Positions 1 to 64,000 of a DNA stretch of 64,000 nucleotides are shown here, piece after piece (position 1 is the stretch's first letter; each line of letters starts with the position of its first letter). Below the pieces are notes generated by a model. The model saw nothing but the letters and a program-made list of their open reading frames with translations, was not told where the DNA came from and did not search any database. The position numbers were made by a program, and so were the translations under genes. Source of the DNA: Telopea speciosissima (taxonomy: Eukaryota; Streptophyta; Magnoliopsida; Proteales; Proteaceae); the NCBI RefSeq assembly GCF_018873765.1, contig NC_057925.1, positions 59,284,970 through 59,348,969 of the forward strand, given 5' to 3'.

Positions 1-1
1 T

Positions 2-3000
2 ATTTCAATGTCAAATGATGGTAACTGTGTGTTAGCCAGTTGCTTGGATTCTACCTTGCGTCTTTTGGACAGGTAATAATTGATAATTTCTTATTACTGT
101 AGTTAGAGTTTTGAAAGGGTAGTAAGGCTTACACCACAAAGTGTGAAGGACACATGGGGCAAGCACCTTATGTTAAGGGTATGCACCATTTTCATAATAA
201 TAGGGTTTTCATCGCAATATTGTGGCTTAAAAATATTTACTTCCTTAACCTATCGCTAAAAATAAATTTTTATCATATGTGGGAGAGGATTTTTCTCTAA
301 AATCCCTTTTAAGTTGTATTTCGCATCTAGAGAACCATACTTGCTAAATGGAGTTTTGGATCCACTGGCCTGCAATGTGATTCATTATGACTTCTTTGCG
401 ACCATTTGTTGGAACTGAAATCTGATTTTTGTATTATGAATCAATGACTACTTAGCTTTACAAACATGCTCGGACATTATCCTACAGTAAAGGCAAAACA
501 TGGCCAACGAAGTTTTTACCATGGCACCCTCCAAAAGGTTCCTTCAAAACAAAAAAAAAGTAGAGAAATTTCGTACCATGTTCCTTCTTTTCTTTTGGTG
601 ATCAAGTGTCCTTAGCTGCCTGATATAATACCATTATATTTTAGAATTCAAATTATTTTTTAGCAGTGATTGAGTTGAATATGCGTTTTCCTCCCTTGTT
701 TTGTCATCGGTTGTCCGAAGAGGGTGCTAGTACCATTTCCCATTCCTTTTGAGGCTATGACCTGCTGGACAGACATGACCCACTTTGGAGGCCTGAACCA
801 AGAACTGGTCCTGAACCAGTTTTCTGGTCTGGCAAGGGCTGGTAGACGTTTGGCAGTTTCTTATTCAGCTAGCAGGGATTTTATTTGTTATCTTTTTATT
901 CCATCATTTAGTAGGTCCTGTAGGGATTGTTTAGAAGTTTCTCTTTTCTTTCCTAGTTTACTTAGTTACCAGTTAGAGAAGGGATTTCCTCTTTATTTAT
1001 ATGATGTAATCTGGCAATTAGAGACAATTTTGAATGAAAGTATAATGAGGTTTTTGCATGGTTCAAGATCTCGGTCTCCCAAGTTTCTGAGACGAAACCC
1101 ATATGTATTACTGTATCAACCAGGTTTCGACATATTTCAACATTATTTTGGAAATTTTGATAATTTCGACCAAAAAATACCAATTTTAACCAATTTCAAC
1201 CAGCCTATGACATGTCGAGTTTTGCTCAAAAACCTGGGAAGGCCAGTATCGAAACCAGCCTCAAAACCGAGATTTAGAACCTTGGGTTTTTGTTTGCTGT
1301 TGAGCCGAGAGTGGCCGTGAGGAGATTTTCCCCCTTCCTGTGAACATCTTCTTCTTTGTTTTTCCTCTCTTCCCTTCCGACTAGACTTTTCTACCCTTGC
1401 TGTTATTTTTTTTCTCTTTGTAATCCTTTTTCCTTTACTGCAATTCTGTTCTGGCAGCAACTTGGGTTGGGTTGAAACTCAGCATAACTCCGGTTATCAA
1501 TCTATATGGACTGAGATTCTGGGATTCAGTTCAATCTCTCAAAACAATTATAACCCTTAATTCTAGGCCCTTATCACCTTTGCCGTGAACTACAGGTTTG
1601 CAACTTGCTGGTCCTATTTATCGCCTTCAATAGTTGCAGGGTTTCGAAACAGCCCCTTTTGGTTGCTGATTTGACTCGGTATTATTGGAGAAATATGAGG
1701 GAATCCTCTTACGGTACTTCAGCTAAGAGATTTGCGACCATCTAAGGCCATATCCAAGAGCTCCCATTCGAGTTCCCACATCTTTGAAGAAGAGAGAGAT
1801 GGTGGGTGGAGACAAACATTCAAAGGAGGAATAATTTGCTGGATTGCTGAACTTCTGCAAAAATCCACCCATAGACAATGATAACGGGTAGTGGTTCAGC
1901 TGGTCTCCACTGGAGAAGATAATTCAATATTGTTCCAATCCTCGCCCACATTGTTTCTGTTTTATAAGAAAGTTAGAAGAAAATATTTTTACCAAAATGT
2001 TTGTCATCCATGAATTTGAGTGAAACATTTAAACGAGAACAAATTCCTGTTCGAGAGAATGGAGCGAGTTTTTATCAGGGAGGATAGCACAACTGTCATT
2101 TACATTTTTGAAATTAAAAGACTATGTCCCTTTTTTTTTTTATCAGTTTAATTGTAAAAATGAGGGAACCAACCCCAAAGCTCAAGCCTCAGGCCTCAAA
2201 CACCTTTTGCCTTTTCCAAAACTATATGCTATAGACATCTCTTCAGCCTCATGTTTCTATCTATTTATTTTTTTCTTATGGCAGGACCTCTGGGGAACTA
2301 TTGCAAGAATATAAGGGCCATACTTGCAAGGTTTGTACCACAGTTCTAGCATCGAGCAACTCATTCATCACATTGCAAGATGTATTCTATTGTTTTATCA
2401 ATTCATTCATTACTGGTTGCCAAAACTTTCCTTTCTGTTTTGCTGTGGAATTTTTGTCAAATCCTTGCATAGTTTTTTGACTCTTGGACATGATATTTTG
2501 TTTCTGTTATCCCTATGTCAGTCTTACAAGATGGATTGCTGCCTTACCAACACTGATGCCCATGTAACTGGTGGATCTGAGGATGGCTCTATTTTCTTTT
2601 GGGATCTGGTAGATGCCTCTGTGGTTTCAAGTTTCCGAGCTCATGCTTCGGTGGTAAAGTTTTTCCTCTAGTACAGCAGCATTAATGAAGATTATCATGT
2701 TACTGCTTCTAGTAAATTGCCAAAGATACTCTGTGAATAAAATAGATGACTTGTTTCCTTTTAGGGGATTGTCATTATCATTCTTTTAGCATTCTTCTGT
2801 TTATTCAAAAATTTTTTTCTTCTACTTATCCAAAAAAAAAAAAAGGTGAGAGTTTGCTATAAAGAAATTACATTGTCATGTATTTTCTGGTCATGATACT
2901 TCCACAGTCTTTATGGACTGAGTGGCTACAATATCATGCGTAGCATAATTTCCTTCCGACACTGAAAGATTTCTTGTGTTGGCCCAAGGATACAAATATT

Positions 3001-5097
3001 GGTGGATCATGGGATATGTTTTTCTGATCTTGAAGAACAATCACTTAATTGTGGTGTATGGGAACTAAAGTTTTGGATTTGTCAAATTCACTTGTAACAT
3101 TGTCATGATGGTCTCTTGCCACCGTTAAAGATTGCTAACTTGAGGAGGAGTGTCTCTGTTGAGTAGTAATTGTTGGGTTATGTTGAGTGGTAGTTGTAGT
3201 TTCCTTTTACTTGTTTACTTGCTTTTAATTATTTACTTTCATTGGAATCAGACTTAGACTTAGTAGGTCTCCTACAAAGAGTCGATTGCTTGAATATGAT
3301 ATAAATGATGGGGCTAGGCCACGATAGAAATAGATTCTGAATTCTATCGTGGCCTAGGATTCTCTTCCCCTGTCTCCTATCGTGTTGTCTTTCTCTCTCT
3401 CGGTTCTTTATTCTTTTTCATAGATTCAGGTTGGTGATATTTGATTTTGCCTCAGTCACAAATATGTTTAAGATGTACGAGTGTGTGTGCACACGGTTGC
3501 ACACACAGAGACACTAACTAAACATAAGGTTGTATTGGTAGTTGAAGTGTGGGAAAACAGAATTTCTCATCTTGTCCGTTAACTTGGAATATGATCATGA
3601 AGGTACCAGTGGGTCCCATTTGTAGTTTGTCTATGCAGTTGCCCTACCAGGGATATGGTTGCGCCTCGCCTAAAATACCTATAAAAAAGGGATCATGATG
3701 GTCTTTTTGCAAAATATGTTTGGGCCCTACTTAATATTTGTAAAGGCTAGTATAGGGTTGTATAGATGGTAAATAAAGCATACTTGCATTCCTCTTTTAG
3801 AAGTTCTTAGGATAAGTGAATCCAAGGAGGGGTACCTCTTTTAGGCGCCAGTACATCACCCCACTCAAAAAACTTCATACCTTTCTTATTCTTGTTGTAT
3901 GCTTCTAAATTGTTTCAATTTTCTCTACTAAACCACCCTGAGTCAGTGATACTCCATGTTAATTATGCTTTCAATCCTCATTATGGTTATGAAATAAAAA
4001 AACCCTCTATCTGTTTATGCAGGCATCCTCCTAGTCCAATTTTCTTAAAATTTTGTACTACTTCTCTTAGTACCCTTTGGTCTCAACTTTCAAATCCTAA
4101 AGTGTATGCAAGATACCGCATGAGTATTCCTCTAATCTGGACTTTCGCATCAACTCTAACCTGAAGTCTTCGCCTCACTTTTTAAACCTGAAATTAATTT
4201 TCATGAAAACTAATTCAGCTCCTGCAAAACCTAACCCTGTGGTCCATCATATAAACAAATTAGCTCCTAAAAGCTCTCACTCAATCTCTTTTTCCAATTT
4301 TCTAAACCATGCAAACTTTGGCAATGTCCCAACGACATCTCTATGCCAAACCTTAACTTCTTAACATAGCATGGAAATTTATTGGTGTTCTACATCATTG
4401 AACTGGATAATGCTACCAAAACCAGAACCATTCTCTGCTTCCAAATGGTACCATTCTTTGTATCAGATGGTACCATTTATTGGATATACACTGTGGAGTA
4501 CATAAATTGTAATCCTCTACCCGGAAGGGGTATTTAGTCATTCTCTATTAATGAAACTAGTTTGAGCTTGGGAGAGGGAGTCGTCCAACTCCATTGAGCC
4601 ATTCTCTTCTCTCTTTCTACCTTCCCTTCTAAATCACAATTATGTTACTCCATTTGCATCAAGAACCAAAGTCTGTCTTTATTTAGCCACATTTAGCAAG
4701 AATGCCGTGTATAAAGACTGCTTCCTGACTAAAATCAAACTGAAAACTGAGGAATTTCTGTGCTGATTGTCCGTTTCATCTATGGGTTTGATGTAACGTA
4801 CAAAGTTTATTTCTTGCGTGTTTTTTTTTTTTTTGGGTGAATTTATCCTTGCATAATTATTTTGTTGGTTGCCATGCTTGTTCAGTATTCTAAGTGCAAT
4901 TGCTTGTTGATAGAGCCAATATATGGTGGCTGTAATCACTCATTTTAATTATTTGTTTCCATTATATAAGATGAGTAAAATAAATAATGGTTCATGGTTC
5001 TTGTCAGGTAACGAGTGTGAGTTATCATCCAAAGGATAACTGTATGATAACATCCTCTGTTGATGGCACCATTCGAGTGTGGAAGACAAAGTTGTAG
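2..5097 (+). CDS. WDR83: WD40-repeat protein, WDR83/MORG1 family (3' four exons)
   Basis: Four exons with GT-AG introns are read at 2-72, 2285-2330, 2522-2653 and 5008-5097, and the reading frame stays open across all junctions. The product ends in WD40 blades: one piece with CVLASCLDSTLRLLDR, then GELLQEYKGHTCK, then a blade with GGSEDGSIFFWDLVDA and a last blade with SSVDGTIRVWKTKL and a stop at 5095. This order and wording match the C-terminal half of plant homologues of WDR83 (MORG1). In animals that protein is a scaffold in MAPK signalling and is also found in spliceosomes; its plant role is less clear. The N-terminal blades lie left of the window, so the gene is cut by the window edge and not shown to be broken. 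Intron 1 (2.2 kb) and intron 3 (2.35 kb) are enlarged by repeat-derived sequence. Family assignment is from memory of the family, not a search. Confidence 0.9.
690..1620. repeat. Possible LTR-like remnant in WDR83 intron 1
   Basis: This stretch of the first visible intron has the texture of a retrotransposon LTR: a promoter-like T-rich zone, a CT-rich leader around 1340-1450 and an AATTATAACCCTTAATTC-type end zone. No ends, primer site or target duplication could be fixed. The part around 1090-1290 resembles the degenerate 'TTTCGACC/CGAAACC' repeats elsewhere in the window. No protein is supported here: the open frame at 724-1320 has no recognisable domain. Confidence 0.22.
3140..3445 (+). 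mobile_element. Probable Copia-type LTR remnant in WDR83 intron 3
   Basis: A purine-rich tract (ACTTGAGGAGGAG) is followed by TGTCTCTGTTGAG and a TTGGGTTATGTTGAG stretch, as at the junction between a polypurine tract and a Copia LTR. Its right edge is uncertain. It contains a perfect hairpin with 16-bp arms (3314-3329 and 3342-3357, CTAGGCCACGATAGAA and its complement). It is a fossil with no coding part, and the rest of this 2.35-kb intron shows no gene. Confidence 0.3.
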
Positions 5098-5624
5098 CAG
5101 CAAGTAAGCTTTGTTACCTTGCTCACTCTCTCTAAACAGTGCTGGCATTCAAGCTCGCAATTCAAGTTTCTGATATGAATCTTTTTAATTGAAATTAGAG
5201 ATGAAGTACATGTTCTGATTCATAGCTTTAGGTACTTCATTTGGAATGATTTTCTCAGGAGGGAGATCTGGGTTCCATTTTCTTTTAGTTTGGGAGGAGT
5301 GTACTCTATATGCTTCAGAAAAATTTATCATTGTTCCCATTGAAGAAAAAAGTTAACACAGGATGCTACATCTTCATATGCATCTCATACGATGCGACAG
5401 TTATTTTCTTCATGTTCCCCATAAAAATACATAGTACTTGCCATTGTTCAATGTTCGAGTACAGTTTTGGAATAATGACTTCTTTTTGTGGGAGATGGAT
5501 CATTTCCTACACAAATGTGGTGTTGCATGCATTTGGTGTTCTAATGCTTAAAAATATACTTTACATCTGCCACTTGGTAATTCCATGCCCTTCATATATG
5601 TCTTCTTATTACTTGTTAACAGGT

Positions 5625-5955
5625 GACATAAGATGGCTAAGTTGCATACGTTTGATAATTCATGAGAGATGCGACAGGAGATCTGATCAGTCATGCAATA
5701 GCTATGCCGTTTTCTTAGCTCATGTGCAATGGAGGCCTCTGGAAGCTCCAATAAGGAGGCGGTGATATAATTTAGATTGGAGGAACTAAAAGTATCAGGG
5801 GTGGTAGGCCTAAAATGACTCTAGGAGATGTTGAGGAAACACATGCATAGCTTTGGATTAGTAACAAATGAGGCTTTGAATAGAGTTGATTGGAGAAAGG
5901 TCCATGTAGCCGACCCCATTTAATTGGGATTAGGCTGAGTTGAGTTGAGTTGTTT
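5625..5955 (+). mobile_element. RTE-type LINE, 3' end fragment
   Basis: Conceptual translation in changing frames gives the C-terminal tail known from plant RTE LINEs: HVQWRPLEAPIRR, RGGRPKMTLGDV, then a stretch with SFGLVTNEALNRVDWRK and HVADPI. It closes with the usual GTAGCCGACCCCATTTAATT and GGGATTAGGCTGAG followed by a TTGAG/TTG simple tail. All upstream parts of the element are missing. It contains frameshifts and stops, as expected for an old 5'-truncated copy. It lies about 0.5 kb downstream of the WDR83 stop codon. Confidence 0.7.
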
Positions 5956-7240
5956 GTTATGCAATTCATCCTGGCTAAAACCAACCCAGGGCCTCCTTTT
6001 GTTGTATTGCTGCTTTAGCCATGACTTTGATCTAACTTCTGTCTTCTAGGTTATATGTTTTTTTATAGGTTTACAAATAGAATAACACTCTACTGGCATT
6101 CATGCAGGTAATGAACTAGTTTCTTGGATTTCCTCAACTGAACTACTGGCTTGACAGATCTGTGGAGGGCTTGCAATCATCTGATGTTTGGAATTAACTC
6201 AATTGTTCACCATCTGTTGTCCTGTATTACTCGGTTGGATTTTTACTTTTTTTTATTTCTTTTTTTTTTTTGGGGGGGGGGGGGGGGCTGGTTGGCATTT
6301 TTAGTCTCCCTGGCCATTTCCAAGCACAATGCTGAGGTATATATATGCAGGCAGAGTAGTAGTCAACTATTTTACATCATGTAGGCTAGTTATTTTGAGC
6401 ATGGCAATGCGATTTCCACATTCACATCTCATGAATAAGAAAGGCATTTGAATGCACTATTAGGTGAATTAGACCACCTAAACATCAAAAGCCATGGCAC
6501 CTTCCGTTTGCCAAAGACGTGCACTACCAGATGAGGACTAACCATTTGAAAATTTTCCCCCCAATGAAATCAACGGTATTGTTGAAGTTATCTAGCAACT
6601 GCATTGGATTGGATCAATGCATGTCTCAGGAGTTTAATTTCACTCAACAAACAAAGCATATTACCCGGCACAACGTAAGCTAACTTACTAGTACTAGTGA
6701 CTGTAAGAGGGGATTTGTACATCTCGTCCGGTACCCAATGATCGGAGCTACTGGAGCTGCCATATCACTTCTCCACAAAGCAGAATTGGGTTCCCAACAA
6801 CCAAGGAGCTACCATATGACGACTCCACACAGCAGAATTGGGTTTCTAACAACCAAGGAATCTCTCACATGGTCTGCCAATAAGGGAAACTTTTACCGTT
6901 TTTGTTTTCTTTTTTTTCAATTTTTTGGTGCTTGAAATTTTTCACCAACTCCTTTAGCCCCCATAGTCAATCCAAACTCTCAGGTGAAGGCAAAGAGTGA
7001 AGTCAAAGATTCAATCCCAGAATTAGCATAATTGAGACAATTAGCACCTTAGAACACACCCATTGTTTGTCTGCAAAGACTTGAATTCATTTAGGCTGGT
7101 GTTTGCTTGCAAAGAAGATTCATGGTGATGTATAAGGGATGTTGATCGCGCTCTCTTAAGATATTTTTTGCCCATGGCATATGATGAAGACCAGAGTATT
7201 TGATCTTGGCTGTCTATGCTACCTGTGCCATTAGTATGGA
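5956..7240. other. Intergenic, no gene seen
   Basis: No coding region or RNA gene is supported. The stretch holds a T-rich tract followed by a run of 16 G (6272-6287), and a partly repeated pair around 6773-6860 in which CACAAAGCAGAATTGGGTT-like sequence and an AACCAAGGAG motif occur twice. Confidence 0.5.
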
Positions 7241-7242
7241 GC

Positions 7243-7500
7243 AAGGTTTTAAAATGCGGAATTGATCAGTGATGATATCGATCTGTATCAGATCGAGGAA
7301 TTTCCTAGAATAAGTCCTCAGATCCAAAAATAGGGAATTTCTAGGATTTTTAGGTATGAATCGACTGTATTGGATTGATTGGAGTTGGGATCAATCACGA
7401 TGGATTCCAATATGAAATTATGAATCCGCTGATACACCAATCTGATTCCGAGGAATTACTTGAAATGACTCCGCTAAAGAAAAAAAAAAATCAGAAATCA
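7243..7500. repeat. Degenerate 'GGTTTTAAAA' element
   Basis: It starts with AAGGTTTTAAAATGCGG and contains repeated GATCGATCTGTATCAGATCG and TTGGATTGATTGG-like motifs. The same opening and internal style recur at 9140, 14058, 19362, 28083 and 34935, so this is a dispersed non-autonomous repeat family. Ends here are approximate and no target duplication was found. Confidence 0.45.
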
Positions 7501-7697
7501 ATTGGTCGTACACTAGAATGATGCTATTTTTTTGGCATGAGCAATCTCTAAGAGGGGACAAATCTGAGTGTGAATCCATATCCCACATTTTGGCTATTTG
7601 GGGGCCCTACGTAGGAGCAGCTCGTACTGTGGGCTGAGCCAGCATTAACTCTTGCAAGTTACAGCATATTGGTATGGTTGCGAGTTACGTACTTGTA

Positions 7698-7762
7698 AGT
7701 TAATTAATCTTGTTTCTACCCCATAAAAAAAAAATTTTAAAAAAAAAAAGTCAATTAATCTT
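7698..7762 (+). mobile_element. Micro-insertion: A-tail with short head between direct repeats
   Basis: AGTTAATTAATCTT (7698-7711) and AGTCAATTAATCTT (7749-7762) match at 13 of 14 positions and enclose 37 bp starting GTTTCTACCCCAT and continuing as A-rich sequence. This is the pattern expected of a LINE insertion that kept only its last bases and poly(A). Confidence 0.6.
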
Positions 7763-7817
7763 ATCTAAATTGTGTTTAAGAATAATTAAAAAAACTTATG
7801 ATAATTAACAGCAACTT

Positions 7818-7889
7818 GTGGCTGTAGTTTAGTGGTAAGAATTCCACGTTGTGGCCGTGGAGACCTGGGCTCGAATCCCAGCAGCCACA
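7818..7889 (+). tRNA. tRNA-His (GTG)
   Basis: The 72-bp sequence folds as a standard nuclear tRNA: acceptor strands GTGGCTG and CAGCCAC with discriminator A, A-box-like TAGTTTAGTGG, anticodon arm CCACG-TTGTGGC-CGTGG with anticodon GTG at 7851-7853, and T arm with GGGCTCGAATCCC. It has no intron. A CAA motif just upstream (7812-7814) is typical of plant Pol III start regions. There is no T4 run before the next tRNA gene, which starts only 7 bases after this one ends, so the two may share one precursor. Confidence 0.95.
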
Positions 7890-7896
7890 TTTATTG

Positions 7897-7989
7897 CCGA
7901 CCTTAGCTCAGTTGGTAGAGCGGAGGACTGTAGTGGGAAAATTTCTGGTAGACATCCTTAGGTCGCTGGTTCGAATCCAGCAGGTCGAA
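7897..7989 (+). tRNA. tRNA-Tyr (GTA), intron-containing, copy 1
   Basis: The gene opens CCGACCTTAGCTCAGTTGG, the plant tRNA-Tyr 5' half. The GTA anticodon is at 7930-7932, and a 20-bp intron (7934-7953) interrupts the anticodon loop at the usual place, as in other plant tRNA-Tyr genes. The T arm GCTGG-TTCGAAT-CCAGC is perfect. The last acceptor pair is C with A instead of C with G, because the 3' strand reads AGGTCGA. This may weaken the product relative to copy 2. A run of 11 T follows. Confidence 0.92.
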
Positions 7990-7990
7990 A

Positions 7991-8001
7991 TTTTTTTTTT
8001 T
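7991..8001 (+). terminator. Pol III terminator of tRNA-Tyr copy 1
   Basis: Eleven consecutive T residues begin two bases after the tRNA end, well above the four needed for RNA polymerase III termination. Confidence 0.8.
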
Positions 8002-8136
8002 AACTCATTCTCATTGAATTATATTTTAAACTTTCTAGGATTGAAATTTTGAGTCGCTCTGTAAATCAGTATAATATGATTAAGTGGGTGATTTATTACT
8101 TGATTTTTATTGGAATCCCAGCAACAACAAATATAT

Positions 8137-8229
8137 CCGACCTTAGCTCAGTTGGTAGAGCGGAGGACTGTAGTGGGAAATTTCCTGGTGGACATCCTTA
8201 GGTCGCTGGTTCGAATCCGGCAGGTCGGA
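8137..8229 (+). tRNA. tRNA-Tyr (GTA), intron-containing, copy 2
   Basis: It has the same structure as copy 1, with a 20-bp intron of slightly different sequence (TGGGAAATTTCCTGGTGGAC). The acceptor stem is fully paired (CCGACCT with AGGTCGG, discriminator A). The T stem has one G-T wobble. A T run follows at 8240-8248. It looks functional and is the better of the two copies. Confidence 0.94.
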
Positions 8230-8239
8230 ATTATTATTA

Positions 8240-8248
8240 TTTTTTTTT
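8240..8248 (+). terminator. Pol III terminator of tRNA-Tyr copy 2
   Basis: Nine T residues lie 11 bases after the tRNA end, within the normal range for Pol III termination. Confidence 0.7.
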
Positions 8249-8988
8249 CTCATTCTCATTGAATTATATTTTAAATTTTCTAGGATTGAAATTTTGAATC
8301 GCTCAGTGTAATATGATTAAGTGGGTGATTTATCACTTGGTTTTTATTATTCGTATTTTAATTTTATTACTTTTTTTTTTCCCATAATTATTTTCCTTTA
8401 TTTTTATTTTGGCAAAATCCTACTTGGTCGATGGTTGTCCTTGGTTGGGCCACTAAAATCCATTATGTACAAGGATCCAATGATAAAATAAACCATTGGA
8501 TACTAAGGAGATGCTTTATATAGACCACATTCAAATGTCACCCTCAAATTCAATCATTTATGCCTCCCCCATGTGTATGTCTATACAATCCTTCAATAGT
8601 CGCACCTATATGTCAGGTTCATATTATCTGTTTCACAAAATGGTAAGAGTTCTGTTTGGACTGAAACTTAACATGTGAGTAGCGGATCCTGAAGTCTACT
8701 AGTTCACAAAATTTCAGGCTAATCTGATCTTCCCCGTGAGGGAAATGGGCACCAAACACCAGACCTAGCTTGGTTATCTAGATTGCCAGACTAGAGAGCC
8801 TTCTGCCCTTTATTTCAATATGGAAAAGAGTAGGACAACTCCAACTATGGTATAAAAGTGGTAAAAGTATGAGGAGCCTACTTGTCACCAAAATTTGGGC
8901 CTTGTAAAACCTGCCACATGGCAGATAATGCCACTGTATTGCATTAGGATACCATCTTGGACCTACACCCTCTTACAAAAAAAGGTTC

Positions 8989-9129
8989 ATGTTCTCTGTG
9001 CCGCAGCGCAGGCTGTGCCCAGACACATGGGCCTGCCACTTAGGAGGATAGGGTGATCATTGAGCCCATCCCCATTTGTCTGGGCGTGTCTGGGCACAGC
9101 CTGCGTCCCTCGGTACAGAAAACATTCTC
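8989..9129. mobile_element. Foldback MITE, 'GTGCCCAGACAC' family
   Basis: Long imperfect inverted arms: GTTCTCTGTGCCGCAGCGCA and GGCTGTGCCCAGACACATGG on the left, and the complement on the right ending in GAAAACATTCTCC. The same arms recur at 37133-37241 and, more diverged, at 63551-63733. It is non-coding. Confidence 0.7.
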
Positions 9130-9139
9130 CCTACAAAAA

Positions 9140-9297
9140 ATTAGTGGTTTAAAATGGAAGTCAAAAGGTGTATCGGCCAAAAGGTGGATTTTTTAATCCC
9201 GAATCAGTCTGATACAGCCCAATGCAGCCAATCTGTACTGGTATCAGCAATGACCAACACGGTACTCGATACCGTGTTTTATAACCTTGTGTAGACC
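9140..9297. repeat. Degenerate 'GGTTTTAAAA' element
   Basis: The left edge reads AGTGGTTTAAAATGG and the right edge CCGTGTTTTATAACCTTGTG, which are inverted relative to each other. The interior has repeated CTGATAC/CCAAT/GGTATC motifs. It belongs to the family seen at 7243, 19362 and 34935. Confidence 0.5.
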
Positions 9298-9989
9298 AGA
9301 CTTTATTACATCCGGAGTCTGGACTAACATCTCCAGACTACTGTTGTAATCCTGTAGAATTGCAGATTGCTGCTGCTATACTCTTGGTTTGGGCTGCGAT
9401 ATGCACATACTAACCTTACTAAGTCAACCAGGGGACTTGGATTCTTCTTATATTTAGGCCTATGGGTTGATGAATTAGTACAAAAGTGTCTCTGAGATTG
9501 TGTTAGTCTTAAATTGGAGACTAGACTCTGCTTTTCTGAAATTGTTATATCTCAGTTTTTGCTGTCTGGTTTGATTCTTATTTTTCCAGTTTCTGTTCTG
9601 TATCCATTGATTGGCACTTCCAGCTGGAAATGGAAGTCTTTGTGGTTCAGACAATGGCTTGTAAAGAAATTGATCAGTAAAACATAGAAATCTTTACGAC
9701 TTCAATATAATATAAGTCATAGCCTGTTCCATCGTTTTACAAGATGAATCAATCAACTCAGATTGAAACTGAAGCAGAAGACTAAATAACCCAATTGAGT
9801 TAGTACAATGATATTAGAACATCAAATCAAATTTTTTCCTCCTAGATTTGAAGAGAAGTAGGATCCTAATCGCCTCTGCCAATATCGCAAAGACATGTTC
9901 CTTGAGGAACATGAAGAGCTCCTCCCCACTATTCTTCTAATTGCTAATGATATTTCTGGTATGTACACTACCAAGCTACAATGAAAGCT
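9298..9989. other. Intergenic, 3' flank of the bHLH gene
   Basis: No coding or RNA gene is visible. The part next to 9990 probably contains the 3' UTR of the minus-strand bHLH gene. Confidence 0.5.
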
Positions 9990-12900
9990 TTATCTGAGCT
10001 TCAATAATTCCATTTTCAACTGGTTCAAGTGCATTGATACTGTGCCAAAATAAAAATTGAGGAAGTAAGGAACAGATTTTGCAAGTAGACATAAGTCAAA
10101 GAGGATGTAATCTTTCTCACAAATAAATGAGCAAATCAAACAACTATTATCTGAGTCCATTCATTCAATTCAATTCTTTTGGTAATGCAAAGAATATTTA
10201 AGCTCACCACCACCTGAGTCTGCTGAGGAGTTGTAACTGAAAACAGAGTTCTCCGATGGATGATAATTGTTGTAATTGTCTCTCTCCCAAACTGGTGGTT
10301 GCAGCACATCAACTTCCCACAACTGTTGATGCTGATTTTGTTGTTGTTGACATCTTGCTCCATTGAATTGAAGTTCAGACCACATCATTGGCTCAACTGT
10401 TAGTGTGCTGGGGAAGCCACCAGTACTAAGGCATCCACTCTGCGAGATTAAAAATAAGTACTTTGACACAACAAATTGAAATTAAGGCAAAAATTACACA
10501 ATGGTAAAGTAAATGGGTAACCAATAGAGAAGGTTAAAATCAGCAATAGCTAAATTAGATTAATCTTGGTGGTAACACCTATGACACATCTACCTTATTA
10601 AGCAAATACAGGGCATTGGGAAGGAAACAAGTATTGTTATTTACATCTCCCACTATAGGGACTGACTAGTAGACATGCATGAACATTTGATCTATAGCTT
10701 TACATTGTTTAGCACATTTTTACATTCGAGGCTCAGAATTTGGCTGTAATTAACGAGTAAGAACGAAAGCTTTTTTACTAAAAATATATATTAAGAAAAA
10801 GTTAAATTTGGAAACTTAAAACAGAAAATTCTGAAAAGTATACCAATTAGTAGGTACATACTTCTACAGCCAGTAAGTTGTCAAGGCCGAAGTCGATTCT
10901 CGGGTTAACCGCTGCGAGTCTCATTGATAGAACCTGAAACCCAATGTTTGGATCGAGTTAGAACCAAATAACTAAAAATAAATTAATGAATAAAATAAAA
11001 TAAATGGCACTTTTGCCTTTACAGTGTCTTAGTGTAGAGAGGCTTTCTTTACAAGGGACTCCTAATTTTGCCACATCAGAGGATGATATAGCAATTTCAA
11101 ACCATTGGATAAACAAGGGATAGTCAAGATAATCCACTAGTCAAGTTTTATACTCAAATTCAACCTAATTTAAACCCCTTTAGATATCATTTTTTTTCCT
11201 GCTAATGAGGGTATCTAGACCTTCGGTTGAAATTCCACCGGCACATGCATACATCCTTACACACGCACCGGGTCAGCACTGGATCCTATGAGAACCATAG
11301 AGGCTGCAGGGCTGGTCCCAAGGGATTAGGACCATGCACTCTCATTTCTTGAATTCTTTGAACCCCCATTTGGCCACTTGGCAACCTCCATTTAGGTTAA
11401 ATCTTGACTTGTGAGCAGGGGACCAAGGGTATACCTACCCAAAAAATTTGGACCCCACCAATCTACCATGTGGTAGGTCTGGTTCCAGTGAAAGAAGTTC
11501 AAGCCTTAAATAAACAAAATGATATTAAAGTGACAAAAATGCCCAAGGAGCAGTGCAAATAGTTAGGGTATTATTTACAGAAGGGTGGGGGGAGTATAGA
11601 GTCAAGTCCTTTAAGTCCTTTTCTTTTTATTTTACCCCTTGAAGTAGCAGGCAAAACTCAAAAAGCACAAATAAATGGAAAGTGGAAACAGGGGGCAGGG
11701 GGGGGCGTTTGAGCTTAGACTCTGACCTCCACTTGACGCTGCAGTGACTGTACGTGGTTGATGATCTCGTCCAGCACTAGAGCCGTACCTGATATCTGCA
11801 AAAGCATTTCTTTTTCGTAAAAGAACGCCATTAAAGCAATGAAAAAGAGACACGATTAAGATAACAAGAGTTACCCTCACTTTCCACTTGAACAGAAGTC
11901 AGATAGAAACCAGACTTTTCTAGTAGACTAATCTACTCATCCTCTCTATTTTGTTGTCAAAATGCCCGCCCAAAATGATAAACAAAAATGCCAAGGACGA
12001 AAGTACCAATCTGCAAATTTCCAGAGAAGTAAAATGCAGATTTTACTTCGTACCACAGCTTCCAACAAAAGCATAAACATAAGGCCAACAATGGTGGCCC
12101 CAAACTCCCAACAACGTTTCTGATTTTCTGCTATTCAGTGACCCTCTATAACCTTAGTTGGGTCGATGTCATGGTGGGGCATAGCTGTTCGGTCTGACAC
12201 CTACATGTAAGAAGCCTTATTGAATCAAAACCTGTTATGAAACAGAGGCCACACATATACCCATTATACAAGATATTTTTTACAAGGGTTGATGAATCCC
12301 AATATCCACAGCAAACCCATCCACCACTAAACCATGCTACCAAAGGTCCAAAAAACCCAGTTTTTTGAAATCCTTGGCAATGAGTATAAATTGTTTATAC
12401 ATAAACCCAATGAAGGGTGTAGTTTATTTTATTCACAGCCCACTTCCCAGTCTTCACTCTTATTCTTACACACTTGTTAGGTGGTCCAGAGTGCAGACCA
12501 GAGCAGAAAGAGAAGGCTATGGTACTGCTATGGTGTTAGACAATATAATTTTTGTGAATTCAGGTCAGAAATGCAGCTAAAGAGGTTTAAGGGTCATCCA
12601 TTGAGGACCAATGAACATTGAAGTTCTGGGACCAGTTCATTTGTTACTTACAAATTACAAATTCCAGTATTCCAGTGGTCCTGTTTTCATAAGACAATAA
12701 TAAATACTTGGGTTCATGGCTTCCATGGATAGGATGATAGGACCACCATATGTATATGCCTACTCTACCGATCAGGTGACCTTTAAAGCCCATTTGGTCT
12801 AATTCACTCCTTCAAACCATCAATCCATAAAGATAAGATTTTATCACTTCCTAAGGTCTCAATCGTTGGATTTCTACAATAGACTCAATCCAACGGTGAA

Positions 12901-15314
12901 GACATGCAAAAAGGCCTAGTAGACGGTAGGATCACATCGAATCTTTTCCATATCTATGAAAAAACGACCCTTGGCCTATCATCTCATGTTTCCACACTGT
13001 TCTGTTTTATCATTTGTAGTTTCGTTGTGGTTTTTTTTTGGTAGAGATGCTTTTATAAAAGCTCTGCCTTTGTCGTTTCACTGCACCTTTTTCTCTTCTT
13101 GTGCCGTGAAAAAGACACATAACGAATATACCAGATGGTCCACATCCCTACCATGTTAAGGGTATTCTCGTCCATCGATCCACAACTTTTAGTTATGAGA
13201 TTCACACAATTCCCAAAGTATTTTTGTGTACCTGATAAAAGCCTTGGGATTTCTGCTAAACTCTAATAAGATGACGAACTTAACTAGGGTTTTCAATTTC
13301 AAGATAATGCCAAAACTACCACAAGACTTTTCTCATTTTAGATTAGAAAACTACATGGGCGTGTGTTCTATAGTTTCTCTGTAGTTCTCTTTTGACAATT
13401 CTTCCCCCTTTCACACCTCTGAATTCTGACCAAAATATGAAAATGTTGAAAACGACTAAACCCTTTGCTTGAAGTCCTTACTTAAAAGTTTAGGTCGCGT
13501 TTGATATGAATTCTTCAGAAAAACATTTTTATAACTCTTACAAAAATTTATTACTATAATTTCATATTTATGTTAAATTCTTTCAGGGCTGTCAACTAGT
13601 GGGCCTGATATAATTTGAGGTATTGGTATCCTGATTCCCGATCCATATCTGATTTCCCTATCCATGTCGGTATTGGCTATGGCCAATATGATACCGATAT
13701 ATATCATTGGTATTGTTCAAAAATTCACAGAATTGTCTTAATTTTGGAATTGATTGATACTCGTTTCAATATCGTGAATTAAAACCCTAGGGCTTGGTTA
13801 GTTTCGATTAGGTCTAATCAATCCCCACCAATTTAAGGATCCACCAGTACCACACGTTTTAATTAACCTGGCCTCTTAAGCTAGGGATGGACATGTTTAT
13901 AATCAATTAATCGATTAATAATTCATAATCAAACTAATCATACTATAATTGGTCTTTAAACAGGCTAATTGAGTTAATCAAGCTGCAAACATGCCATAAA
14001 CGGATTGGTCAAGTCATAAAATGAATAATCAGGCTATAAATGGTCAGTTGCGGTCAAGGTTTTAATGGCACAAATCGAACGAAAATTCAAAAAAGACAAT
14101 CTTTTTGATCGATACCAAACACCGTGGTCTTGATCGGTTTCAGTGTTAGTCAATCCTAATCGAATATACCGTGAAAACACCAGAAGAATAATCAGTCTAG
14201 CCCCAACACTGTACCGGTTGACCCGATTTCAGGCTTTAACCAATTGAGCCTACCGGAACCGGCCGACTTTCAAAAACAAAATGCAGCTTCAATTTTTTAA
14301 GAAGAAAAACATAAAACACAACCAAACGCAGCTTTAATAAAAAGGAAAGTTACACGAAAAGAGAAGCAAAGACTAGAGAAGTAAACCTTGCTACAACCGG
14401 GAACCAGTTCCTGAAGGAGCTTCATCCGAGCATTTATCTTCTCTCTCCTCGCCTATCATTATTAATAAACAATGGGATTAGTTTCTTTATTAATAAAATG
14501 ATTACGATAATTAAATATTAAGATCTTCTTCTTCTACTGTTAATAACGTGATTAATTACTCTTTCAGCTAGGCTATGGCTGTCAGTAGCTTGCCCACGAC
14601 GAGCTCGAACGTGAACGTAAGGAAGCTTCTCACCATCGTTTTTGCTCTTCTTAGCAGAGCCTTTGACCTAACTTACCCAAAAATGAAGAAAAAAAAAACA
14701 ATGAAGCTTTTCAATCTCTGGTAGATCTTCTCGAATGAAGGAATACCAGTTATCACAAATGGAAAGAAACCGGAAACCCTAAAAGAGTTTGTTACCTTCT
14801 CCCGTTCCTTGCGCTTAGTCGATTTCTGGTTCTCCTTTGGAACGTTTGCAGCGGAGGAGGGAATCGGAGATGAGCTCCGGTTGGACTCGGACTCAGCTGG
14901 TTCGGCCTTCAATTTGGGAGAATTCTCTCTTGAAATTGACGGAACTGAGCTCGATTCCGGCGAATCTTCTGCGGCAGCGAAGACTGAGAACCTTGCGGCT
15001 CGTTCTACTAAGGCAGCATTTGTAGGGAATATGGGAGAGCAGTTGAATGAGTAGCCAAAGTTTCTCTGATCTTCTTGAGTATTTTTCCAGATATCTGCTG
15101 CGAGGATCTCCTGAGATTTCACTGGTTCGTGAAGGAGCTCTAACGCTTGATTAGCTGGGAGACCGAGGAGAGCAGTGAAAGAGTTTTCGGTTACAGGCAC
15201 TACTGCTGCGTCTTCAAGAACGTTCTCCGTCATTAGTTCCTGAATTTCTACACTGAATTGCTTATCGTCTCTGCAATTTCCAGATCTGCTTCCTGAACTT
15301 GTAATCAGCTCCAT
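9990..15314 (-). CDS. bHLH60: bHLH transcription factor, bHLH48/bHLH60 clade
   Basis: Seven minus-strand exons with GT-AG introns join in frame: 14796-15314, 14560-14667, 14387-14452, 11727-11795, 10862-10933, 10211-10439 and 9990-10039, giving 370 residues. The ATG at 15312-15314 is the first in the frame. The N-terminal part has [18 protein letters not shown] and [13 protein letters not shown], both typical of Arabidopsis bHLH48/60. The basic region reads [19 protein letters not shown], with the His-Glu-Arg set (residues about 203, 207, 211) used to bind E-box/G-box DNA. The helix-loop-helix spans [20 protein letters not shown] to [13 protein letters not shown]. The tail ends [12 protein letters not shown], the usual NQLKMEL ending plus four residues. 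Its role is nuclear transcription control, and Arabidopsis relatives act in growth and flowering. Intron 3 (2.6 kb) is swollen by repeats. Reading through the last intron gives an alternative end at 10170. The symbol is by resemblance; bHLH48 is equally possible. Confidence 0.92.
13590..14280. repeat. Repeat-derived part of bHLH intron 3
   Basis: Two diverged 'CCGATACC' type repeats lie here: about 13600-13800 (GTATTGGTATCCTGATTCCC, ATGATACCGATATAT) and about 14058-14270 (AAGGTTTTAATGGCACAAAT). They are dispersed-family relatives without coding capacity. Confidence 0.4.
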
Positions 15315-15614
15315 AAACTATCGAATTCACGAGAAATCCGACGGAATCGCTTAACTAGATCAACAATTTCGCTTTCTCTGTTACTTTAAAACTACACCCT
15401 CTCTTCCTTCTTCTTTGCTCTATGTCTTCAGCCAATTCCGAGCTTCCAACCTTTTGAAAACTGTTATATTTCACATTCAAATGATAAGAAAACCAAAGGC
15501 GGGTTTACACATTTAGATGAAATGATGGACTTCCCAGCTCGAATTCGACTGAGACAACCCGAATCCACCTTAATCCTTACAGTGGAAGAAATACCGAAAC
15601 TGGAACTCTTTCTC

Positions 15615-15628
15615 ATATATATATATAG
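15615..15628 (-). promoter_or_regulatory. Candidate TATA box of the bHLH gene
   Basis: On the minus strand the sequence reads CTATATATATATATGAG, about 300 bases upstream of the bHLH start codon. The expected start site near 15585 would give a leader of about 270 bases. A simple AT repeat can mimic a TATA box. Confidence 0.3.
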
Positions 15629-15941
15629 CAGAGCATCCATGGCTGTCAACTGTCTTTCTCTCTTTCTTGTCGATTACGTTTTGCGGAAATTTCTGTCAAC
15701 CCCCTAAATTTAAACCCATATTACCTAAACTCTCCATGGAATATTTCTTTCTTCCCCAATTTTTTGTAAATTGGCTTTTTAAGACATCCAATTACCCCTC
15801 CGAACAGGACTGGGACACAATCCTAACCATGGGTCCTACATTGACTCTTTCTTTTTTCGTGAGGGGATTAAATCTAAATCAAACCATTTTGTATTGTAAT
15901 TTGTGTAAGGCATGAGAATCTCCCTAGCATAGAAGATGTGG

Positions 15942-18015
15942 CCGAGCACGACTGACTCATATGGTCTTTGTTGATGATCTTATCTTTTTTGGAGACGCAT
16001 CCATGTCGGAAGCCCGAGCACTTAGTGAGTTATTGGAATCATACTATAAAGCTTGGGCAAATCATCAATCTTAATAAATCCACTACTCAGTTCAGCCCGA
16101 ATGTCAGCTCTACCACAAAGCGTCAGCTCAGGGAGTTCTTTCAGATTATTCCCACTAATGCCCTTGATAGGTACCTGGGTATTCCTTTTATCAGCAGCAA
16201 ACTAAACTTCACTGTTCAAGCCTGCTAGCCAGAGTGTCGAATAAATTGCAGCTTTGGAAAACCCAATATCTCAATCTGGCGGGTAAGACAATCCTGATCC
16301 AATCCACTCTTTCATCGATGCCTCTTTATGCTATGTCCTGCTTTAAGCTTCCTTCGACAGTACATAAAGATCTGGACAAGACTGGTCGTCAATTCTTCTG
16401 GTCTCGAGGAAGCTCCTCTGTGGTTCCTACTGTTTCCTGGAACACCATCCGCCAACCTAAGCGATGTGGTGGGTTAAACATCAAGCTATTGGCTCCCATG
16501 AACTCTGCTCTCCTAGCCAAAAGAGGTTGGGAACTCCTGCTACCCCCTACTTCATTATGGGCTAGACTTATGAAGGAAAAGTATTTTCCCAACACTTTGT
16601 TTTTTCAAGCTAAGTGCCCCACAACTGCATCTTGGGGATGGAATTCGGTTTGCTCATCTCGGGATCTGCTTCAACTTGGTATTTTTCATCAGGTGGGCAA
16701 TGGCAGAAGTATTAATCCCTGGCTGGATCATTGGATTCCATCACAGCCACCCTCATCGGCTCCTTTTCCTCTTCCCTCATCTGCTCCCTCTGCAGTTGAT
16801 TGGTTCATTGATCCTACCATTCAAGCATGGATTCCGGAAAGGGTCTTTCATTGGTGGCCCCCTGACATCGCCTTTTAAATTTTATCCTTTCCATTTCCTA
16901 CCTTTCCTGTACCTGATCGCGTAGTGTGGCAAGGCACTTCAACAGGCAAGTTTTCAGTTTCCTCTGCCTACAATCTTGCTATTAGGTCTAACTCGCAGAC
17001 TATGGATAAGAAATGGTTGAAGATTTGGCACCTTCCTACTACTCCAAAGGTGCAATTTTTAATATGAAAAACTCTACACGATCGCTTGCCTCTTTCGGAT
17101 TTTCTCAATTCAAGAGGTTTTAATATGAATCCTTATTGTCATATTTGCCAGCAGCATATGCAATCGCCTTCTCACCTTTTTGTGAATTGTATTTATGTGG
17201 AAGGCATCTGGCGCCAAACTGGGCTTTCACATTTGTTTATGGCTCCAGATGTTCTCAGTGGAGTCCAAGCAACGTTGCAGATCCCTTTCCAGCTTAACAA
17301 GGATAATTGGATAAAAGTCTAACTCTCTTGCGGACTGTTATGGCACATCTGGACGGCCTATTGGGACTTAATTTTCAGGGGCACTCCTTTCAATCCGGCC
17401 ACTGTTACTCTCAGGGATTGCTTCTTCACGAGAACATCTTCAAAATTACTTGCCGCCTAACCATCGAGCAGTCAGGCTTGTTCGTTGGATCCTAACGATC
17501 TCCCCCTTCATGAAATTCAACGTCGATGGTGCCAGTCAGGGCAATCCAGGATTGGCTGGGCTGGGAGGTGTTTGCAGGTCTCCTAACGCTACCTTTCTTT
17601 GTGGCTTCTCAATAGGGGTTGGCTGGAATTACGCCCTTGTAGCTAAAGCTCTGGCGGTCTGTGAAGCGCTTCGTATGGCTGTCTCGCAGGGCATTTCGAA
17701 TGGCATCATCGAAAGTGATAATCTTCTTGTGGTCAACTCTCTTTCTAATCCTTCCTCGGATTGTCCTTGGCGGATCGCTGCGATAATACGGGACTGCATA
17801 ACTCTAGCATCACATTTTGGTCAAGCTATATTTGTTCATGCCCTCCGCGAGGCCAATTCAGTGGCTGATCAGCTCGCTTCTCTTGGATCGTTCTCTCAGA
17901 CTTCTTCCTTTTGGCATCACTCCCCACCCCTTGATTGTATTCTTCTTCAGTTGTTCTCTGACTCGTCTGGAACATTGTTCCAGCGTTAATAAAATTCCAT
18001 TATCAAAAAAAAAAA
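15942..18015 (+). mobile_element. L1-type LINE with RNase H, 5'-truncated
   Basis: The insert is flanked by ATAGAAGATGTGG at 15929-15941 and 18016-18028, a perfect 13-bp target duplication, and ends in CATTATC plus an A tract. It begins inside reverse transcriptase right at the catalytic box, read HMVFVDDLIFFGD near 15958-15995. Next comes the RT thumb (ALDRYLGIPF, YLNLAGKTILIQS, CGGLNIKLLAPMNSALLAKR; 15968-16878), then a zf-RVT region (about 16920-17290: LPLSDFLNSRGF, CHICQQHMQSPSHLF). An RNase H domain follows (17506-17960) with FNVDGASQGNPG, CEAL, ESDN and VADQLASLG, so all four catalytic acidic residues are present. At least three frameshifts and one in-frame stop (near 17067) make it non-functional. 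It lies about 630 bases upstream of the bHLH start codon. The 5' UTR, ORF1, endonuclease and most of RT are missing. Confidence 0.93.
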
Positions 18016-18028
18016 ATAGAAGATGTGG

Positions 18029-19350
18029 GAAACCCTCTCCCTTATCGCAAGTGTGAATTTGACACCAAAACCGTTTATCAAAATTGAACCAAATGTTTTA
18101 AATTTCAACTGATAATCCAATTTTATTCAATTCAGTTTTCTATTTTATAGTAATTCAATTTTGGTTCAATAAATCATCGTTCAAAAATGTTTAGAACTAT
18201 TTAAAATCGGTAGAATAAATCTCTACTTGGTGGTGTTTTCTATGCTCTCTCAAAGGGCACCATGAGATGACGCCTCTACCCCCTAGATAGATACCCAGGC
18301 ATGCTCACCCATTGGCCTAGACACTTGTGTAGAAATCATACAACCAAGTAGAGATCTCTTGCCTGTAAAAATATTAAGTTATTGTTGTTCTTGAAGTTTC
18401 GAACGAGGGAGAGCGACTAGGGAGAGGAGAGACAGAAAGCGAAGCCCAAAGCCACCGTTAGTCCACCTTCGTCTTTGCATTCTCTCCTAGAACCCTATGG
18501 TGGTGCTTCAGTTCCACAATGAATCCGATTCTTGCCTCCTTGTCACTGTCTTCCCCCTCCCCCAAATCCGAATGAAAATCAAAATCAAAAATCAATTTTA
18601 ATTTAAATTGACCGATTCAACCCATTCGATCCCGATTCCTCGAACCCTAATTTTAGTAAAGGCAAATTGAACACAATTTTCTCCCCTTCCAATGAAGTAA
18701 TGAAACGAAGATGATGAATTGATGATAGCTTTCCCTTCGAGATTAAATGGGAACAAAAGAGAAAACAAAGAAAACAAAGGAGAGAGAGAGGGGGGGGGGG
18801 GGAAAGAGACCCAAGAGAGTCATAAATGCGACGTTAGGAAGAGGCGAGGCAAGGCGGGACCGTATGTCTAAGTCCACCAATCACATAATAGTGACCGGTA
18901 CGTGTCAGCTGCTGTTACTGTTCCATAATCGCATTTTGATACGGCATAACCGTAACTCATAATTACGAAAATAAGAGTGGAGGAGGGAGGGAGGGATCGT
19001 AGGTACGGCGGGGACCGAAAACCAAACCTTACCCAACGCCGACAGCACTTTAAATCGGTGAGGGGGTGTGTGTGTGACCTGTCATTTTCCTTGCATTTAT
19101 AGGGAAAGGGAAAGGCGTCAACCTTCAGAAAGGGAAAGTTCCCCTTACTATACCAATTAATACCCCCTCTCTCTCTCTGCTCTGCTCCCACCTTCAACCC
19201 CTCCCCCTTTAGATGCTATTTTGACGCTCAGACGTTTCTGACCTCCTGGTTTTTGACACGTGCCTATCCTTCTCATTACGTAATACAAGACATATCCGAG
19301 TCAGTGAGTCTGGATTTCCTTCCCTTTTGGACCAAAATGCCCTTGTAATA
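18029..19350. other. Intergenic; one short inverted-repeat element and simple repeats
   Basis: No gene is supported. A MITE-like element at 18219-18357 has inverted ends (ATCTCTACTTGGTGGT and CAACCAAGTAGAGATC). A GA tract followed by a run of 14 G lies near 18781-18802. The CT-rich 19155-19200 zone looks leader-like but has no open frame after it. Confidence 0.45.
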
Positions 19351-19621
19351 GTTCTAACTTTTAACCATGGTTTTAGTGCACGGTATCAGAACGGATATCG
19401 GCAACATGTAAAATCGATACGATACCGGCCTGAAGCGGCTTTATCGAACAAGAATACCCCTGAATTTTCTTAAAAAATGAGTTTTTTTTTTTTTTATCAT
19501 TTTACCCCTTGTCCGTATTATGCTACCAATACAATATTGGTATTGATGACTGGCAAAATCGATACATACCGCCCGATACAGGTGATACGATACCAATACT
19601 TAGAACCAGGGTTCTAACTTT
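19351..19621. repeat. Degenerate 'CCGATACC' element with flanking direct repeat
   Basis: The element runs from about TAACCATGGTTTTAGTGC (19362) to CTTAGAACCAGG (19610) with inverted edges. It is enclosed by GTTCTAACTTT at 19351-19361 and 19611-19621. The interior repeats ATCGATACGATACCGGCC-like motifs. This is the best-bounded copy of the 'GGTTTTAAAA' family in the window. Confidence 0.55.
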
Positions 19622-20188
19622 CACGTCAGTGGTATCAATCGGGTGTCCATTGGTTTGGTTCGATTTGGTTCAATACACAGATACGTACACATTGAAACCA
19701 AATCGAATTTGTTCAATTGTAATTAGTTCAACATACAATATGTACAAACCGTAAACCAAAATCAACTTGGTTTGGTTTTATTTTGTTTCATTCAGTCTGC
19801 AGTAGTTCGGTTTAAATGAAAATGATCTGACAAAACAAATAAATTGGGAAGAAAATTACAGCGTCATGAAGATACGGTGCCACAATGTCAAATCTCATAC
19901 CTTTAAACCTTTTTACACAACTAAACAAAGAAAACCAGAATAGGCAATTTCAAACATTATTTGGTTCACACCGATGATTTGTGATCTAAATCCAAAAGTG
20001 TGCCGAACTTTTTTTTATTTTTTGTTATTTTAAAGGGCCATTTGATTTTGGTTTTTCGATTTCGATTCTACATTGATACTCTTATGTGGATAAATTTTTC
20101 TTGCAAATTACCGTTGCCCGTAATTGATAGCACTGAAATAAAATCTGGCTCCTATTAAAAGGGATATTTTGGAAAATACAAAAACTAA

Positions 20189-20317
20189 GGCTATGTTTGG
20201 ATGTCAACAAAAGAAAACAAAAAAACATACTGAAACAAAAATCATGATAATGCAATGATTGATCTGTCCTCAAATTAAATTTTTTTTCTTTACTTATCTT
20301 GGCATCCAAACATGGCC
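20189..20317. mobile_element. Tourist-like MITE (PIF/Harbinger), TAA target site
   Basis: The ends are GGCTATGTTTGGATGTCAA and its imperfect complement TTGGCATCCAAACATGGCC, flanked by TAA on both sides (20186-20188, 20318-20320). The 3-bp TAA duplication and the GGCTATGTTTGGATG end fit Tourist MITEs. The length is 129 bp and it is non-coding. Confidence 0.75.
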
Positions 20318-20393
20318 TAAAGAGGTATTTGTGAACCCATAAAGGAAGGGGATTGATTATTCCATTTCGATGCATACAATTACGAGCACTCGG

Positions 20394-20762
20394 TTTGTAG
20401 GAAAATTCTTTGCGATAGGATTAAAATCCTCTCCATTTCCTTGATCGTCGAGTACATTGTAGTTTGGGGTTGAGAGGTTGATACCTGGTAGACACAACAT
20501 CTAACGATCTGAGGTCGACTGAGTTAGTTTTTTTTTTCTCAAGTTCAACACCATTTGTAGGAAAATTCTTTGCGATAGGATTAAATTCCTCTCCATTTCC
20601 TTAATCGTCGAGTACATTATAGTTTGGGGTTGAGAGGTTGACACCTGGTAGGCACGACATCTAACGATCTGAGGTTGACTGAGTTAATTTTTTTTTTCTC
20701 AAGTTCAACACCATTGGATGTTGCGCATGCCAGGTGTCGACCTCTCAACCCCGAACTACACT
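20394..20762. repeat. MITE arm duplicated in tandem (160-bp period) plus inverted arm
   Basis: 20394-20553 and 20554-20713 are direct copies about 95% identical (TTTGTAGGAAAATTCTTTGC through CTCAAGTTCAACACCA). They are followed by 20714-20762, the inverted complement of the internal GGGGTTGAGAGGTTGACACC segment. The arrangement is arm-arm-inverted arm, so a foldback element was internally duplicated. Confidence 0.75.
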
Positions 20763-23014
20763 TTTAGGGAATTGGATAGGATTTTTTTCTCATTACGTTA
20801 CTTTTAACTCAAACTACACTCGGGTCAATGTTGATCCAGGCTTACTGACCAGGGCTACACTTCAATTACTTGGCTTCAAACCAAAAACACATATGGGACC
20901 TTAACCATTAAGGGTCATAGAAAAGATGCCAAAAGCCCACTAGAGCCCATCAATGCCCTATGACTAAGAGTGTGATGTGATCAGGTATTAGGTTAACAAC
21001 CCCTGCAAAGAGCCAGACATCCACTGGAACTCATCTCGTACAGGCTTCAAACCTAAACGATGATGCCCATCTATTTATCATTTTCACAGTTTTGTCCAGC
21101 TCCAGAATCCCATGTAGGCTGCCGGCCCATTTGTCCATATCTGGGTCTAGATTGTACCCTCTACTGGAAAGTGGCACACAATTAGTCAGGCCTAAGAGCC
21201 CATCAAATTCTGGTAGACTTCCATTGTATGCCCACTTATGCCAAACACGTGGATACTACAGGTGAGGTTGGTGGGGACCACGGACCACCTATACTCCTTT
21301 TTGTTAATCAAAACCCTAATAGCCAATAGAAGATGATCAGTCCTAGCTAGCATTGTTTCTCTCACTTAGGTGAGGGTGGTAGCAAGGACAGACAGGAGAT
21401 GGTTGAAATGTCACTATCTGAGTTTTATGATAGTATGGTCAAGGTTGAACCAAAACCAGAAACTCTACCAACCCAAAATGGTTTGGGTTGTGTAATTTAG
21501 TGAACCAATTAACCTTTTTGTATACATGTAAAGTAATGTACGTACATAAATCTTAAGGTTGTTTTTTGTATGCATTCTTGGAATAGATTCTAAACTTAAA
21601 ACGTATTCTAGAGACGAAAAAAATTAAGGAAGAATTGGGTTTCAGAATGCGTTTAAGATTCATAACCTATTCAAAGAGTAGACATCAATGTAATAAGATT
21701 ATATGTCTTCTACCCACGCGGGCGGGGGGGGCCTTTCAAATGCTTTCCTTTTTTATGAAATAACCTTCTAATTTTAAGGATAGGTGGTGGATATGGTAGT
21801 TGAAGAGCTTGCACACTCTTGGCCTCATTAAAACATAATGACTTTCAAGATTCACACAATGAAGTTGATACCGGTAAGTTAAACAAGCTTCTCAAATTCA
21901 ATAAATGATATTTTAATGTTGTTTATGGCCATTGGGGGAGATTAAAAAATCTTTTATTGTTATTAAAATTTATTTAATTATTATTGGAAGGGAAATACTC
22001 TTCAATTTTTTTTTTGTCAAATTGTTTCACACGTTATTTAGATGTGTCTCAACAATTTTAATGTCAAGCACAACTTATTTGTACACTATTTTCAGCCATA
22101 TTCTAATGTTAAGATTTTTTTGAGTTTGTCAATTGAAGCAAGTTGCTGATAATATTAATGCTTAGAAATTTGAGAAATTAACAATATAATCACAAGGCGA
22201 AAGGGAGGGATGGGAAGAGAGTTGAAAATTTGTATATGTTTTTATGTAAGTAGGATTTAGTTATTTAATCTATGACCATAAAGCGTTTTAGAATTTATTA
22301 TGGTATCCATCAACTTGATAGACAAACAATTCCCTCTTGATGGAACGATCTTATTAATTTAATTGGTAAGATATACGTCTGGATACATTCTTTAGTACAC
22401 TTTTATTCGAACTTATTTAATTTCCATCAACACAACAATCTACCAATTGTTTTAATTGGCATCCCATTAATTTCAACCATTGCTATGTCCTTATAGCTTC
22501 TTTATTTATTTTATTAAATTGAATTTGACAACCCTATTAGTTGGATGATCTTCACTTTTATAACAACTTTTGAAAGTGCCTTTAAGAAATATTTTCTTCA
22601 TAAAATGATTATATTTGGAAAAAACGTAACTTTACAAAGGAAAAAAGATTTCAGCATATAAAACCCCAAAACGGTTTCTCGCACCATACCTATTTCAACC
22701 ATATGGACTGGTGATTCAATAATTCTACTTGTTTGATGGACTGAGAACTTCATAAATCGGCCACATGACAAATACATGGTTCTATCTCAACCATATGACT
22801 TGTCATATGTGGAATTTTTCTTTATTTTTCGAACATCTAAATTCTTAAAATAGTCCTAAAGATATTTGACCTATGAAACAAATTTCAATGTCAGTATACT
22901 AACACATGTAAGTTAGATTTGTTTAAAAATTAAACCATGACTACATAATGGTGTGGATAATATATCCACTGAAATTGAGTGCTAATCTAATTACCATGAG
23001 ATAGTTATATTAAT

Positions 23015-23063
23015 CATATCCAAAAGCCTTTGTTTTTTTGGTAACACATATCCAAAAGCCTTT
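23015..23063 (-). mobile_element. Micro-insertion between perfect 17-bp repeats
   Basis: CATATCCAAAAGCCTTT occurs at 23015-23031 and 23047-23063, identical over 17 bp. It encloses only 15 bp, GTTTTTTTGGTAACA, which on the minus strand is TGTTACC plus an A tract. The repeat is longer than the insert, and the size fits LINE-type target duplication. Confidence 0.78.
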
Positions 23064-24098
23064 CATATTGTCTATGTTGATGACCCCCCTTTACAAATAA
23101 CCTTCCTAAAACTAACATATATTTTTTACTATTTTGTTAGAACATTAGTTTACTAATATTTGAAACAATAAACACAATAAAGATCATATATTATTTTTAT
23201 TCTTGAAATAATGGCTAGTATTCTTCAAGTCATACAATTTTTTATTACATTGTAGTTTTCATATTTATTATTTATTGATTAGATATTAAAGGAAAATGAT
23301 ATACAAATGATAGTTGGAAAACCAAGTTTTCTGACTCGACTCGTCTTTTAGAAAAACCTGGTGACTCGACCTTGTCAAACCCGATCAAGACGAATCATTT
23401 TTTTTTAAATTATTTTTTATGCCATAAATCTGTATAAATTAATAAAAATCAGAAAAATATAGGAAAACCAGAAAAAATATATTCATGGAATCACATATTA
23501 ATGCATTTTGAGTTTATACCATTAAACAAGAGAAGGGAGTCGAGGAGTTGAGGGTTTCGTAATGTTTTAGAATACAGATTTGTTATTTCAAATCATTTTC
23601 TAAGTAAGTTGGCTTTATAGTTTTTTAAAAAAGGACAAAACTTACTGAGTTTGTCATGACTCAAGTAAAAATACCGAACCCTATTTGACTTAGATGGTTT
23701 ATGATCTAGTCTCGTCATTTTTACTATGACCTACCACACAACTTTTGACCAGGTGTTCCAAAAATTTAATTATAATTCCGTTTTATTGTTGTTGCAACAC
23801 TTCTTCATCCTCCTTATTATTCTTTTTTCCAAAGAATCAGCTCATTAAAATTGTTATGTTTTATTTTTTTTTTTATTATCTTCTATCGTTTTCTTTTTTG
23901 TCATTTTTTTCATGTGTTTCCCCGTTTTTCATTTCGTTCTTTTTGGAAATCAAACCACATCGACTTTTAAGTTGCAATTTGTCAAGTCATTATCCATGGA
24001 AGGCAAATCTTGTTTTGTCGATGTTGCACTTTGTTTAAAGTTGCATTCAAACTTAAGCCAATCAAGATATGTTTACAAAAGTCAATGATGTAAACAAC

Positions 24099-24136
24099 TA
24101 TCAATTTTTTTACCAAAAAACACAAATATCAATTTT
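24099..24136 (+). mobile_element. Micro-insertion between 10-bp repeats
   Basis: TATCAATTTT at 24099-24108 and 24127-24136 encloses 18 bp, TTTACCAAAAAACACAAA. The head (TTTACC) and A tract match the other micro-insertions. Confidence 0.6.
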
Positions 24137-24450
24137 AATAATCAATCCATGTCAAGTGGTTCTTTACTCTTTGGTAATCATTTAGAATTAATTTTTAAAA
24201 AAAAATTTAAATATAATCTTCATTTAAATGTCTTGAAACACAATCTGTTTAAGAAGCATTTATAAAAGTTCAAAAGAATCAACAAAAAAGTATTAAATAA
24301 CAAATCGTAGTCAATTCCATGAAAACCTAAAAGAAGAGAAGTAGAAAAAAAAATAAAAAATTTAAACATACAATTATTTCAAAAGATCTAACACAAATAG
24401 TTTTTGTTTTGTAGAAATGTTGTATGCATTAGTAAAAAGGATTAAAAGCC

Positions 24451-24490
24451 AACAATTGGTTCACCAAACAAAAAAAGGGCGAACAATTGG
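24451..24490 (+). mobile_element. Micro-insertion between 9-bp repeats
   Basis: AACAATTGG at 24451-24459 and 24482-24490 encloses 22 bp starting TTCACCAAAC followed by an A tract and GGGCG. Confidence 0.55.
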
Positions 24491-24510
24491 ATAATTCTCT
24501 TCCGAAATCA

Positions 24511-24553
24511 ATTAACTGTAAATTTTTTTTGGTCATAAATTAGCTGTAAATTT
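24511..24553 (-). mobile_element. Micro-insertion between 15-bp repeats
   Basis: ATTAACTGTAAATTT (24511-24525) and ATTAGCTGTAAATTT (24539-24553) match at 14 of 15 positions and enclose TTTTTGGTCATAA. In minus-strand terms this is TTATGACC plus an A tract, continuous with the repeat's own A residues. Confidence 0.6.
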
Positions 24554-24804
24554 AGTATGATTAAATAATGGTTCATAATCATCTAACACTCTTAACTTCA
24601 ATATGATTAATCAAGCTAAATCCATTCATACAAAAAAAAGATCTACATCCTTACAGTTTTTTTCAGATTATTGGAAGACTATTGTAGCTTTTTCCCCTTT
24701 ATTTTTTCAGTTTAAATAAAAAATAAATGTATAACAAAGTACCCCTTAATGTCCCTGATTCCCAAATATAATCGAGTTGAGCATGTGAGAAAAAATAAAG
24801 TTTG

Positions 24805-24885
24805 AATAACAACAACAACAATAATAAACTCAACATTATCTTAACTTAGTGGAGTCGGCTACATCAATGCAAATTAAACAAAATA
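24805..24885 (-). mobile_element. RTE-type LINE 3' tail, minus orientation
   Basis: Read on the minus strand, ATGTAGCCGACTCCACTAAG and TTAAGATAATGTTGAG are followed by a TTATTGTTGTTG tail. This is the same 3' terminus as the RTE fragment near 5900-5955. No coding part is attached. Confidence 0.5.
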
Positions 24886-26540
24886 AGAAAAAATGGAAAA
24901 CTAAGTTTTTACCAAAAAGGGTAAGAAGAGGTGGAAAAAGAGAGATGGAGACAGAGGTGAAAGATAGTAAGAGAAAGGAAACACAACTTAGCATGTCAGA
25001 AGAATCTCAACTAAATGGGGTTTGTTATATGGATCCATGCCCTTCAATAGGCTCTATTCAGGGTCATACTTGGTACAAGACCTAGGCTAAGCATAGAAAA
25101 AAGAGCATGGTCCCTGTGCCCAGACACAAGATGGGGCAAAATGACCACCCTATCCTATGAAAGACGAAAATATTGCCCATATTGACACTTTCACATGCAA
25201 TCCAATTGGCCCCGCGCTGGCTTAGAGGCCATGCTCTCAAACAGAAAATTCCATCTCATAAAATAATTATATATAATAGATGATTGAAATAGTACGTGAA
25301 ATGTCAATACATGAGAAGGTATATGGTTGAGTTTTACTTTAAATTTAACATATGGCTAACTTAAAATTGTGACATCATGCTTTCATGCGGCTCAACTATG
25401 CGAATCGTAAGGAACTTTAATGTTGATGTATATATATAACCCCAAGAAATATATAAACATGGAAAGATTCATGAATAATTCGATATTCAATAAATGCAAT
25501 TTGTTTGTGTATATGCTCACAATGAAAAGTATTTATGGTGGACCCCATTTGTGAACAAAGATCCAACCACTATTCATTATATGTCTATATGCCGTGAGAG
25601 TGGGCCAGGAAACATTGCAGCAGCCTAATATGTATGGATGCAAATGGATAACATTCGGGTCGGGTTTCACCAGCACTTCTGCAGCGGGTTAGGGATCTCA
25701 CATTCTCACCCACCCAAGTCTATGCGTTCTCCATGGAACCTACCATCGGCACCGGCTGGCCTGATTTTGGACCGACTGGTTAGTAAGTTACTTGATGCCA
25801 TATCTGGTGTGATTATGGAAAGAGACGAAAATGGTGTTTGGTCGAAGCTCGACGGATGATCGATTAACTTGTTAAGGCTATTAGCCCGATTATAACCTGT
25901 TTATGTTTCATTTAAGGTTTGATCAAACAATTAGTATGTTTAAAGATTGATTATGCCCGATTACCAGGAGCACTATTATGGACTGATAAAAAACCGAATT
26001 ACCTAAAAGGTCTGTAATAGTGCATGGAAAGTGGTAGAGACAGATTAAGCCCGAACAAACCGATCAGGCCCAACCGGTTGACGCCCTCTTGAATAGGCAT
26101 CAAAATTAAGGGGCATTTATGTAAAAAGAGGCAACTATAGACATAAATATGGATACAGATATAAGTCGGATCCGGATTCAGATCCGTATCTAGATCCAAT
26201 ATGTTTGGATCATTTCCCTATCATCAATTATTGACTTATTGGTAACGCTTAGTAGGCTACAGCAAAGAGAGCAGGCTGGAAGCAGTGAATGTTGGTCCTA
26301 GTAGCAACCTGGGTCACTTTCAGTCTTCAGATATGGGCCCAAACCCTGGCCCAGATGAATTGTATGTGCCTCTTTCCGCTGTCCTCTCACCTCTGGGCGA
26401 CAACTTTGCCAGTTTAGTATTGCACTACAGCAAAGTAACAAGGACAGATTGGGTTGGACTGGCTAGTGATGCGACACTTGGCAGTACACTACAGTGATGA
26501 TGACACTTGGTAATGTTTGATTGCAAACAAAATACAATTA
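24886..26540. other. Intergenic, no gene seen
   Basis: No supported coding region. 25108-25240 resembles the 'GTGCCCAGACAC' foldback family but its right arm is poor. Open frames at 25638-25859 and 26285-26497 lack recognisable domains, splice partners or codon structure. Confidence 0.45.
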
Positions 26541-26547
26541 TTTTTTT

Positions 26548-26692
26548 CTGGAAGGAGTGTGGCCTATGTAAGCATTCCCATTAGTCTATCTCGTTCTTCC
26601 TCGATGTAAAAATGTCTATGACCCTTTATTTTAAAGAGGAGAGAGATAGACACATGTTAATGCTGGCCTAAGCCACACTAATGGACAAAAAA
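26548..26692. mobile_element. Foldback MITE, 'AGTGTGGCCTA' family, copy 1
   Basis: The left arm GGAAGGAGTGTGGCCTATGT and AGTCTATCTC pairs with the right arm GAGAGATAGACACATG and TAAGCCACACT. Related copies lie at 54117, 59673 and 60036. Confidence 0.65.
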
Positions 26693-26751
26693 CTACTTCC
26701 ATATATTTTATGGATAAGAGATTAGTGGCTTGGTTGCGTACTCGCGTGGCT

Positions 26752-26882
26752 CCTCACCCAATGTAGGGTCAATGAGAGCATGCGCAGAGACATCAATATG
26801 GATGAGATTTTTTATCACAAGGTGGGGCAATAATTTCGTATGCTCTTGTGTTCGGGTGCAGGGCCACATGACCAGGCAGCGT
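26752..26882. mobile_element. Foldback MITE with 'GAGAGCATG' arm
   Basis: AATGAGAGCATGCGCAGAGA on the left pairs loosely with TCGTATGCTCTTGTGTTCGG on the right, around a central ATCAATATGGATGAGATTTT. The element at 53566-53703 has the same order and centre, so this is a two-copy family here. Confidence 0.5.
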
Positions 26883-26903
26883 TATTAATCCCATATTTTA
26901 TGG

Positions 26904-27430
26904 TAGGGATGTAAGTTTGGCCCTGTCGGCCCGAACCCGCCCTGGCCCGCCCTAAGCCCGAACAGGGACTGGGTTAAGATTTCTGACCCTAAGGGCGGGT
27001 TAGGGCCAGAAATTCCTGGTTCTGAGTCAGGATCGAGTTGGGTCAGGGTTGAGACCTCGGGTCAGCTTGACCTTGATTTTGGCCCTGAAGAAATTTCTTT
27101 ATTTATTAAAAAATAAAAGATATTAGATATATATAAAGTACTTAGTGCACTTCGCAGTTTGTATAGTGTAAAATCCAACTACTATCAAAATGTCTTGGGT
27201 TCAAGCCTTTTCTCTTACATCTTTTGTCTTGTAATTTTAATTTAATTATTACAGGGCCAGGGCCGATCAGGGAGGGCTTGGGCTGGGCTTGGCCCGTCAG
27301 GGTCAGGGTTAGGGTCAAGGAATTTAGGCCCTAAATCAGGGTCAGGGCGGGCCTGGGCCCAGGTAAGGGCACTCAGGGTTGGGCTAGGGTTTTAAAAAGC
27401 CCGGCCCAACCCGACCCTGTTGCAGCCCTA
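26904..27430. mobile_element. GC-rich inverted-repeat transposon, non-autonomous
   Basis: The element begins TAGGGATGTAAGTTTGGCCC and ends GGGTTGCAGCCCTA-like (CGACCCTGTTGCAGCCCTA), with CCCGAACCCGCCC/GGGTCAGGG arms around an AT-rich middle (27095-27250). Flanks ATTTTATGG (26895-26903) and AATTTATGG (27431-27439) match at 8 of 9 positions. No coding content. The ends resemble plant hAT-type MITEs, while a 9-bp duplication would point to Mutator, so the superfamily is left open. Confidence 0.65.
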
Positions 27431-28601
27431 AATTTATGGAATATCAAGATTGTGCCATCAAGCAATGTTTTCATGGACCCATGTCGGGCCGGGTGATAGA
27501 ATCAAGAATGGATTGTTACATGGATGGTCCGTATTCATGGGCTGACAGGAGGGAAGTCAATTAACAATAGTCTACTCAGAGATTAGTCTAACACAAGTGA
27601 TGGGCTTGTCCAGATAGGATCAGATCTGGGTTTCTTGCATTGGTAATGTGTAGTAGGTTTCAATTCTTAAGCGGTTAAACCCATTCTCATTTTAGGCTGG
27701 TTCGTGGGCTTTGTAAACCCACAAAATTATTGGATAGGCTTGAGATTTAAGGATTTTCCCGGTGGAACATGTAAAATAGTATACATGCTTTTGAAAAAGT
27801 GCAAAAGTTTTCCTTCATCTGTACAGAAGAAAGAATTTTTTTATCACTGGTTATTTGACTTTATGATTGAACTCTTGTATCATCATAAGCTCTCACCCCT
27901 TATAATACATGTTCAAATATACCCCTCCCTAGTCTAATTAGACGGGGAGAATTTTGAGTTGGACTCCGCCCAAGCCCCAGCCTTGTGCAAATCAATTCAC
28001 AAACCCACAACCCAATAGGATTGCACTGCATGTTATCACTTATTTTGTTGCCTTTTTTAAGGAATAATTCAATCTGGTGCAGGGTTTTAAAACCAGGAAA
28101 TTGGATCCATATTGGTCCCAGCTAATTATGATCCGGATCAGATCGGAATTGGTCAGAATCGATCCAGAATAGGAAGAAATCAATGGAAATCAGCCTAACC
28201 CTAGTATCTTCTAGATGGACGACCTTCGGGTCTGGGGTCCCCTACATATTTTAATTAAGGCTCCGATTATTTCCACTTAAAATGGGTTGCAGTAAATTTT
28301 TATATAAATAGAAATTGCATTTTTTTTCCATGATTTTCATGGCCTTTTTCAGAATGGTCCTCTATTTCGAGCAATGTGGCAATATGACGTGGACAATTCT
28401 AAAGTTGGATAGATAGATCAAGGTCTGGATTAACCACGTATCAAATTTGAGCCACTTCTCCAATTTGCCAAATGGGCAGATATTTGAACCATTCTGATAC
28501 CTGATCAGAACAACCCATAGAAGAGTTTGGGTAACTGTAAATAAAGTCAAGTTTAATGGACAGACACAACTTTCCCACTTTTGTTTTTCTTTCACCCTAA
28601 T

Positions 28602-28649
28602 TTTATAGGGTTCTTATCCAAAAAAAAAATAAAATAAAATTTATAGGGT
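28602..28649 (+). mobile_element. Micro-insertion between 10-bp repeats
   Basis: TTTATAGGGT at 28602-28611 and 28640-28649 encloses 28 bp: TCTTATCC followed by A-rich AAAATAAAATAAAA. The TTATCC head resembles the LINE 3' end at 17990-18015 (CATTATC plus A tract). Confidence 0.6.
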
Positions 28650-28918
28650 CTATGATGGCTAGTATTCCAAGTTTGCCGACATTAGATTTTTAGGTGAAAA
28701 ATAAATGTTTTCCATCAGTCATCATTGAGTGAGAAAAATCTTTTACCCAATGATGATGTGACCATAGCATGAGATTTATCACATCAATAAACTCCTACCC
28801 TTATATCTGTGGCCAACGATTCAAATAAGATACAAGGTAAACACCTCACAGTGGGTTGGACCCTCTTTGGTCATGACTTTGGGCTTGAAAGAGAAACTTA
28901 GCCACGTTCGAAGTTTTG

Positions 28919-28958
28919 ACTGGGCTGGGCTGGGCTGAGCTGGGCTGAGCTGGGCTGA
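28919..28958. repeat. Short tandem repeat (GGGCT/GAGCT units)
   Basis: Consecutive CTGGG-CTGGG-CTGAG-CTGGG-CTGAG-CTGGG-CTGA units of 5 bp, forming a partly 10-bp period. Confidence 0.75.
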
Positions 28959-29639
28959 AAATCTCATAACACCAGCCCTTCAATTCCAACTTTTTTTTGG
29001 TCATCACCTCTTCCAACTTAAATATAAGATATATGCATGAATTCACCACCTATGCTATGCAATGTTGGAGCTTTGTAGAGCCTTTTCTCTTAGACTATGT
29101 TTGATACGTATTTTTAGAATAGATTTTAGGTCTAGAATGCATTCTAAAACAAGAAAATAGAGAAGAATCAAATTTTAGATTGCGTTCTCAACCCAAAATC
29201 TATGAGAATACATACCAAGAACAGCTTTATTTAATTTATTATTCCTAAAAAGTATTCCCACGTTATTAATCAGTAGACAAAGTCACGATTTTCGGTATCG
29301 ATATCGTCCGACATCCACTGTGATTGATACCAATACTTGACCGAAATGATATGAATGTCTTTTTTTTTTTTGTTGAAAAAAAAATGTTTTAACGCGTACG
29401 TACAGCCATTAAAGTGGAGCAGCCCACGTTCAAGTTTAAAACCTCATACATAACTTAAAGGGACATCTTGGGCCACTCGGCCCACTCCAGACAGCTGCCG
29501 ACATTTCCAGTTTTCGGTGCTTGTACTGGAAAAAAATTTCAGGTGCAGTACCAATGGTGACTAAAGCTAATTTCAGAGCTAATCGGGGGGCTTCTATCAC
29601 GACTTTTGTCCCGTTTTGGTTCTGAGGATGGATTCTTCG

Positions 29640-29740
29640 AACTTTCGGGTTTTTCATGCCTTATATACTTGGGGATCTATATCACATAATACCATAAAAT
29701 TTTGGATTAGGCCTTCCTCCAACATGGTATCAGAGTATAG
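29640..29740 (+). mobile_element. Possible Copia LTR end with primer-binding site
   Basis: ACATGGTATCAGAG at about 29722-29735 matches the initiator-methionine tRNA primer site used by Copia elements. The AT-rich CCTTATATACTTGGG stretch before it could be the end of an LTR. No other part of the element is recognised, and it is a fossil if real. Confidence 0.3.
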
Positions 29741-29873
29741 TTCTCTTTGTTATCTTTTCTAAATTATCCGTCTATTTATAGAGATCATGATAGGTTATTC
29801 AACATACTATACCACTGATTTACAATTTTCGACCATCGTGGAAAGAGAGAGAATTAACGTTGATTAGGGTTGA

Positions 29874-30062
29874 GATCCGACTCCTCTATTTCCGCTTGTC
29901 CGGTATTACCGTGTGCCCTCACACACAAGTGCGATGGAAAGTACCGCCTTACCCCCAATCGGGCAAGGTGCTCGGGCAGGGGTAAGATGGTATACATTCC
30001 ACCTTGCTTGTGTATGGGGTCGCATATGGCAATAGGGGGAAGCGGAAGTAGAGGAGTCGAAT
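29874..30062. mobile_element. Foldback MITE, 'GACTCCTCTATTTCCGC' family, copy 1
   Basis: The left arm GATCCGACTCCTCTATTTCC and GCTTGTCC pairs with the right arm GCGGAAGTAGAGGAGTCGAA. The internal CCGCCTTACCCC and GGGGTAAGATGG pair also. A second copy lies at 37394-37555. Confidence 0.72.
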
Positions 30063-30108
30063 TGTAAATTGGCAAGTCTTGGGTAATAATATCGGTCACG
30101 GCCGATAC

Positions 30109-30112
<4 letters not shown>

Positions 30113-30147
<35 letters not shown>
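30113..30147. repeat. GA microsatellite
   Basis: About 17 GA units. A second GA tract of about 15 units lies at 57564-57594. Confidence 0.9.
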
Positions 30148-30150
<3 letters not shown>

Positions 30151-30915
30151 GAGAGAGTTTTTCAAGTGTTTTGCGAGGGAAGAGGTTGGACTGACCACCG
30201 TGTGTTACTCTTTTCTTGTCCAGTTTCTGGCGTCAGTTGTGGTGAAAGAGCTTTTAATTGCTGATGCCTTGGGAACGACTGTGGACTGGGGACTGGGGGG
30301 ACTGGGGATGCAGTGAAAGAGAAAAGTGAAATACTTGGTGCTTGGTGGGACTCCCTCACTCACATGGCTGGGGAAGTAATAATTTAAGAGGTGGAGAACA
30401 AACGGGAGCAGCTCTGCATGTATGAATGTTCAATCAAATTTTGCTACGTGGTGAATTGGATGAGACTGAAATTTTAAAAGTTAGAAGATAGACCACCTGA
30501 AATTGAAAATCCATTGCTTCCATATTAAGTTTCAACTTGGTCAAGTGGGAAAAAAATTTATTAAAAAAAATAGATAGTTATTCATGTAAGGTGATGCTTG
30601 TGAAAAATCACAAAATGTATCTGAACCCTTTATTTTTATATCTTTTTAATCTAAATCTTCTGTTTTCACTCAGAGTTGGGAGAGTGCACAGTGATGTCTA
30701 GAGTATTTAACCACATGGCAAAATAGATATTTTGTGACATTTAAAAAAATAATAAACCTTTGTGACAATAATAATTTACCTAAAAAAATTTAAGATTGAG
30801 TTTTCCAATCTAATAGAATATAGTAGACTTGTTGAAAGATTGATTTACCTCACAATAATAAGATCTGACATAGTTTCTGTTGTACAAATTCTTAGTCAAT
30901 ATTTATGAACAAACC
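30148..30915. other. Intergenic, no gene seen
   Basis: No coding region or RNA gene is supported. The open frames near 30160-30360 come from simple sequence. Confidence 0.5.
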
Positions 30916-30917
30916 TT

Positions 30918-31900
30918 GAAATCCTCATCTTGATGTTGCATGCATTTTGGATTCAAAGTTACTTGAAGTCATGTTTGAGGAAAGGAATTATGCTATCTTC
31001 TGCTAGCACTCGTCAAGCTAATGCTTATTGCAAATCAGATTGGACTAGTTGTGCCATATCTCCCAGTTATGCTATTTCTCGCTGCTCTATTATGGGGTAC
31101 TGCAGATTGCACCTTTATTGGATCAAGTCTCATCTCTTGGAAGAGTAAAAAAATCGATTGTTTCTCGATCTTCTGTTGAAGTTGAATATATAACAATGGC
31201 TAAGACTACTTATGAACTGACTTGGTTACATTACTCGCTCAAGGACTTAGGAGTGCCACATTCAGTACTTATGGATCTTTATTGTGATAACGAGGCAACC
31301 ATACCCATTGTAGTAAATCCAATATTCTATGAACGAACAAAACATATTGAGATTAATTATCATGTTGTCTGTGAAAATCTTTAGGTTCATCAGATTCGAA
31401 CTGTTTATGTAACAACAAAACAACAAGTAGTAGATATTTTTACAAAAGCTCTTGATCGAGAACAATATCATTTTCTTCTTAGCAAGTTAGACGTTTATGA
31501 TATTTATGCTCCAACTTGATGGGGAGTGTTGAGTTGTATCTGATTGGGTTATTACTTATACCCAAGGGAGAGAGTTGAGGACTCTATATATACCCTTGTA
31601 ATGCTAAAGGAAAAGATACTAAAAACTCCTAATTCTTCCTCGTGGATGTAGGCTTACAACCGAACCAAATAATTCTTGTGTTTCTTCTCTTTCTTTGATG
31701 TTTCAACAATTAACATGGTATCAGAGCGGGTTTCTTCAGTTTTGTTGCAGGTTTCTCCAGATTTACCTTCGTTCATCCGTGCACATGTATGCAGTTTGTC
31801 CTGCCTACATGTGAGAGGGAGTGTTGGGAGAATAACTCACATAGATTTACACTCTAAGGCCTTCTAATTCCTCATATACTTGTAAATATACTTGTGAGTC
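30918..31900 (+). mobile_element. Ty1/Copia retrotransposon remnant
   Basis: A fossil fragment consisting of the 3' part of the polyprotein (Copia RNase H region, about 30930-31480), a purine-rich tract at 31516-31526 and a 182-bp LTR at 31527-31708. A primer-binding site follows (TGGTATCAGAGC at 31716-31727). A second LTR-like start (GAGGGAGTGTTGGGAG) lies at about 31814-31829. The unusual order internal region-LTR-primer site suggests a rearranged or tandem copy. Gag, protease, integrase and RT are absent. The coding part is broken in several places and is old. Confidence 0.8.
31527..31708 (+). repeat. Copia LTR (TGTTGA...TCAACA)
   Basis: The LTR begins TGTTGAGTTG and ends TTTCAACA, giving a 6-bp terminal inverted repeat. 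It contains a TATATATAC promoter-like stretch, and it lies between a polypurine tract and a methionine-type primer site. Confidence 0.75.
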
Positions 31901-32048
31901 ACTCACTCACTCCATCTAGTAATTCGAGCATTTGGGTTGGATATTTACAAAGGAAGCCAAGTGCATCGATACTATTGTATGCCCAAAGGAGAGATGCTTT
32001 CGAGTTTCGACCCCAAACAATAGGGGGTAGTTTGTGAGGGAATGAGTC

Positions 32049-32092
32049 TCATCACATGTTTTTTTTTTTTTTTTTGTAAATTTCATCACATG
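32049..32092 (-). mobile_element. Micro-insertion between 10-bp repeats
   Basis: TCATCACATG at 32049-32058 and 32083-32092 encloses 24 bp, a T17 tract followed by GTAAATT. On the minus strand this is a short head plus poly(A). The rest of 31900-32632 shows no gene. Confidence 0.6.
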
Positions 32093-32632
32093 GTCATATC
32101 ACCAGTGGTGAGGAAATTCTTCCTCCCTCCATGAGAAGAAAAAATTTTACAAAAAATTTAAAACTTCCAGAAAAGTGAACGCAATTAAAGTAATTGTTGA
32201 AAGAGTACATGTCAATGAATGGGAATTGATAGATTAAATTTCAATTTTAAATCTGACACATTACTAATCAAATCTATTTACTAGATATCCAACGGTTAAA
32301 ATTGCCAAGTCATCTATCCATATATGACACAATAACTTGAGTCGCCCATAGGTATGCCATAGGCGAACCCGTCCATAAAACCTTTAATCCTTTAGCCAAA
32401 ACCAAAATTTTGGCAGATTTGTAGTCTTCGAATGTTGAGATTCTACTCATAATTTTTCAAGTAGAAACTTGGGTCACATGCATACTGTAACCATGCACTC
32501 ACCACACGAAGTTGTCATGATGTTTTGACCTTTGTTCAATAAGGATATTTTAGATAATAATATCACCCTCATGAATCCATGATAGTGTTTTATCTCATTT
32601 GCAAAACCTTTTTGTCTTTTCTATGCCCACAT

Positions 32633-33342
32633 TAGTGGTGTCAATGGGTCGATTCGGTACGATTTTGGTTTGGATTTTTCGATTTTGGTGTGACTTTTAT
32701 AGAAATCGAAACCGATTCAATAAGAAATCTTCGATTTCAGCTCTGTTTTGGTTTCGGTGCGGTTTGGTTTCGTGTCGATTTCGATTTATAATAACGGGTT
32801 GATATCGGTTTAGATTCGATTCGATACCGATTTTATATAACTAGTAGGATTCGGTTAGTGATTATTTTTCTTCTCTTTCTCTTTTTAACTACATAAAATA
32901 TTTCATTAGATGAAAGTTAGAGTACTTGTCATTTAGGATTTAATCTTCATTTTATTTTATTTTATTTTAGGGAAGTAGATACATAGGAGATAGTTTCCAA
33001 GTTAGAGTCAAGTTCTGTTTTTGACAATTTTATATATGCATAATAGTTGTAATCGATGCAGTAAGTTGATTGAATGAAATTATGGTGAGTTACATATGCT
33101 GCAGTGAGTTACATCTTAGGGCATTTAGATTTTAGGGTATTTAGGTTTTAGTACCAGGTCGGTTCGGTTTGGGGCCAATTGATCGGGTTTAACGGTGCAC
33201 CGTCGGGCTAGTCCGAACCAAACCAAAACTGAATGATCTCTAAATCTACAAACCGAAATCGATCCAATAAGAGATCGGTCCAGTGTGGTCCAGGCTCATT
33301 CGGGCCAATTTTGTCAGTTTGGGTTGGGTATTGACACCCCTA
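32633..33342. mobile_element. Non-autonomous hAT-type element with perfect 8-bp duplication
   Basis: The ends are TAGTGGTGTCAATGGG and ATTGACACCCCTA, inverted to each other. GCCCACAT flanks it at 32625-32632 and 33343-33350. Both end regions are rich in GATTTCGGTT/AACCGAAATC motifs, and the middle (32870-33120) is AT-rich non-coding. An 8-bp duplication plus TAGxGGTGTCAA ends fits hAT. No transposase is present. Confidence 0.8.
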
Positions 33343-33492
33343 GCCCACATAAATGGTAGTAACGATTGATGATGACAAGTTCATTGTCACAATGCATGAT
33401 TACATGAAGATTAACCTTAAGAATTTAAATGAGATAAGATTTTCATCCACAACAATGTATGCACACTTCGTCTTGTAGGGACAAACATAGTA

Positions 33493-34904
33493 GGGAAATT
33501 TTCAGCGACCCCTCCTCATTTGGACCGTGGAATTATTGCCACCCCATTAAGTGTCAATATATCAATTTGGGTCCAAAAACAAAACGGGGTTAACTATGTG
33601 TAAAGGAAATGACTAAACTACCCTCTACACTAAAATATTAAAAAACAAATGATAAAATAGAAAAAAGGGTTGGGGTTTTCAAGGGTGTCTTTGGACCATT
33701 GGATCGGAACAAATAAATCTTAAGTGTTGATTTGGAATAAAACATAAATTTGGGAATCCACTCTTCCTCTCGAAACCCCATTCCCTCCCTGACCTGCATT
33801 TCGCTCCGGCAGCTTTCATCCCCGACTCCATGCCTCTGTCGTATTTACCCTCCAATAAATTAGTAGCCATTTGTTTGTTTGGGTATAAATAAAAAAAAAA
33901 TCTACGAAGGTAGTCATGGATGCCATTAAGGGACAGGGAGACTGGCAATGGTGGTTGCCGGGGTGAGGTTGTCCTCCCTCCTATGACCTGTGATCGCTTT
34001 AATAAAAAAACCCTGCAGAAATGGACAGCAGGGTGATTGGTTAAAAGGCAGCGACAGAGATGGTCGCCGGAGTGAATATCTCTCTCCGGTAACCTGTAAC
34101 TGTTTAGATTTAAAAAAAAAAAAAAAAAAACTGGGCAGCCAGGCTGCCATAACCGTGATGCTCTCATGGGCCAGCCCCAGCCGGACTTCCCCTTTACCAG
34201 TTTTGTTGCGGTCGCCGGCCTCTCCGGTAACCTGCAGATTTTAACAAAAAAAGACAAATTCTGCAAGTCACAGGGTGGGTTAGGTAACTGAATGAGGAAG
34301 AATGGGTATTTTTTTGGGTTGTTTTTCCGGCAATGGACACCGACCGAAGTTTCATTGTTGTTTGCCGTGGTTTTTGAAAACCGGAGCACCATCGGGTGAA
34401 GCCGCAGTTGGCGGCGATTTAACTCCAAAGTATCTAGGCACAAGTGTTGATTCCCATCTTTCCATTTCTTCCATGTTGAATCAAACCCTAAATGATTTTA
34501 AGATGAATGTTGAAACAAAAAAAATTAGAGAAATCAGAAGAGAGCAGAGGGAAACCCTTCTTCTTGGTTCGATTCAATTTCTTCTTCCTTTCGATTAAAG
34601 GCGAGCATGAGTCCTTGGGAAGATCCATTTGAATTTTTTTTACCTAAATCTGAATCCATTTGCAGGTTTGGGAAGATGAGTTGCAGGTTAGGGGGAAACG
34701 ATTTGAGGAAGAAAGAGGGCATTTTGGTCAGATGAATTGGTTCACTTGTTTTAAGGGGAGGGGCAAAATAATCTTTTAAAAAAATCTAACCTACTCACAT
34801 CACTAATTAACAGCTCAAAGACCTTTTCCGTTAGTGTTTGGGCTCATATTGATATATTGGGACTTAATGGGGTGGCATTAATTCTGTGTCGCCAAAAATT
34901 TCCC
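33493..34904. mobile_element. Mutator-like element, non-autonomous, perfect 9-bp duplication
   Basis: AACATAGTA flanks the element at 33484-33492 and 34905-34913. The inverted ends are at least 110 bp: GGGAAATTTTCAGCGACCCC and GCCACCCCATTAAGT with AATATATCAAT on the left, complement on the right. The 1412-bp element holds GC-richer internal sequence (33770-34700), including several CGGTAACCTG-type repeats. A minus-strand open frame covers 33679-34443 (254 codons), but it contains a homopolymer-derived Phe run, shows no domain I recognise and may be chance. The cargo origin is unknown. Confidence 0.85.
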
Positions 34905-34929
34905 AACATAGTATTACAAGTTATCACTT

Positions 34930-35100
34930 TATGCCAATGTTTTGAGAATCAAGATCAAATCCGAATAAGTCAATCTATATTCCGATCAATTCCAAATCGG
35001 TCAATCCATACTGCTTTTCGGTTCCCTGTTTTTCTAGGGTTAGAGTATATTTTGGCCAATTCTGGTCGATTCCTAATTGATCTATCGATTGGAATATGTG
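34930..35100. repeat. Degenerate 'GGTTTTAAAA' family fragment
   Basis: CAATGTTTTGAGAATCAAG is followed by repeated CGATCAATTCCAAATCGGTC and GGTCGATTCCTAATTG motifs. It directly follows the Mutator element. Family membership is by style only. Confidence 0.35.
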
Positions 35101-35374
35101 AGGTTTGGATGACTAGACCATTGTCTGCTCCCATGAAAAATAAAAATCCCACCCCTATTAATTCTTTAGCGTGTACTCCCATTAGTTCCATGTTGACGAG
35201 GGCCATGCTGCTGGACCAAAAACCTCTTCTCCTAATTTTTATGATAATAAAAGTGAAAATTGAACAATGAGAGAATTTAATTTAATATTTATTGTAAGCA
35301 AACTTTAGGGGGTGGGGAAAATGAAATTATGAAAAATATACAATAATAAAGGCAATCTTATCCTTTTTAAAAAA

Positions 35375-35406
35375 CTGTGACCTGTGACCTGTGACCTGTG
35401 ACCTGT
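35375..35406. repeat. Heptamer microsatellite (CTGTGAC)n
   Basis: Four consecutive CTGTGAC units plus CTGT, about 200 bases downstream of the DRT100-like stop codon. Confidence 0.85.
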
Positions 35407-35605
35407 CTCTGTTTCTTTCACGTGCATGCCACAAACTTCCTTACTCTGTAGTCTGTAGTTTCAATTTACGAGTAATAACATTCAGGACTGATCGGATTAA
35501 TTATAAGTAAAACATTTCTTTAATTAATTACCAAATATCCGTTAATTAATACAGAAGAACTTAGCTATGGCGCCCAGGTGGTTACGTTGCGAAACGTATC
35601 AAACA

Positions 35606-36712
35606 TCAACAAGCTTTGAGCGGAGTTCCACAAAGGCAATCGTTGCTAACAAACGATGACGCTTCAAGATGATCAAACGGTGAACCCGCTGGAATCCGGC
35701 CGCACAGGTGGTTGTAGCTGAGATCCAAGTGACCTATATACGCCGCCGACGATATCGACTTGGGTATCTGACCCCTCAATTTGTTGTACGACAGGTCAAG
35801 AGCCGTGAAGTACGATCTGCGCCCGAAAGCATCCGGTATATAACCTTCGATCGAGTTTCGGCTCAGGTTTAGTATGCCTATACCTGAACTTCCGAGTAAA
35901 CTCGCCGGAATCTTACCCGAGATTCGGTTGCTGTCTAGGTTTAGCGTCGACAGAACTTGCATTCTCCCCAGCGGCTCCGGAATCAGTCCGGAGATCTGGT
36001 TCTCCGACAGATCTAAATCGGCGAGTCGGTAGATTTTAGAGATCGAACTCGGAATCGGTCCGTGTATCTGATTCCGACTCAGTAACGCTCTGCTCAGCAT
36101 CGTGAGCTTTCCGAAGTCTCTAGGGATCTCGCCGGAGATATGATTGTTTCGGAGGTCGAGGTGCATTAAACTGGGAAGGTTGACGATCGACGCCGGAATC
36201 CCTCCGGAGATGAGGTTATCAGCGACGTTGAGTACGGTGAGTCGACTCAGCCTTCCAATATCGGAAGGAATTGGACCGGTGAGTCGGTTTCCGATGAGGT
36301 CAAGGATTCGGAGGTAAGGAATAGAGGTGATGCAGGTAGGGATCTGACCGTCGATTCCTTTCCAGTCGGCGATGACGATATTGGTGAGGTGATTGAGACT
36401 GCAAATGGATGGAGAGATTGTGCCTGTCATGAAGCCAGTACGACCAGCTTTTTGGAAGATGGGATCTTCGGACTCGCCACGGAGGTTTATGTCGGCGACA
36501 CTACGAGTTGTTGGATCGCAGCTGACGCCGTACCAGTTTTGGCAACAGTCGTTGCCCGACCAAGAGTTGAAGATGCCCAAGTATGGCTCATGTAATGCTG
36601 CTTTGAAGGCTAAAAGTGCTGCTCGCTCAGACGGCGGGCAGGAGTTAACGACCGGTGTTGTAACGGCAACGAGGATGACGACGACGGAGATTAAGAATAG
36701 GAAGAGACCCAT
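35606..36712 (-). CDS. DRT100: DRT100-like secreted leucine-rich-repeat protein
   Basis: A single open frame of 368 residues on the minus strand. Residues 1-24 form a signal peptide (hydrophobic FLFLISVVVILVAVTTPVV, cut before CPPSE). The LRR N-terminal domain follows (ERAALLAFKAALHEP, FNSWSGNDCCQNWYGVSCD), then the DRT100-specific INLRGESEDPIFQKAGRTG and VIADWKGIDGQIPTCI. About ten plant-type LRRs (LxxLxLxxNxISGxIP) run to about residue 345, and the protein closes with a cysteine cap (NDCLCGTPLKAC). There is no transmembrane segment or kinase, so it should be apoplastic. Arabidopsis DRT100 was named from partial complementation of E. coli recombination mutants. A repair role is doubtful for a secreted LRR protein, and its true ligand is unknown. 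The gene is intronless, as in relatives, with a TATA box 55 bases upstream. Confidence 0.93.
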   Translation of the reverse strand: MGLFLFLISVVVILVAVTTPVVNSCPPSERAALLAFKAALHEPYLGIFNSWSGNDCCQNWYGVSCDPTTRSVADINLRGESEDPIFQKAGRTGFMTGTISPSICSLNHLTNIVIADWKGIDGQIPTCITSIPYLRILDLIGNRLTGPIPSDIGRLSRLTVLNVADNLISGGIPASIVNLPSLMHLDLRNNHISGEIPRDFGKLTMLSRALLSRNQIHGPIPSSISKIYRLADLDLSENQISGLIPEPLGRMQVLSTLNLDSNRISGKIPASLLGSSGIGILNLSRNSIEGYIPDAFGRRSYFTALDLSYNKLRGQIPKSISSAAYIGHLDLSYNHLCGRIPAGSPFDHLEASSFVSNDCLCGTPLKAC

Positions 36713-36766
36713 CTCTGACGAACAAGTGTAGTAGTGTTACAGTACAGTACAGTGTAACTGCTACTG

Positions 36767-36776
36767 TATAAATATA
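36767..36776 (-). promoter_or_regulatory. TATA box of the DRT100-like gene
   Basis: The minus strand reads CGTATATTTATACAG, with TATATTTATA 55-64 bases upstream of the ATG. This predicts transcription start about 25-30 bases before the start codon. Confidence 0.55.
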
Positions 36777-37132
36777 CGTTAGCCGTTGAAGGCTCTGCAA
36801 CTGGAAGCATGGGAACTTGTGAGTTGTGACGTTTATATATATCTTTCAATGACGGCTATGCCCCTGGTTCTGTTTTAGAATTACGGATCTTATTTTTGAC
36901 TTTTTTTTAAGGCCAAAAGTTGGGGCGGTGGTATGGGCATGTTGATAAGTAGTGCTTTTACCCGAACCACATGGGGTAGTAACCATGGTAGGATAATTGA
37001 TGTCTATTACCCCAAAATAGAAAAACAAAAACCATGGTAGGATGCCTGGTTTTCTGGTCTTATTCTTATTAAAGAGGTGTATTTATGTTATTGCATTGTA
37101 ATAGTATTAGAATTTAGGGCGGAAGTTCTCTG

Positions 37133-37241
37133 TGCAGGCTGCGCCCAGACACATGGGCTGCCCATTCAGGGGGTAGGGTGATCATTTTGTCCACCCTCAT
37201 GTGTTTGGGTGCAACCTACACTATTCCACAGAGAACATTTG
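37133..37241. mobile_element. Foldback MITE, 'GTGCCCAGACAC' family, copy 2
   Basis: The left arm AAGTTCTCTGTGCAGGCTGC and GCCCAGACACATGGG pairs with the right arm CATGTGTTTGGGTGC and ATTCCACAGAGAACATT. The central GGTAGGGTGATCATTTTG matches the centre of the 8989 copy (GGATAGGGTGATCATTGAG). Confidence 0.7.
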
Positions 37242-37393
37242 GCCTAGAATTTATTAGAATTTTACAATTTCTCAAACCTCAAGATTGGTATAGGTGTGAC
37301 CATTGGAAGGATCTATGCTATCTCTCGTGGCAACCCCCTATTAGGGAATCGTTTTACCGTCTTCATTGGCCAGCGCCCCCATCATGTTTTAGG

Positions 37394-37555
37394 TGAGTCT
37401 GGATCCTCTACTTCCGTGTGCGCCCTACACACAACGAGGTACACAAAGACCGCCTTACCCCTGCCTAAGCTGGGGTAAGGTGGTCTTTGCACGCCTCGTT
37501 GTGTGCAGGACGCACACAGAAGTAGGGACAAGCAGAAGTAGAGGATGTCGATTCA
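37394..37555. mobile_element. Foldback MITE, 'CTCCTCTACTTCCGC' family, copy 2
   Basis: The ends TGAGTCTGGATCCTCTACTT and GTAGAGGATGTCGATTCA are inverted. TTTTAGG flanks it at 37387-37393 and 37556-37562. Internal arms CACACAACGAGG and GACCGCCTTACCCC pair with their complements, so almost the whole element folds. It is related to 29874-30062. Confidence 0.75.
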
Positions 37556-37562
37556 TTTTAGG

Positions 37563-37900
37563 TAGGGTGTAAATTGGTTTGGACCGGTTTCGATTCGGTT
37601 CCACTGGTTTCAAAGAGAGAATGAGTGAATTCAAAACATGATCCATTTAAGGTGTATTGGTTTCAGTTTCTTATCGGTTTCTTTTATTTGTTTATACAAT
37701 CGATTTGATTTCGATTTATCATTTAAATATATCTAGAAATATGAAAAAAATTGTGATTTTTTTAATGAATTTTGAGCTTGTATCGGGTTATATCAATTTC
37801 GGTCCAATTTTTAAGTTCGATTCGATGTTATTAGTTTTGGTGAGGTCCAGTTTAGTTTTATTGTCAGAAAACACCAATCGAAAACATGATTTAATAAGGT
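37563..37900. repeat. Partial 'GGTTTCGATTCGG' hAT-type fragment
   Basis: It begins TAGGGTGTAAATTGGTTTGG and continues with TTTCGATTCGGTTCC and ATCGATTTGATTTCG, like the left end of the hAT element at 32633. The right end was not found, so the copy appears truncated. It abuts the preceding MITE. Confidence 0.45.
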
Positions 37901-38114
37901 CATAGTAGTTTTGGTTATGACTAATACAGATCAACTTGATACGGTACATATATTCATTTTTCTATTTAGAGAAATGATACCAATGTTGATAAAAAAAAAA
38001 AAAATGTATCCGATACACAAGGCTCTCGCCACTACAGGTTTGGAAAGATCATAACATATGCCATTGCAGAGTCATACCGATGCTGATACCATGAACTAAA
38101 TCTTTGCTTGGCAC

Positions 38115-39366
38115 TAAGGGTGTCAATTTGGAACCGAAACCGTGTACCGAAACCGAAACCGCCCGTGTAAAACCGTACCAAACCGTACTGTTTCAAAAAC
38201 GGTACGGTACGGTATAGGCAAACGGTTTTGATCACGGTATGGTACGGTATCGGTATTGGGTATAATACCATCGGTATGTACCGTTACCGTACCGTTATAC
38301 CGAATTCATACCGAAACCATACCATTTTTTGGGGGTATTTTTGTAAAACCAATTTCTAACTCCTAAGACCCTAAACCTAAATCCCTAATTTCTTAACGAC
38401 TTGGCCTCTCCGCCCTCTCGTCCTCGACTCCTCTCCCGCTTGCGACTTTCGAGTTTGAGACCTTGAGTCTCACAACAATGGAGCATTTCAGGCTTTCGAT
38501 TCTCAAAGTTTCGGACTTGGTCTCATAATGGAGTAATGGAGTAACCTTAACCTCTTCAAAGTTCAAACACAACTCCTCTCACAACTCACAAGGGTCATCT
38601 TCTTGATTCACCGAAAACCCTAACATGAGGCGGAGATTTATCGGTACACAATGAATCTCTCTCGTTCTTGGTTACCTTTGAGTGTAGTTGTGTTTTTTTA
38701 TAAGTGAATCACTGGAAAATCGTGAAAATCTCGATTCGATTTCGTTCTCTGTGATGTGGTTTCTTTTATTTTCCGATAGATTTTCTCAAAAGCTCCGCTC
38801 TCTCTATATCTCTCTCTATTTTCTATACTTTTTAGACTGATAAAACCTTGAATATTGCAATATGTGATGACCAAAGCAGCAGAAATCTGTTCATAATGTT
38901 TCTGAAATACCAACAGAATGCGTTGATGTAGCATTGTAGCCTATCCTGGGCATTGAGAGCTCCTGTAGATGCACTCAAGAGTTGAAACTGGAAAGACATT
39001 TCTACTGATGGTGATGGGAACTTTAGCAAATATATCCTATTTGACAATTGAGAACCCCTGCAGTTAAAAAAAAAACGATTTAAAAACCATTTCATTCGAA
39101 TTTATAGTGTTTTTATATCATTTTTTATAAAAATAGAATTCATACCGTTTTTGTACCGTTTTTATATTATACCGAAACCGTACCATGAGTATACCGTTTT
39201 ATATACCGTATTCATACCGTACCGAAACCGTACCGTGACGGTACGGTTGCGGTATTAAAAGTAGACCTTCTAAACGGTACGGTACGGTATCGGTATTGGG
39301 TACCTATTTTTGGTACCGTACCGAAACCATACCGTTTTACCGAAACCGTACCGGTTGACAAGCCTA
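38115..39366. mobile_element. Non-autonomous hAT-type element with perfect 8-bp duplication
   Basis: CTTGGCAC flanks the element at 38107-38114 and 39367-39374. The ends TAAGGGTGTCAATTTGG and CCGGTTGACAAGCCTA are inverted. Both terminal 200-bp regions are dense in ACCGTACC/GGTACGGT and ACCGAAACC motifs, probably subterminal transposase-binding repeats. The 0.8-kb interior is unlike the ends. On the minus strand it holds a 211-bp open segment (38847-39057) with an AG acceptor preceded by a T tract and a GT donor, which may be a captured exon. No transposase. Confidence 0.85.
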
Positions 39367-39620
39367 CTTGGCACACCACCACTTTTAGAGAACACTTTCC
39401 CATATAATTTCCTCAATTTACCATCCAACCTTTTTTTCTCTCAATGATTATCTCTCCCAGCCTCGAAGGGTTCAAGGGAGAGAGAGAGATATCACTCCTC
39501 AATATAAGTCAACTTAATGTGATCATTAAATAATGGAATTTCATCTTTAACCAAGATTTATTGAACTACTCAAAAAGGATGTGTTTGTTTCACCACAAAG
39601 TGCCAAGGGTATCAATAATC

Positions 39621-39703
39621 TTCTCTTGTTACTGCACGATGCAGCATCGTGTGGCGTTGCAGAGGCCATGTGGCACAGTAGATCCCATATGGTACAGTAG
39701 ATC
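39621..39703. mobile_element. Left arm of a palindromic MITE split by the Ty3 element
   Basis: TTACTGCACGATGCAGCATC and GCAGAGGCCATGTGGCAC are complementary to the sequence right of the Ty3 element (52938-53016). GTATCAATAATC occurs at 39609-39620 and again at 53017-53028, which would be the MITE's own flanking repeat. The two halves make one foldback element interrupted near its centre. Confidence 0.7.
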
Positions 39704-42506
39704 TGTCACGCCCCTATTCCAGACAAGGAATATAATATCATATAAAGGGTGACTAGGACGACGCGTGTCATCCTACTAAACCGCCCGGATCACCGACACG
39801 GTGTCCCAACGCACGATCATATCCAATATTAACACAATATAATATCGAGAATGCGAAAAGAGGAATATTACATTCCAAGGATCGTGAGTATTGCGAAGCG
39901 TATAAATCGAATAGTTACAAGATGTTCAAAGCTAGATGATAAATACGAATTAGTTACATTTCCAATGATCATCTAATAACTATCAAAATGGTATTACAAG
40001 AAGTATTTCACCATAGGCCTTAGCCTCAAAAGTAATCAAAAGGGATCGAGTCCCGAATATCCTCACGGCCCGTAGGCACAATCATCGCAAGGACACCGCC
40101 GCCATGTTCCTCAAACACGGCCTCCGGTTCCTCCTCACGAGATCTCATCGTATCCCGAGGGCTGAACTCCAAGTCCCGCGAGATATCCGTCACCGCACCA
40201 TAATCTAAAAAACGTGCGCACGAGGGGTTAGCTCCACGAGCCGGTGAGGGGATGGGAATGCACAAACACGCAATTCATATAGTCCAATGATGCATGCACA
40301 TGTTAAGTCCATTTTTCCACCTAACAAACAACTAAGTCAATGGCATATGCTATCTGGACAACTCGGGAGACACTGTGGTCACTTAACTTATCGCCACAAT
40401 GAAACCTCAATTGTCACGTGGGACCTACGCCGATCGAAGCCTCCAAGACCACTCGTGCAAGGACCCACGATAACCAATACTACCATGACTGGCCTCTCCC
40501 ACCTCCACGAATCCGGTTACGATTACCCAACACCTAAACCCCTGTTGGTAAGGGTCGTAGCATAAGGGTGTGAAATCCTAGCCACAAATATACTACATGC
40601 AAGTCCTATCGCCCCGAGAAGTAATCCGGCGCATCAACTTTTCATCCGGTTTAGTGCCCGGTTACAGCACGACACGGCACTAGATTCAACATGACATTCA
40701 ACATAATTTCTTCATAAATGTTTATAGAGTTCGGAGTTCCGCACCACCCACCACCGCACCGAGACCCATCAAGATACAACATTATCAATCAACATTATAA
40801 CACATAGATATAAAATTATGCAATATGCGCCATATGCTTATTAATTATAATGAGTACATAATATATAGTGCAATAGTAATAACAAGCCCAAACAACCAAA
40901 CCCACTCACAACGTATACGCCTAAGCACCCGGTTTATCGTTGTCGCCTCGATCAAGCAATAAGCCACAAAAGTGAATATTTTAACCTATACAAAGAGTGG
41001 AATAAGGTTAAACGAGCGAAAGGAACGGATCCCCAAAAGATCTCCCATAAACACTTAAGTATAAGGTTTCGAGACGAAGTGGTTGCAGGAGTGGTTTCAT
41101 GCCCAAATTCCGCAACCACATGTAAATCCTAGGAAACCGGGACGTTTTAGTCAAGGTCGGATGCAGATGTGGTTTGAAAAACTGAATCCAAGTGTAAATC
41201 CGAGCTTCACGGGGCTCGGGACAATTTTTGCCAAGGTCGGATGCGGATGTGGTTTTAAAAACGAATCCGAGTGTAAATCCGACCTTCACAGTAATCCTTC
41301 TCGGAAGGTAGTTTCGGGGGGTTTCTTGCAGTGCGAAATCACATGTAACCCTCACACCTTCAGGTCCAAAATCCGAAGGATTCCCTCCAAGGACCCCATT
41401 TTAAGTGGTTTTTAAGGCACAAGGACTTCTAGAAAACTCTATCCTAAGCTCCTTAGGGTCCAACCTTAAATCCCCCAAATGGCAATGAGAACCCTCACAT
41501 TAGAGCTCATAATGGAGTGAACTAACTCCACCATAGCTTGGCTTTAAAGCTCCATCTACACCCTAGGTTCCAAGAGAGATCTAGGTCAATCTCTCCCATT
41601 ACCCAACCCCTTTTTGAAATCCAAAATAGAAGAAGGAAGAAGCTTACCTACCCCCAAGATGAGAGCTCCACAATTTCTCGCCCAAGAGATGGGGTCTCCA
41701 CCTTCCTCCAAGCCTCTCTCTCCTTCCTCCTTCTCTTTCTCTCCTCTTTCTCTCCTCTTTCTCTCCTCCACGATTTAGGGTAGAAGAGGATGTTGAAGAA
41801 GAAGTAATGTTCTCTCCCCTCCTCCTCTCTTTTATAATAAATGGGTCTATGGGTACCCTTAGTCAAATGGGTCATGAGGCCTAATGGGTCAACCCATTAG
41901 TCCTATGTGGGTAAGTGGATGGAATAACCCATCATTGGGCCAATAGGTTAAATGGGCCTGCCCACAACCTTAATTAAGGAAAAGCCCATTCTTAGATGGG
42001 CTCATATGAGATGGGTATAAGTCCCCAATGTACTTCCTAAAGGCACGCGGGACCCGAACTTAAATTATTCCCTTCTCTCATGAAATAGCTCGAGCGGTTC
42101 AAGCCCGGACCGCGCCGAGGTTACCAAGGGAAGAATAATTAATAAGACTTGAGGCTAGAACTTACTTTTCCCCTGTCATGGTTTATTACCCATGACCCCG
42201 AACAACTTTGCCACTGGCAACGCTAAGCTCATCACCGAACGAAATATCCGTGAGGTGACGGTCCAGGATGCTCTCTCTCGAACTCCTCGCTTCCCGGGCT
42301 GGTACTTGGAGGGTAGTCGTAAGTCGCCGTCCACGAACTTTCCCCACGGCGGTTGAGGAATCTTTCCTCCACGCAAACCCGTCTTGTGGTCAACGATTTT
42401 GTAGCTAGGTTTGACCATCATGGAGAACAGTCACCAAGATACATGGCGCGGTATCTACACGTCACGAGAAGAAATGATATTTAATTATATCCCGGCAGGT
42501 ATAACA
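39704..42506 (-). repeat. 3' LTR of the Ty3 element (2.8 kb)
   Basis: It matches 50132-52932 from end to end. It contains GATCTCCCATAAACACTTAAG and CT-rich CCTCCTTCTCTTTCTCTCC stretches and no coding region of its own. Confidence 0.93.
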
Positions 42507-42539
42507 TCCCCCACCTTATAAGAAATTTCGTCCTCGAAA

Positions 42540-45500
42540 TTTGACGTACCTTGTAAATAGGCAAGAAAAGGGTATTTTGCCCGCATTTCTACCTCTGCCT
42601 CCCAAGAAGCTTCCTCTTGGATGGTTGCACCATTTTATCTTCACATAATGAATGGGCCGGTTGCGAAGATGAACAACCTTGCTGCCAAAATCTTTTCAGC
42701 AGACTCTTTATAGGACATGTCGGCCGCAAGTTACGTGGTTCATGCGTCAATACATGGCTTGGATCATGGACATACTTCCTCAACATAGACACGTGGAAGA
42801 CGTCGTGCACACCTTCTAAAGATGGAGGGAGTGCTAACCGATATGCCACCGGTCCAATCCGTGCAAGGATCTCAAAAGGTCCTATAAATCTCGGACTCGG
42901 CTTGCCCTTCTTCTTAAACGCATCACCCCTTTGGAGGGTGATACCTTAAGGAACACTTTATCGCCAACGGTGAACTCAAGGTCCTTCCGTCTCAAGTCCG
43001 CATAACCCTTCGCTGGATCGAGCCGCCTTGATCCGTTCACGAATCAAGTCCACCTTCTCGCATGTTGCCTGAATCAACTCGGGTCCAAGAATACGCCGTT
43101 CACCTACTTCGTCCCAATATAACGGTGTCCGACACTTCTTCCCATACTGAGCCTCAAACGGTGCCATGCCTATAGTAGCCTGGTAAAATCGTTATTATAA
43201 GCAAACTCAATAAGTGAGAGATGCTCGTCCCACTGCCTTGCATATCAATGGCACAGCTCGGAGCATATCTTCTAATGTCCGAATAGTCCTCTCCGATCGC
43301 GTCGGTTTGAGGGTGGAAGGCTGTACTAAAACTCAACAAGTGTACCCATTGCCTTCGAAAACCCCCCGAACTTAGATGTAAATCGGGATCCCGATCGGAG
43401 ATGATGCGACAGAACTCCGTGTAGACGAACTACATTATCAATGTACAAGCGAGCCAGCTTGTCCATCGAATAGGTAATCTTCATGGGGATGAAGTGAGCC
43501 GTCTTTGTCAATCGTCAACGACAACCCATATGGTATCGACACCTCTAGGCGTGCAAGGGCAACCCGGTGACAAAATCCATGGTAACATGCTCCCACTTCC
43601 ACTCGGAACAGCAATGACAGTAAGAGGCCATGAGGTCATTGTCTATCCGCCTTCACTGCGACAAGTAAGACATTTTGCCACATACTCAGCCACATCCCTC
43701 TTCATTCCACTCCACCAAGTAATATTCCTTGGATCTCTATACATCTTCGTACTACCCGGATGAATAGAATAGGGAGAGTCATGGGCCTCGCCTAACACTT
43801 CCTTCCTTAATCGAGGTTACTAGGAACACATAGCCGTTGTCCGAACATGAGAACACCACTCTGTTAAAGTAAAATCCAGTTCCCTTGCGTGTCCCCCTTG
43901 ATAGCCTCAATAACCTTTTGAATCTCCTCATCAAGCCTGGGCTGATTGAATTCGCCCTACCAAGTGTGGATTGTATTGATAAAGCCGATAGAGATAAGGT
44001 AACACCATCAACCAAGTAATTCCGTGTCCATCCTTCTAGCTTCCTCGATGAGTTTTCTCCTGGCCGCTAGTGATGCCATGACAAGGATCGAGATTTTCGC
44101 TCGCGCATCCGCTACTACATTTGCCTTGCCTGGGTGGTAATGGATAGTACAATCATAATCTTTCAACAACTCCAACCACCGTCGCTGCCTCATATTGAGC
44201 TCCTTTTGTGTAAAGAAGTATTTGAGGCTCTTGTGATCACGTATATTTCGCTCTTCTCACCATATAAATAATGTCTCCGGATCTTTGAGCGAAAACCACA
44301 ATGCAAGCTCCAAATCATGGGTCGGGTAGTTCTTCTCATAGTCCTTCAATTGCCGAGAAGCATAGGCCACTACCTTCCCATCTTGCATTAGAACACAACC
44401 CAAGCCCATTTTAGATGCATCATCAGACTACCATCCCTCCAGTACCATTAGGAATGGTAAATCTGGAGCGGAAACCAACCTCTGCTTGAGCTCTTGGAAG
44501 CTCTTTTCACGCCTATCGACCACTCGAACTTCACTCCCTTTCGGGTCGGTCGTGTCATAGGAGCGGAGAGCCTTGAGAAGTTCTCAATAAATCTCCTGTA
44601 ATAGCCACTAGTCCCGGGAAACTACGAATGTCCGCCACATTCTTGGGTATCGCCTATCAACTCGACTTCACCTTGCCAGGGTCAACCTCTATACCCTTAC
44701 CGAAACAAGGTGTCCTGAAATGCCACCTGTTGTAGCCAAAACTCACACTTACCGAATTTGGCGTACAACACGCTTTCCCCTTAGGCGTTGTAATACTAGG
44801 CGAAGATGGTCTGCGTGCTCCTCCTCGCTCTTGGAATAGACCAAGATGTCATCAATGAAGACAATGACATACTTGTCTAGAACATCGTGGAACACCCGGT
44901 TCATCAACTCCATAAAGGCGGCCGGGCATTGGTCACCGAAGGACATGACCAAGAACTCATAATGACCATAGCGAGATCTCGAATCTTTGTCTTCTTGCGA
45001 TATCACTATTTCTCGATCTTCAATCGATGGTACCCTGACCGAGATCAATTTTCGAGAACACCTTCGCACCTGTGTAGTTGATCGAATAGGTCATCGATCC
45101 TAGGCAAAGGATACCGGTTCTTGATTGTCAATTTGTTGAGCTCACGGTAGTCAATGCACGACGCATACTACCGTCCTTCTTTTTCACAAACAACACAGTG
45201 CTCCCCAAGGAGATACACTGGGTCTAATGAAACCCTTCTTCAACAGGTCCTTCAACCGCTCTTGTAGCTCCTTTAACTCGTTGGGGCCATCCTGTAAGGT
45301 GCCTTGGATCTGGGGCTGCACCAGGAATCAGATCTATCATGAACTCGCCTCGCGATCCGGTGGCAACCGCGTTAGATCCTCGGGAAAGACATCCGGAAAG
45401 TCTTTCACCACGTACAACTCTTCCAAAGGCCTGCCTTTGGCTTCGTGTCTATCACGGATGCTAGATAACACCGACATCCCTCCGCCAACAACTTCTCGTA

Positions 45501-47275
45501 CTTGGAGGGCGAGATGATAACTTTCTTGGGTCTCTCCCGCTTAGTACCCATAAACACAAACTCTTCACCTTCAAATTGGTTTGAATAGAACCTTCCTCTC
45601 GAGCAGATTAGATCGGCTTTGTGAGTTGATAGCCAATCCATTCCCAAAATCACATCAAAGTCTTTCATATCCAAAGATTACTAAGCTTGCTTCGAGTCCG
45701 TGACCACCCACACATACCGGCAAGGATCACAAACCGAGTTAAGTTCAACCTTGCTACCCGTTGGTGTCGACTATCGGTTCTCGGGCCATTAGCTTTGGTT
45801 CAATGGACATCTTCTTAGCAAAACTAGGGGACACAAAAGAGTGTGATGCCCCGAATCAAATAAAGCATAAGCGTGAGAGCAAACAAGAACGACACCGACA
45901 AGCAAATGACAACCAATCATAGAAACAAAAGCTATTATATGCACATCTTAAGAGTAGAGTGCATTACCGTAATAACACTGGATCGGCCTGGCCTCTTCAT
46001 TTGTCTGAGAATACACCGACCTTGAGATCTATGGGCCGGAGCAGAAGAAGAGAACGCACAATCGCCTTGGCTTGGGGTGCCTTCGTAGCCGCACTGAGGA
46101 CCTATCATCCGCGGATGAGGACAGTCTCGAACCATATGCCCGGACTCCTTGCAATTGTAACATATAAGAGTCTCGGGAACCATAGTGAGGAGTTGATGTA
46201 GGCCTGGGTGCTTGCACCGCATCCGACCTCCGGATGGACCGGAAAAGTAGTAGTGTAAGATCCTCTCCTTTGGAATTTTGTGGATCCCCTAGGTTCGTGA
46301 GAGGTCATGGGCCTTTACCACTGAATGGCCTGTAATTCTCTCTCTCTCTGGTCCTCAATCACCTTAGCGGCCTGGACCGTCTCGGCGTAAGTAGGGTACT
46401 TGTGTAGCACCACGAATACTAATGCTAGGTCTAAGCCCCTTCTCAAACTTCCTAGCCTTCACATTCTCGGCCTTCATGTGTACGGGCGAAGTAAAACAGC
46501 TCCTCAAAAGCTTGCCGGTACTCAAGGACCGATTTGGATCCTTGAAAGAAGCTCATAAACTCGACTCCTTCCTATCACGGAAGTTTTGAGGGAAGAAATT
46601 TTTGAAGAAGACTTCCTTGAATTGAGCCCAAGTTGCCTCTCGGGTGAGTTGCCCAAAAATGGTCTTTAGAGGAGAGCCACCACGCATCGAATCACCCCGG
46701 AGCCGGTAGGTAGCACACCGGATCTTGTCCGTGTCATTGCATGTATCACTTCAAAGATTCTCTCAAGATCCCTTATAAATGTTGCCGGAAAAAGGAATCA
46801 TGGGCCATCTTGTAGAAGGTTGGAGGACGATGTTTCGAAATCTCTCCGATAACCTAGCAAGATCCACCCAAGCCGAGTCACCGCTTGGACCGAAGGAGCC
46901 ACGAAGTGGAAGGTAGAATAGGTGCTGGCACCTCTTGTGTCAAAGGAATTCCGCAAGTGGCTTGAGCCGAGGAACACTAGGTACAACGGAACCCACGGGC
47001 GGTGGGGAGGATTGACTTGCACAGAGGAGGCATCGGCTGCCTTTCCCTAACAAAGGCTTGGAACATAGCAGTCATGTTTTGCATAAATTGGCGCTGCTCT
47101 TGTTGCGCCTCCCTATGCTCTCGTTCCATGGATTGCAACCTATTGCTCAACAACGCGGCGACATCCGCATTATTACTAATTGGCGGTGCTACGGTAGAAC
47201 CGTATTCTAAGCCTCACCGGCCTCTTCCTAGCGGAGAACGGTTGGCATTTGACCGTGTATTAACCATGGTTCACA
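42540..47275 (-). other. gag-pol region of the Ty3 element (fossil)
   Basis: Approximate parts on the minus strand are gag 47275-46050 with the zinc knuckle near 46135-46190, protease about 45950-45600, reverse transcriptase about 45480-44750, RNase H about 44720-44010, integrase about 43900-42960 and the chromodomain-like end about 42850-42540. The region is broken and not expected to make a functional polyprotein. Confidence 0.85.
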
Positions 47276-47539
47276 CCTGGCTGACCAACACCACGATTAT
47301 AGGCACAATAGCAATATTAAGCAAACCAATCAAAAATCGATTTGCAAAGGTAAACATAGGTTACACGAGGGTAAGGGAAGCAATAATGAGGGTAATAAAC
47401 ATTAGAAACAAGTTGGTTAAGCAAAACAGGTCAAAAACCCTTTCCGGCCGGTCGATTTACATGCGGTTTCACTAGGCCGCATCCGAAGTGTAAATCCGAC
47501 CTTCACAGACCAAAGGCTGGTCTCGGAATCCGCGGATTC

Positions 47540-49765
47540 ACATGGATTCAAAATCTTGCATCCAGTGTAAAACCGCATGGCCCAAAAGCGAATTTCTCAC
47601 TCGAACTCTCTTTCAAAACCCAAATTCCTTTTTCCAAACACCCCTACGCTCCGGAGAACCCAAAACCGCACTCGTTCCTTGCTCCCTCTCCCTTCTAGGT
47701 GGATTTTTGGCACTCAATCCACGCACAACAGATCCGATCGAGTTCAGTATGCCCTCTTCCCTCTCTATCGATCTATCTCTTTCTCCTTTCGACTTCTATT
47801 ATGGAGAAACCCCAAAATCCATTTCGGTTTACAAGATTTGGGTTTTTTTGTTTTCTCCTAGCTAAATAGATGGATTATTGTCCATCCTACCTTCGTTTCC
47901 CTTCATATGCAACCTAGTTGGGGCATTTCCCCAATCTTGCACCATCACCAAGGGTTTGGGTTGGATTTTGGAGAAATCCCCAAACCCTAACCGAAATTCT
48001 ATGTCTTTTTGCCCAATTCAAGTTCGGTTTTGCTAGGTAGGCTTGGTGTATATCATTTGGGGTTGTCTCAAGCCATTACTTATTTATTTCTTGCAAATTG
48101 GAACTTCAAGAATCACATCTGAATTTTCTTTTTAGAGATTCAAGCATTATTTACCACAATTTAGCTCTATATATTGCTTGAACTAGGTATTTAGTATAAA
48201 CTTCATGTGTTAGGTGTACTATGGCCATGTATATATATTGTGTACTATATCATTCAACTTCCAACCAAATTCTGAAAATTTCCTCTTTGGGTTTCATAGT
48301 ATAATTTTTTTTTTCAATTCAGTCCAACTTTGTTTGAACTAATTGCTTGTATAATGCTCTCTAAGCATAAATGTGGCCATGTACTTTTATCCTCTATGAT
48401 TGCATCTACATGTTGGCCATGCATTCCCCTTTTCCCTAACTCCTTAGACCATTCACAACAAATTTTTCCTAGTACATTCCCTGCTGTAATTTGGTTAATC
48501 TGTTGTAGAAATCAAGGTCTAGGTTCTAATTCCTTGTTTCTTTTCATTGTATATTTGCTTAGACCTTAATATCCAAGCATGGACTTAATGTGTTTCTGTA
48601 TTCTTGGCCTTCCTTGGTTGCAGGTTAGGGAATCTAAATGGCTCCTAGAACAAGGCGTGCACGGGCCGAACAAGCTGCCCCAGTTGCTTTGGATACGCAA
48701 TGGTTCCAAGACCTAGAGAAACAGGAGATGTACCAAGACCACTTTCGCTTTAAGAATATCTTGGAGGGAAGAGATGTGGTACTTGGAAGACCTCAAGGCC
48801 TACAAGGTAGGGCCGAGATTTGAAGCACGGGGTGGTCCAACCTCCTCAACCTTCCGAGCCATTCTATCCCAAGCTCGTTCGTCACTTCTACGCCAACTGC
48901 ACACCGAGAACCTAGGCACGCGAGATTACGGATCCTCTCTTATGTCAAGGGAGTCACCATATCCTTCACGGAGGCACGGTTGGCGGGCATCCTCAATGTA
49001 GCTATCGGGGAGAGAAGACCTCTGCGCACCATGGAAGAATCCTACTCCTTTCTCGGAGAGAGGCATACAGGGAGTTATACAGGGAGCTTACACGTGGGGC
49101 ATTCGAGAAGAAAGTGCCGAGACTTCTTTTGCCAATTCTCCTGGATCGAGCGGATTGTGCAAAGACAACATCGTGCCTATAGCCGGTCACCGCACCATGC
49201 CTTCCATCTTCGTAGGCTATGTGGCCTATCACCTCTACAAAGGCATTCCCATCCGCCGCCCTACATTATCATGCGGACCATGGATCATGCGGGCGAAATC
49301 CCGGGAGGAACTTAGATTTACCCTATGGGAGGTTGCTCACCACTATTTTCCAGCATTTTGGAGTTGACCTGAGTGAGGAGGATCAAGACTTAACCGAAGA
49401 TCCACCTCTAGATCGTAACGCATGGCGAGGATGCATGCGATGGATGCATATAGTGATGGGGAGCCATTGGTCCCAGCAGAGAGGGTCACGGGCCCGAGCC
49501 TCAGTGCGGAGCCTCCTCCTCGCCCGGTGTGCATGCGGCCTCTTCATCCCACTTGCTCCTAGTGGGTCGACATCGATAGGATTCTTGCAACTCTGGGCCG
49601 ATGAGCACCAACATGGCTCAGGGGTTTGAAGGAGTGAACACTAGGCTCGATGCATCGACGACGCATGGAGAGCCTCGAGCGCAGATGGAGGACTTGCACT
49701 CCTACCTCCATGATGAGGGCACAGAGGACGAGCCCAGTAGTGATGATGAGATGGAGCAGTAGACC
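47540..49765 (+). other. Antisense accessory unit inside the Ty3 element (fossil)
   Basis: Between gag and the 5' LTR the coding sense flips. A plus-strand unit starts with a CT-rich, leader-like zone (47580-47700). It then has a likely spliced leader, with a T-rich tract and TTGCAG acceptor just before the ATG at 48638. The protein begins MAPRTRRARAEQAAP and resembles the 'putative plant transposon protein' family often found in such elements. An acidic end (DEPSSDDEMEQ) closes near 49762. The unit is broken in several places. Extra antisense frames are known in some plant Ty3 elements. Confidence 0.6.
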
Positions 49766-50131
49766 TCCTGTCCATTCCCACCATGCTCTCAATGGACCCC
49801 TAGCTTTTGTCTTACCATGCAGCAAATTTATTTTTTTCTTTTTCTTGGTTGTAAGAATTTGAAGTCTACAGTTCAGCTGAATTTTGTTGTAATCACTCGT
49901 TTGGCTTATGGAAATGTATTAACAGCTGAACACACATGTCTTTTCCTTCCACTGTTGTGCCTATTAATTGCTATTGTCTTCGGCTTTCTCCCTAAGCTAG
50001 TCTTCTCCCTAGCATTCGCACACATTCCAATTATGCATTGTTAGAAGCTTTTATTTTAGCAACCTATTGTGTCGAGTAAATCACAATTCCGCTAGACTGT
50101 GGCTGGTGCAGAGCATCTCGCTCGATACCAC

Positions 50132-52932
50132 TGTCACGCCCTATTCCGCATAAGGAATATAATATCATATAAAGGGTGACTAGGACGACGCGTGTCATCC
50201 TACTAAACCGCCGGATCACCGACACGTTGTCCCAACGCACGATCATATCCAATATTAACACAATATAATATCGAATGCGAAAAGAGGAATATTACATTCC
50301 AAGGATCGAGTAGTATTGCGGAGCGTATAAATCGAATAGTTACAAGATGTTCAAAGCTAGATGATAAATACAGTAATTAGTTACATTTCCAATGATCATC
50401 TAATAACTATCAAAATGGTATTACAGTAAGTATTTCACCATAGGCCTTAGCCTCAAAAGTAATCAAAAGGGATCGAGTCCCGAATATCCTCACGGCCCGT
50501 AGGCACAATCATCGCAAGGACACCGTCGCCATGTTCCTCAAACACGGCCTCCGGTTCCTCCTCCGGATCTCATCGTATCCCGAGGGTGAACTCCAAGTCC
50601 CGCGAGATATCCGTCACCGCACCATAATCTAAAAACGTGCGACGAGGGGGTTAGCTCCACTGAGCAGTGAGGGGATGGGAATGCACAAACACGCAATTCA
50701 TATAGTCCAATGATGCATGCACATGTTAAGTCCATTTTTCCACCTAACAAACAACTAAGTCAATGGCATATGCTCTGTGACAACTCGGGAGACACTGTGG
50801 GTCACTTAACTTATCGCCACAATGAAACCTCAATTGTCACGTGGGACCTACGCCGATCGAAGCCTCCAAGACCACTCGGTGGCGGACCCACGATAACCAA
50901 TACTACCATGGTGGCCTCTCCCACCTCCACGAATCCGTGTCGATTACCCAACACCTAAACCCCTGTTGGTAAGGGTCGTAGCATAAGGGTGTGAAATCCT
51001 AGCCACAAATATACTACATGCAAGTCCTATCGTCCCGAGAAGTAATCCGGCGCATCAACTTTTCATCCGGTTTAGTGCCCGGTTACCGACAAGACGACAC
51101 GGCGCATACGATTCAACATGACATTCAACATAATTTCTTCATAAATGTTTATAGAGTTCGGAGTTACACGGTACCCACCAGAGACCCATCAAGATACAAC
51201 ATTATCAATCAACATTATAACACATAGATATAAAATTATGCAATATGCACATATGCTTATTAATTATAATGAGTACATAATATATAGTGCAATAGTAATA
51301 ACAAGCCCAAACAACCAAACCCACTCACAACGTATACGCCAAGCACCCGGTTTATCGCTTGTCGCCTCGATCAAGCAATAAGCCACAAAGTGAATATTTT
51401 AACCTATACAAAGAGTGGAATAAGGTTAAACGAGCGAAAGGAACGGATCCCCAAAAGATCTCCCATAAACACTTAAGTATAAGGTTTCGAGACGAAGTGG
51501 TTGGGGGAGTGGTTTCATGCCCAAATTCCGCAACCACATGTAAATCCTAGGAAACCGGGACAGTTTTAGTCAAGGTCGGATGCGGATGTGGTTTCAAAAA
51601 CTGAATCCAAGTGTAAATCCGAGCTTCACAGGGGCTCGGGACAATTTTTGCCAAGGTCGGATGCGGATGTGGTTTGAAAAGCTCAATCCGAGTGTAAATC
51701 CGACCTTCACAGAATCCTTCTCGGGAAGGTAGTTTCGAGGGGTTTCTTGCAGTCCGAAATCACATGTAACCCTCACACCTTCAGGTCCAAAATCCAAGGA
51801 TTCCCCTCCAAGGACCCCATTTTAAGTGGTTTTTAAGGCACAAGGACTTCTAGAAAACTCTATCCTAAGCTCCTTAGGGTCCAACCTTAAATCCCCCAAA
51901 TGGCAATGAGAACCCTCACATTAGAGCTCATAATGGAGTGAACTAACTCCACCATAGCTTGGCTTTAAAGCTCCATCTACACCCTAGGTTCCAAGAGAGA
52001 TCTAGGTCAATCTCTCCCATTACCCAACCCCTTTTTGAAATCCAAAATAGAAGAAGGAAGAAGCTTACCTACCCCCAAGATGAGAGCTCCACAATTTCGC
52101 CCAAGAGATGGGGTCTCCACCTTCCTCCAAGCTCTCTCTCCTTCCTCCTTCTCTTTCTCTCCTCTTTCTCTCCTCTTTCTCTCCTCCACGATTTAGGGTA
52201 GAAGAGGATGTTGAAGAAGAAGTAATGTTCTCTCCCCTCCTCCTCTCTTTTTATAATAAATGGGTCTATGGGTACCCTTAGTCAAATGGGTCATGAGGCC
52301 TAATGGGTCAACCCATTAGTCCTATGTGGGTAAGTGGATGGAATAACCCATCATTGGGCCAATAGGTTAAATGGGCCTGCCCACAACCTTAATTAAGGAA
52401 AAGCCCATTCTTAGATGGGCTCATATGAGATGGGTATAAGTCCCCAATGTACTTCCTAAAGGTACGCGGGACCCGAACTTAAATTATTCCCTTCTCTCAT
52501 GAAATAGCTCGAGCGGTTCAAGCCCGGACCCGCACTCGAGGTTACCAAGGGAAGAATAATTAATAAGACTTGAGGCTAGAACTTACTTTTCCCCCTGTCA
52601 TGGTTTATTACCCATGACCCCGACACTTTGCCACGGCAGCGCTAAGCTCATCACCGAGCGAAATATCCGTGAGGTGACGGTCGGGATGCTCTCTCCTGAA
52701 CTCCTCGCTTCCCGGGCTGGTACTTGGAGGGTAGTCGACGAAGTCGCCGTCCACGAACTTTCCCCACGGCGGTTGAGGAATCTTTCCTCCACAGCAAACC
52801 CGTCTTGTGGTCAACGATTTTGTAGCTAGGTTTGACCATCATGGAGAACGGTCACCAGCATACATGGCAGCGGTATCTACACGTCACGAGAAGAAATGAT
52901 ATTTAATTATATCCCGGGGTACGGGTATAACA
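50132..52932 (-). repeat. 5' LTR of the Ty3 element (2.8 kb)
   Basis: Near-identical partner of 39704-42506. Differences are mostly short indels rather than substitutions. The primer-binding site follows at its inner end. Confidence 0.93.
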
Positions 52933-52937
52933 AGATC

Positions 52938-53016
52938 CCATATGGTGCACATGACCTCTGTAGTCGCCGCACGATACATTACTGCACCGTGTAGTAATGG
53001 GAGAGAATAACGATTC
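52938..53016. mobile_element. Right arm of the split palindromic MITE
   Basis: CCATATGGTGCACATGACCT and CGCACGATACATTACTGC are the complement of the arm at 39621-39703. It is followed by the direct repeat GTATCAATAATC at 53017-53028. Confidence 0.7.
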
Positions 53017-53028
53017 GTATCAATAATC

Positions 53029-54116
53029 AAGATATCATCACTATTGCCAGAAACAAGTATTTTAAATTTGAAATAAACGTTGTTGCCCAACTTGCCATTT
53101 CCTTTTTTCGAATCCTATATAAATTTATATTAATTTTCTATATATCATATAAAATATTTTACAGTAAAATAAACGCAGCTTAAGTAAACACTGCTTTAAG
53201 AAATTATTACTGAATTAACTAAAACTAAATATAGATTTTCCTTTTGGGGTTTAAACTTTAAACAATCCATATTTATTTTCATTTAGAGTAAAGAAAATGT
53301 GGTGCTGATGTATCCGCTTATTGCGAAAATTAAATTATAGAAAGATGGGAAAAACAAAAACATACCAAACAGATCAGTTAGGCATTTCTAGCTACTGTCT
53401 TTATGTTGGGTTCTTTTGATGACAAATATTAATGGGTTATAAATAAAAAAAGTGAACTAACTATTTAATGGAAATGTTTTCATTGCCAAACTTTGAGTCC
53501 TTGAGATGCCTAAGTTCAGACCACAGAATTAAACAAAGGGTGACCTGCCTGATCGTATGGTCTATGCACCAGTGTGGAGGCCAATGAGAGCATGTATAGG
53601 GGAATCAATATAGATGAGATGTTTTATTTAATGAAAACAGGATCGAAGCGGTAAATTTGCATGCTCATGTGTCTTTGTGCAGGCTCTATGCGTACCAGTC
53701 AGCGATCTTGCTCCTTTAAGTAAGGGATGAAGAAGAAGTCAGTGGAAGAGTAAGACAGCAGCAGATGGCAGCTGATGCTGTTGGTTGCTCGAAAATGGAA
53801 AACTTGATCTGTTAAAGCAGAGCAATGCATGCCGTAGTTTGAACGCAATCCATACATGTATCATCCATGCATATCAATCACTCGTAATCCTGAATTTAAG
53901 GCTTTGGTTTTCTTCTTTGCTTTACCTATGTCTACATTCACATGCCTCCATCACGCAATGTTGGAAATCTTTGTTTGTGTGTGTATAAGAGAGAGAGAGA
54001 GGGGCAGGTAGGCAGGTAGATCTCGCAACTATCGGGTCTTCCCTTACCCCATGGACGATGTAAGATAGGTTTTTAATGTTTCAGATATCTAGTTCATTCT
54101 CTGGAGAAGTAATTTG
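53029..54116. other. Intergenic with one foldback MITE
   Basis: No gene is supported. 53566-53703 is a second copy of the family at 26752 (CCAATGAGAGCATGTATAGG, centre ATCAATATAGATGAGATGTT, right arm TTGCATGCTCATGTGTCTTT). A GA tract lies near 53989-54003. Confidence 0.5.
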
Positions 54117-54252
54117 TGACTGTGGCTTACTTTTGCACTTCCATGTGTCTCTTTCTCCCCTCTTAAAAACAAGCAGTAGAGGTATCCTTTTATATGAGAG
54201 GGAGAGAGATAGATTCATGGGAGTACTGGCGTCGGCCACACTCTCAAGGATC
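54117..54252. mobile_element. Foldback MITE, 'AGTGTGGCCTA' family, copy 2 (diverged)
   Basis: GTGGCTTACTTTTGCACTTC and CATGTGTCTCTTTCTCC on the left pair with GGAGAGAGATAGATTCATGG and GTACTGGCGTCGGCCACACT on the right. Confidence 0.55.
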
Positions 54253-54320
54253 CGGCTCCTCTTCAGAGAACCCAACACCCAGGAAATGTTCAGGAGGCAT
54301 CCAACGGCTGCACCATGCCA

Positions 54321-54364
54321 CACACATTCTTTTTTTTTTTTGATAATGATGTCGCACACATTCT
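54321..54364 (-). mobile_element. Micro-insertion between 10-bp repeats
   Basis: CACACATTCT at 54321-54330 and 54355-54364 encloses 24 bp, a T tract followed by GATAATGATGTCG. On the minus strand this is CGACATCATTATC plus A tract, and the CATTATC just before the A tract equals the last bases of the LINE at 15942-18015. Confidence 0.72.
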
Positions 54365-54835
54365 GATAACTAATTGCCGTACACATCCCGATATACACCC
54401 AATCAACCATCAGGATGTGTGTACAAAAGCCTGAATTATGCCCCCTGTGCACTCCCTGGGTGCTAGACTGTTCCTTATCCCTTTAAAGAATTATTGCTTT
54501 CAATTATCCAATTGAGTGACTCAATCATTAAATAACAATTGCAAATTTATTTTTGGGTTATTTCCAAATGCCCCCCCAAAAATGGTCAAACTTATAATTG
54601 CCCTCTTAAATTTTCATTAATTTCACTTGCACCCCTACTTTCCAAACTAAGTATTAATATAATCCCCCCCGTTAGTTAGAGACGTTATGTTATAACCTAT
54701 CCTAGTTTTTGAAAATTTATGGACCATTCTGCCCCTTGATAGGATAGAATGACCAAAATGCCCCTTCAAGAAGAAAAAAAAAAACATCTGCAACTCATCT
54801 TCCCCAAATTGATTGGGGAAAGATGAGTTGCAGGC

Positions 54836-55022
54836 TATAGATAGAAGGTCTGTCCATTAGAACAGCAAGCCTAGCTTTATCTCGACAAGGGAGCAACTTC
54901 AACCAGGGAGTTAGGTTCTTAGTAAAAACAACCTCCCGTGGCAGAGCACCATATCTAAGGGTACCCGAGAATGGTCGAAAGCTCCAATGTGGAGAAGCAT
55001 AAGCAGTAGATGATTCCAAGCC
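54836..55022 (-). pseudogene. PIG-T: Captured exon piece of GPI transamidase subunit PIG-T (downstream part)
   Basis: The minus strand reads LESSTAYASPHWSF, then LRYGALPREVVFTKNLTPWL and KLLPCRDKARLAVLMDRPSIY. This matches the conserved plant PIG-T segment (LESSTSYAAPTWGF, LRYGSLPREAVCTENLTPWL and KLLPCRDK in Arabidopsis, from memory). PIG-T is an ER-membrane part of the complex that attaches GPI anchors. The piece stays open, and an ATG-initiated frame of 102 codons runs from 55103 through it into the TIR (stop at 54795), so a short chimeric peptide is conceivable. The sequence upstream of LESST does not look like PIG-T. Confidence 0.85.
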
Positions 55023-55577
55023 CAAAAGCAAATACATCTTCCATTTCCGAAACCCCATCACCGACCATCTCTCAAAACCCATCTCTGCTAAAACCGCCAT
55101 CATCTCTACTAACCCCTATTTCTCCTTTCATCCCTATTCTTTTTTCTGTATTTTTTTTTTATCATTTTCATTCTAAAAACCCTCATCCCACCATCACCGA
55201 TTCTCCTCTCCATTTCTTTTCACTTCTAATCTAACCCACATCCTTGTCTAAACAAAACCCCAATCTGAATTCCAGCCATGACCACACCCATCCTCAACTA
55301 ATATATCATTTCTGATCCCATCATATCTTTGATTTCCTTTTCCATTTTCCCTCCCAATAACCATCGGATCCCTATTTCTTTTCTTTTATTTCCATTTTTC
55401 CAAACCCAACACAGAATCAGAATCCATTGGCTGCCATCATTTTTTTTTCAAGCTCTCTGGAATCCATTGTCGGCTGTGGTGCAAAGAAATGTGGGGCAAG
55501 AAAAATAGAAGAAGATTAGGAAGAAGAAGAGGAAACCCGGGCGGAGAAGAAGGAGATGGGGAGGAAATTGTGCGGAC

Positions 55578-55778
55578 ATAGAAGTTAATCGAAACACAGA
55601 AGAGACCCGAGAAGGTGTGGGTCAGATTTTTCCAGGTTGAATCAACCTGATCTTAGGGACATCGAAGACAGCCCACAACTCAACTCCGGGAGGTTTCGCA
55701 TTTGCGCTCGATACAGGATCAAATCCACCCCATCGTTCGTAGTTCCAGCGACCTTGCGTGAATGACAATTCCATCTCA
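55578..55778 (-). pseudogene. PIG-T: Captured exon piece of PIG-T (upstream part), frameshifted
   Basis: The minus strand reads EMELSFTQGRWNYERWGGFD and PVSSANAKPPGVELWAVFDV, then, after a shift of frame, VDSTWKNLTHTFSGLFCVSI and NF. In plant PIG-T this block lies directly before LESST, so the two pieces are adjacent in the parent protein but 0.55 kb apart here. The sequence between them lacks a normal GT donor after NF, so it is not a clean intron. The frameshift near 55656 makes this piece non-coding. Confidence 0.85.
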
Positions 55779-56314
55779 CAAATCGGGAATTTTTTAACCT
55801 AATCAAAGCAGCATAAAATCCCATTAGTTATTACTCTTTCAACTTAAACTGCAGTTGTGAAGACGGTAACAATTAACAAACCCTAGATTCTGACCAGAAA
55901 TAAAGCTGATCGATCGGAGAGTTAAAAACAAAAGCTAGAAACACAGATACAAATGGGTTAAAACCTAAAGCAAATGGAAGAGGGAAAGGAAAGAGAGTGA
56001 CTCAGGATTAGTTCCATGGTGTTCCCTACAAGGATACCTGCAACTTATCTTCCACAAATTGATTTGGGGAAGATGAGTTGCAGGGTTTTTTTTTTTTTTT
56101 GAAGGGGCACTTTGGTCATTCTACCTTATCAAGGGGCAGAATGGTCCATAAATTTTCAAAAACTAGGATCCATTATAACATAATGTCTCTCACTAACGGG
56201 AGAGACTAGATTGGTACTTAGTTTGGAAAGCAGGGTGCACGTGAAATTAATGAAAATTCAAAGGGGCAACTATAAGTTTAACCGGAGGACATTTAGAAAT
56301 AACCCTTTATTTTT

Positions 56315-56722
56315 TAATTCACTTGTGGTGTTCACATGACATGTGTAACGTAATGGATAAAAAATAAATTAATTAAATGTAGGACTCACATCCCCATGAC
56401 ACACGTCATGTGAACAGCCGTCAACAGCGTAAGTGAAGTGATTTTGAAGATTCCTCTCTCTCAAATGTTGAGACCACTTGAGTGAATCAAGGAAAACAAA
56501 CCACGTGAATTAGTGCGGTTTATTTTGTCACTGTTTGCTTGTGACCAAACTCCGTCCACGAAGGAAAATGATCTCCTCACCTGTGGCTGATTCATCCCTT
56601 CAATTCCATGAACAATAAAGAGTATCCAGGAGGGTATCTCAATAACTGCATCGACCACTTAGTTATTTACATAAATACCCTTAGGTACATTTTCTAATCG
56701 AATGATTTGATCGGGTGAGGAC

Positions 56723-56727
<5 letters not shown>
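56315..56727. other. Intergenic, no gene seen
   Basis: Nothing recognisable. A short CATGTGAAC/GTTCACATGAC pair suggests a decayed inverted repeat at about 56330-56415. Confidence 0.4.
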
Positions 56728-56753
<26 letters not shown>

Positions 56754-56958
56754 GTCTCTCTTATCATCTCTTATGGAGGGCAATAGGTCACTAAGGCGGT
56801 TTCCAACTCAAAGAAGAGCAGCCAATGGGGAAGAAGGGAGTAATAACAAGATGTACACTTCCGATGGGGGAGAGTCGAACATGCAACCTCTTCTTGAACT
56901 TAAGTCAGCACTTTAATACATCGGCAGCTACAATCATGCCAAGAGACGCTTCTCCAAG
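56728..56958 (-). mobile_element. Probable tRNA-derived SINE
   Basis: On the minus strand the sequence has an A-box-like TGGCATGATTGTAG, a B-box-like ATGTTCGACTCTCCC and a roughly 200-bp body. It ends in a 25-base A tract (T run 56729-56753 on the plus strand). These are the marks of a Pol III SINE. The distance between boxes is longer than usual and no clear target duplication was found. Confidence 0.45.
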
Positions 56959-57561
56959 CTAGTTCATTCATGTGGATATAATCATTGCCAATATATAAAA
57001 TCATTAATAATATGGTCTTTCTAAGCATCACTATGCCTAGTGCAATATAACACTTCACTATTTGCCACTTGACACTACATGGGTTAGTCTAGGTGATAAA
57101 AAAACTCCAAATACATCTCAATTTCTAAATTTAAGTTTAAAGTAAACACGAAAATTTGCACAAACTCTGATTCAAAATTTTAGTAAAATTACCATAATGT
57201 CATCAAATGAAAATGAATATACAATACAAAATGAAATCTTTTGTAATTTTAGCTACTTCTACTCCTCTGTTTAAGTTAAAATTGTGCTAATGAAATGCTT
57301 GCCTAGTCCTCTATTACATGGATTAACCCATATATTAACATATGAAAAATAGTAAAATATTATATTTCACTAAGTATAATGGCTAGAAAAAAAACCCTAA
57401 TATTAATCAAAATAAATAAATTATAAGAGAAGATTCTTGAGCAATCAACATAGGAAAAAACACTAAAGAGATACGATGGATGGATTCATAGGTTAAGAAC
57501 AAAAGGATCATTTCATATGAGGAGAAAAGAGATAAAAAGAGGGTTAAACTATAAAATAAGC

Positions 57562-57597
<36 letters not shown>

Positions 57598-58124
57598 GGC
57601 CATGGTTAAGCTGAGATTCCAATCAAATCAGTGAACAGATCTTCCCTTAGGCTAAGGCATGTGTGAGACATGTGATCATAATATGTATCTCATTACCTAA
57701 CACCAATCAAACACCATCTTCATTGGATAATGAGAAATCCTTGGAAGTTAATAGACTTTTACCACTGTTCCAGTTGACTCAGAGACTGTCACTCCCCAAG
57801 ATAATCCTGATCCAAATAATATTATATTCTACAATATGGACCACCCATCAAAAACCGCTTAATCCAATCAATAACACTTTTTAAGAAGTCGATTTTGATT
57901 TTTCCACCTCAAGTGAAGAGAGTCTAGACATTTTTTTTTTTTGGTTAAAGAGTATAAACATTAGAGTGTCATTATTTCATTTACCTTTATAATATTCAAA
58001 ACACTCTTAGCATTATTCTTGGAGGTTCTTTTCAACCATGAGAATCAGTGGATGAAGAGATTCTCTCTTCATAGTTGGTGAAGGGAACGCAGTCATATTT
58101 AAAACTAGAATAAAAATGTTGAGG

Positions 58125-58184
58125 CCTTGAGGGAATTGATTTTTACCACATAAAAAAAAAAAAAACAACCTTGAAGGGATTGAT
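58125..58184 (+). mobile_element. Micro-insertion between imperfect 16-bp repeats
   Basis: CCTTGAGGGAATTGAT (58125-58140) and CCTTGAAGGGATTGAT (58169-58184) differ only by shifted A residues and enclose 28 bp starting TTTTACCACAT followed by an A tract. Confidence 0.55.
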
Positions 58185-58483
58185 CCAGCCGTTATTGGGG
58201 AAATTTATCCTCAAAAGTGTGGTCATTATACTTGAGAATCTAACCGTCCATTTAATACTTTACAGGATAAAAGATGTCAATGCCCAAGTTTCTATGATTG
58301 GATATTTGGATTCTTAAGTGTTGTGTACCGTGCACTGGACAATAAATTGCACTTGAGGGGATGAAAATATTCCCCTTCAGACTCTGAGACGAAAGTTTTT
58401 AGTGATTGTGATTTTTTTTCCCTTTTCAATCTATCTATCTAACATTAACAATATTCTCCTTGAGACTTTGAGTTATTGTTTTA

Positions 58484-58535
58484 AAAATTGGAATCAAAAT
58501 TTTTTTTTTTTTTGGGTAAGTAAAATTGGAATCAA
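58484..58535 (-). mobile_element. Micro-insertion between perfect 14-bp repeats
   Basis: AAAATTGGAATCAA at 58484-58497 and 58522-58535 encloses 24 bp: AA, a T tract and GGGTAAGT. On the minus strand this is ACTTACCC plus an A tract. Confidence 0.75.
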
Positions 58536-59378
58536 TTCGGATCATACTTATCCTTGCTCTGGTCATTCTGTGGCCCCGATTCTAGGGTTTTCAACTAGAT
58601 CGCTAGGTTTTCATATTTTAAGGATCCTATTTTGATCCAAATTGAAATCAGCATGGACCCTAACCTAATTCCAAGTTTATAATCAGTGGTGTTTTTTTTT
58701 GTGTGATTTCAAGAGTGTGTTTTGATTGATTGAGAGAGAGAGAGAGGCATGTGGAGATGAATGCAAGTAACACGTGGCAGGGCATTGCTGGTATGATGGC
58801 GTAACGCCCGACATAGGTTGTGAGCTTATCAAGTTGGGATAACGTGGAAGGTTTTTAGGTTCATTGAACGACATTTTCTGGGCATCCCACGTGGAACTGT
58901 GAAATCCCTTCCCAAAATCCATTTAAGAATCTAATTGGATACAAAAAAAAATCTCTTTTAATAAATTCATAGTGGGCCTCTTGGCCCATGACTCTTCAAG
59001 GCCCACAAGGACACAGCCCCAAGCACATCCGGTTCCACTCTCATTAATTTCTTGTTTGCAACTGTTCGGCGGATTCCCGCGGTTTCGGCATGAGTTATTT
59101 GTTCTATCTTCAATGCTCAGATCATGCCTTTCATTTAATATATTAAATATACCTTTTTGAGGTTAAATAAGATATACAAAAGATTTCTTGCATGACCGTG
59201 CATGGTGCACAGTTGCGCACAAAGCCATTGGATGGAGACAATGGTACTCGTTGAAATACCATAACCACCCTCCTATTTACGAAATAATCGATGGTTCCTT
59301 CCCTGCCGTGCATGAATCCCTTCCCCACATAAGATATGGGTTCTTTGAGCAAGCATGCAGCACAAGGGAGTGCTCTAA

Positions 59379-59417
59379 TAAGGTGCATCTTCCCACCAAA
59401 AAAAACTAAGGTGCATC
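59379..59417 (+). mobile_element. Micro-insertion between perfect 11-bp repeats
   Basis: TAAGGTGCATC at 59379-59389 and 59407-59417 encloses 17 bp, TTCCCACCAAAAAAAAC. Head and A tract match the rest of the set. Confidence 0.72.
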
Positions 59418-59672
59418 CAAATGATATCATATGTAGGGGTAGCGAGGCCATTTTATGTGAGGAGGAGAGAGATAAACAAAGAATTTTTGGCGGCTTAGAG
59501 AATCTTTTTCCAATAAGATATTGAGAAAACCCTTAATTTAATTGTAGAGTCATCAATTATCGTTACAATAATACAATGTCTCACCCTTTATTCTTCAAGA
59601 ATTTTAATGCTTTACCATTATAGGAAAAAAGGTTATACACATGAACTTATAATATAGAATATGGGAAAGCAG

Positions 59673-59834
59673 TTTTTTGTCTAGAAGAGTGTGGCCTACG
59701 CAAGCACTCCCATGTGTCTATCTCTTTTCTCCTTAAAATAAGAAGGCAGAAATGCCTTTCTATATAGGGAGAAGAGAGAGAGAGAGACTCATGGGAGTGC
59801 TGGCGTAGGCTACACTCCCTGACAAAGTTTTCCC
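59673..59834. mobile_element. Foldback MITE, 'AGTGTGGCCTA' family, copy 3
   Basis: The left arm AGAGTGTGGCCTACGCAAGC and ACTCCCATGTGTCTATCTC pairs with the right arm GAGAGACTCATGGGAGTGC and TGGCGTAGGCTACACTC. Almost the whole 160 bp folds. Confidence 0.78.
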
Positions 59835-60035
59835 TATAGAATATATATGTAAGCCAAGTCATGTTATCGATAGATTTACTTTACATGTGATGCCATGGTG
59901 GTTGGTTGTCAACTCGACATGACCCAAAAAACTGTAGTTTTTATGGAATTAATTTTCCTTCTGCTGAAGGTGTAGGAGGAATTCCTTCATCAAGAGGATC
60001 GATAACATTGGATGGATAAAAAAAAGAAGGGAAGC

Positions 60036-60197
60036 AGTTTTTTGTACGGGAGTGTGGCCTACGCCTGCACTCCCATTAGTCTATCTCTCTCCTCTCTAAA
60101 TCAAGGTGGCAGAGATGTCTTTTCACATGGGGAGGAGAGAGATAGACTTATGGGAGTGCTAGTGTAGGCCACACTCCCGGACAGAGATCTTTTTCCC
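60036..60197. mobile_element. Foldback MITE, 'AGTGTGGCCTA' family, copy 4
   Basis: The left arm GGGAGTGTGGCCTACGCCTG and the right arm AGTGTAGGCCACACTCCCGG are inverted, with AGTCTATCTCTC and GAGAGATAGACT inside. It lies 200 bases from copy 3 in the same orientation of centre sequence. Confidence 0.8.
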
Positions 60198-60317
60198 AAA
60201 AAAAAAGAATTTCAACCTCGTGAACAATAAAGGTGAGTGTGATTATATGAGTCTATCATAAGGTCACTTCACTTGTGGGTACCGGTGAAGGAAAACTTTT
60301 GCCAAGTGAAGCACTTT

Positions 60318-60440
60318 AGCTCCTCGAGTCGCGGCGAGAGCTGGAGGGTTCAGCCCAGTAAAACAAGGGGGGTATTGGTCACACCCCCTGGTTTTGCTGG
60401 GGTGGATCCTCCAGCTCCCACCATGGCTAGAGGAGAGCCA
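60318..60440. mobile_element. GC-rich foldback element
   Basis: GAGCTGGAGGGTTCAGCCCA and GTAAAACAAGGGGGG on the left pair with CCCCCTGGTTTTGCTGGGG and GGATCCTCCAGCTC on the right. The outer TAGCTCCTCGAGTCG also pairs loosely with CTAGAGGAGAGCC. No target duplication was identified. Confidence 0.55.
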
Positions 60441-61110
60441 GATCCACATGTGATGTTGCATAACCGTGTTTGTCTAATCATGGGGAAGGAAAAAAAAACA
60501 TTCAAAGGGTTTCCCATTATTTACGTTAAAATTATTTATTGATTCAATTATTGACTAAGTTTTCCTTCGGTCACAGCGAATGGATTCCATTCGCCAAAGG
60601 TTGAAGGATGGGCATGAGACGATATCATGAGGGTATTTTGAGATTTATACTAAAATCCTATAGAGGTTTATGAACCTTATGATGAGGTGGTGAAGGAAAC
60701 TTTCTCCTTCAATTATTAACTTTGCTTGGGAATAGATCGATAAGAGGTTTTTTCTCTTCTTTCTTTTATTCTAATAATCAGTAAAATAGCAGAAAATCAT
60801 TAAAGATCTCTTGTATCAAGATATACAGGTCTTTTGAATAAATTAAAAAAAACACTCCAAAATATCATAAATCAATGGAAATCCTTGCTTCTTCCCGATT
60901 TTAATTTCTAAGATTTTGCTTACTTCAGGTGATTCCAATCAATTCGAATCGAAATATAATAAAAGCATATCAGATGCGCATAGGTTGGCCACTTGGTCCG
61001 ATGCATGGTACATCTCAGGATCCATGGCGTCCAATCTGGTGTCTGATGCTGAGATTTATATAGTAGCTTCAAGGTGTAAAAATGTACAACTCCCACACCG
61101 TCCCTCAAGG

Positions 61111-61301
61111 GGATTATTATCCTCTCCAATTCCTATAGTGCAGCAGTGCTAGGTGGAGATGTTGACACTTGGCAGCTGCCGCATCCAACGATTCAAACTC
61201 ATTGATATGGACCGTCAAATGCACCAGCTACCAAGTGTCAATATCTCCACTTAGCACTGCCGCACTGCCACACTTGAAGGAATTGGAGAGGATAATTTTC
61301 C
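61111..61301. mobile_element. Mutator-type MITE with perfect 9-bp duplication
   Basis: CCCTCAAGG flanks it at 61102-61110 and 61302-61310. The ends GGATTATTATCCTCTCCAAT and complement ATTGGAGAGGATAATTTTCC are inverted. The inner GGTGGAGATGTTGACACTTG pairs with CAAGTGTCAATATCTCCACT. The length is 191 bp and it is non-coding. Confidence 0.85.
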
Positions 61302-61310
61302 CCCTCAAGG

Positions 61311-62950
61311 AGCCTCATTCTGTAAATGCATACCAAGGTCACTCCTTAACGTAGTTTTAAGCATTCCAGATTCATCCCTGTTGGGCAAGAATATTCTTCC
61401 ATGTCAAAAATTATAAACCTAGTTAGGATTTGGAATACCCCACCAGTATATGTTTTATTTCACATGAATATTGCGAATGCAATCCTCCTAGGAAATCCGT
61501 ACCGGTTTGGTAATTCAAAGACGGTTCTTGACCATAAAAGAAAAGTCCCCTGCTGTGAATTTGTTTCCCTTGAGAAGTGTGCTCTAAAGCATTTTAATTC
61601 AAGGACTGTAGATTCTCCCACCTTTATAACATGATTCCAAAGATTGAAAGAGAGAACACCATCTATCAATAAGAATTAGGCTTCCATTTACCAAAAATAA
61701 AGAAGCCTTCCTGAGTTTCAAGACTTGTATGATATTCCTCATACAAGCATCCAAAACCCAAACAGGTATAATCAAAAGATATGGAGCTGAACAAGAGTCA
61801 AATTCTAGAAATTAAGTATTGGAAGTATAACTCAACTAAAGCTGGAATTTTGAAGCTAAGAGCTTGCAAGATTGGGAACAGGATATTTCTTTCTCCCAAA
61901 GCACTTCTATGAGTGTCAGACTGTCAGAGAAGGATAGGTTACTTGATTCTGTCAGCTCACACAAATGAACAAAGAATTCTCGATGATTCTCACTTCAACT
62001 TCAGTATTTGTAATTTCATGTGTTAAACCATCACATATGAAAACAAGATACAGGAATCAAGACACGATAATATAGCAGTTTCGACCAACAATAAATAAGT
62101 ATGATTCCAGCAATCAGCATCAACTGGTCATGGAGGTGCAATTAGTGTATCCATAGTGCAGTCTACAACAATAGTGGAAAAATCAGTATTGAATTTCAGA
62201 TGACTAACCTTCTTCAGCAGTTTTCCCAAACCAAATTCAACTCCGATTTATATTATGGAGACTCATCCAAGTTCACACCAAGATACCCTAAACTTGATAT
62301 CTATGCAGATTGCAGATTGTGGGGTGACGATTCGGAACAGAAACATAAGAAAAAGAGGAAACAGATAACACTTTGTGACAGATGTAGTAGAAATCTTCTT
62401 TGGTCATATTCCATTCAATTGAAACTAAAAAATGTTGGAAAGCAAGGAGACATGGGGCAGCAAGGGCAATCTTCCTGGGATAAAGCAGTAGGCAGAAACT
62501 AGGAAGACAGGAAAATTAAAAAACTAGCAAATCTTTCTTTCCTTATAGTAGGGTATACACAAATGACAAACGGCAAGCAGCAAAGAAATCCAAATATTTT
62601 AGTAATACTTACATTCCACCATTCTTTCTTCTTTTTTGGGGGGGAAGGGGGATGTTTAGGGAAATGAGCAGGGGAGAGAACAGGAAAAGTACTTTGGAGA
62701 AAAAATAAAACAAGAACCAATTCTGCATATGACTATATGAGTACTATTTAAATAATACTACGAGAAAATTCAGCCACCTAACAGTAGCCTCTCTAAGGCA
62801 AATTCAGAGGCTTCACCCCTTGCGCGAACTTCTAGTCAATGTGCATCAACAGGTCGTCAAATTAGTGGAAGATCACATCATATTGGGTGACGTATTGTAA
62901 AGCAGGACTTAAAGTGGAAGCCACCACACTATTAGTGCAAGGGGTTTTAA
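61311..62950. other. Intergenic or intronic, no exon recognised
   Basis: No conserved coding segment is seen. If the candidate minus-strand gene to the right is real, this stretch would hold its next introns or 3' region. Confidence 0.35.
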
Positions 62951-62955
62951 AATAC

Positions 62956-64000
62956 CCGATATTCATGCACACGTGGCTCATCATTATCATCAATAAGGGC
63001 CATAACAGCAGTTGCTACAAGCCTGCAAAGAATCAATAATTTAGAGTCTTCAAAGACGATGAAAAAGAGAAATGATTAGGACTAAATCTTAATTAGAGTT
63101 CCTTATGAATCTATGCTTGTTTGTGTGTATTGAGCTTGCATCTTTGTGTTCCACGTGTAACTGTGTTTGTGTATTTATATAGAAGACAGATCCTTCATGA
63201 TATTCCTTTCGATAGCATGAGAAGAGAACAATAACAAAGCCAGTGTCTGCAAGATCTGGTTCCCAAACTATAGACATGCACCGAAAAAACGGGGCATAAA
63301 TACAAGCATACTAACAATAAAAATACACCAAATTGTAGGGGCAAGTAGCCGAAAAGGCTCAAATACCTTAACAAAACATGACCATAATGCAGTACCAAAT
63401 CACCAATAAAGTGAATGCTTGCATATCTTGAGAAACTATAAAAGCAACAAGTCGAATCGATGTAGGAAGAAACCCTAACGACTTTCTACCAAAATAAAAA
63501 TCAAACTGATTTTCGGAGCTTCCATTGATTTATTATAATTTATGGTAAAGAAAAAAACGCTACCTGGGTGTGTGCAGTATGCTGCCCCTGCGCCAGACAC
63601 GGGGGTGCATGAAATGACCGCCGCACCCCCGGGAAACTGCACCTTTCCATGGAGACGTGGCGGTCATTTCACCCGTCCCTGGGTCTGGGCACAGGGGCAG
63701 TGCACTGCACGTGCCCAGGTAGCGTTCTTTCTCCTATAATTTATATACTCATAATTATATCTGGTTTTCAGGAATAAAAACCAGAGTATTAGATCCATCA
63801 GCTGATATTTTTGATCTATCTAAAAAACTTTGTTCTGATAACACTTGTACTCTCATATTGCTTTTCGAATCTAATACTGCATATTACACATGGTGCAATC
63901 CTCTGCTACCTCATTCTCTCCTCAAACTGAAAATCGTACACAGAAACTGCTATCTACCAGCAAGTAGAGATGCCATAAGGCTGCTCAAAGAAGTCCCTCT
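62956..64000 (-). CDS. Candidate exons of an unrecognised minus-strand gene
   Basis: Two segments fit together on the minus strand: 63958-64000 (RDFFEQPYGISTC plus two bases, donor GTAGAT) and 62956-63022 (acceptor TTCTTTGCAG, reading LVATAVMALIDD and ending EPRVHEYR, donor GTATTTT). The phases agree, and the shared codon would be TGG. Both are fully open but short, I do not recognise the family, and no following exon was found. The window ends inside the gene if it exists. The 63023-63957 interval would be an intron containing the MITE at 63551. Confidence 0.28.
63551..63733. mobile_element. Foldback MITE, long-armed relative of the 'GTGCCCAGACAC' family
   Basis: The left arm AAAACGCTACCTGGGTGTGT and TATGCTGCCCCTGCGCCAGA pairs with the right arm TCTGGGCACAGGGGCAGTGC and GTGCCCAGGTAGCGTTCTTT. 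Inner GAAATGACCGCC pairs with GGCGGTCATTTC. GC-rich and non-coding. Confidence 0.75.

What the first reader, a model, noticed from the sequence alone, without database searches (positions are those of the whole stretch)
7698..59417. A class of ultra-short 'tail-only' retro-insertions with full target duplications
At least eleven sites share one design: a 9-17-bp direct repeat, a 13-37-bp insert that is a short head (TTTACC, TTATCC, TTACCC, CATTATC, CCCACC) plus an A tract, then the repeat again. Clearest cases are 23015-23063 (17-bp perfect repeat around 15 bp), 58484-58535 (14 bp), 59379-59417 (11 bp) and 54321-54364. The heads resemble the last bases of the LINE in this window (CATTATC before its A tract). 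My reading is that LINE machinery primes on poly(A) and aborts after the tail, leaving scars shorter than their own target duplication. Such scars would escape repeat masking.
Basis: partly seen in the sequence, partly recalled or inferred. Interest (0 to 1): 0.75.

Follow-up and report, generated by a model that had tools for sequence, protein, structure and literature searches.

The report
Tail-only LINE insertions in a plant
This plant genome appears to carry many tiny insertions made of only the last few letters of a LINE jumping element plus its A tail, each flanked by a duplicated stretch of host DNA, as if the element's copying enzyme often stopped almost as soon as it began.

Summary
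In 244 kb (the window plus 18 ten-kb stretches of the same genome) 13 A tracts carry a flanking repeat of score 10 or more and a head of 15 nt or less; the reversed sequence gives 1, flank swapping averages 0.14 and 40 shuffles give 0 or 1. Heads match the last bases of this genome's LINEs (10 of 13 by the last three letters). Genome-wide, TTTAYCC-A9 occurs 1688 times against 169 for its mirror, and only 90 matches have the LINE's AATAAA just upstream. Of 60 unselected places, 30 are ultra-short inserts with target duplications (about 1 expected), mode 8 nt; longer heads are no commoner than chance. Paralogous empty sites show gain of insert plus one repeat copy: 8 of 8 fetched copies for window site 32049-32092, and one exact paralogue for a second scar. 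The early stop is inferred, and "shorter than their own duplication" holds for 2 of 8 good window sites. Poly(A)-only insertions are known as rare human events; an abundant, discrete plant LINE class looks like a new variant.

The parts
23015..23063 (-). Scar: TSD AAAGGCTTTTGGATATG, head TGTTACC, tail A7C, TSD (17-bp perfect); insert 23032-23046
   Evidence: a 101-base query found no other copy
58484..58535 (-). Scar: 14-bp TSD, head ACTTACCC, A14; insert 58498-58521
   Evidence: no other copy found
59379..59417 (+). Scar: 11-bp TSD, head TTCCCACC, A8C; insert 59390-59406; right flank repetitive
   Evidence: of 7 fetched copies (39 listed) 4 align across the empty junction, two of them nearly gap-free there, 3 align only on the right
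54321..54364 (-). Scar: 10-bp TSD, head CGACATCATTATC, A11; insert 54331-54354; inside a repeat
   Evidence: 4 of 4 fetched copies (43 listed) lack the insert, but the window copy has a further ~25-bp insertion beside it
32049..32092 (-). Scar: 10-bp TSD, head AATTTAC, A17; insert 32059-32082; inside a repeat, clean empty sites. The head does not match any of the 21 LINE ends read
   Evidence: 8 of 8 fetched copies (19 listed) span the junction without the insert; the TSD letters are exact in 3 of the 8, substituted in 5
24510..24553 (-). Scar: 16-bp TSD with one mismatch, head TATGACC, A8 tract shared with the TSD start; insert 24526-24537
28602..28649 (+). Scar: 10-bp TSD, head TCTTATCC, A10 then TAAAATAAAA
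   Evidence: no match spans it
24451..24490 (+). Scar: 9-bp TSD, head TTCACC, AAACA7GGGCG
7697..7762 (+). Doubtful scar: 15-bp TSD with one mismatch, insert with two A tracts
24094..24135 (-). Doubtful scar: 14-bp TSD with one mismatch, head not LINE-like
34623..34662 (-). Doubtful scar: 9-bp TSD, head not LINE-like
16234..18016 (+). 3' part of a LINE (frames 16234-16878 and 17450-17989; RNase H-like domain PF13456 in the latter, no Pfam match in the former); hairpin CTGGAACATTGTTCCAG 17967-17983, then AATAAA, CATTATC and A12 at 18005-18016

Best explanation
Each convincing site is a target-primed LINE insertion that stopped almost at once. The LINE endonuclease nicks an A-rich target (in sense orientation, just before the A-rich start of the duplication). 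The nicked strand primes on the poly(A) tail of a LINE RNA. The reverse transcriptase copies the tail plus only about 5-13 nt (most often 7-8) of the LINE's own 3' end, and the product is joined. The usual staggered second cut gives an 8-19-bp target duplication (median 14). Shown: structure, orientation, LINE-like heads, gain relative to empty sites, and a head-length peak not continued by longer truncations in the 60-place sample. Inferred: the enzyme steps and the early stop.
For: 13 sites against 0.14 expected by flank swapping. Heads end like LINE 3' ends: 7 of 13 share the last 4 nt with one of 21 LINE ends against 27 of 303 other A7+ runs (p 5e-5), 10 of 13 against 64 of 303 for the last 3 (p 3e-5). 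TTTAYCC-A9 is 10-fold over its mirror genome-wide, TTATC-A10 3-fold. 30 of 60 and 9 of 20 unselected places are ultra-short with a TSD (swap nulls 1.4% with head to 17 nt, 2.2% with head to 20 nt; a second swap run gave 12 of 1183). Heads over 17 nt: 4 of 60, where chance gives 5.1. First TSD base is A in 35 of 52. Empty sites for window 32049 (8 of 8 fetched copies) and L013:5351-5400 (one exact paralogue).
Against: The classical TT before the duplication is weak (T 33% and 37% at -2 and -1, background 30%). 26 of the 60 places show no repeat of score 8; 3 of these have AATAAA near the tail, the rest I did not classify. The head of the site with the best empty-site evidence in the window (32049, AATTTAC) matches none of the 21 LINE ends. 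Empty sites are from diverged paralogues, not from a related species. The pattern samples require 5-7 nt of head and lie all on contig 1, so shorter heads are under-counted. In the 20-place sample three longer heads (38, 88, 102 nt) also have repeats of score 8 or more. No SINE library was compared, so some heads could be SINE ends.
Confidence: 0.85

Rival explanations
1. The cDNA was longer, but the second strand was primed inside the T-rich last bases of the LINE by microhomology with the target overhang, and the rest was trimmed; the short length is set at joining, not by the reverse transcriptase. (This shares the LINE origin with the best explanation; it differs in the last step.)
For: TSD ends are rich in T (63% at -2, 48% at -1, background 30%), and several heads overlap the TSD end in T's (L061, L065, L094). 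The most common cut lies one base before TTTA in both head families.
Against: The twelve 8-nt heads keep a G, C or T before TTTA (6, 4, 2); the G and C cases show no overlap with the TSD. Microhomology was not tested against chance.
Confidence: 0.3
2. The template is a short 3' fragment of LINE RNA (tail plus a few bases) produced by RNA decay or cleavage, copied to its end.
For: Head length of about 7-8 nt in two head families.
Against: No direct evidence; RNA cannot be tested here.
Confidence: 0.2
3. Filler DNA and short duplications from repair of staggered double-strand breaks.
For: This is known to give short inserts between short direct repeats in plants (recalled); the extra ~25 bp beside 54321 looks like this.
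Against: Filler would not be expected to be LINE-like ends with the A tract on one side; sense 13 against mirror 1.
Confidence: 0.05
4. Replication slippage or chance repeats around A tracts.
For: A tracts are unstable.
Against: Non-repetitive 10-17-bp duplications, LINE-like heads, empty sites, shuffles and flank swaps.
Confidence: 0.02

Closest known systems
Simple poly(A)/poly(T) insertions attributed to the human L1 endonuclease
   Same: Tail with no element body, made by L1 machinery; PMC3219598 cites three among 48 disease insertions and adds one poly(T) in NF1, suggested to be a severely truncated Alu or L1 or a processed pseudogene (passages read)
   Different: There rare, with tails of 60-178 bp in that study and no head mentioned in the passages seen; here common, tails of 9-28 A in the 30 scars of the 60-place sample (the pattern requires 9), with a LINE-like head of about 5-13 nt
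5'-truncated LINE copies
   Same: Same 3' ends, poly(A), TSDs
   Different: PMC3747384 gives 100-1,000 bp as the usual range of truncated LINE copies in general (passage read); here a peak at 7-8 nt, with heads over 17 nt no commoner than chance in the 60-place sample
Double-strand-break repair duplications with filler DNA in plants (recalled)
   Same: Short insert between short direct repeats
   Different: No LINE tail, no fixed orientation

Membership tests
LINE target-primed insertions | Flanking target site duplication | tested here: met
LINE target-primed insertions | 3' poly(A) tail on one side only | tested here: met
   13 against 1 mirror; genome-wide mirror controls
LINE target-primed insertions | Sequence before the tail is the LINE 3' end | tested here: met
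   met for the class, but 3 of 13 heads (AATTTAC, GTTTTTTGGT, CTGCCCAAAAAC) match no LINE end by the last 3 nt
LINE target-primed insertions | Empty site has one copy of the duplication and no insert | tested here: met
   8 scars tried, 4 informative: clean for 32049 and L013, consistent but less clean for 59379 and 54321; 23015, 58484, L010:9722 and 28602 gave no information
LINE target-primed insertions | Endonuclease preference TT/AAAA | tested here: inconclusive
   A-rich TSD start (67% A at +1, 50% at +2) but weak T before it
LINE target-primed insertions | Made by the LINE protein in vivo | not testable with these tools
   needs experiment
Ordinary 5' truncation series | Broad, continuous length range | tested here: not met
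   60-place sample: at score 10 or more 22 heads of 5-10 nt and 2 longer (22, 98); at score 8 or more 27 of 5-10, 3 of 16-17, 4 longer against 5.1 by chance. Heads over about 140 nt could not be seen in this sample

The most novel reading that the evidence does not exclude
In this plant the commonest product of LINE retrotransposition is not a LINE copy but an early-stop product of about 8 nt plus tail. It stops at nearly the same place in LINE groups with different 3' ends and is present in the order of tens of thousands of copies, outnumbering recognisable LINE bodies and unseen by repeat masking. This would reveal an early checkpoint of plant L1 reverse transcription.
Probability: 0.45. Interest if true: 0.75.

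Novelty: new variant of a known kind. Interest (0 to 1): 0.6.

Why it matters
Tail-only LINE products would be an under-counted source of insertions of roughly 20-45 bp with A tracts, which could seed microsatellites and serve as presence/absence markers. A discrete stop 7-8 nt into the LINE would make a step of target-primed reverse transcription, the change from tail copying to body copying, readable from genome sequence alone. Repeat annotation that relies on element bodies would probably miss them (inferred; no masking was run).

Tried and rejected
The LINE hairpin (CTGGAAC-ATT-GTTCCAG in the window copy, about 21 nt before the tail) was considered as the roadblock that stops the enzyme. 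I do not favour it: five other LINE-like 3' ends that would give GTTTACCC or CTTTACCC heads (L141-L145, picked by me from the 90 matches) lack its TTGTTC arm. Their link to a LINE was not tested by protein. Of the three folds only the window copy scores better than shuffles; L030 forms the hairpin without scoring better, and L034 was cut inside the hairpin by my coordinates.

Empty-site searches gave nothing for 23015 (101-base query) and 58484 (no other copy), L010:9722-9764 (39 other matches, all beside the site) and 28602 (5 other matches, all beside it). For 59379, 3 of 7 fetched copies aligned only on the right side. Looking for repeats inside the 244-kb sample gave no copy spanning a scar. 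Paper searches returned no papers; the rows listed (3; 12 of 115; 10 of 41; 10 of 37) show no plant tail-only LINE insertion in title or shown abstract start. This is no proof of absence: only open-licence papers are held and only listings were seen.

Genome-wide number: of the 13 sites, 7 are in the window and 6 in the 180 kb outside; leaving out the three that I doubt, 6 and 4. Scaled to 823 Mb the outside sample gives about 18,000 and both together about 34,000. The counts are small and the window was chosen for the finding, so only the order of magnitude should be used. LINE protein matches in the same 244 kb lie in 5 sequences (window, L003, L004, L007, L017), found with one LINE's protein only, so the comparison with LINE bodies is rough.
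Full report
WHAT WAS CHECKED. The window lies in a genome of 823 Mb with 11 large contigs and plant-type content (an LRR protein and a LINE). Size and chromosome number fit Telopea speciosissima as I recall it; the tools did not test this. The four clearest sites of the finding are as written. A scan for perfect direct repeats of 9 or more bp around 10-45-bp inserts finds 60 pairs in the window, 12 of them with an A/T tract of 7 or more in the insert. In 6 the tract is at an insert edge, all in the orientation of a 3' poly(A) tail and none mirrored; in 6 it is in mid-insert. Ten shuffles gave no edge case and 0.1 mid cases per round.

SAMPLE BEYOND THE WINDOW. With 18 stretches of 10 kb from all 11 large contigs added (244 kb in all; 2 of 20 requested stretches did not exist), a tail-centred scan finds 23 A tracts with a repeat of score 10 or more upstream: 13 with a head of 0-15 nt, 3 with 16-30, 0 with 31-60, 1 with 61-120 and 6 with 121-300. 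The reversed sequence gives 8 in all, 1 of them with a head of 0-15, and that one is the mirror-symmetric L015 site. With more controls: 40 block shuffles gave 0 (38 times) or 1 (twice), and swapping downstream flanks among 315 A tracts gave 14 in 100 rounds, against 13 observed. The looser scan gives 9 sense-type and 4 mirror-type rows, the latter with inserts of 30-41 bp at 3 places.

THE HEADS ARE LINE-LIKE ENDS. The RNase H end of the window's LINE has 150 matches scored of 7540 candidates, itself included. I read the 3' ends of 20 of rows 2-26 of that list (of the 5 left out, 2 stopped short of the C-terminus and 3 were left out by choice) plus the window copy. They end in ATC (9), ACC (4), TAT (2), CAT (2), GCC, ATT, TCC and CCC before the A tail; 20 of 21 have AATAAA 9-14 nt before it, and all 21 have TTGTTC, one arm of a 3' hairpin, 22-27 nt before it. 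7 of 13 scar heads share their last 4 nt with one of these ends, against 27 of 303 other A tracts (p 5e-5); for the last 3 nt, 10 of 13 against 64 of 303 (p 3e-5). The three heads that do not fit are AATTTAC (window 32049), GTTTTTTGGT (24094) and CTGCCCAAAAAC (L011).

GENOME-WIDE. TTTAYCC-A9 occurs 1688 times; the same pattern read backwards 169 times. TTATC-A10 occurs 1618 times against 517. Only 90 matches have AATAAA 0-12 nt before TTTAYCC-A9. I fetched the first 60 of the 100 listed places of the first pattern, all on contig 1, without selection. 34 have a flanking repeat of score 8 or more, 30 of these with a head of 17 nt or less; chance by flank swapping is 1.4% (of 1178 swaps) and 12 of 1183. 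The other 4 have heads of 22, 31, 39 and 98 nt, where swapping gives 5.1 per 60, so they need no explanation. 26 of 60 have no repeat of score 8. Head lengths at score 10 or more: 5 (1), 6 (3), 7 (4), 8 (10), 9 (2), 10 (2), 22 (1), 98 (1). The fetched stretch reached about 150 nt upstream, so heads up to about 140 nt could have been found. Of the first 20 places of the second pattern, 9 are ultra-short (6 to 14 nt), five of them with a head of exactly 7 nt (NTTTATC); three longer heads (38, 88, 102 nt) also have a repeat of score 8 or more; the swap null for short heads is 17 of 758. The patterns themselves require 7 and 5 nt of head, so the lower side of the peak is cut off; in the unpatterned 244-kb sample heads run from 3 to 13 nt.

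EMPTY SITES. Eight scars were tried. For 32049-32092, 8 of 8 fetched copies of the host repeat (of 19 listed) run across the junction without the insert; the ten TSD letters are exact and single in 3 of them and carry substitutions in 5. For L013:5351-5400 a paralogue on contig 8 has exactly one copy of the 16-bp repeat and no insert. For 59379-59417, 4 of 7 fetched copies (of 39 listed) align across the junction without the insert, two nearly gap-free there and two with gaps at the site, and 3 align only on the right. For 54321-54364, 4 of 4 fetched copies (of 43 listed) lack the insert, but the window copy has another ~25 bp beside it, so this case is less clean. 23015, 58484, L010:9722 and 28602 gave no information. 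A third locus met by chance in the L013 search (L085) is itself a scar with a perfect 16-bp repeat and head TTTTTACC.

TARGET. In 52 scars (39 from the pattern samples, 13 from the 244 kb) the first base of the duplication is A in 35 and the second is A in half; the two bases before it are only weakly T-rich; the last two bases are T-rich (63%, 48%); duplication length 8-19, median 14. This fits priming on poly(A) and leaves room for microhomology at the other junction.

MECHANISM. I take target-primed reverse transcription by plant L1-type LINEs as the origin (confidence 0.85; that the LINE is of the L1 clade is recalled from its RNase H domain and A tail, not tested by a tree). Why the product is so short is open: an early stop of the enzyme (my preference), second-strand priming in the T-rich end, or short template fragments. 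The hairpin of this LINE group resembles in kind the 3' stem-loop that PMC3747384 describes for one plant L1 lineage (passages read), but ends without its TTGTTC arm could give the same heads, so I do not make it the cause.

KNOWN OR NEW. Simple poly(A) insertions by the human L1 endonuclease are in print (PMC3219598, passages read). I found no report of a discrete plant class in the listings, and searches returned nothing; these cover open-licence papers only. I file it as a new variant of a known kind.

Noticed in passing
window 17967-18016 and L020-L039: All 21 LINE 3' ends read keep TTGTTC (one arm of a short hairpin) and 20 of 21 keep AATAAA at nearly fixed distances from the tail; the window copy folds as CTGGAAC-ATT-GTTCCAG.
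   Followed up: partly
window 54320-54400: Next to the scar the repeat copy carries a further ~25-bp insertion between short direct repeats (ACACAT), absent from four other copies; looks like repair filler.
   Followed up: no
window 7817-7890, 7958-7987, 8198-8227: A tRNA-His gene lies about 55 bp from the doubtful scar 7697-7762; a 30-bp near-identical stretch with a tRNA-like motif occurs twice just beyond it, not called as tRNA.
   Followed up: no
L085:1-301: Independent scar with a 16-bp perfect repeat, whose target resembles that of the L013 scar.
   Followed up: no
window 35606-36712: Open frame of 368 aa with leucine-rich repeats and an LRR N-terminal domain.
   Followed up: no
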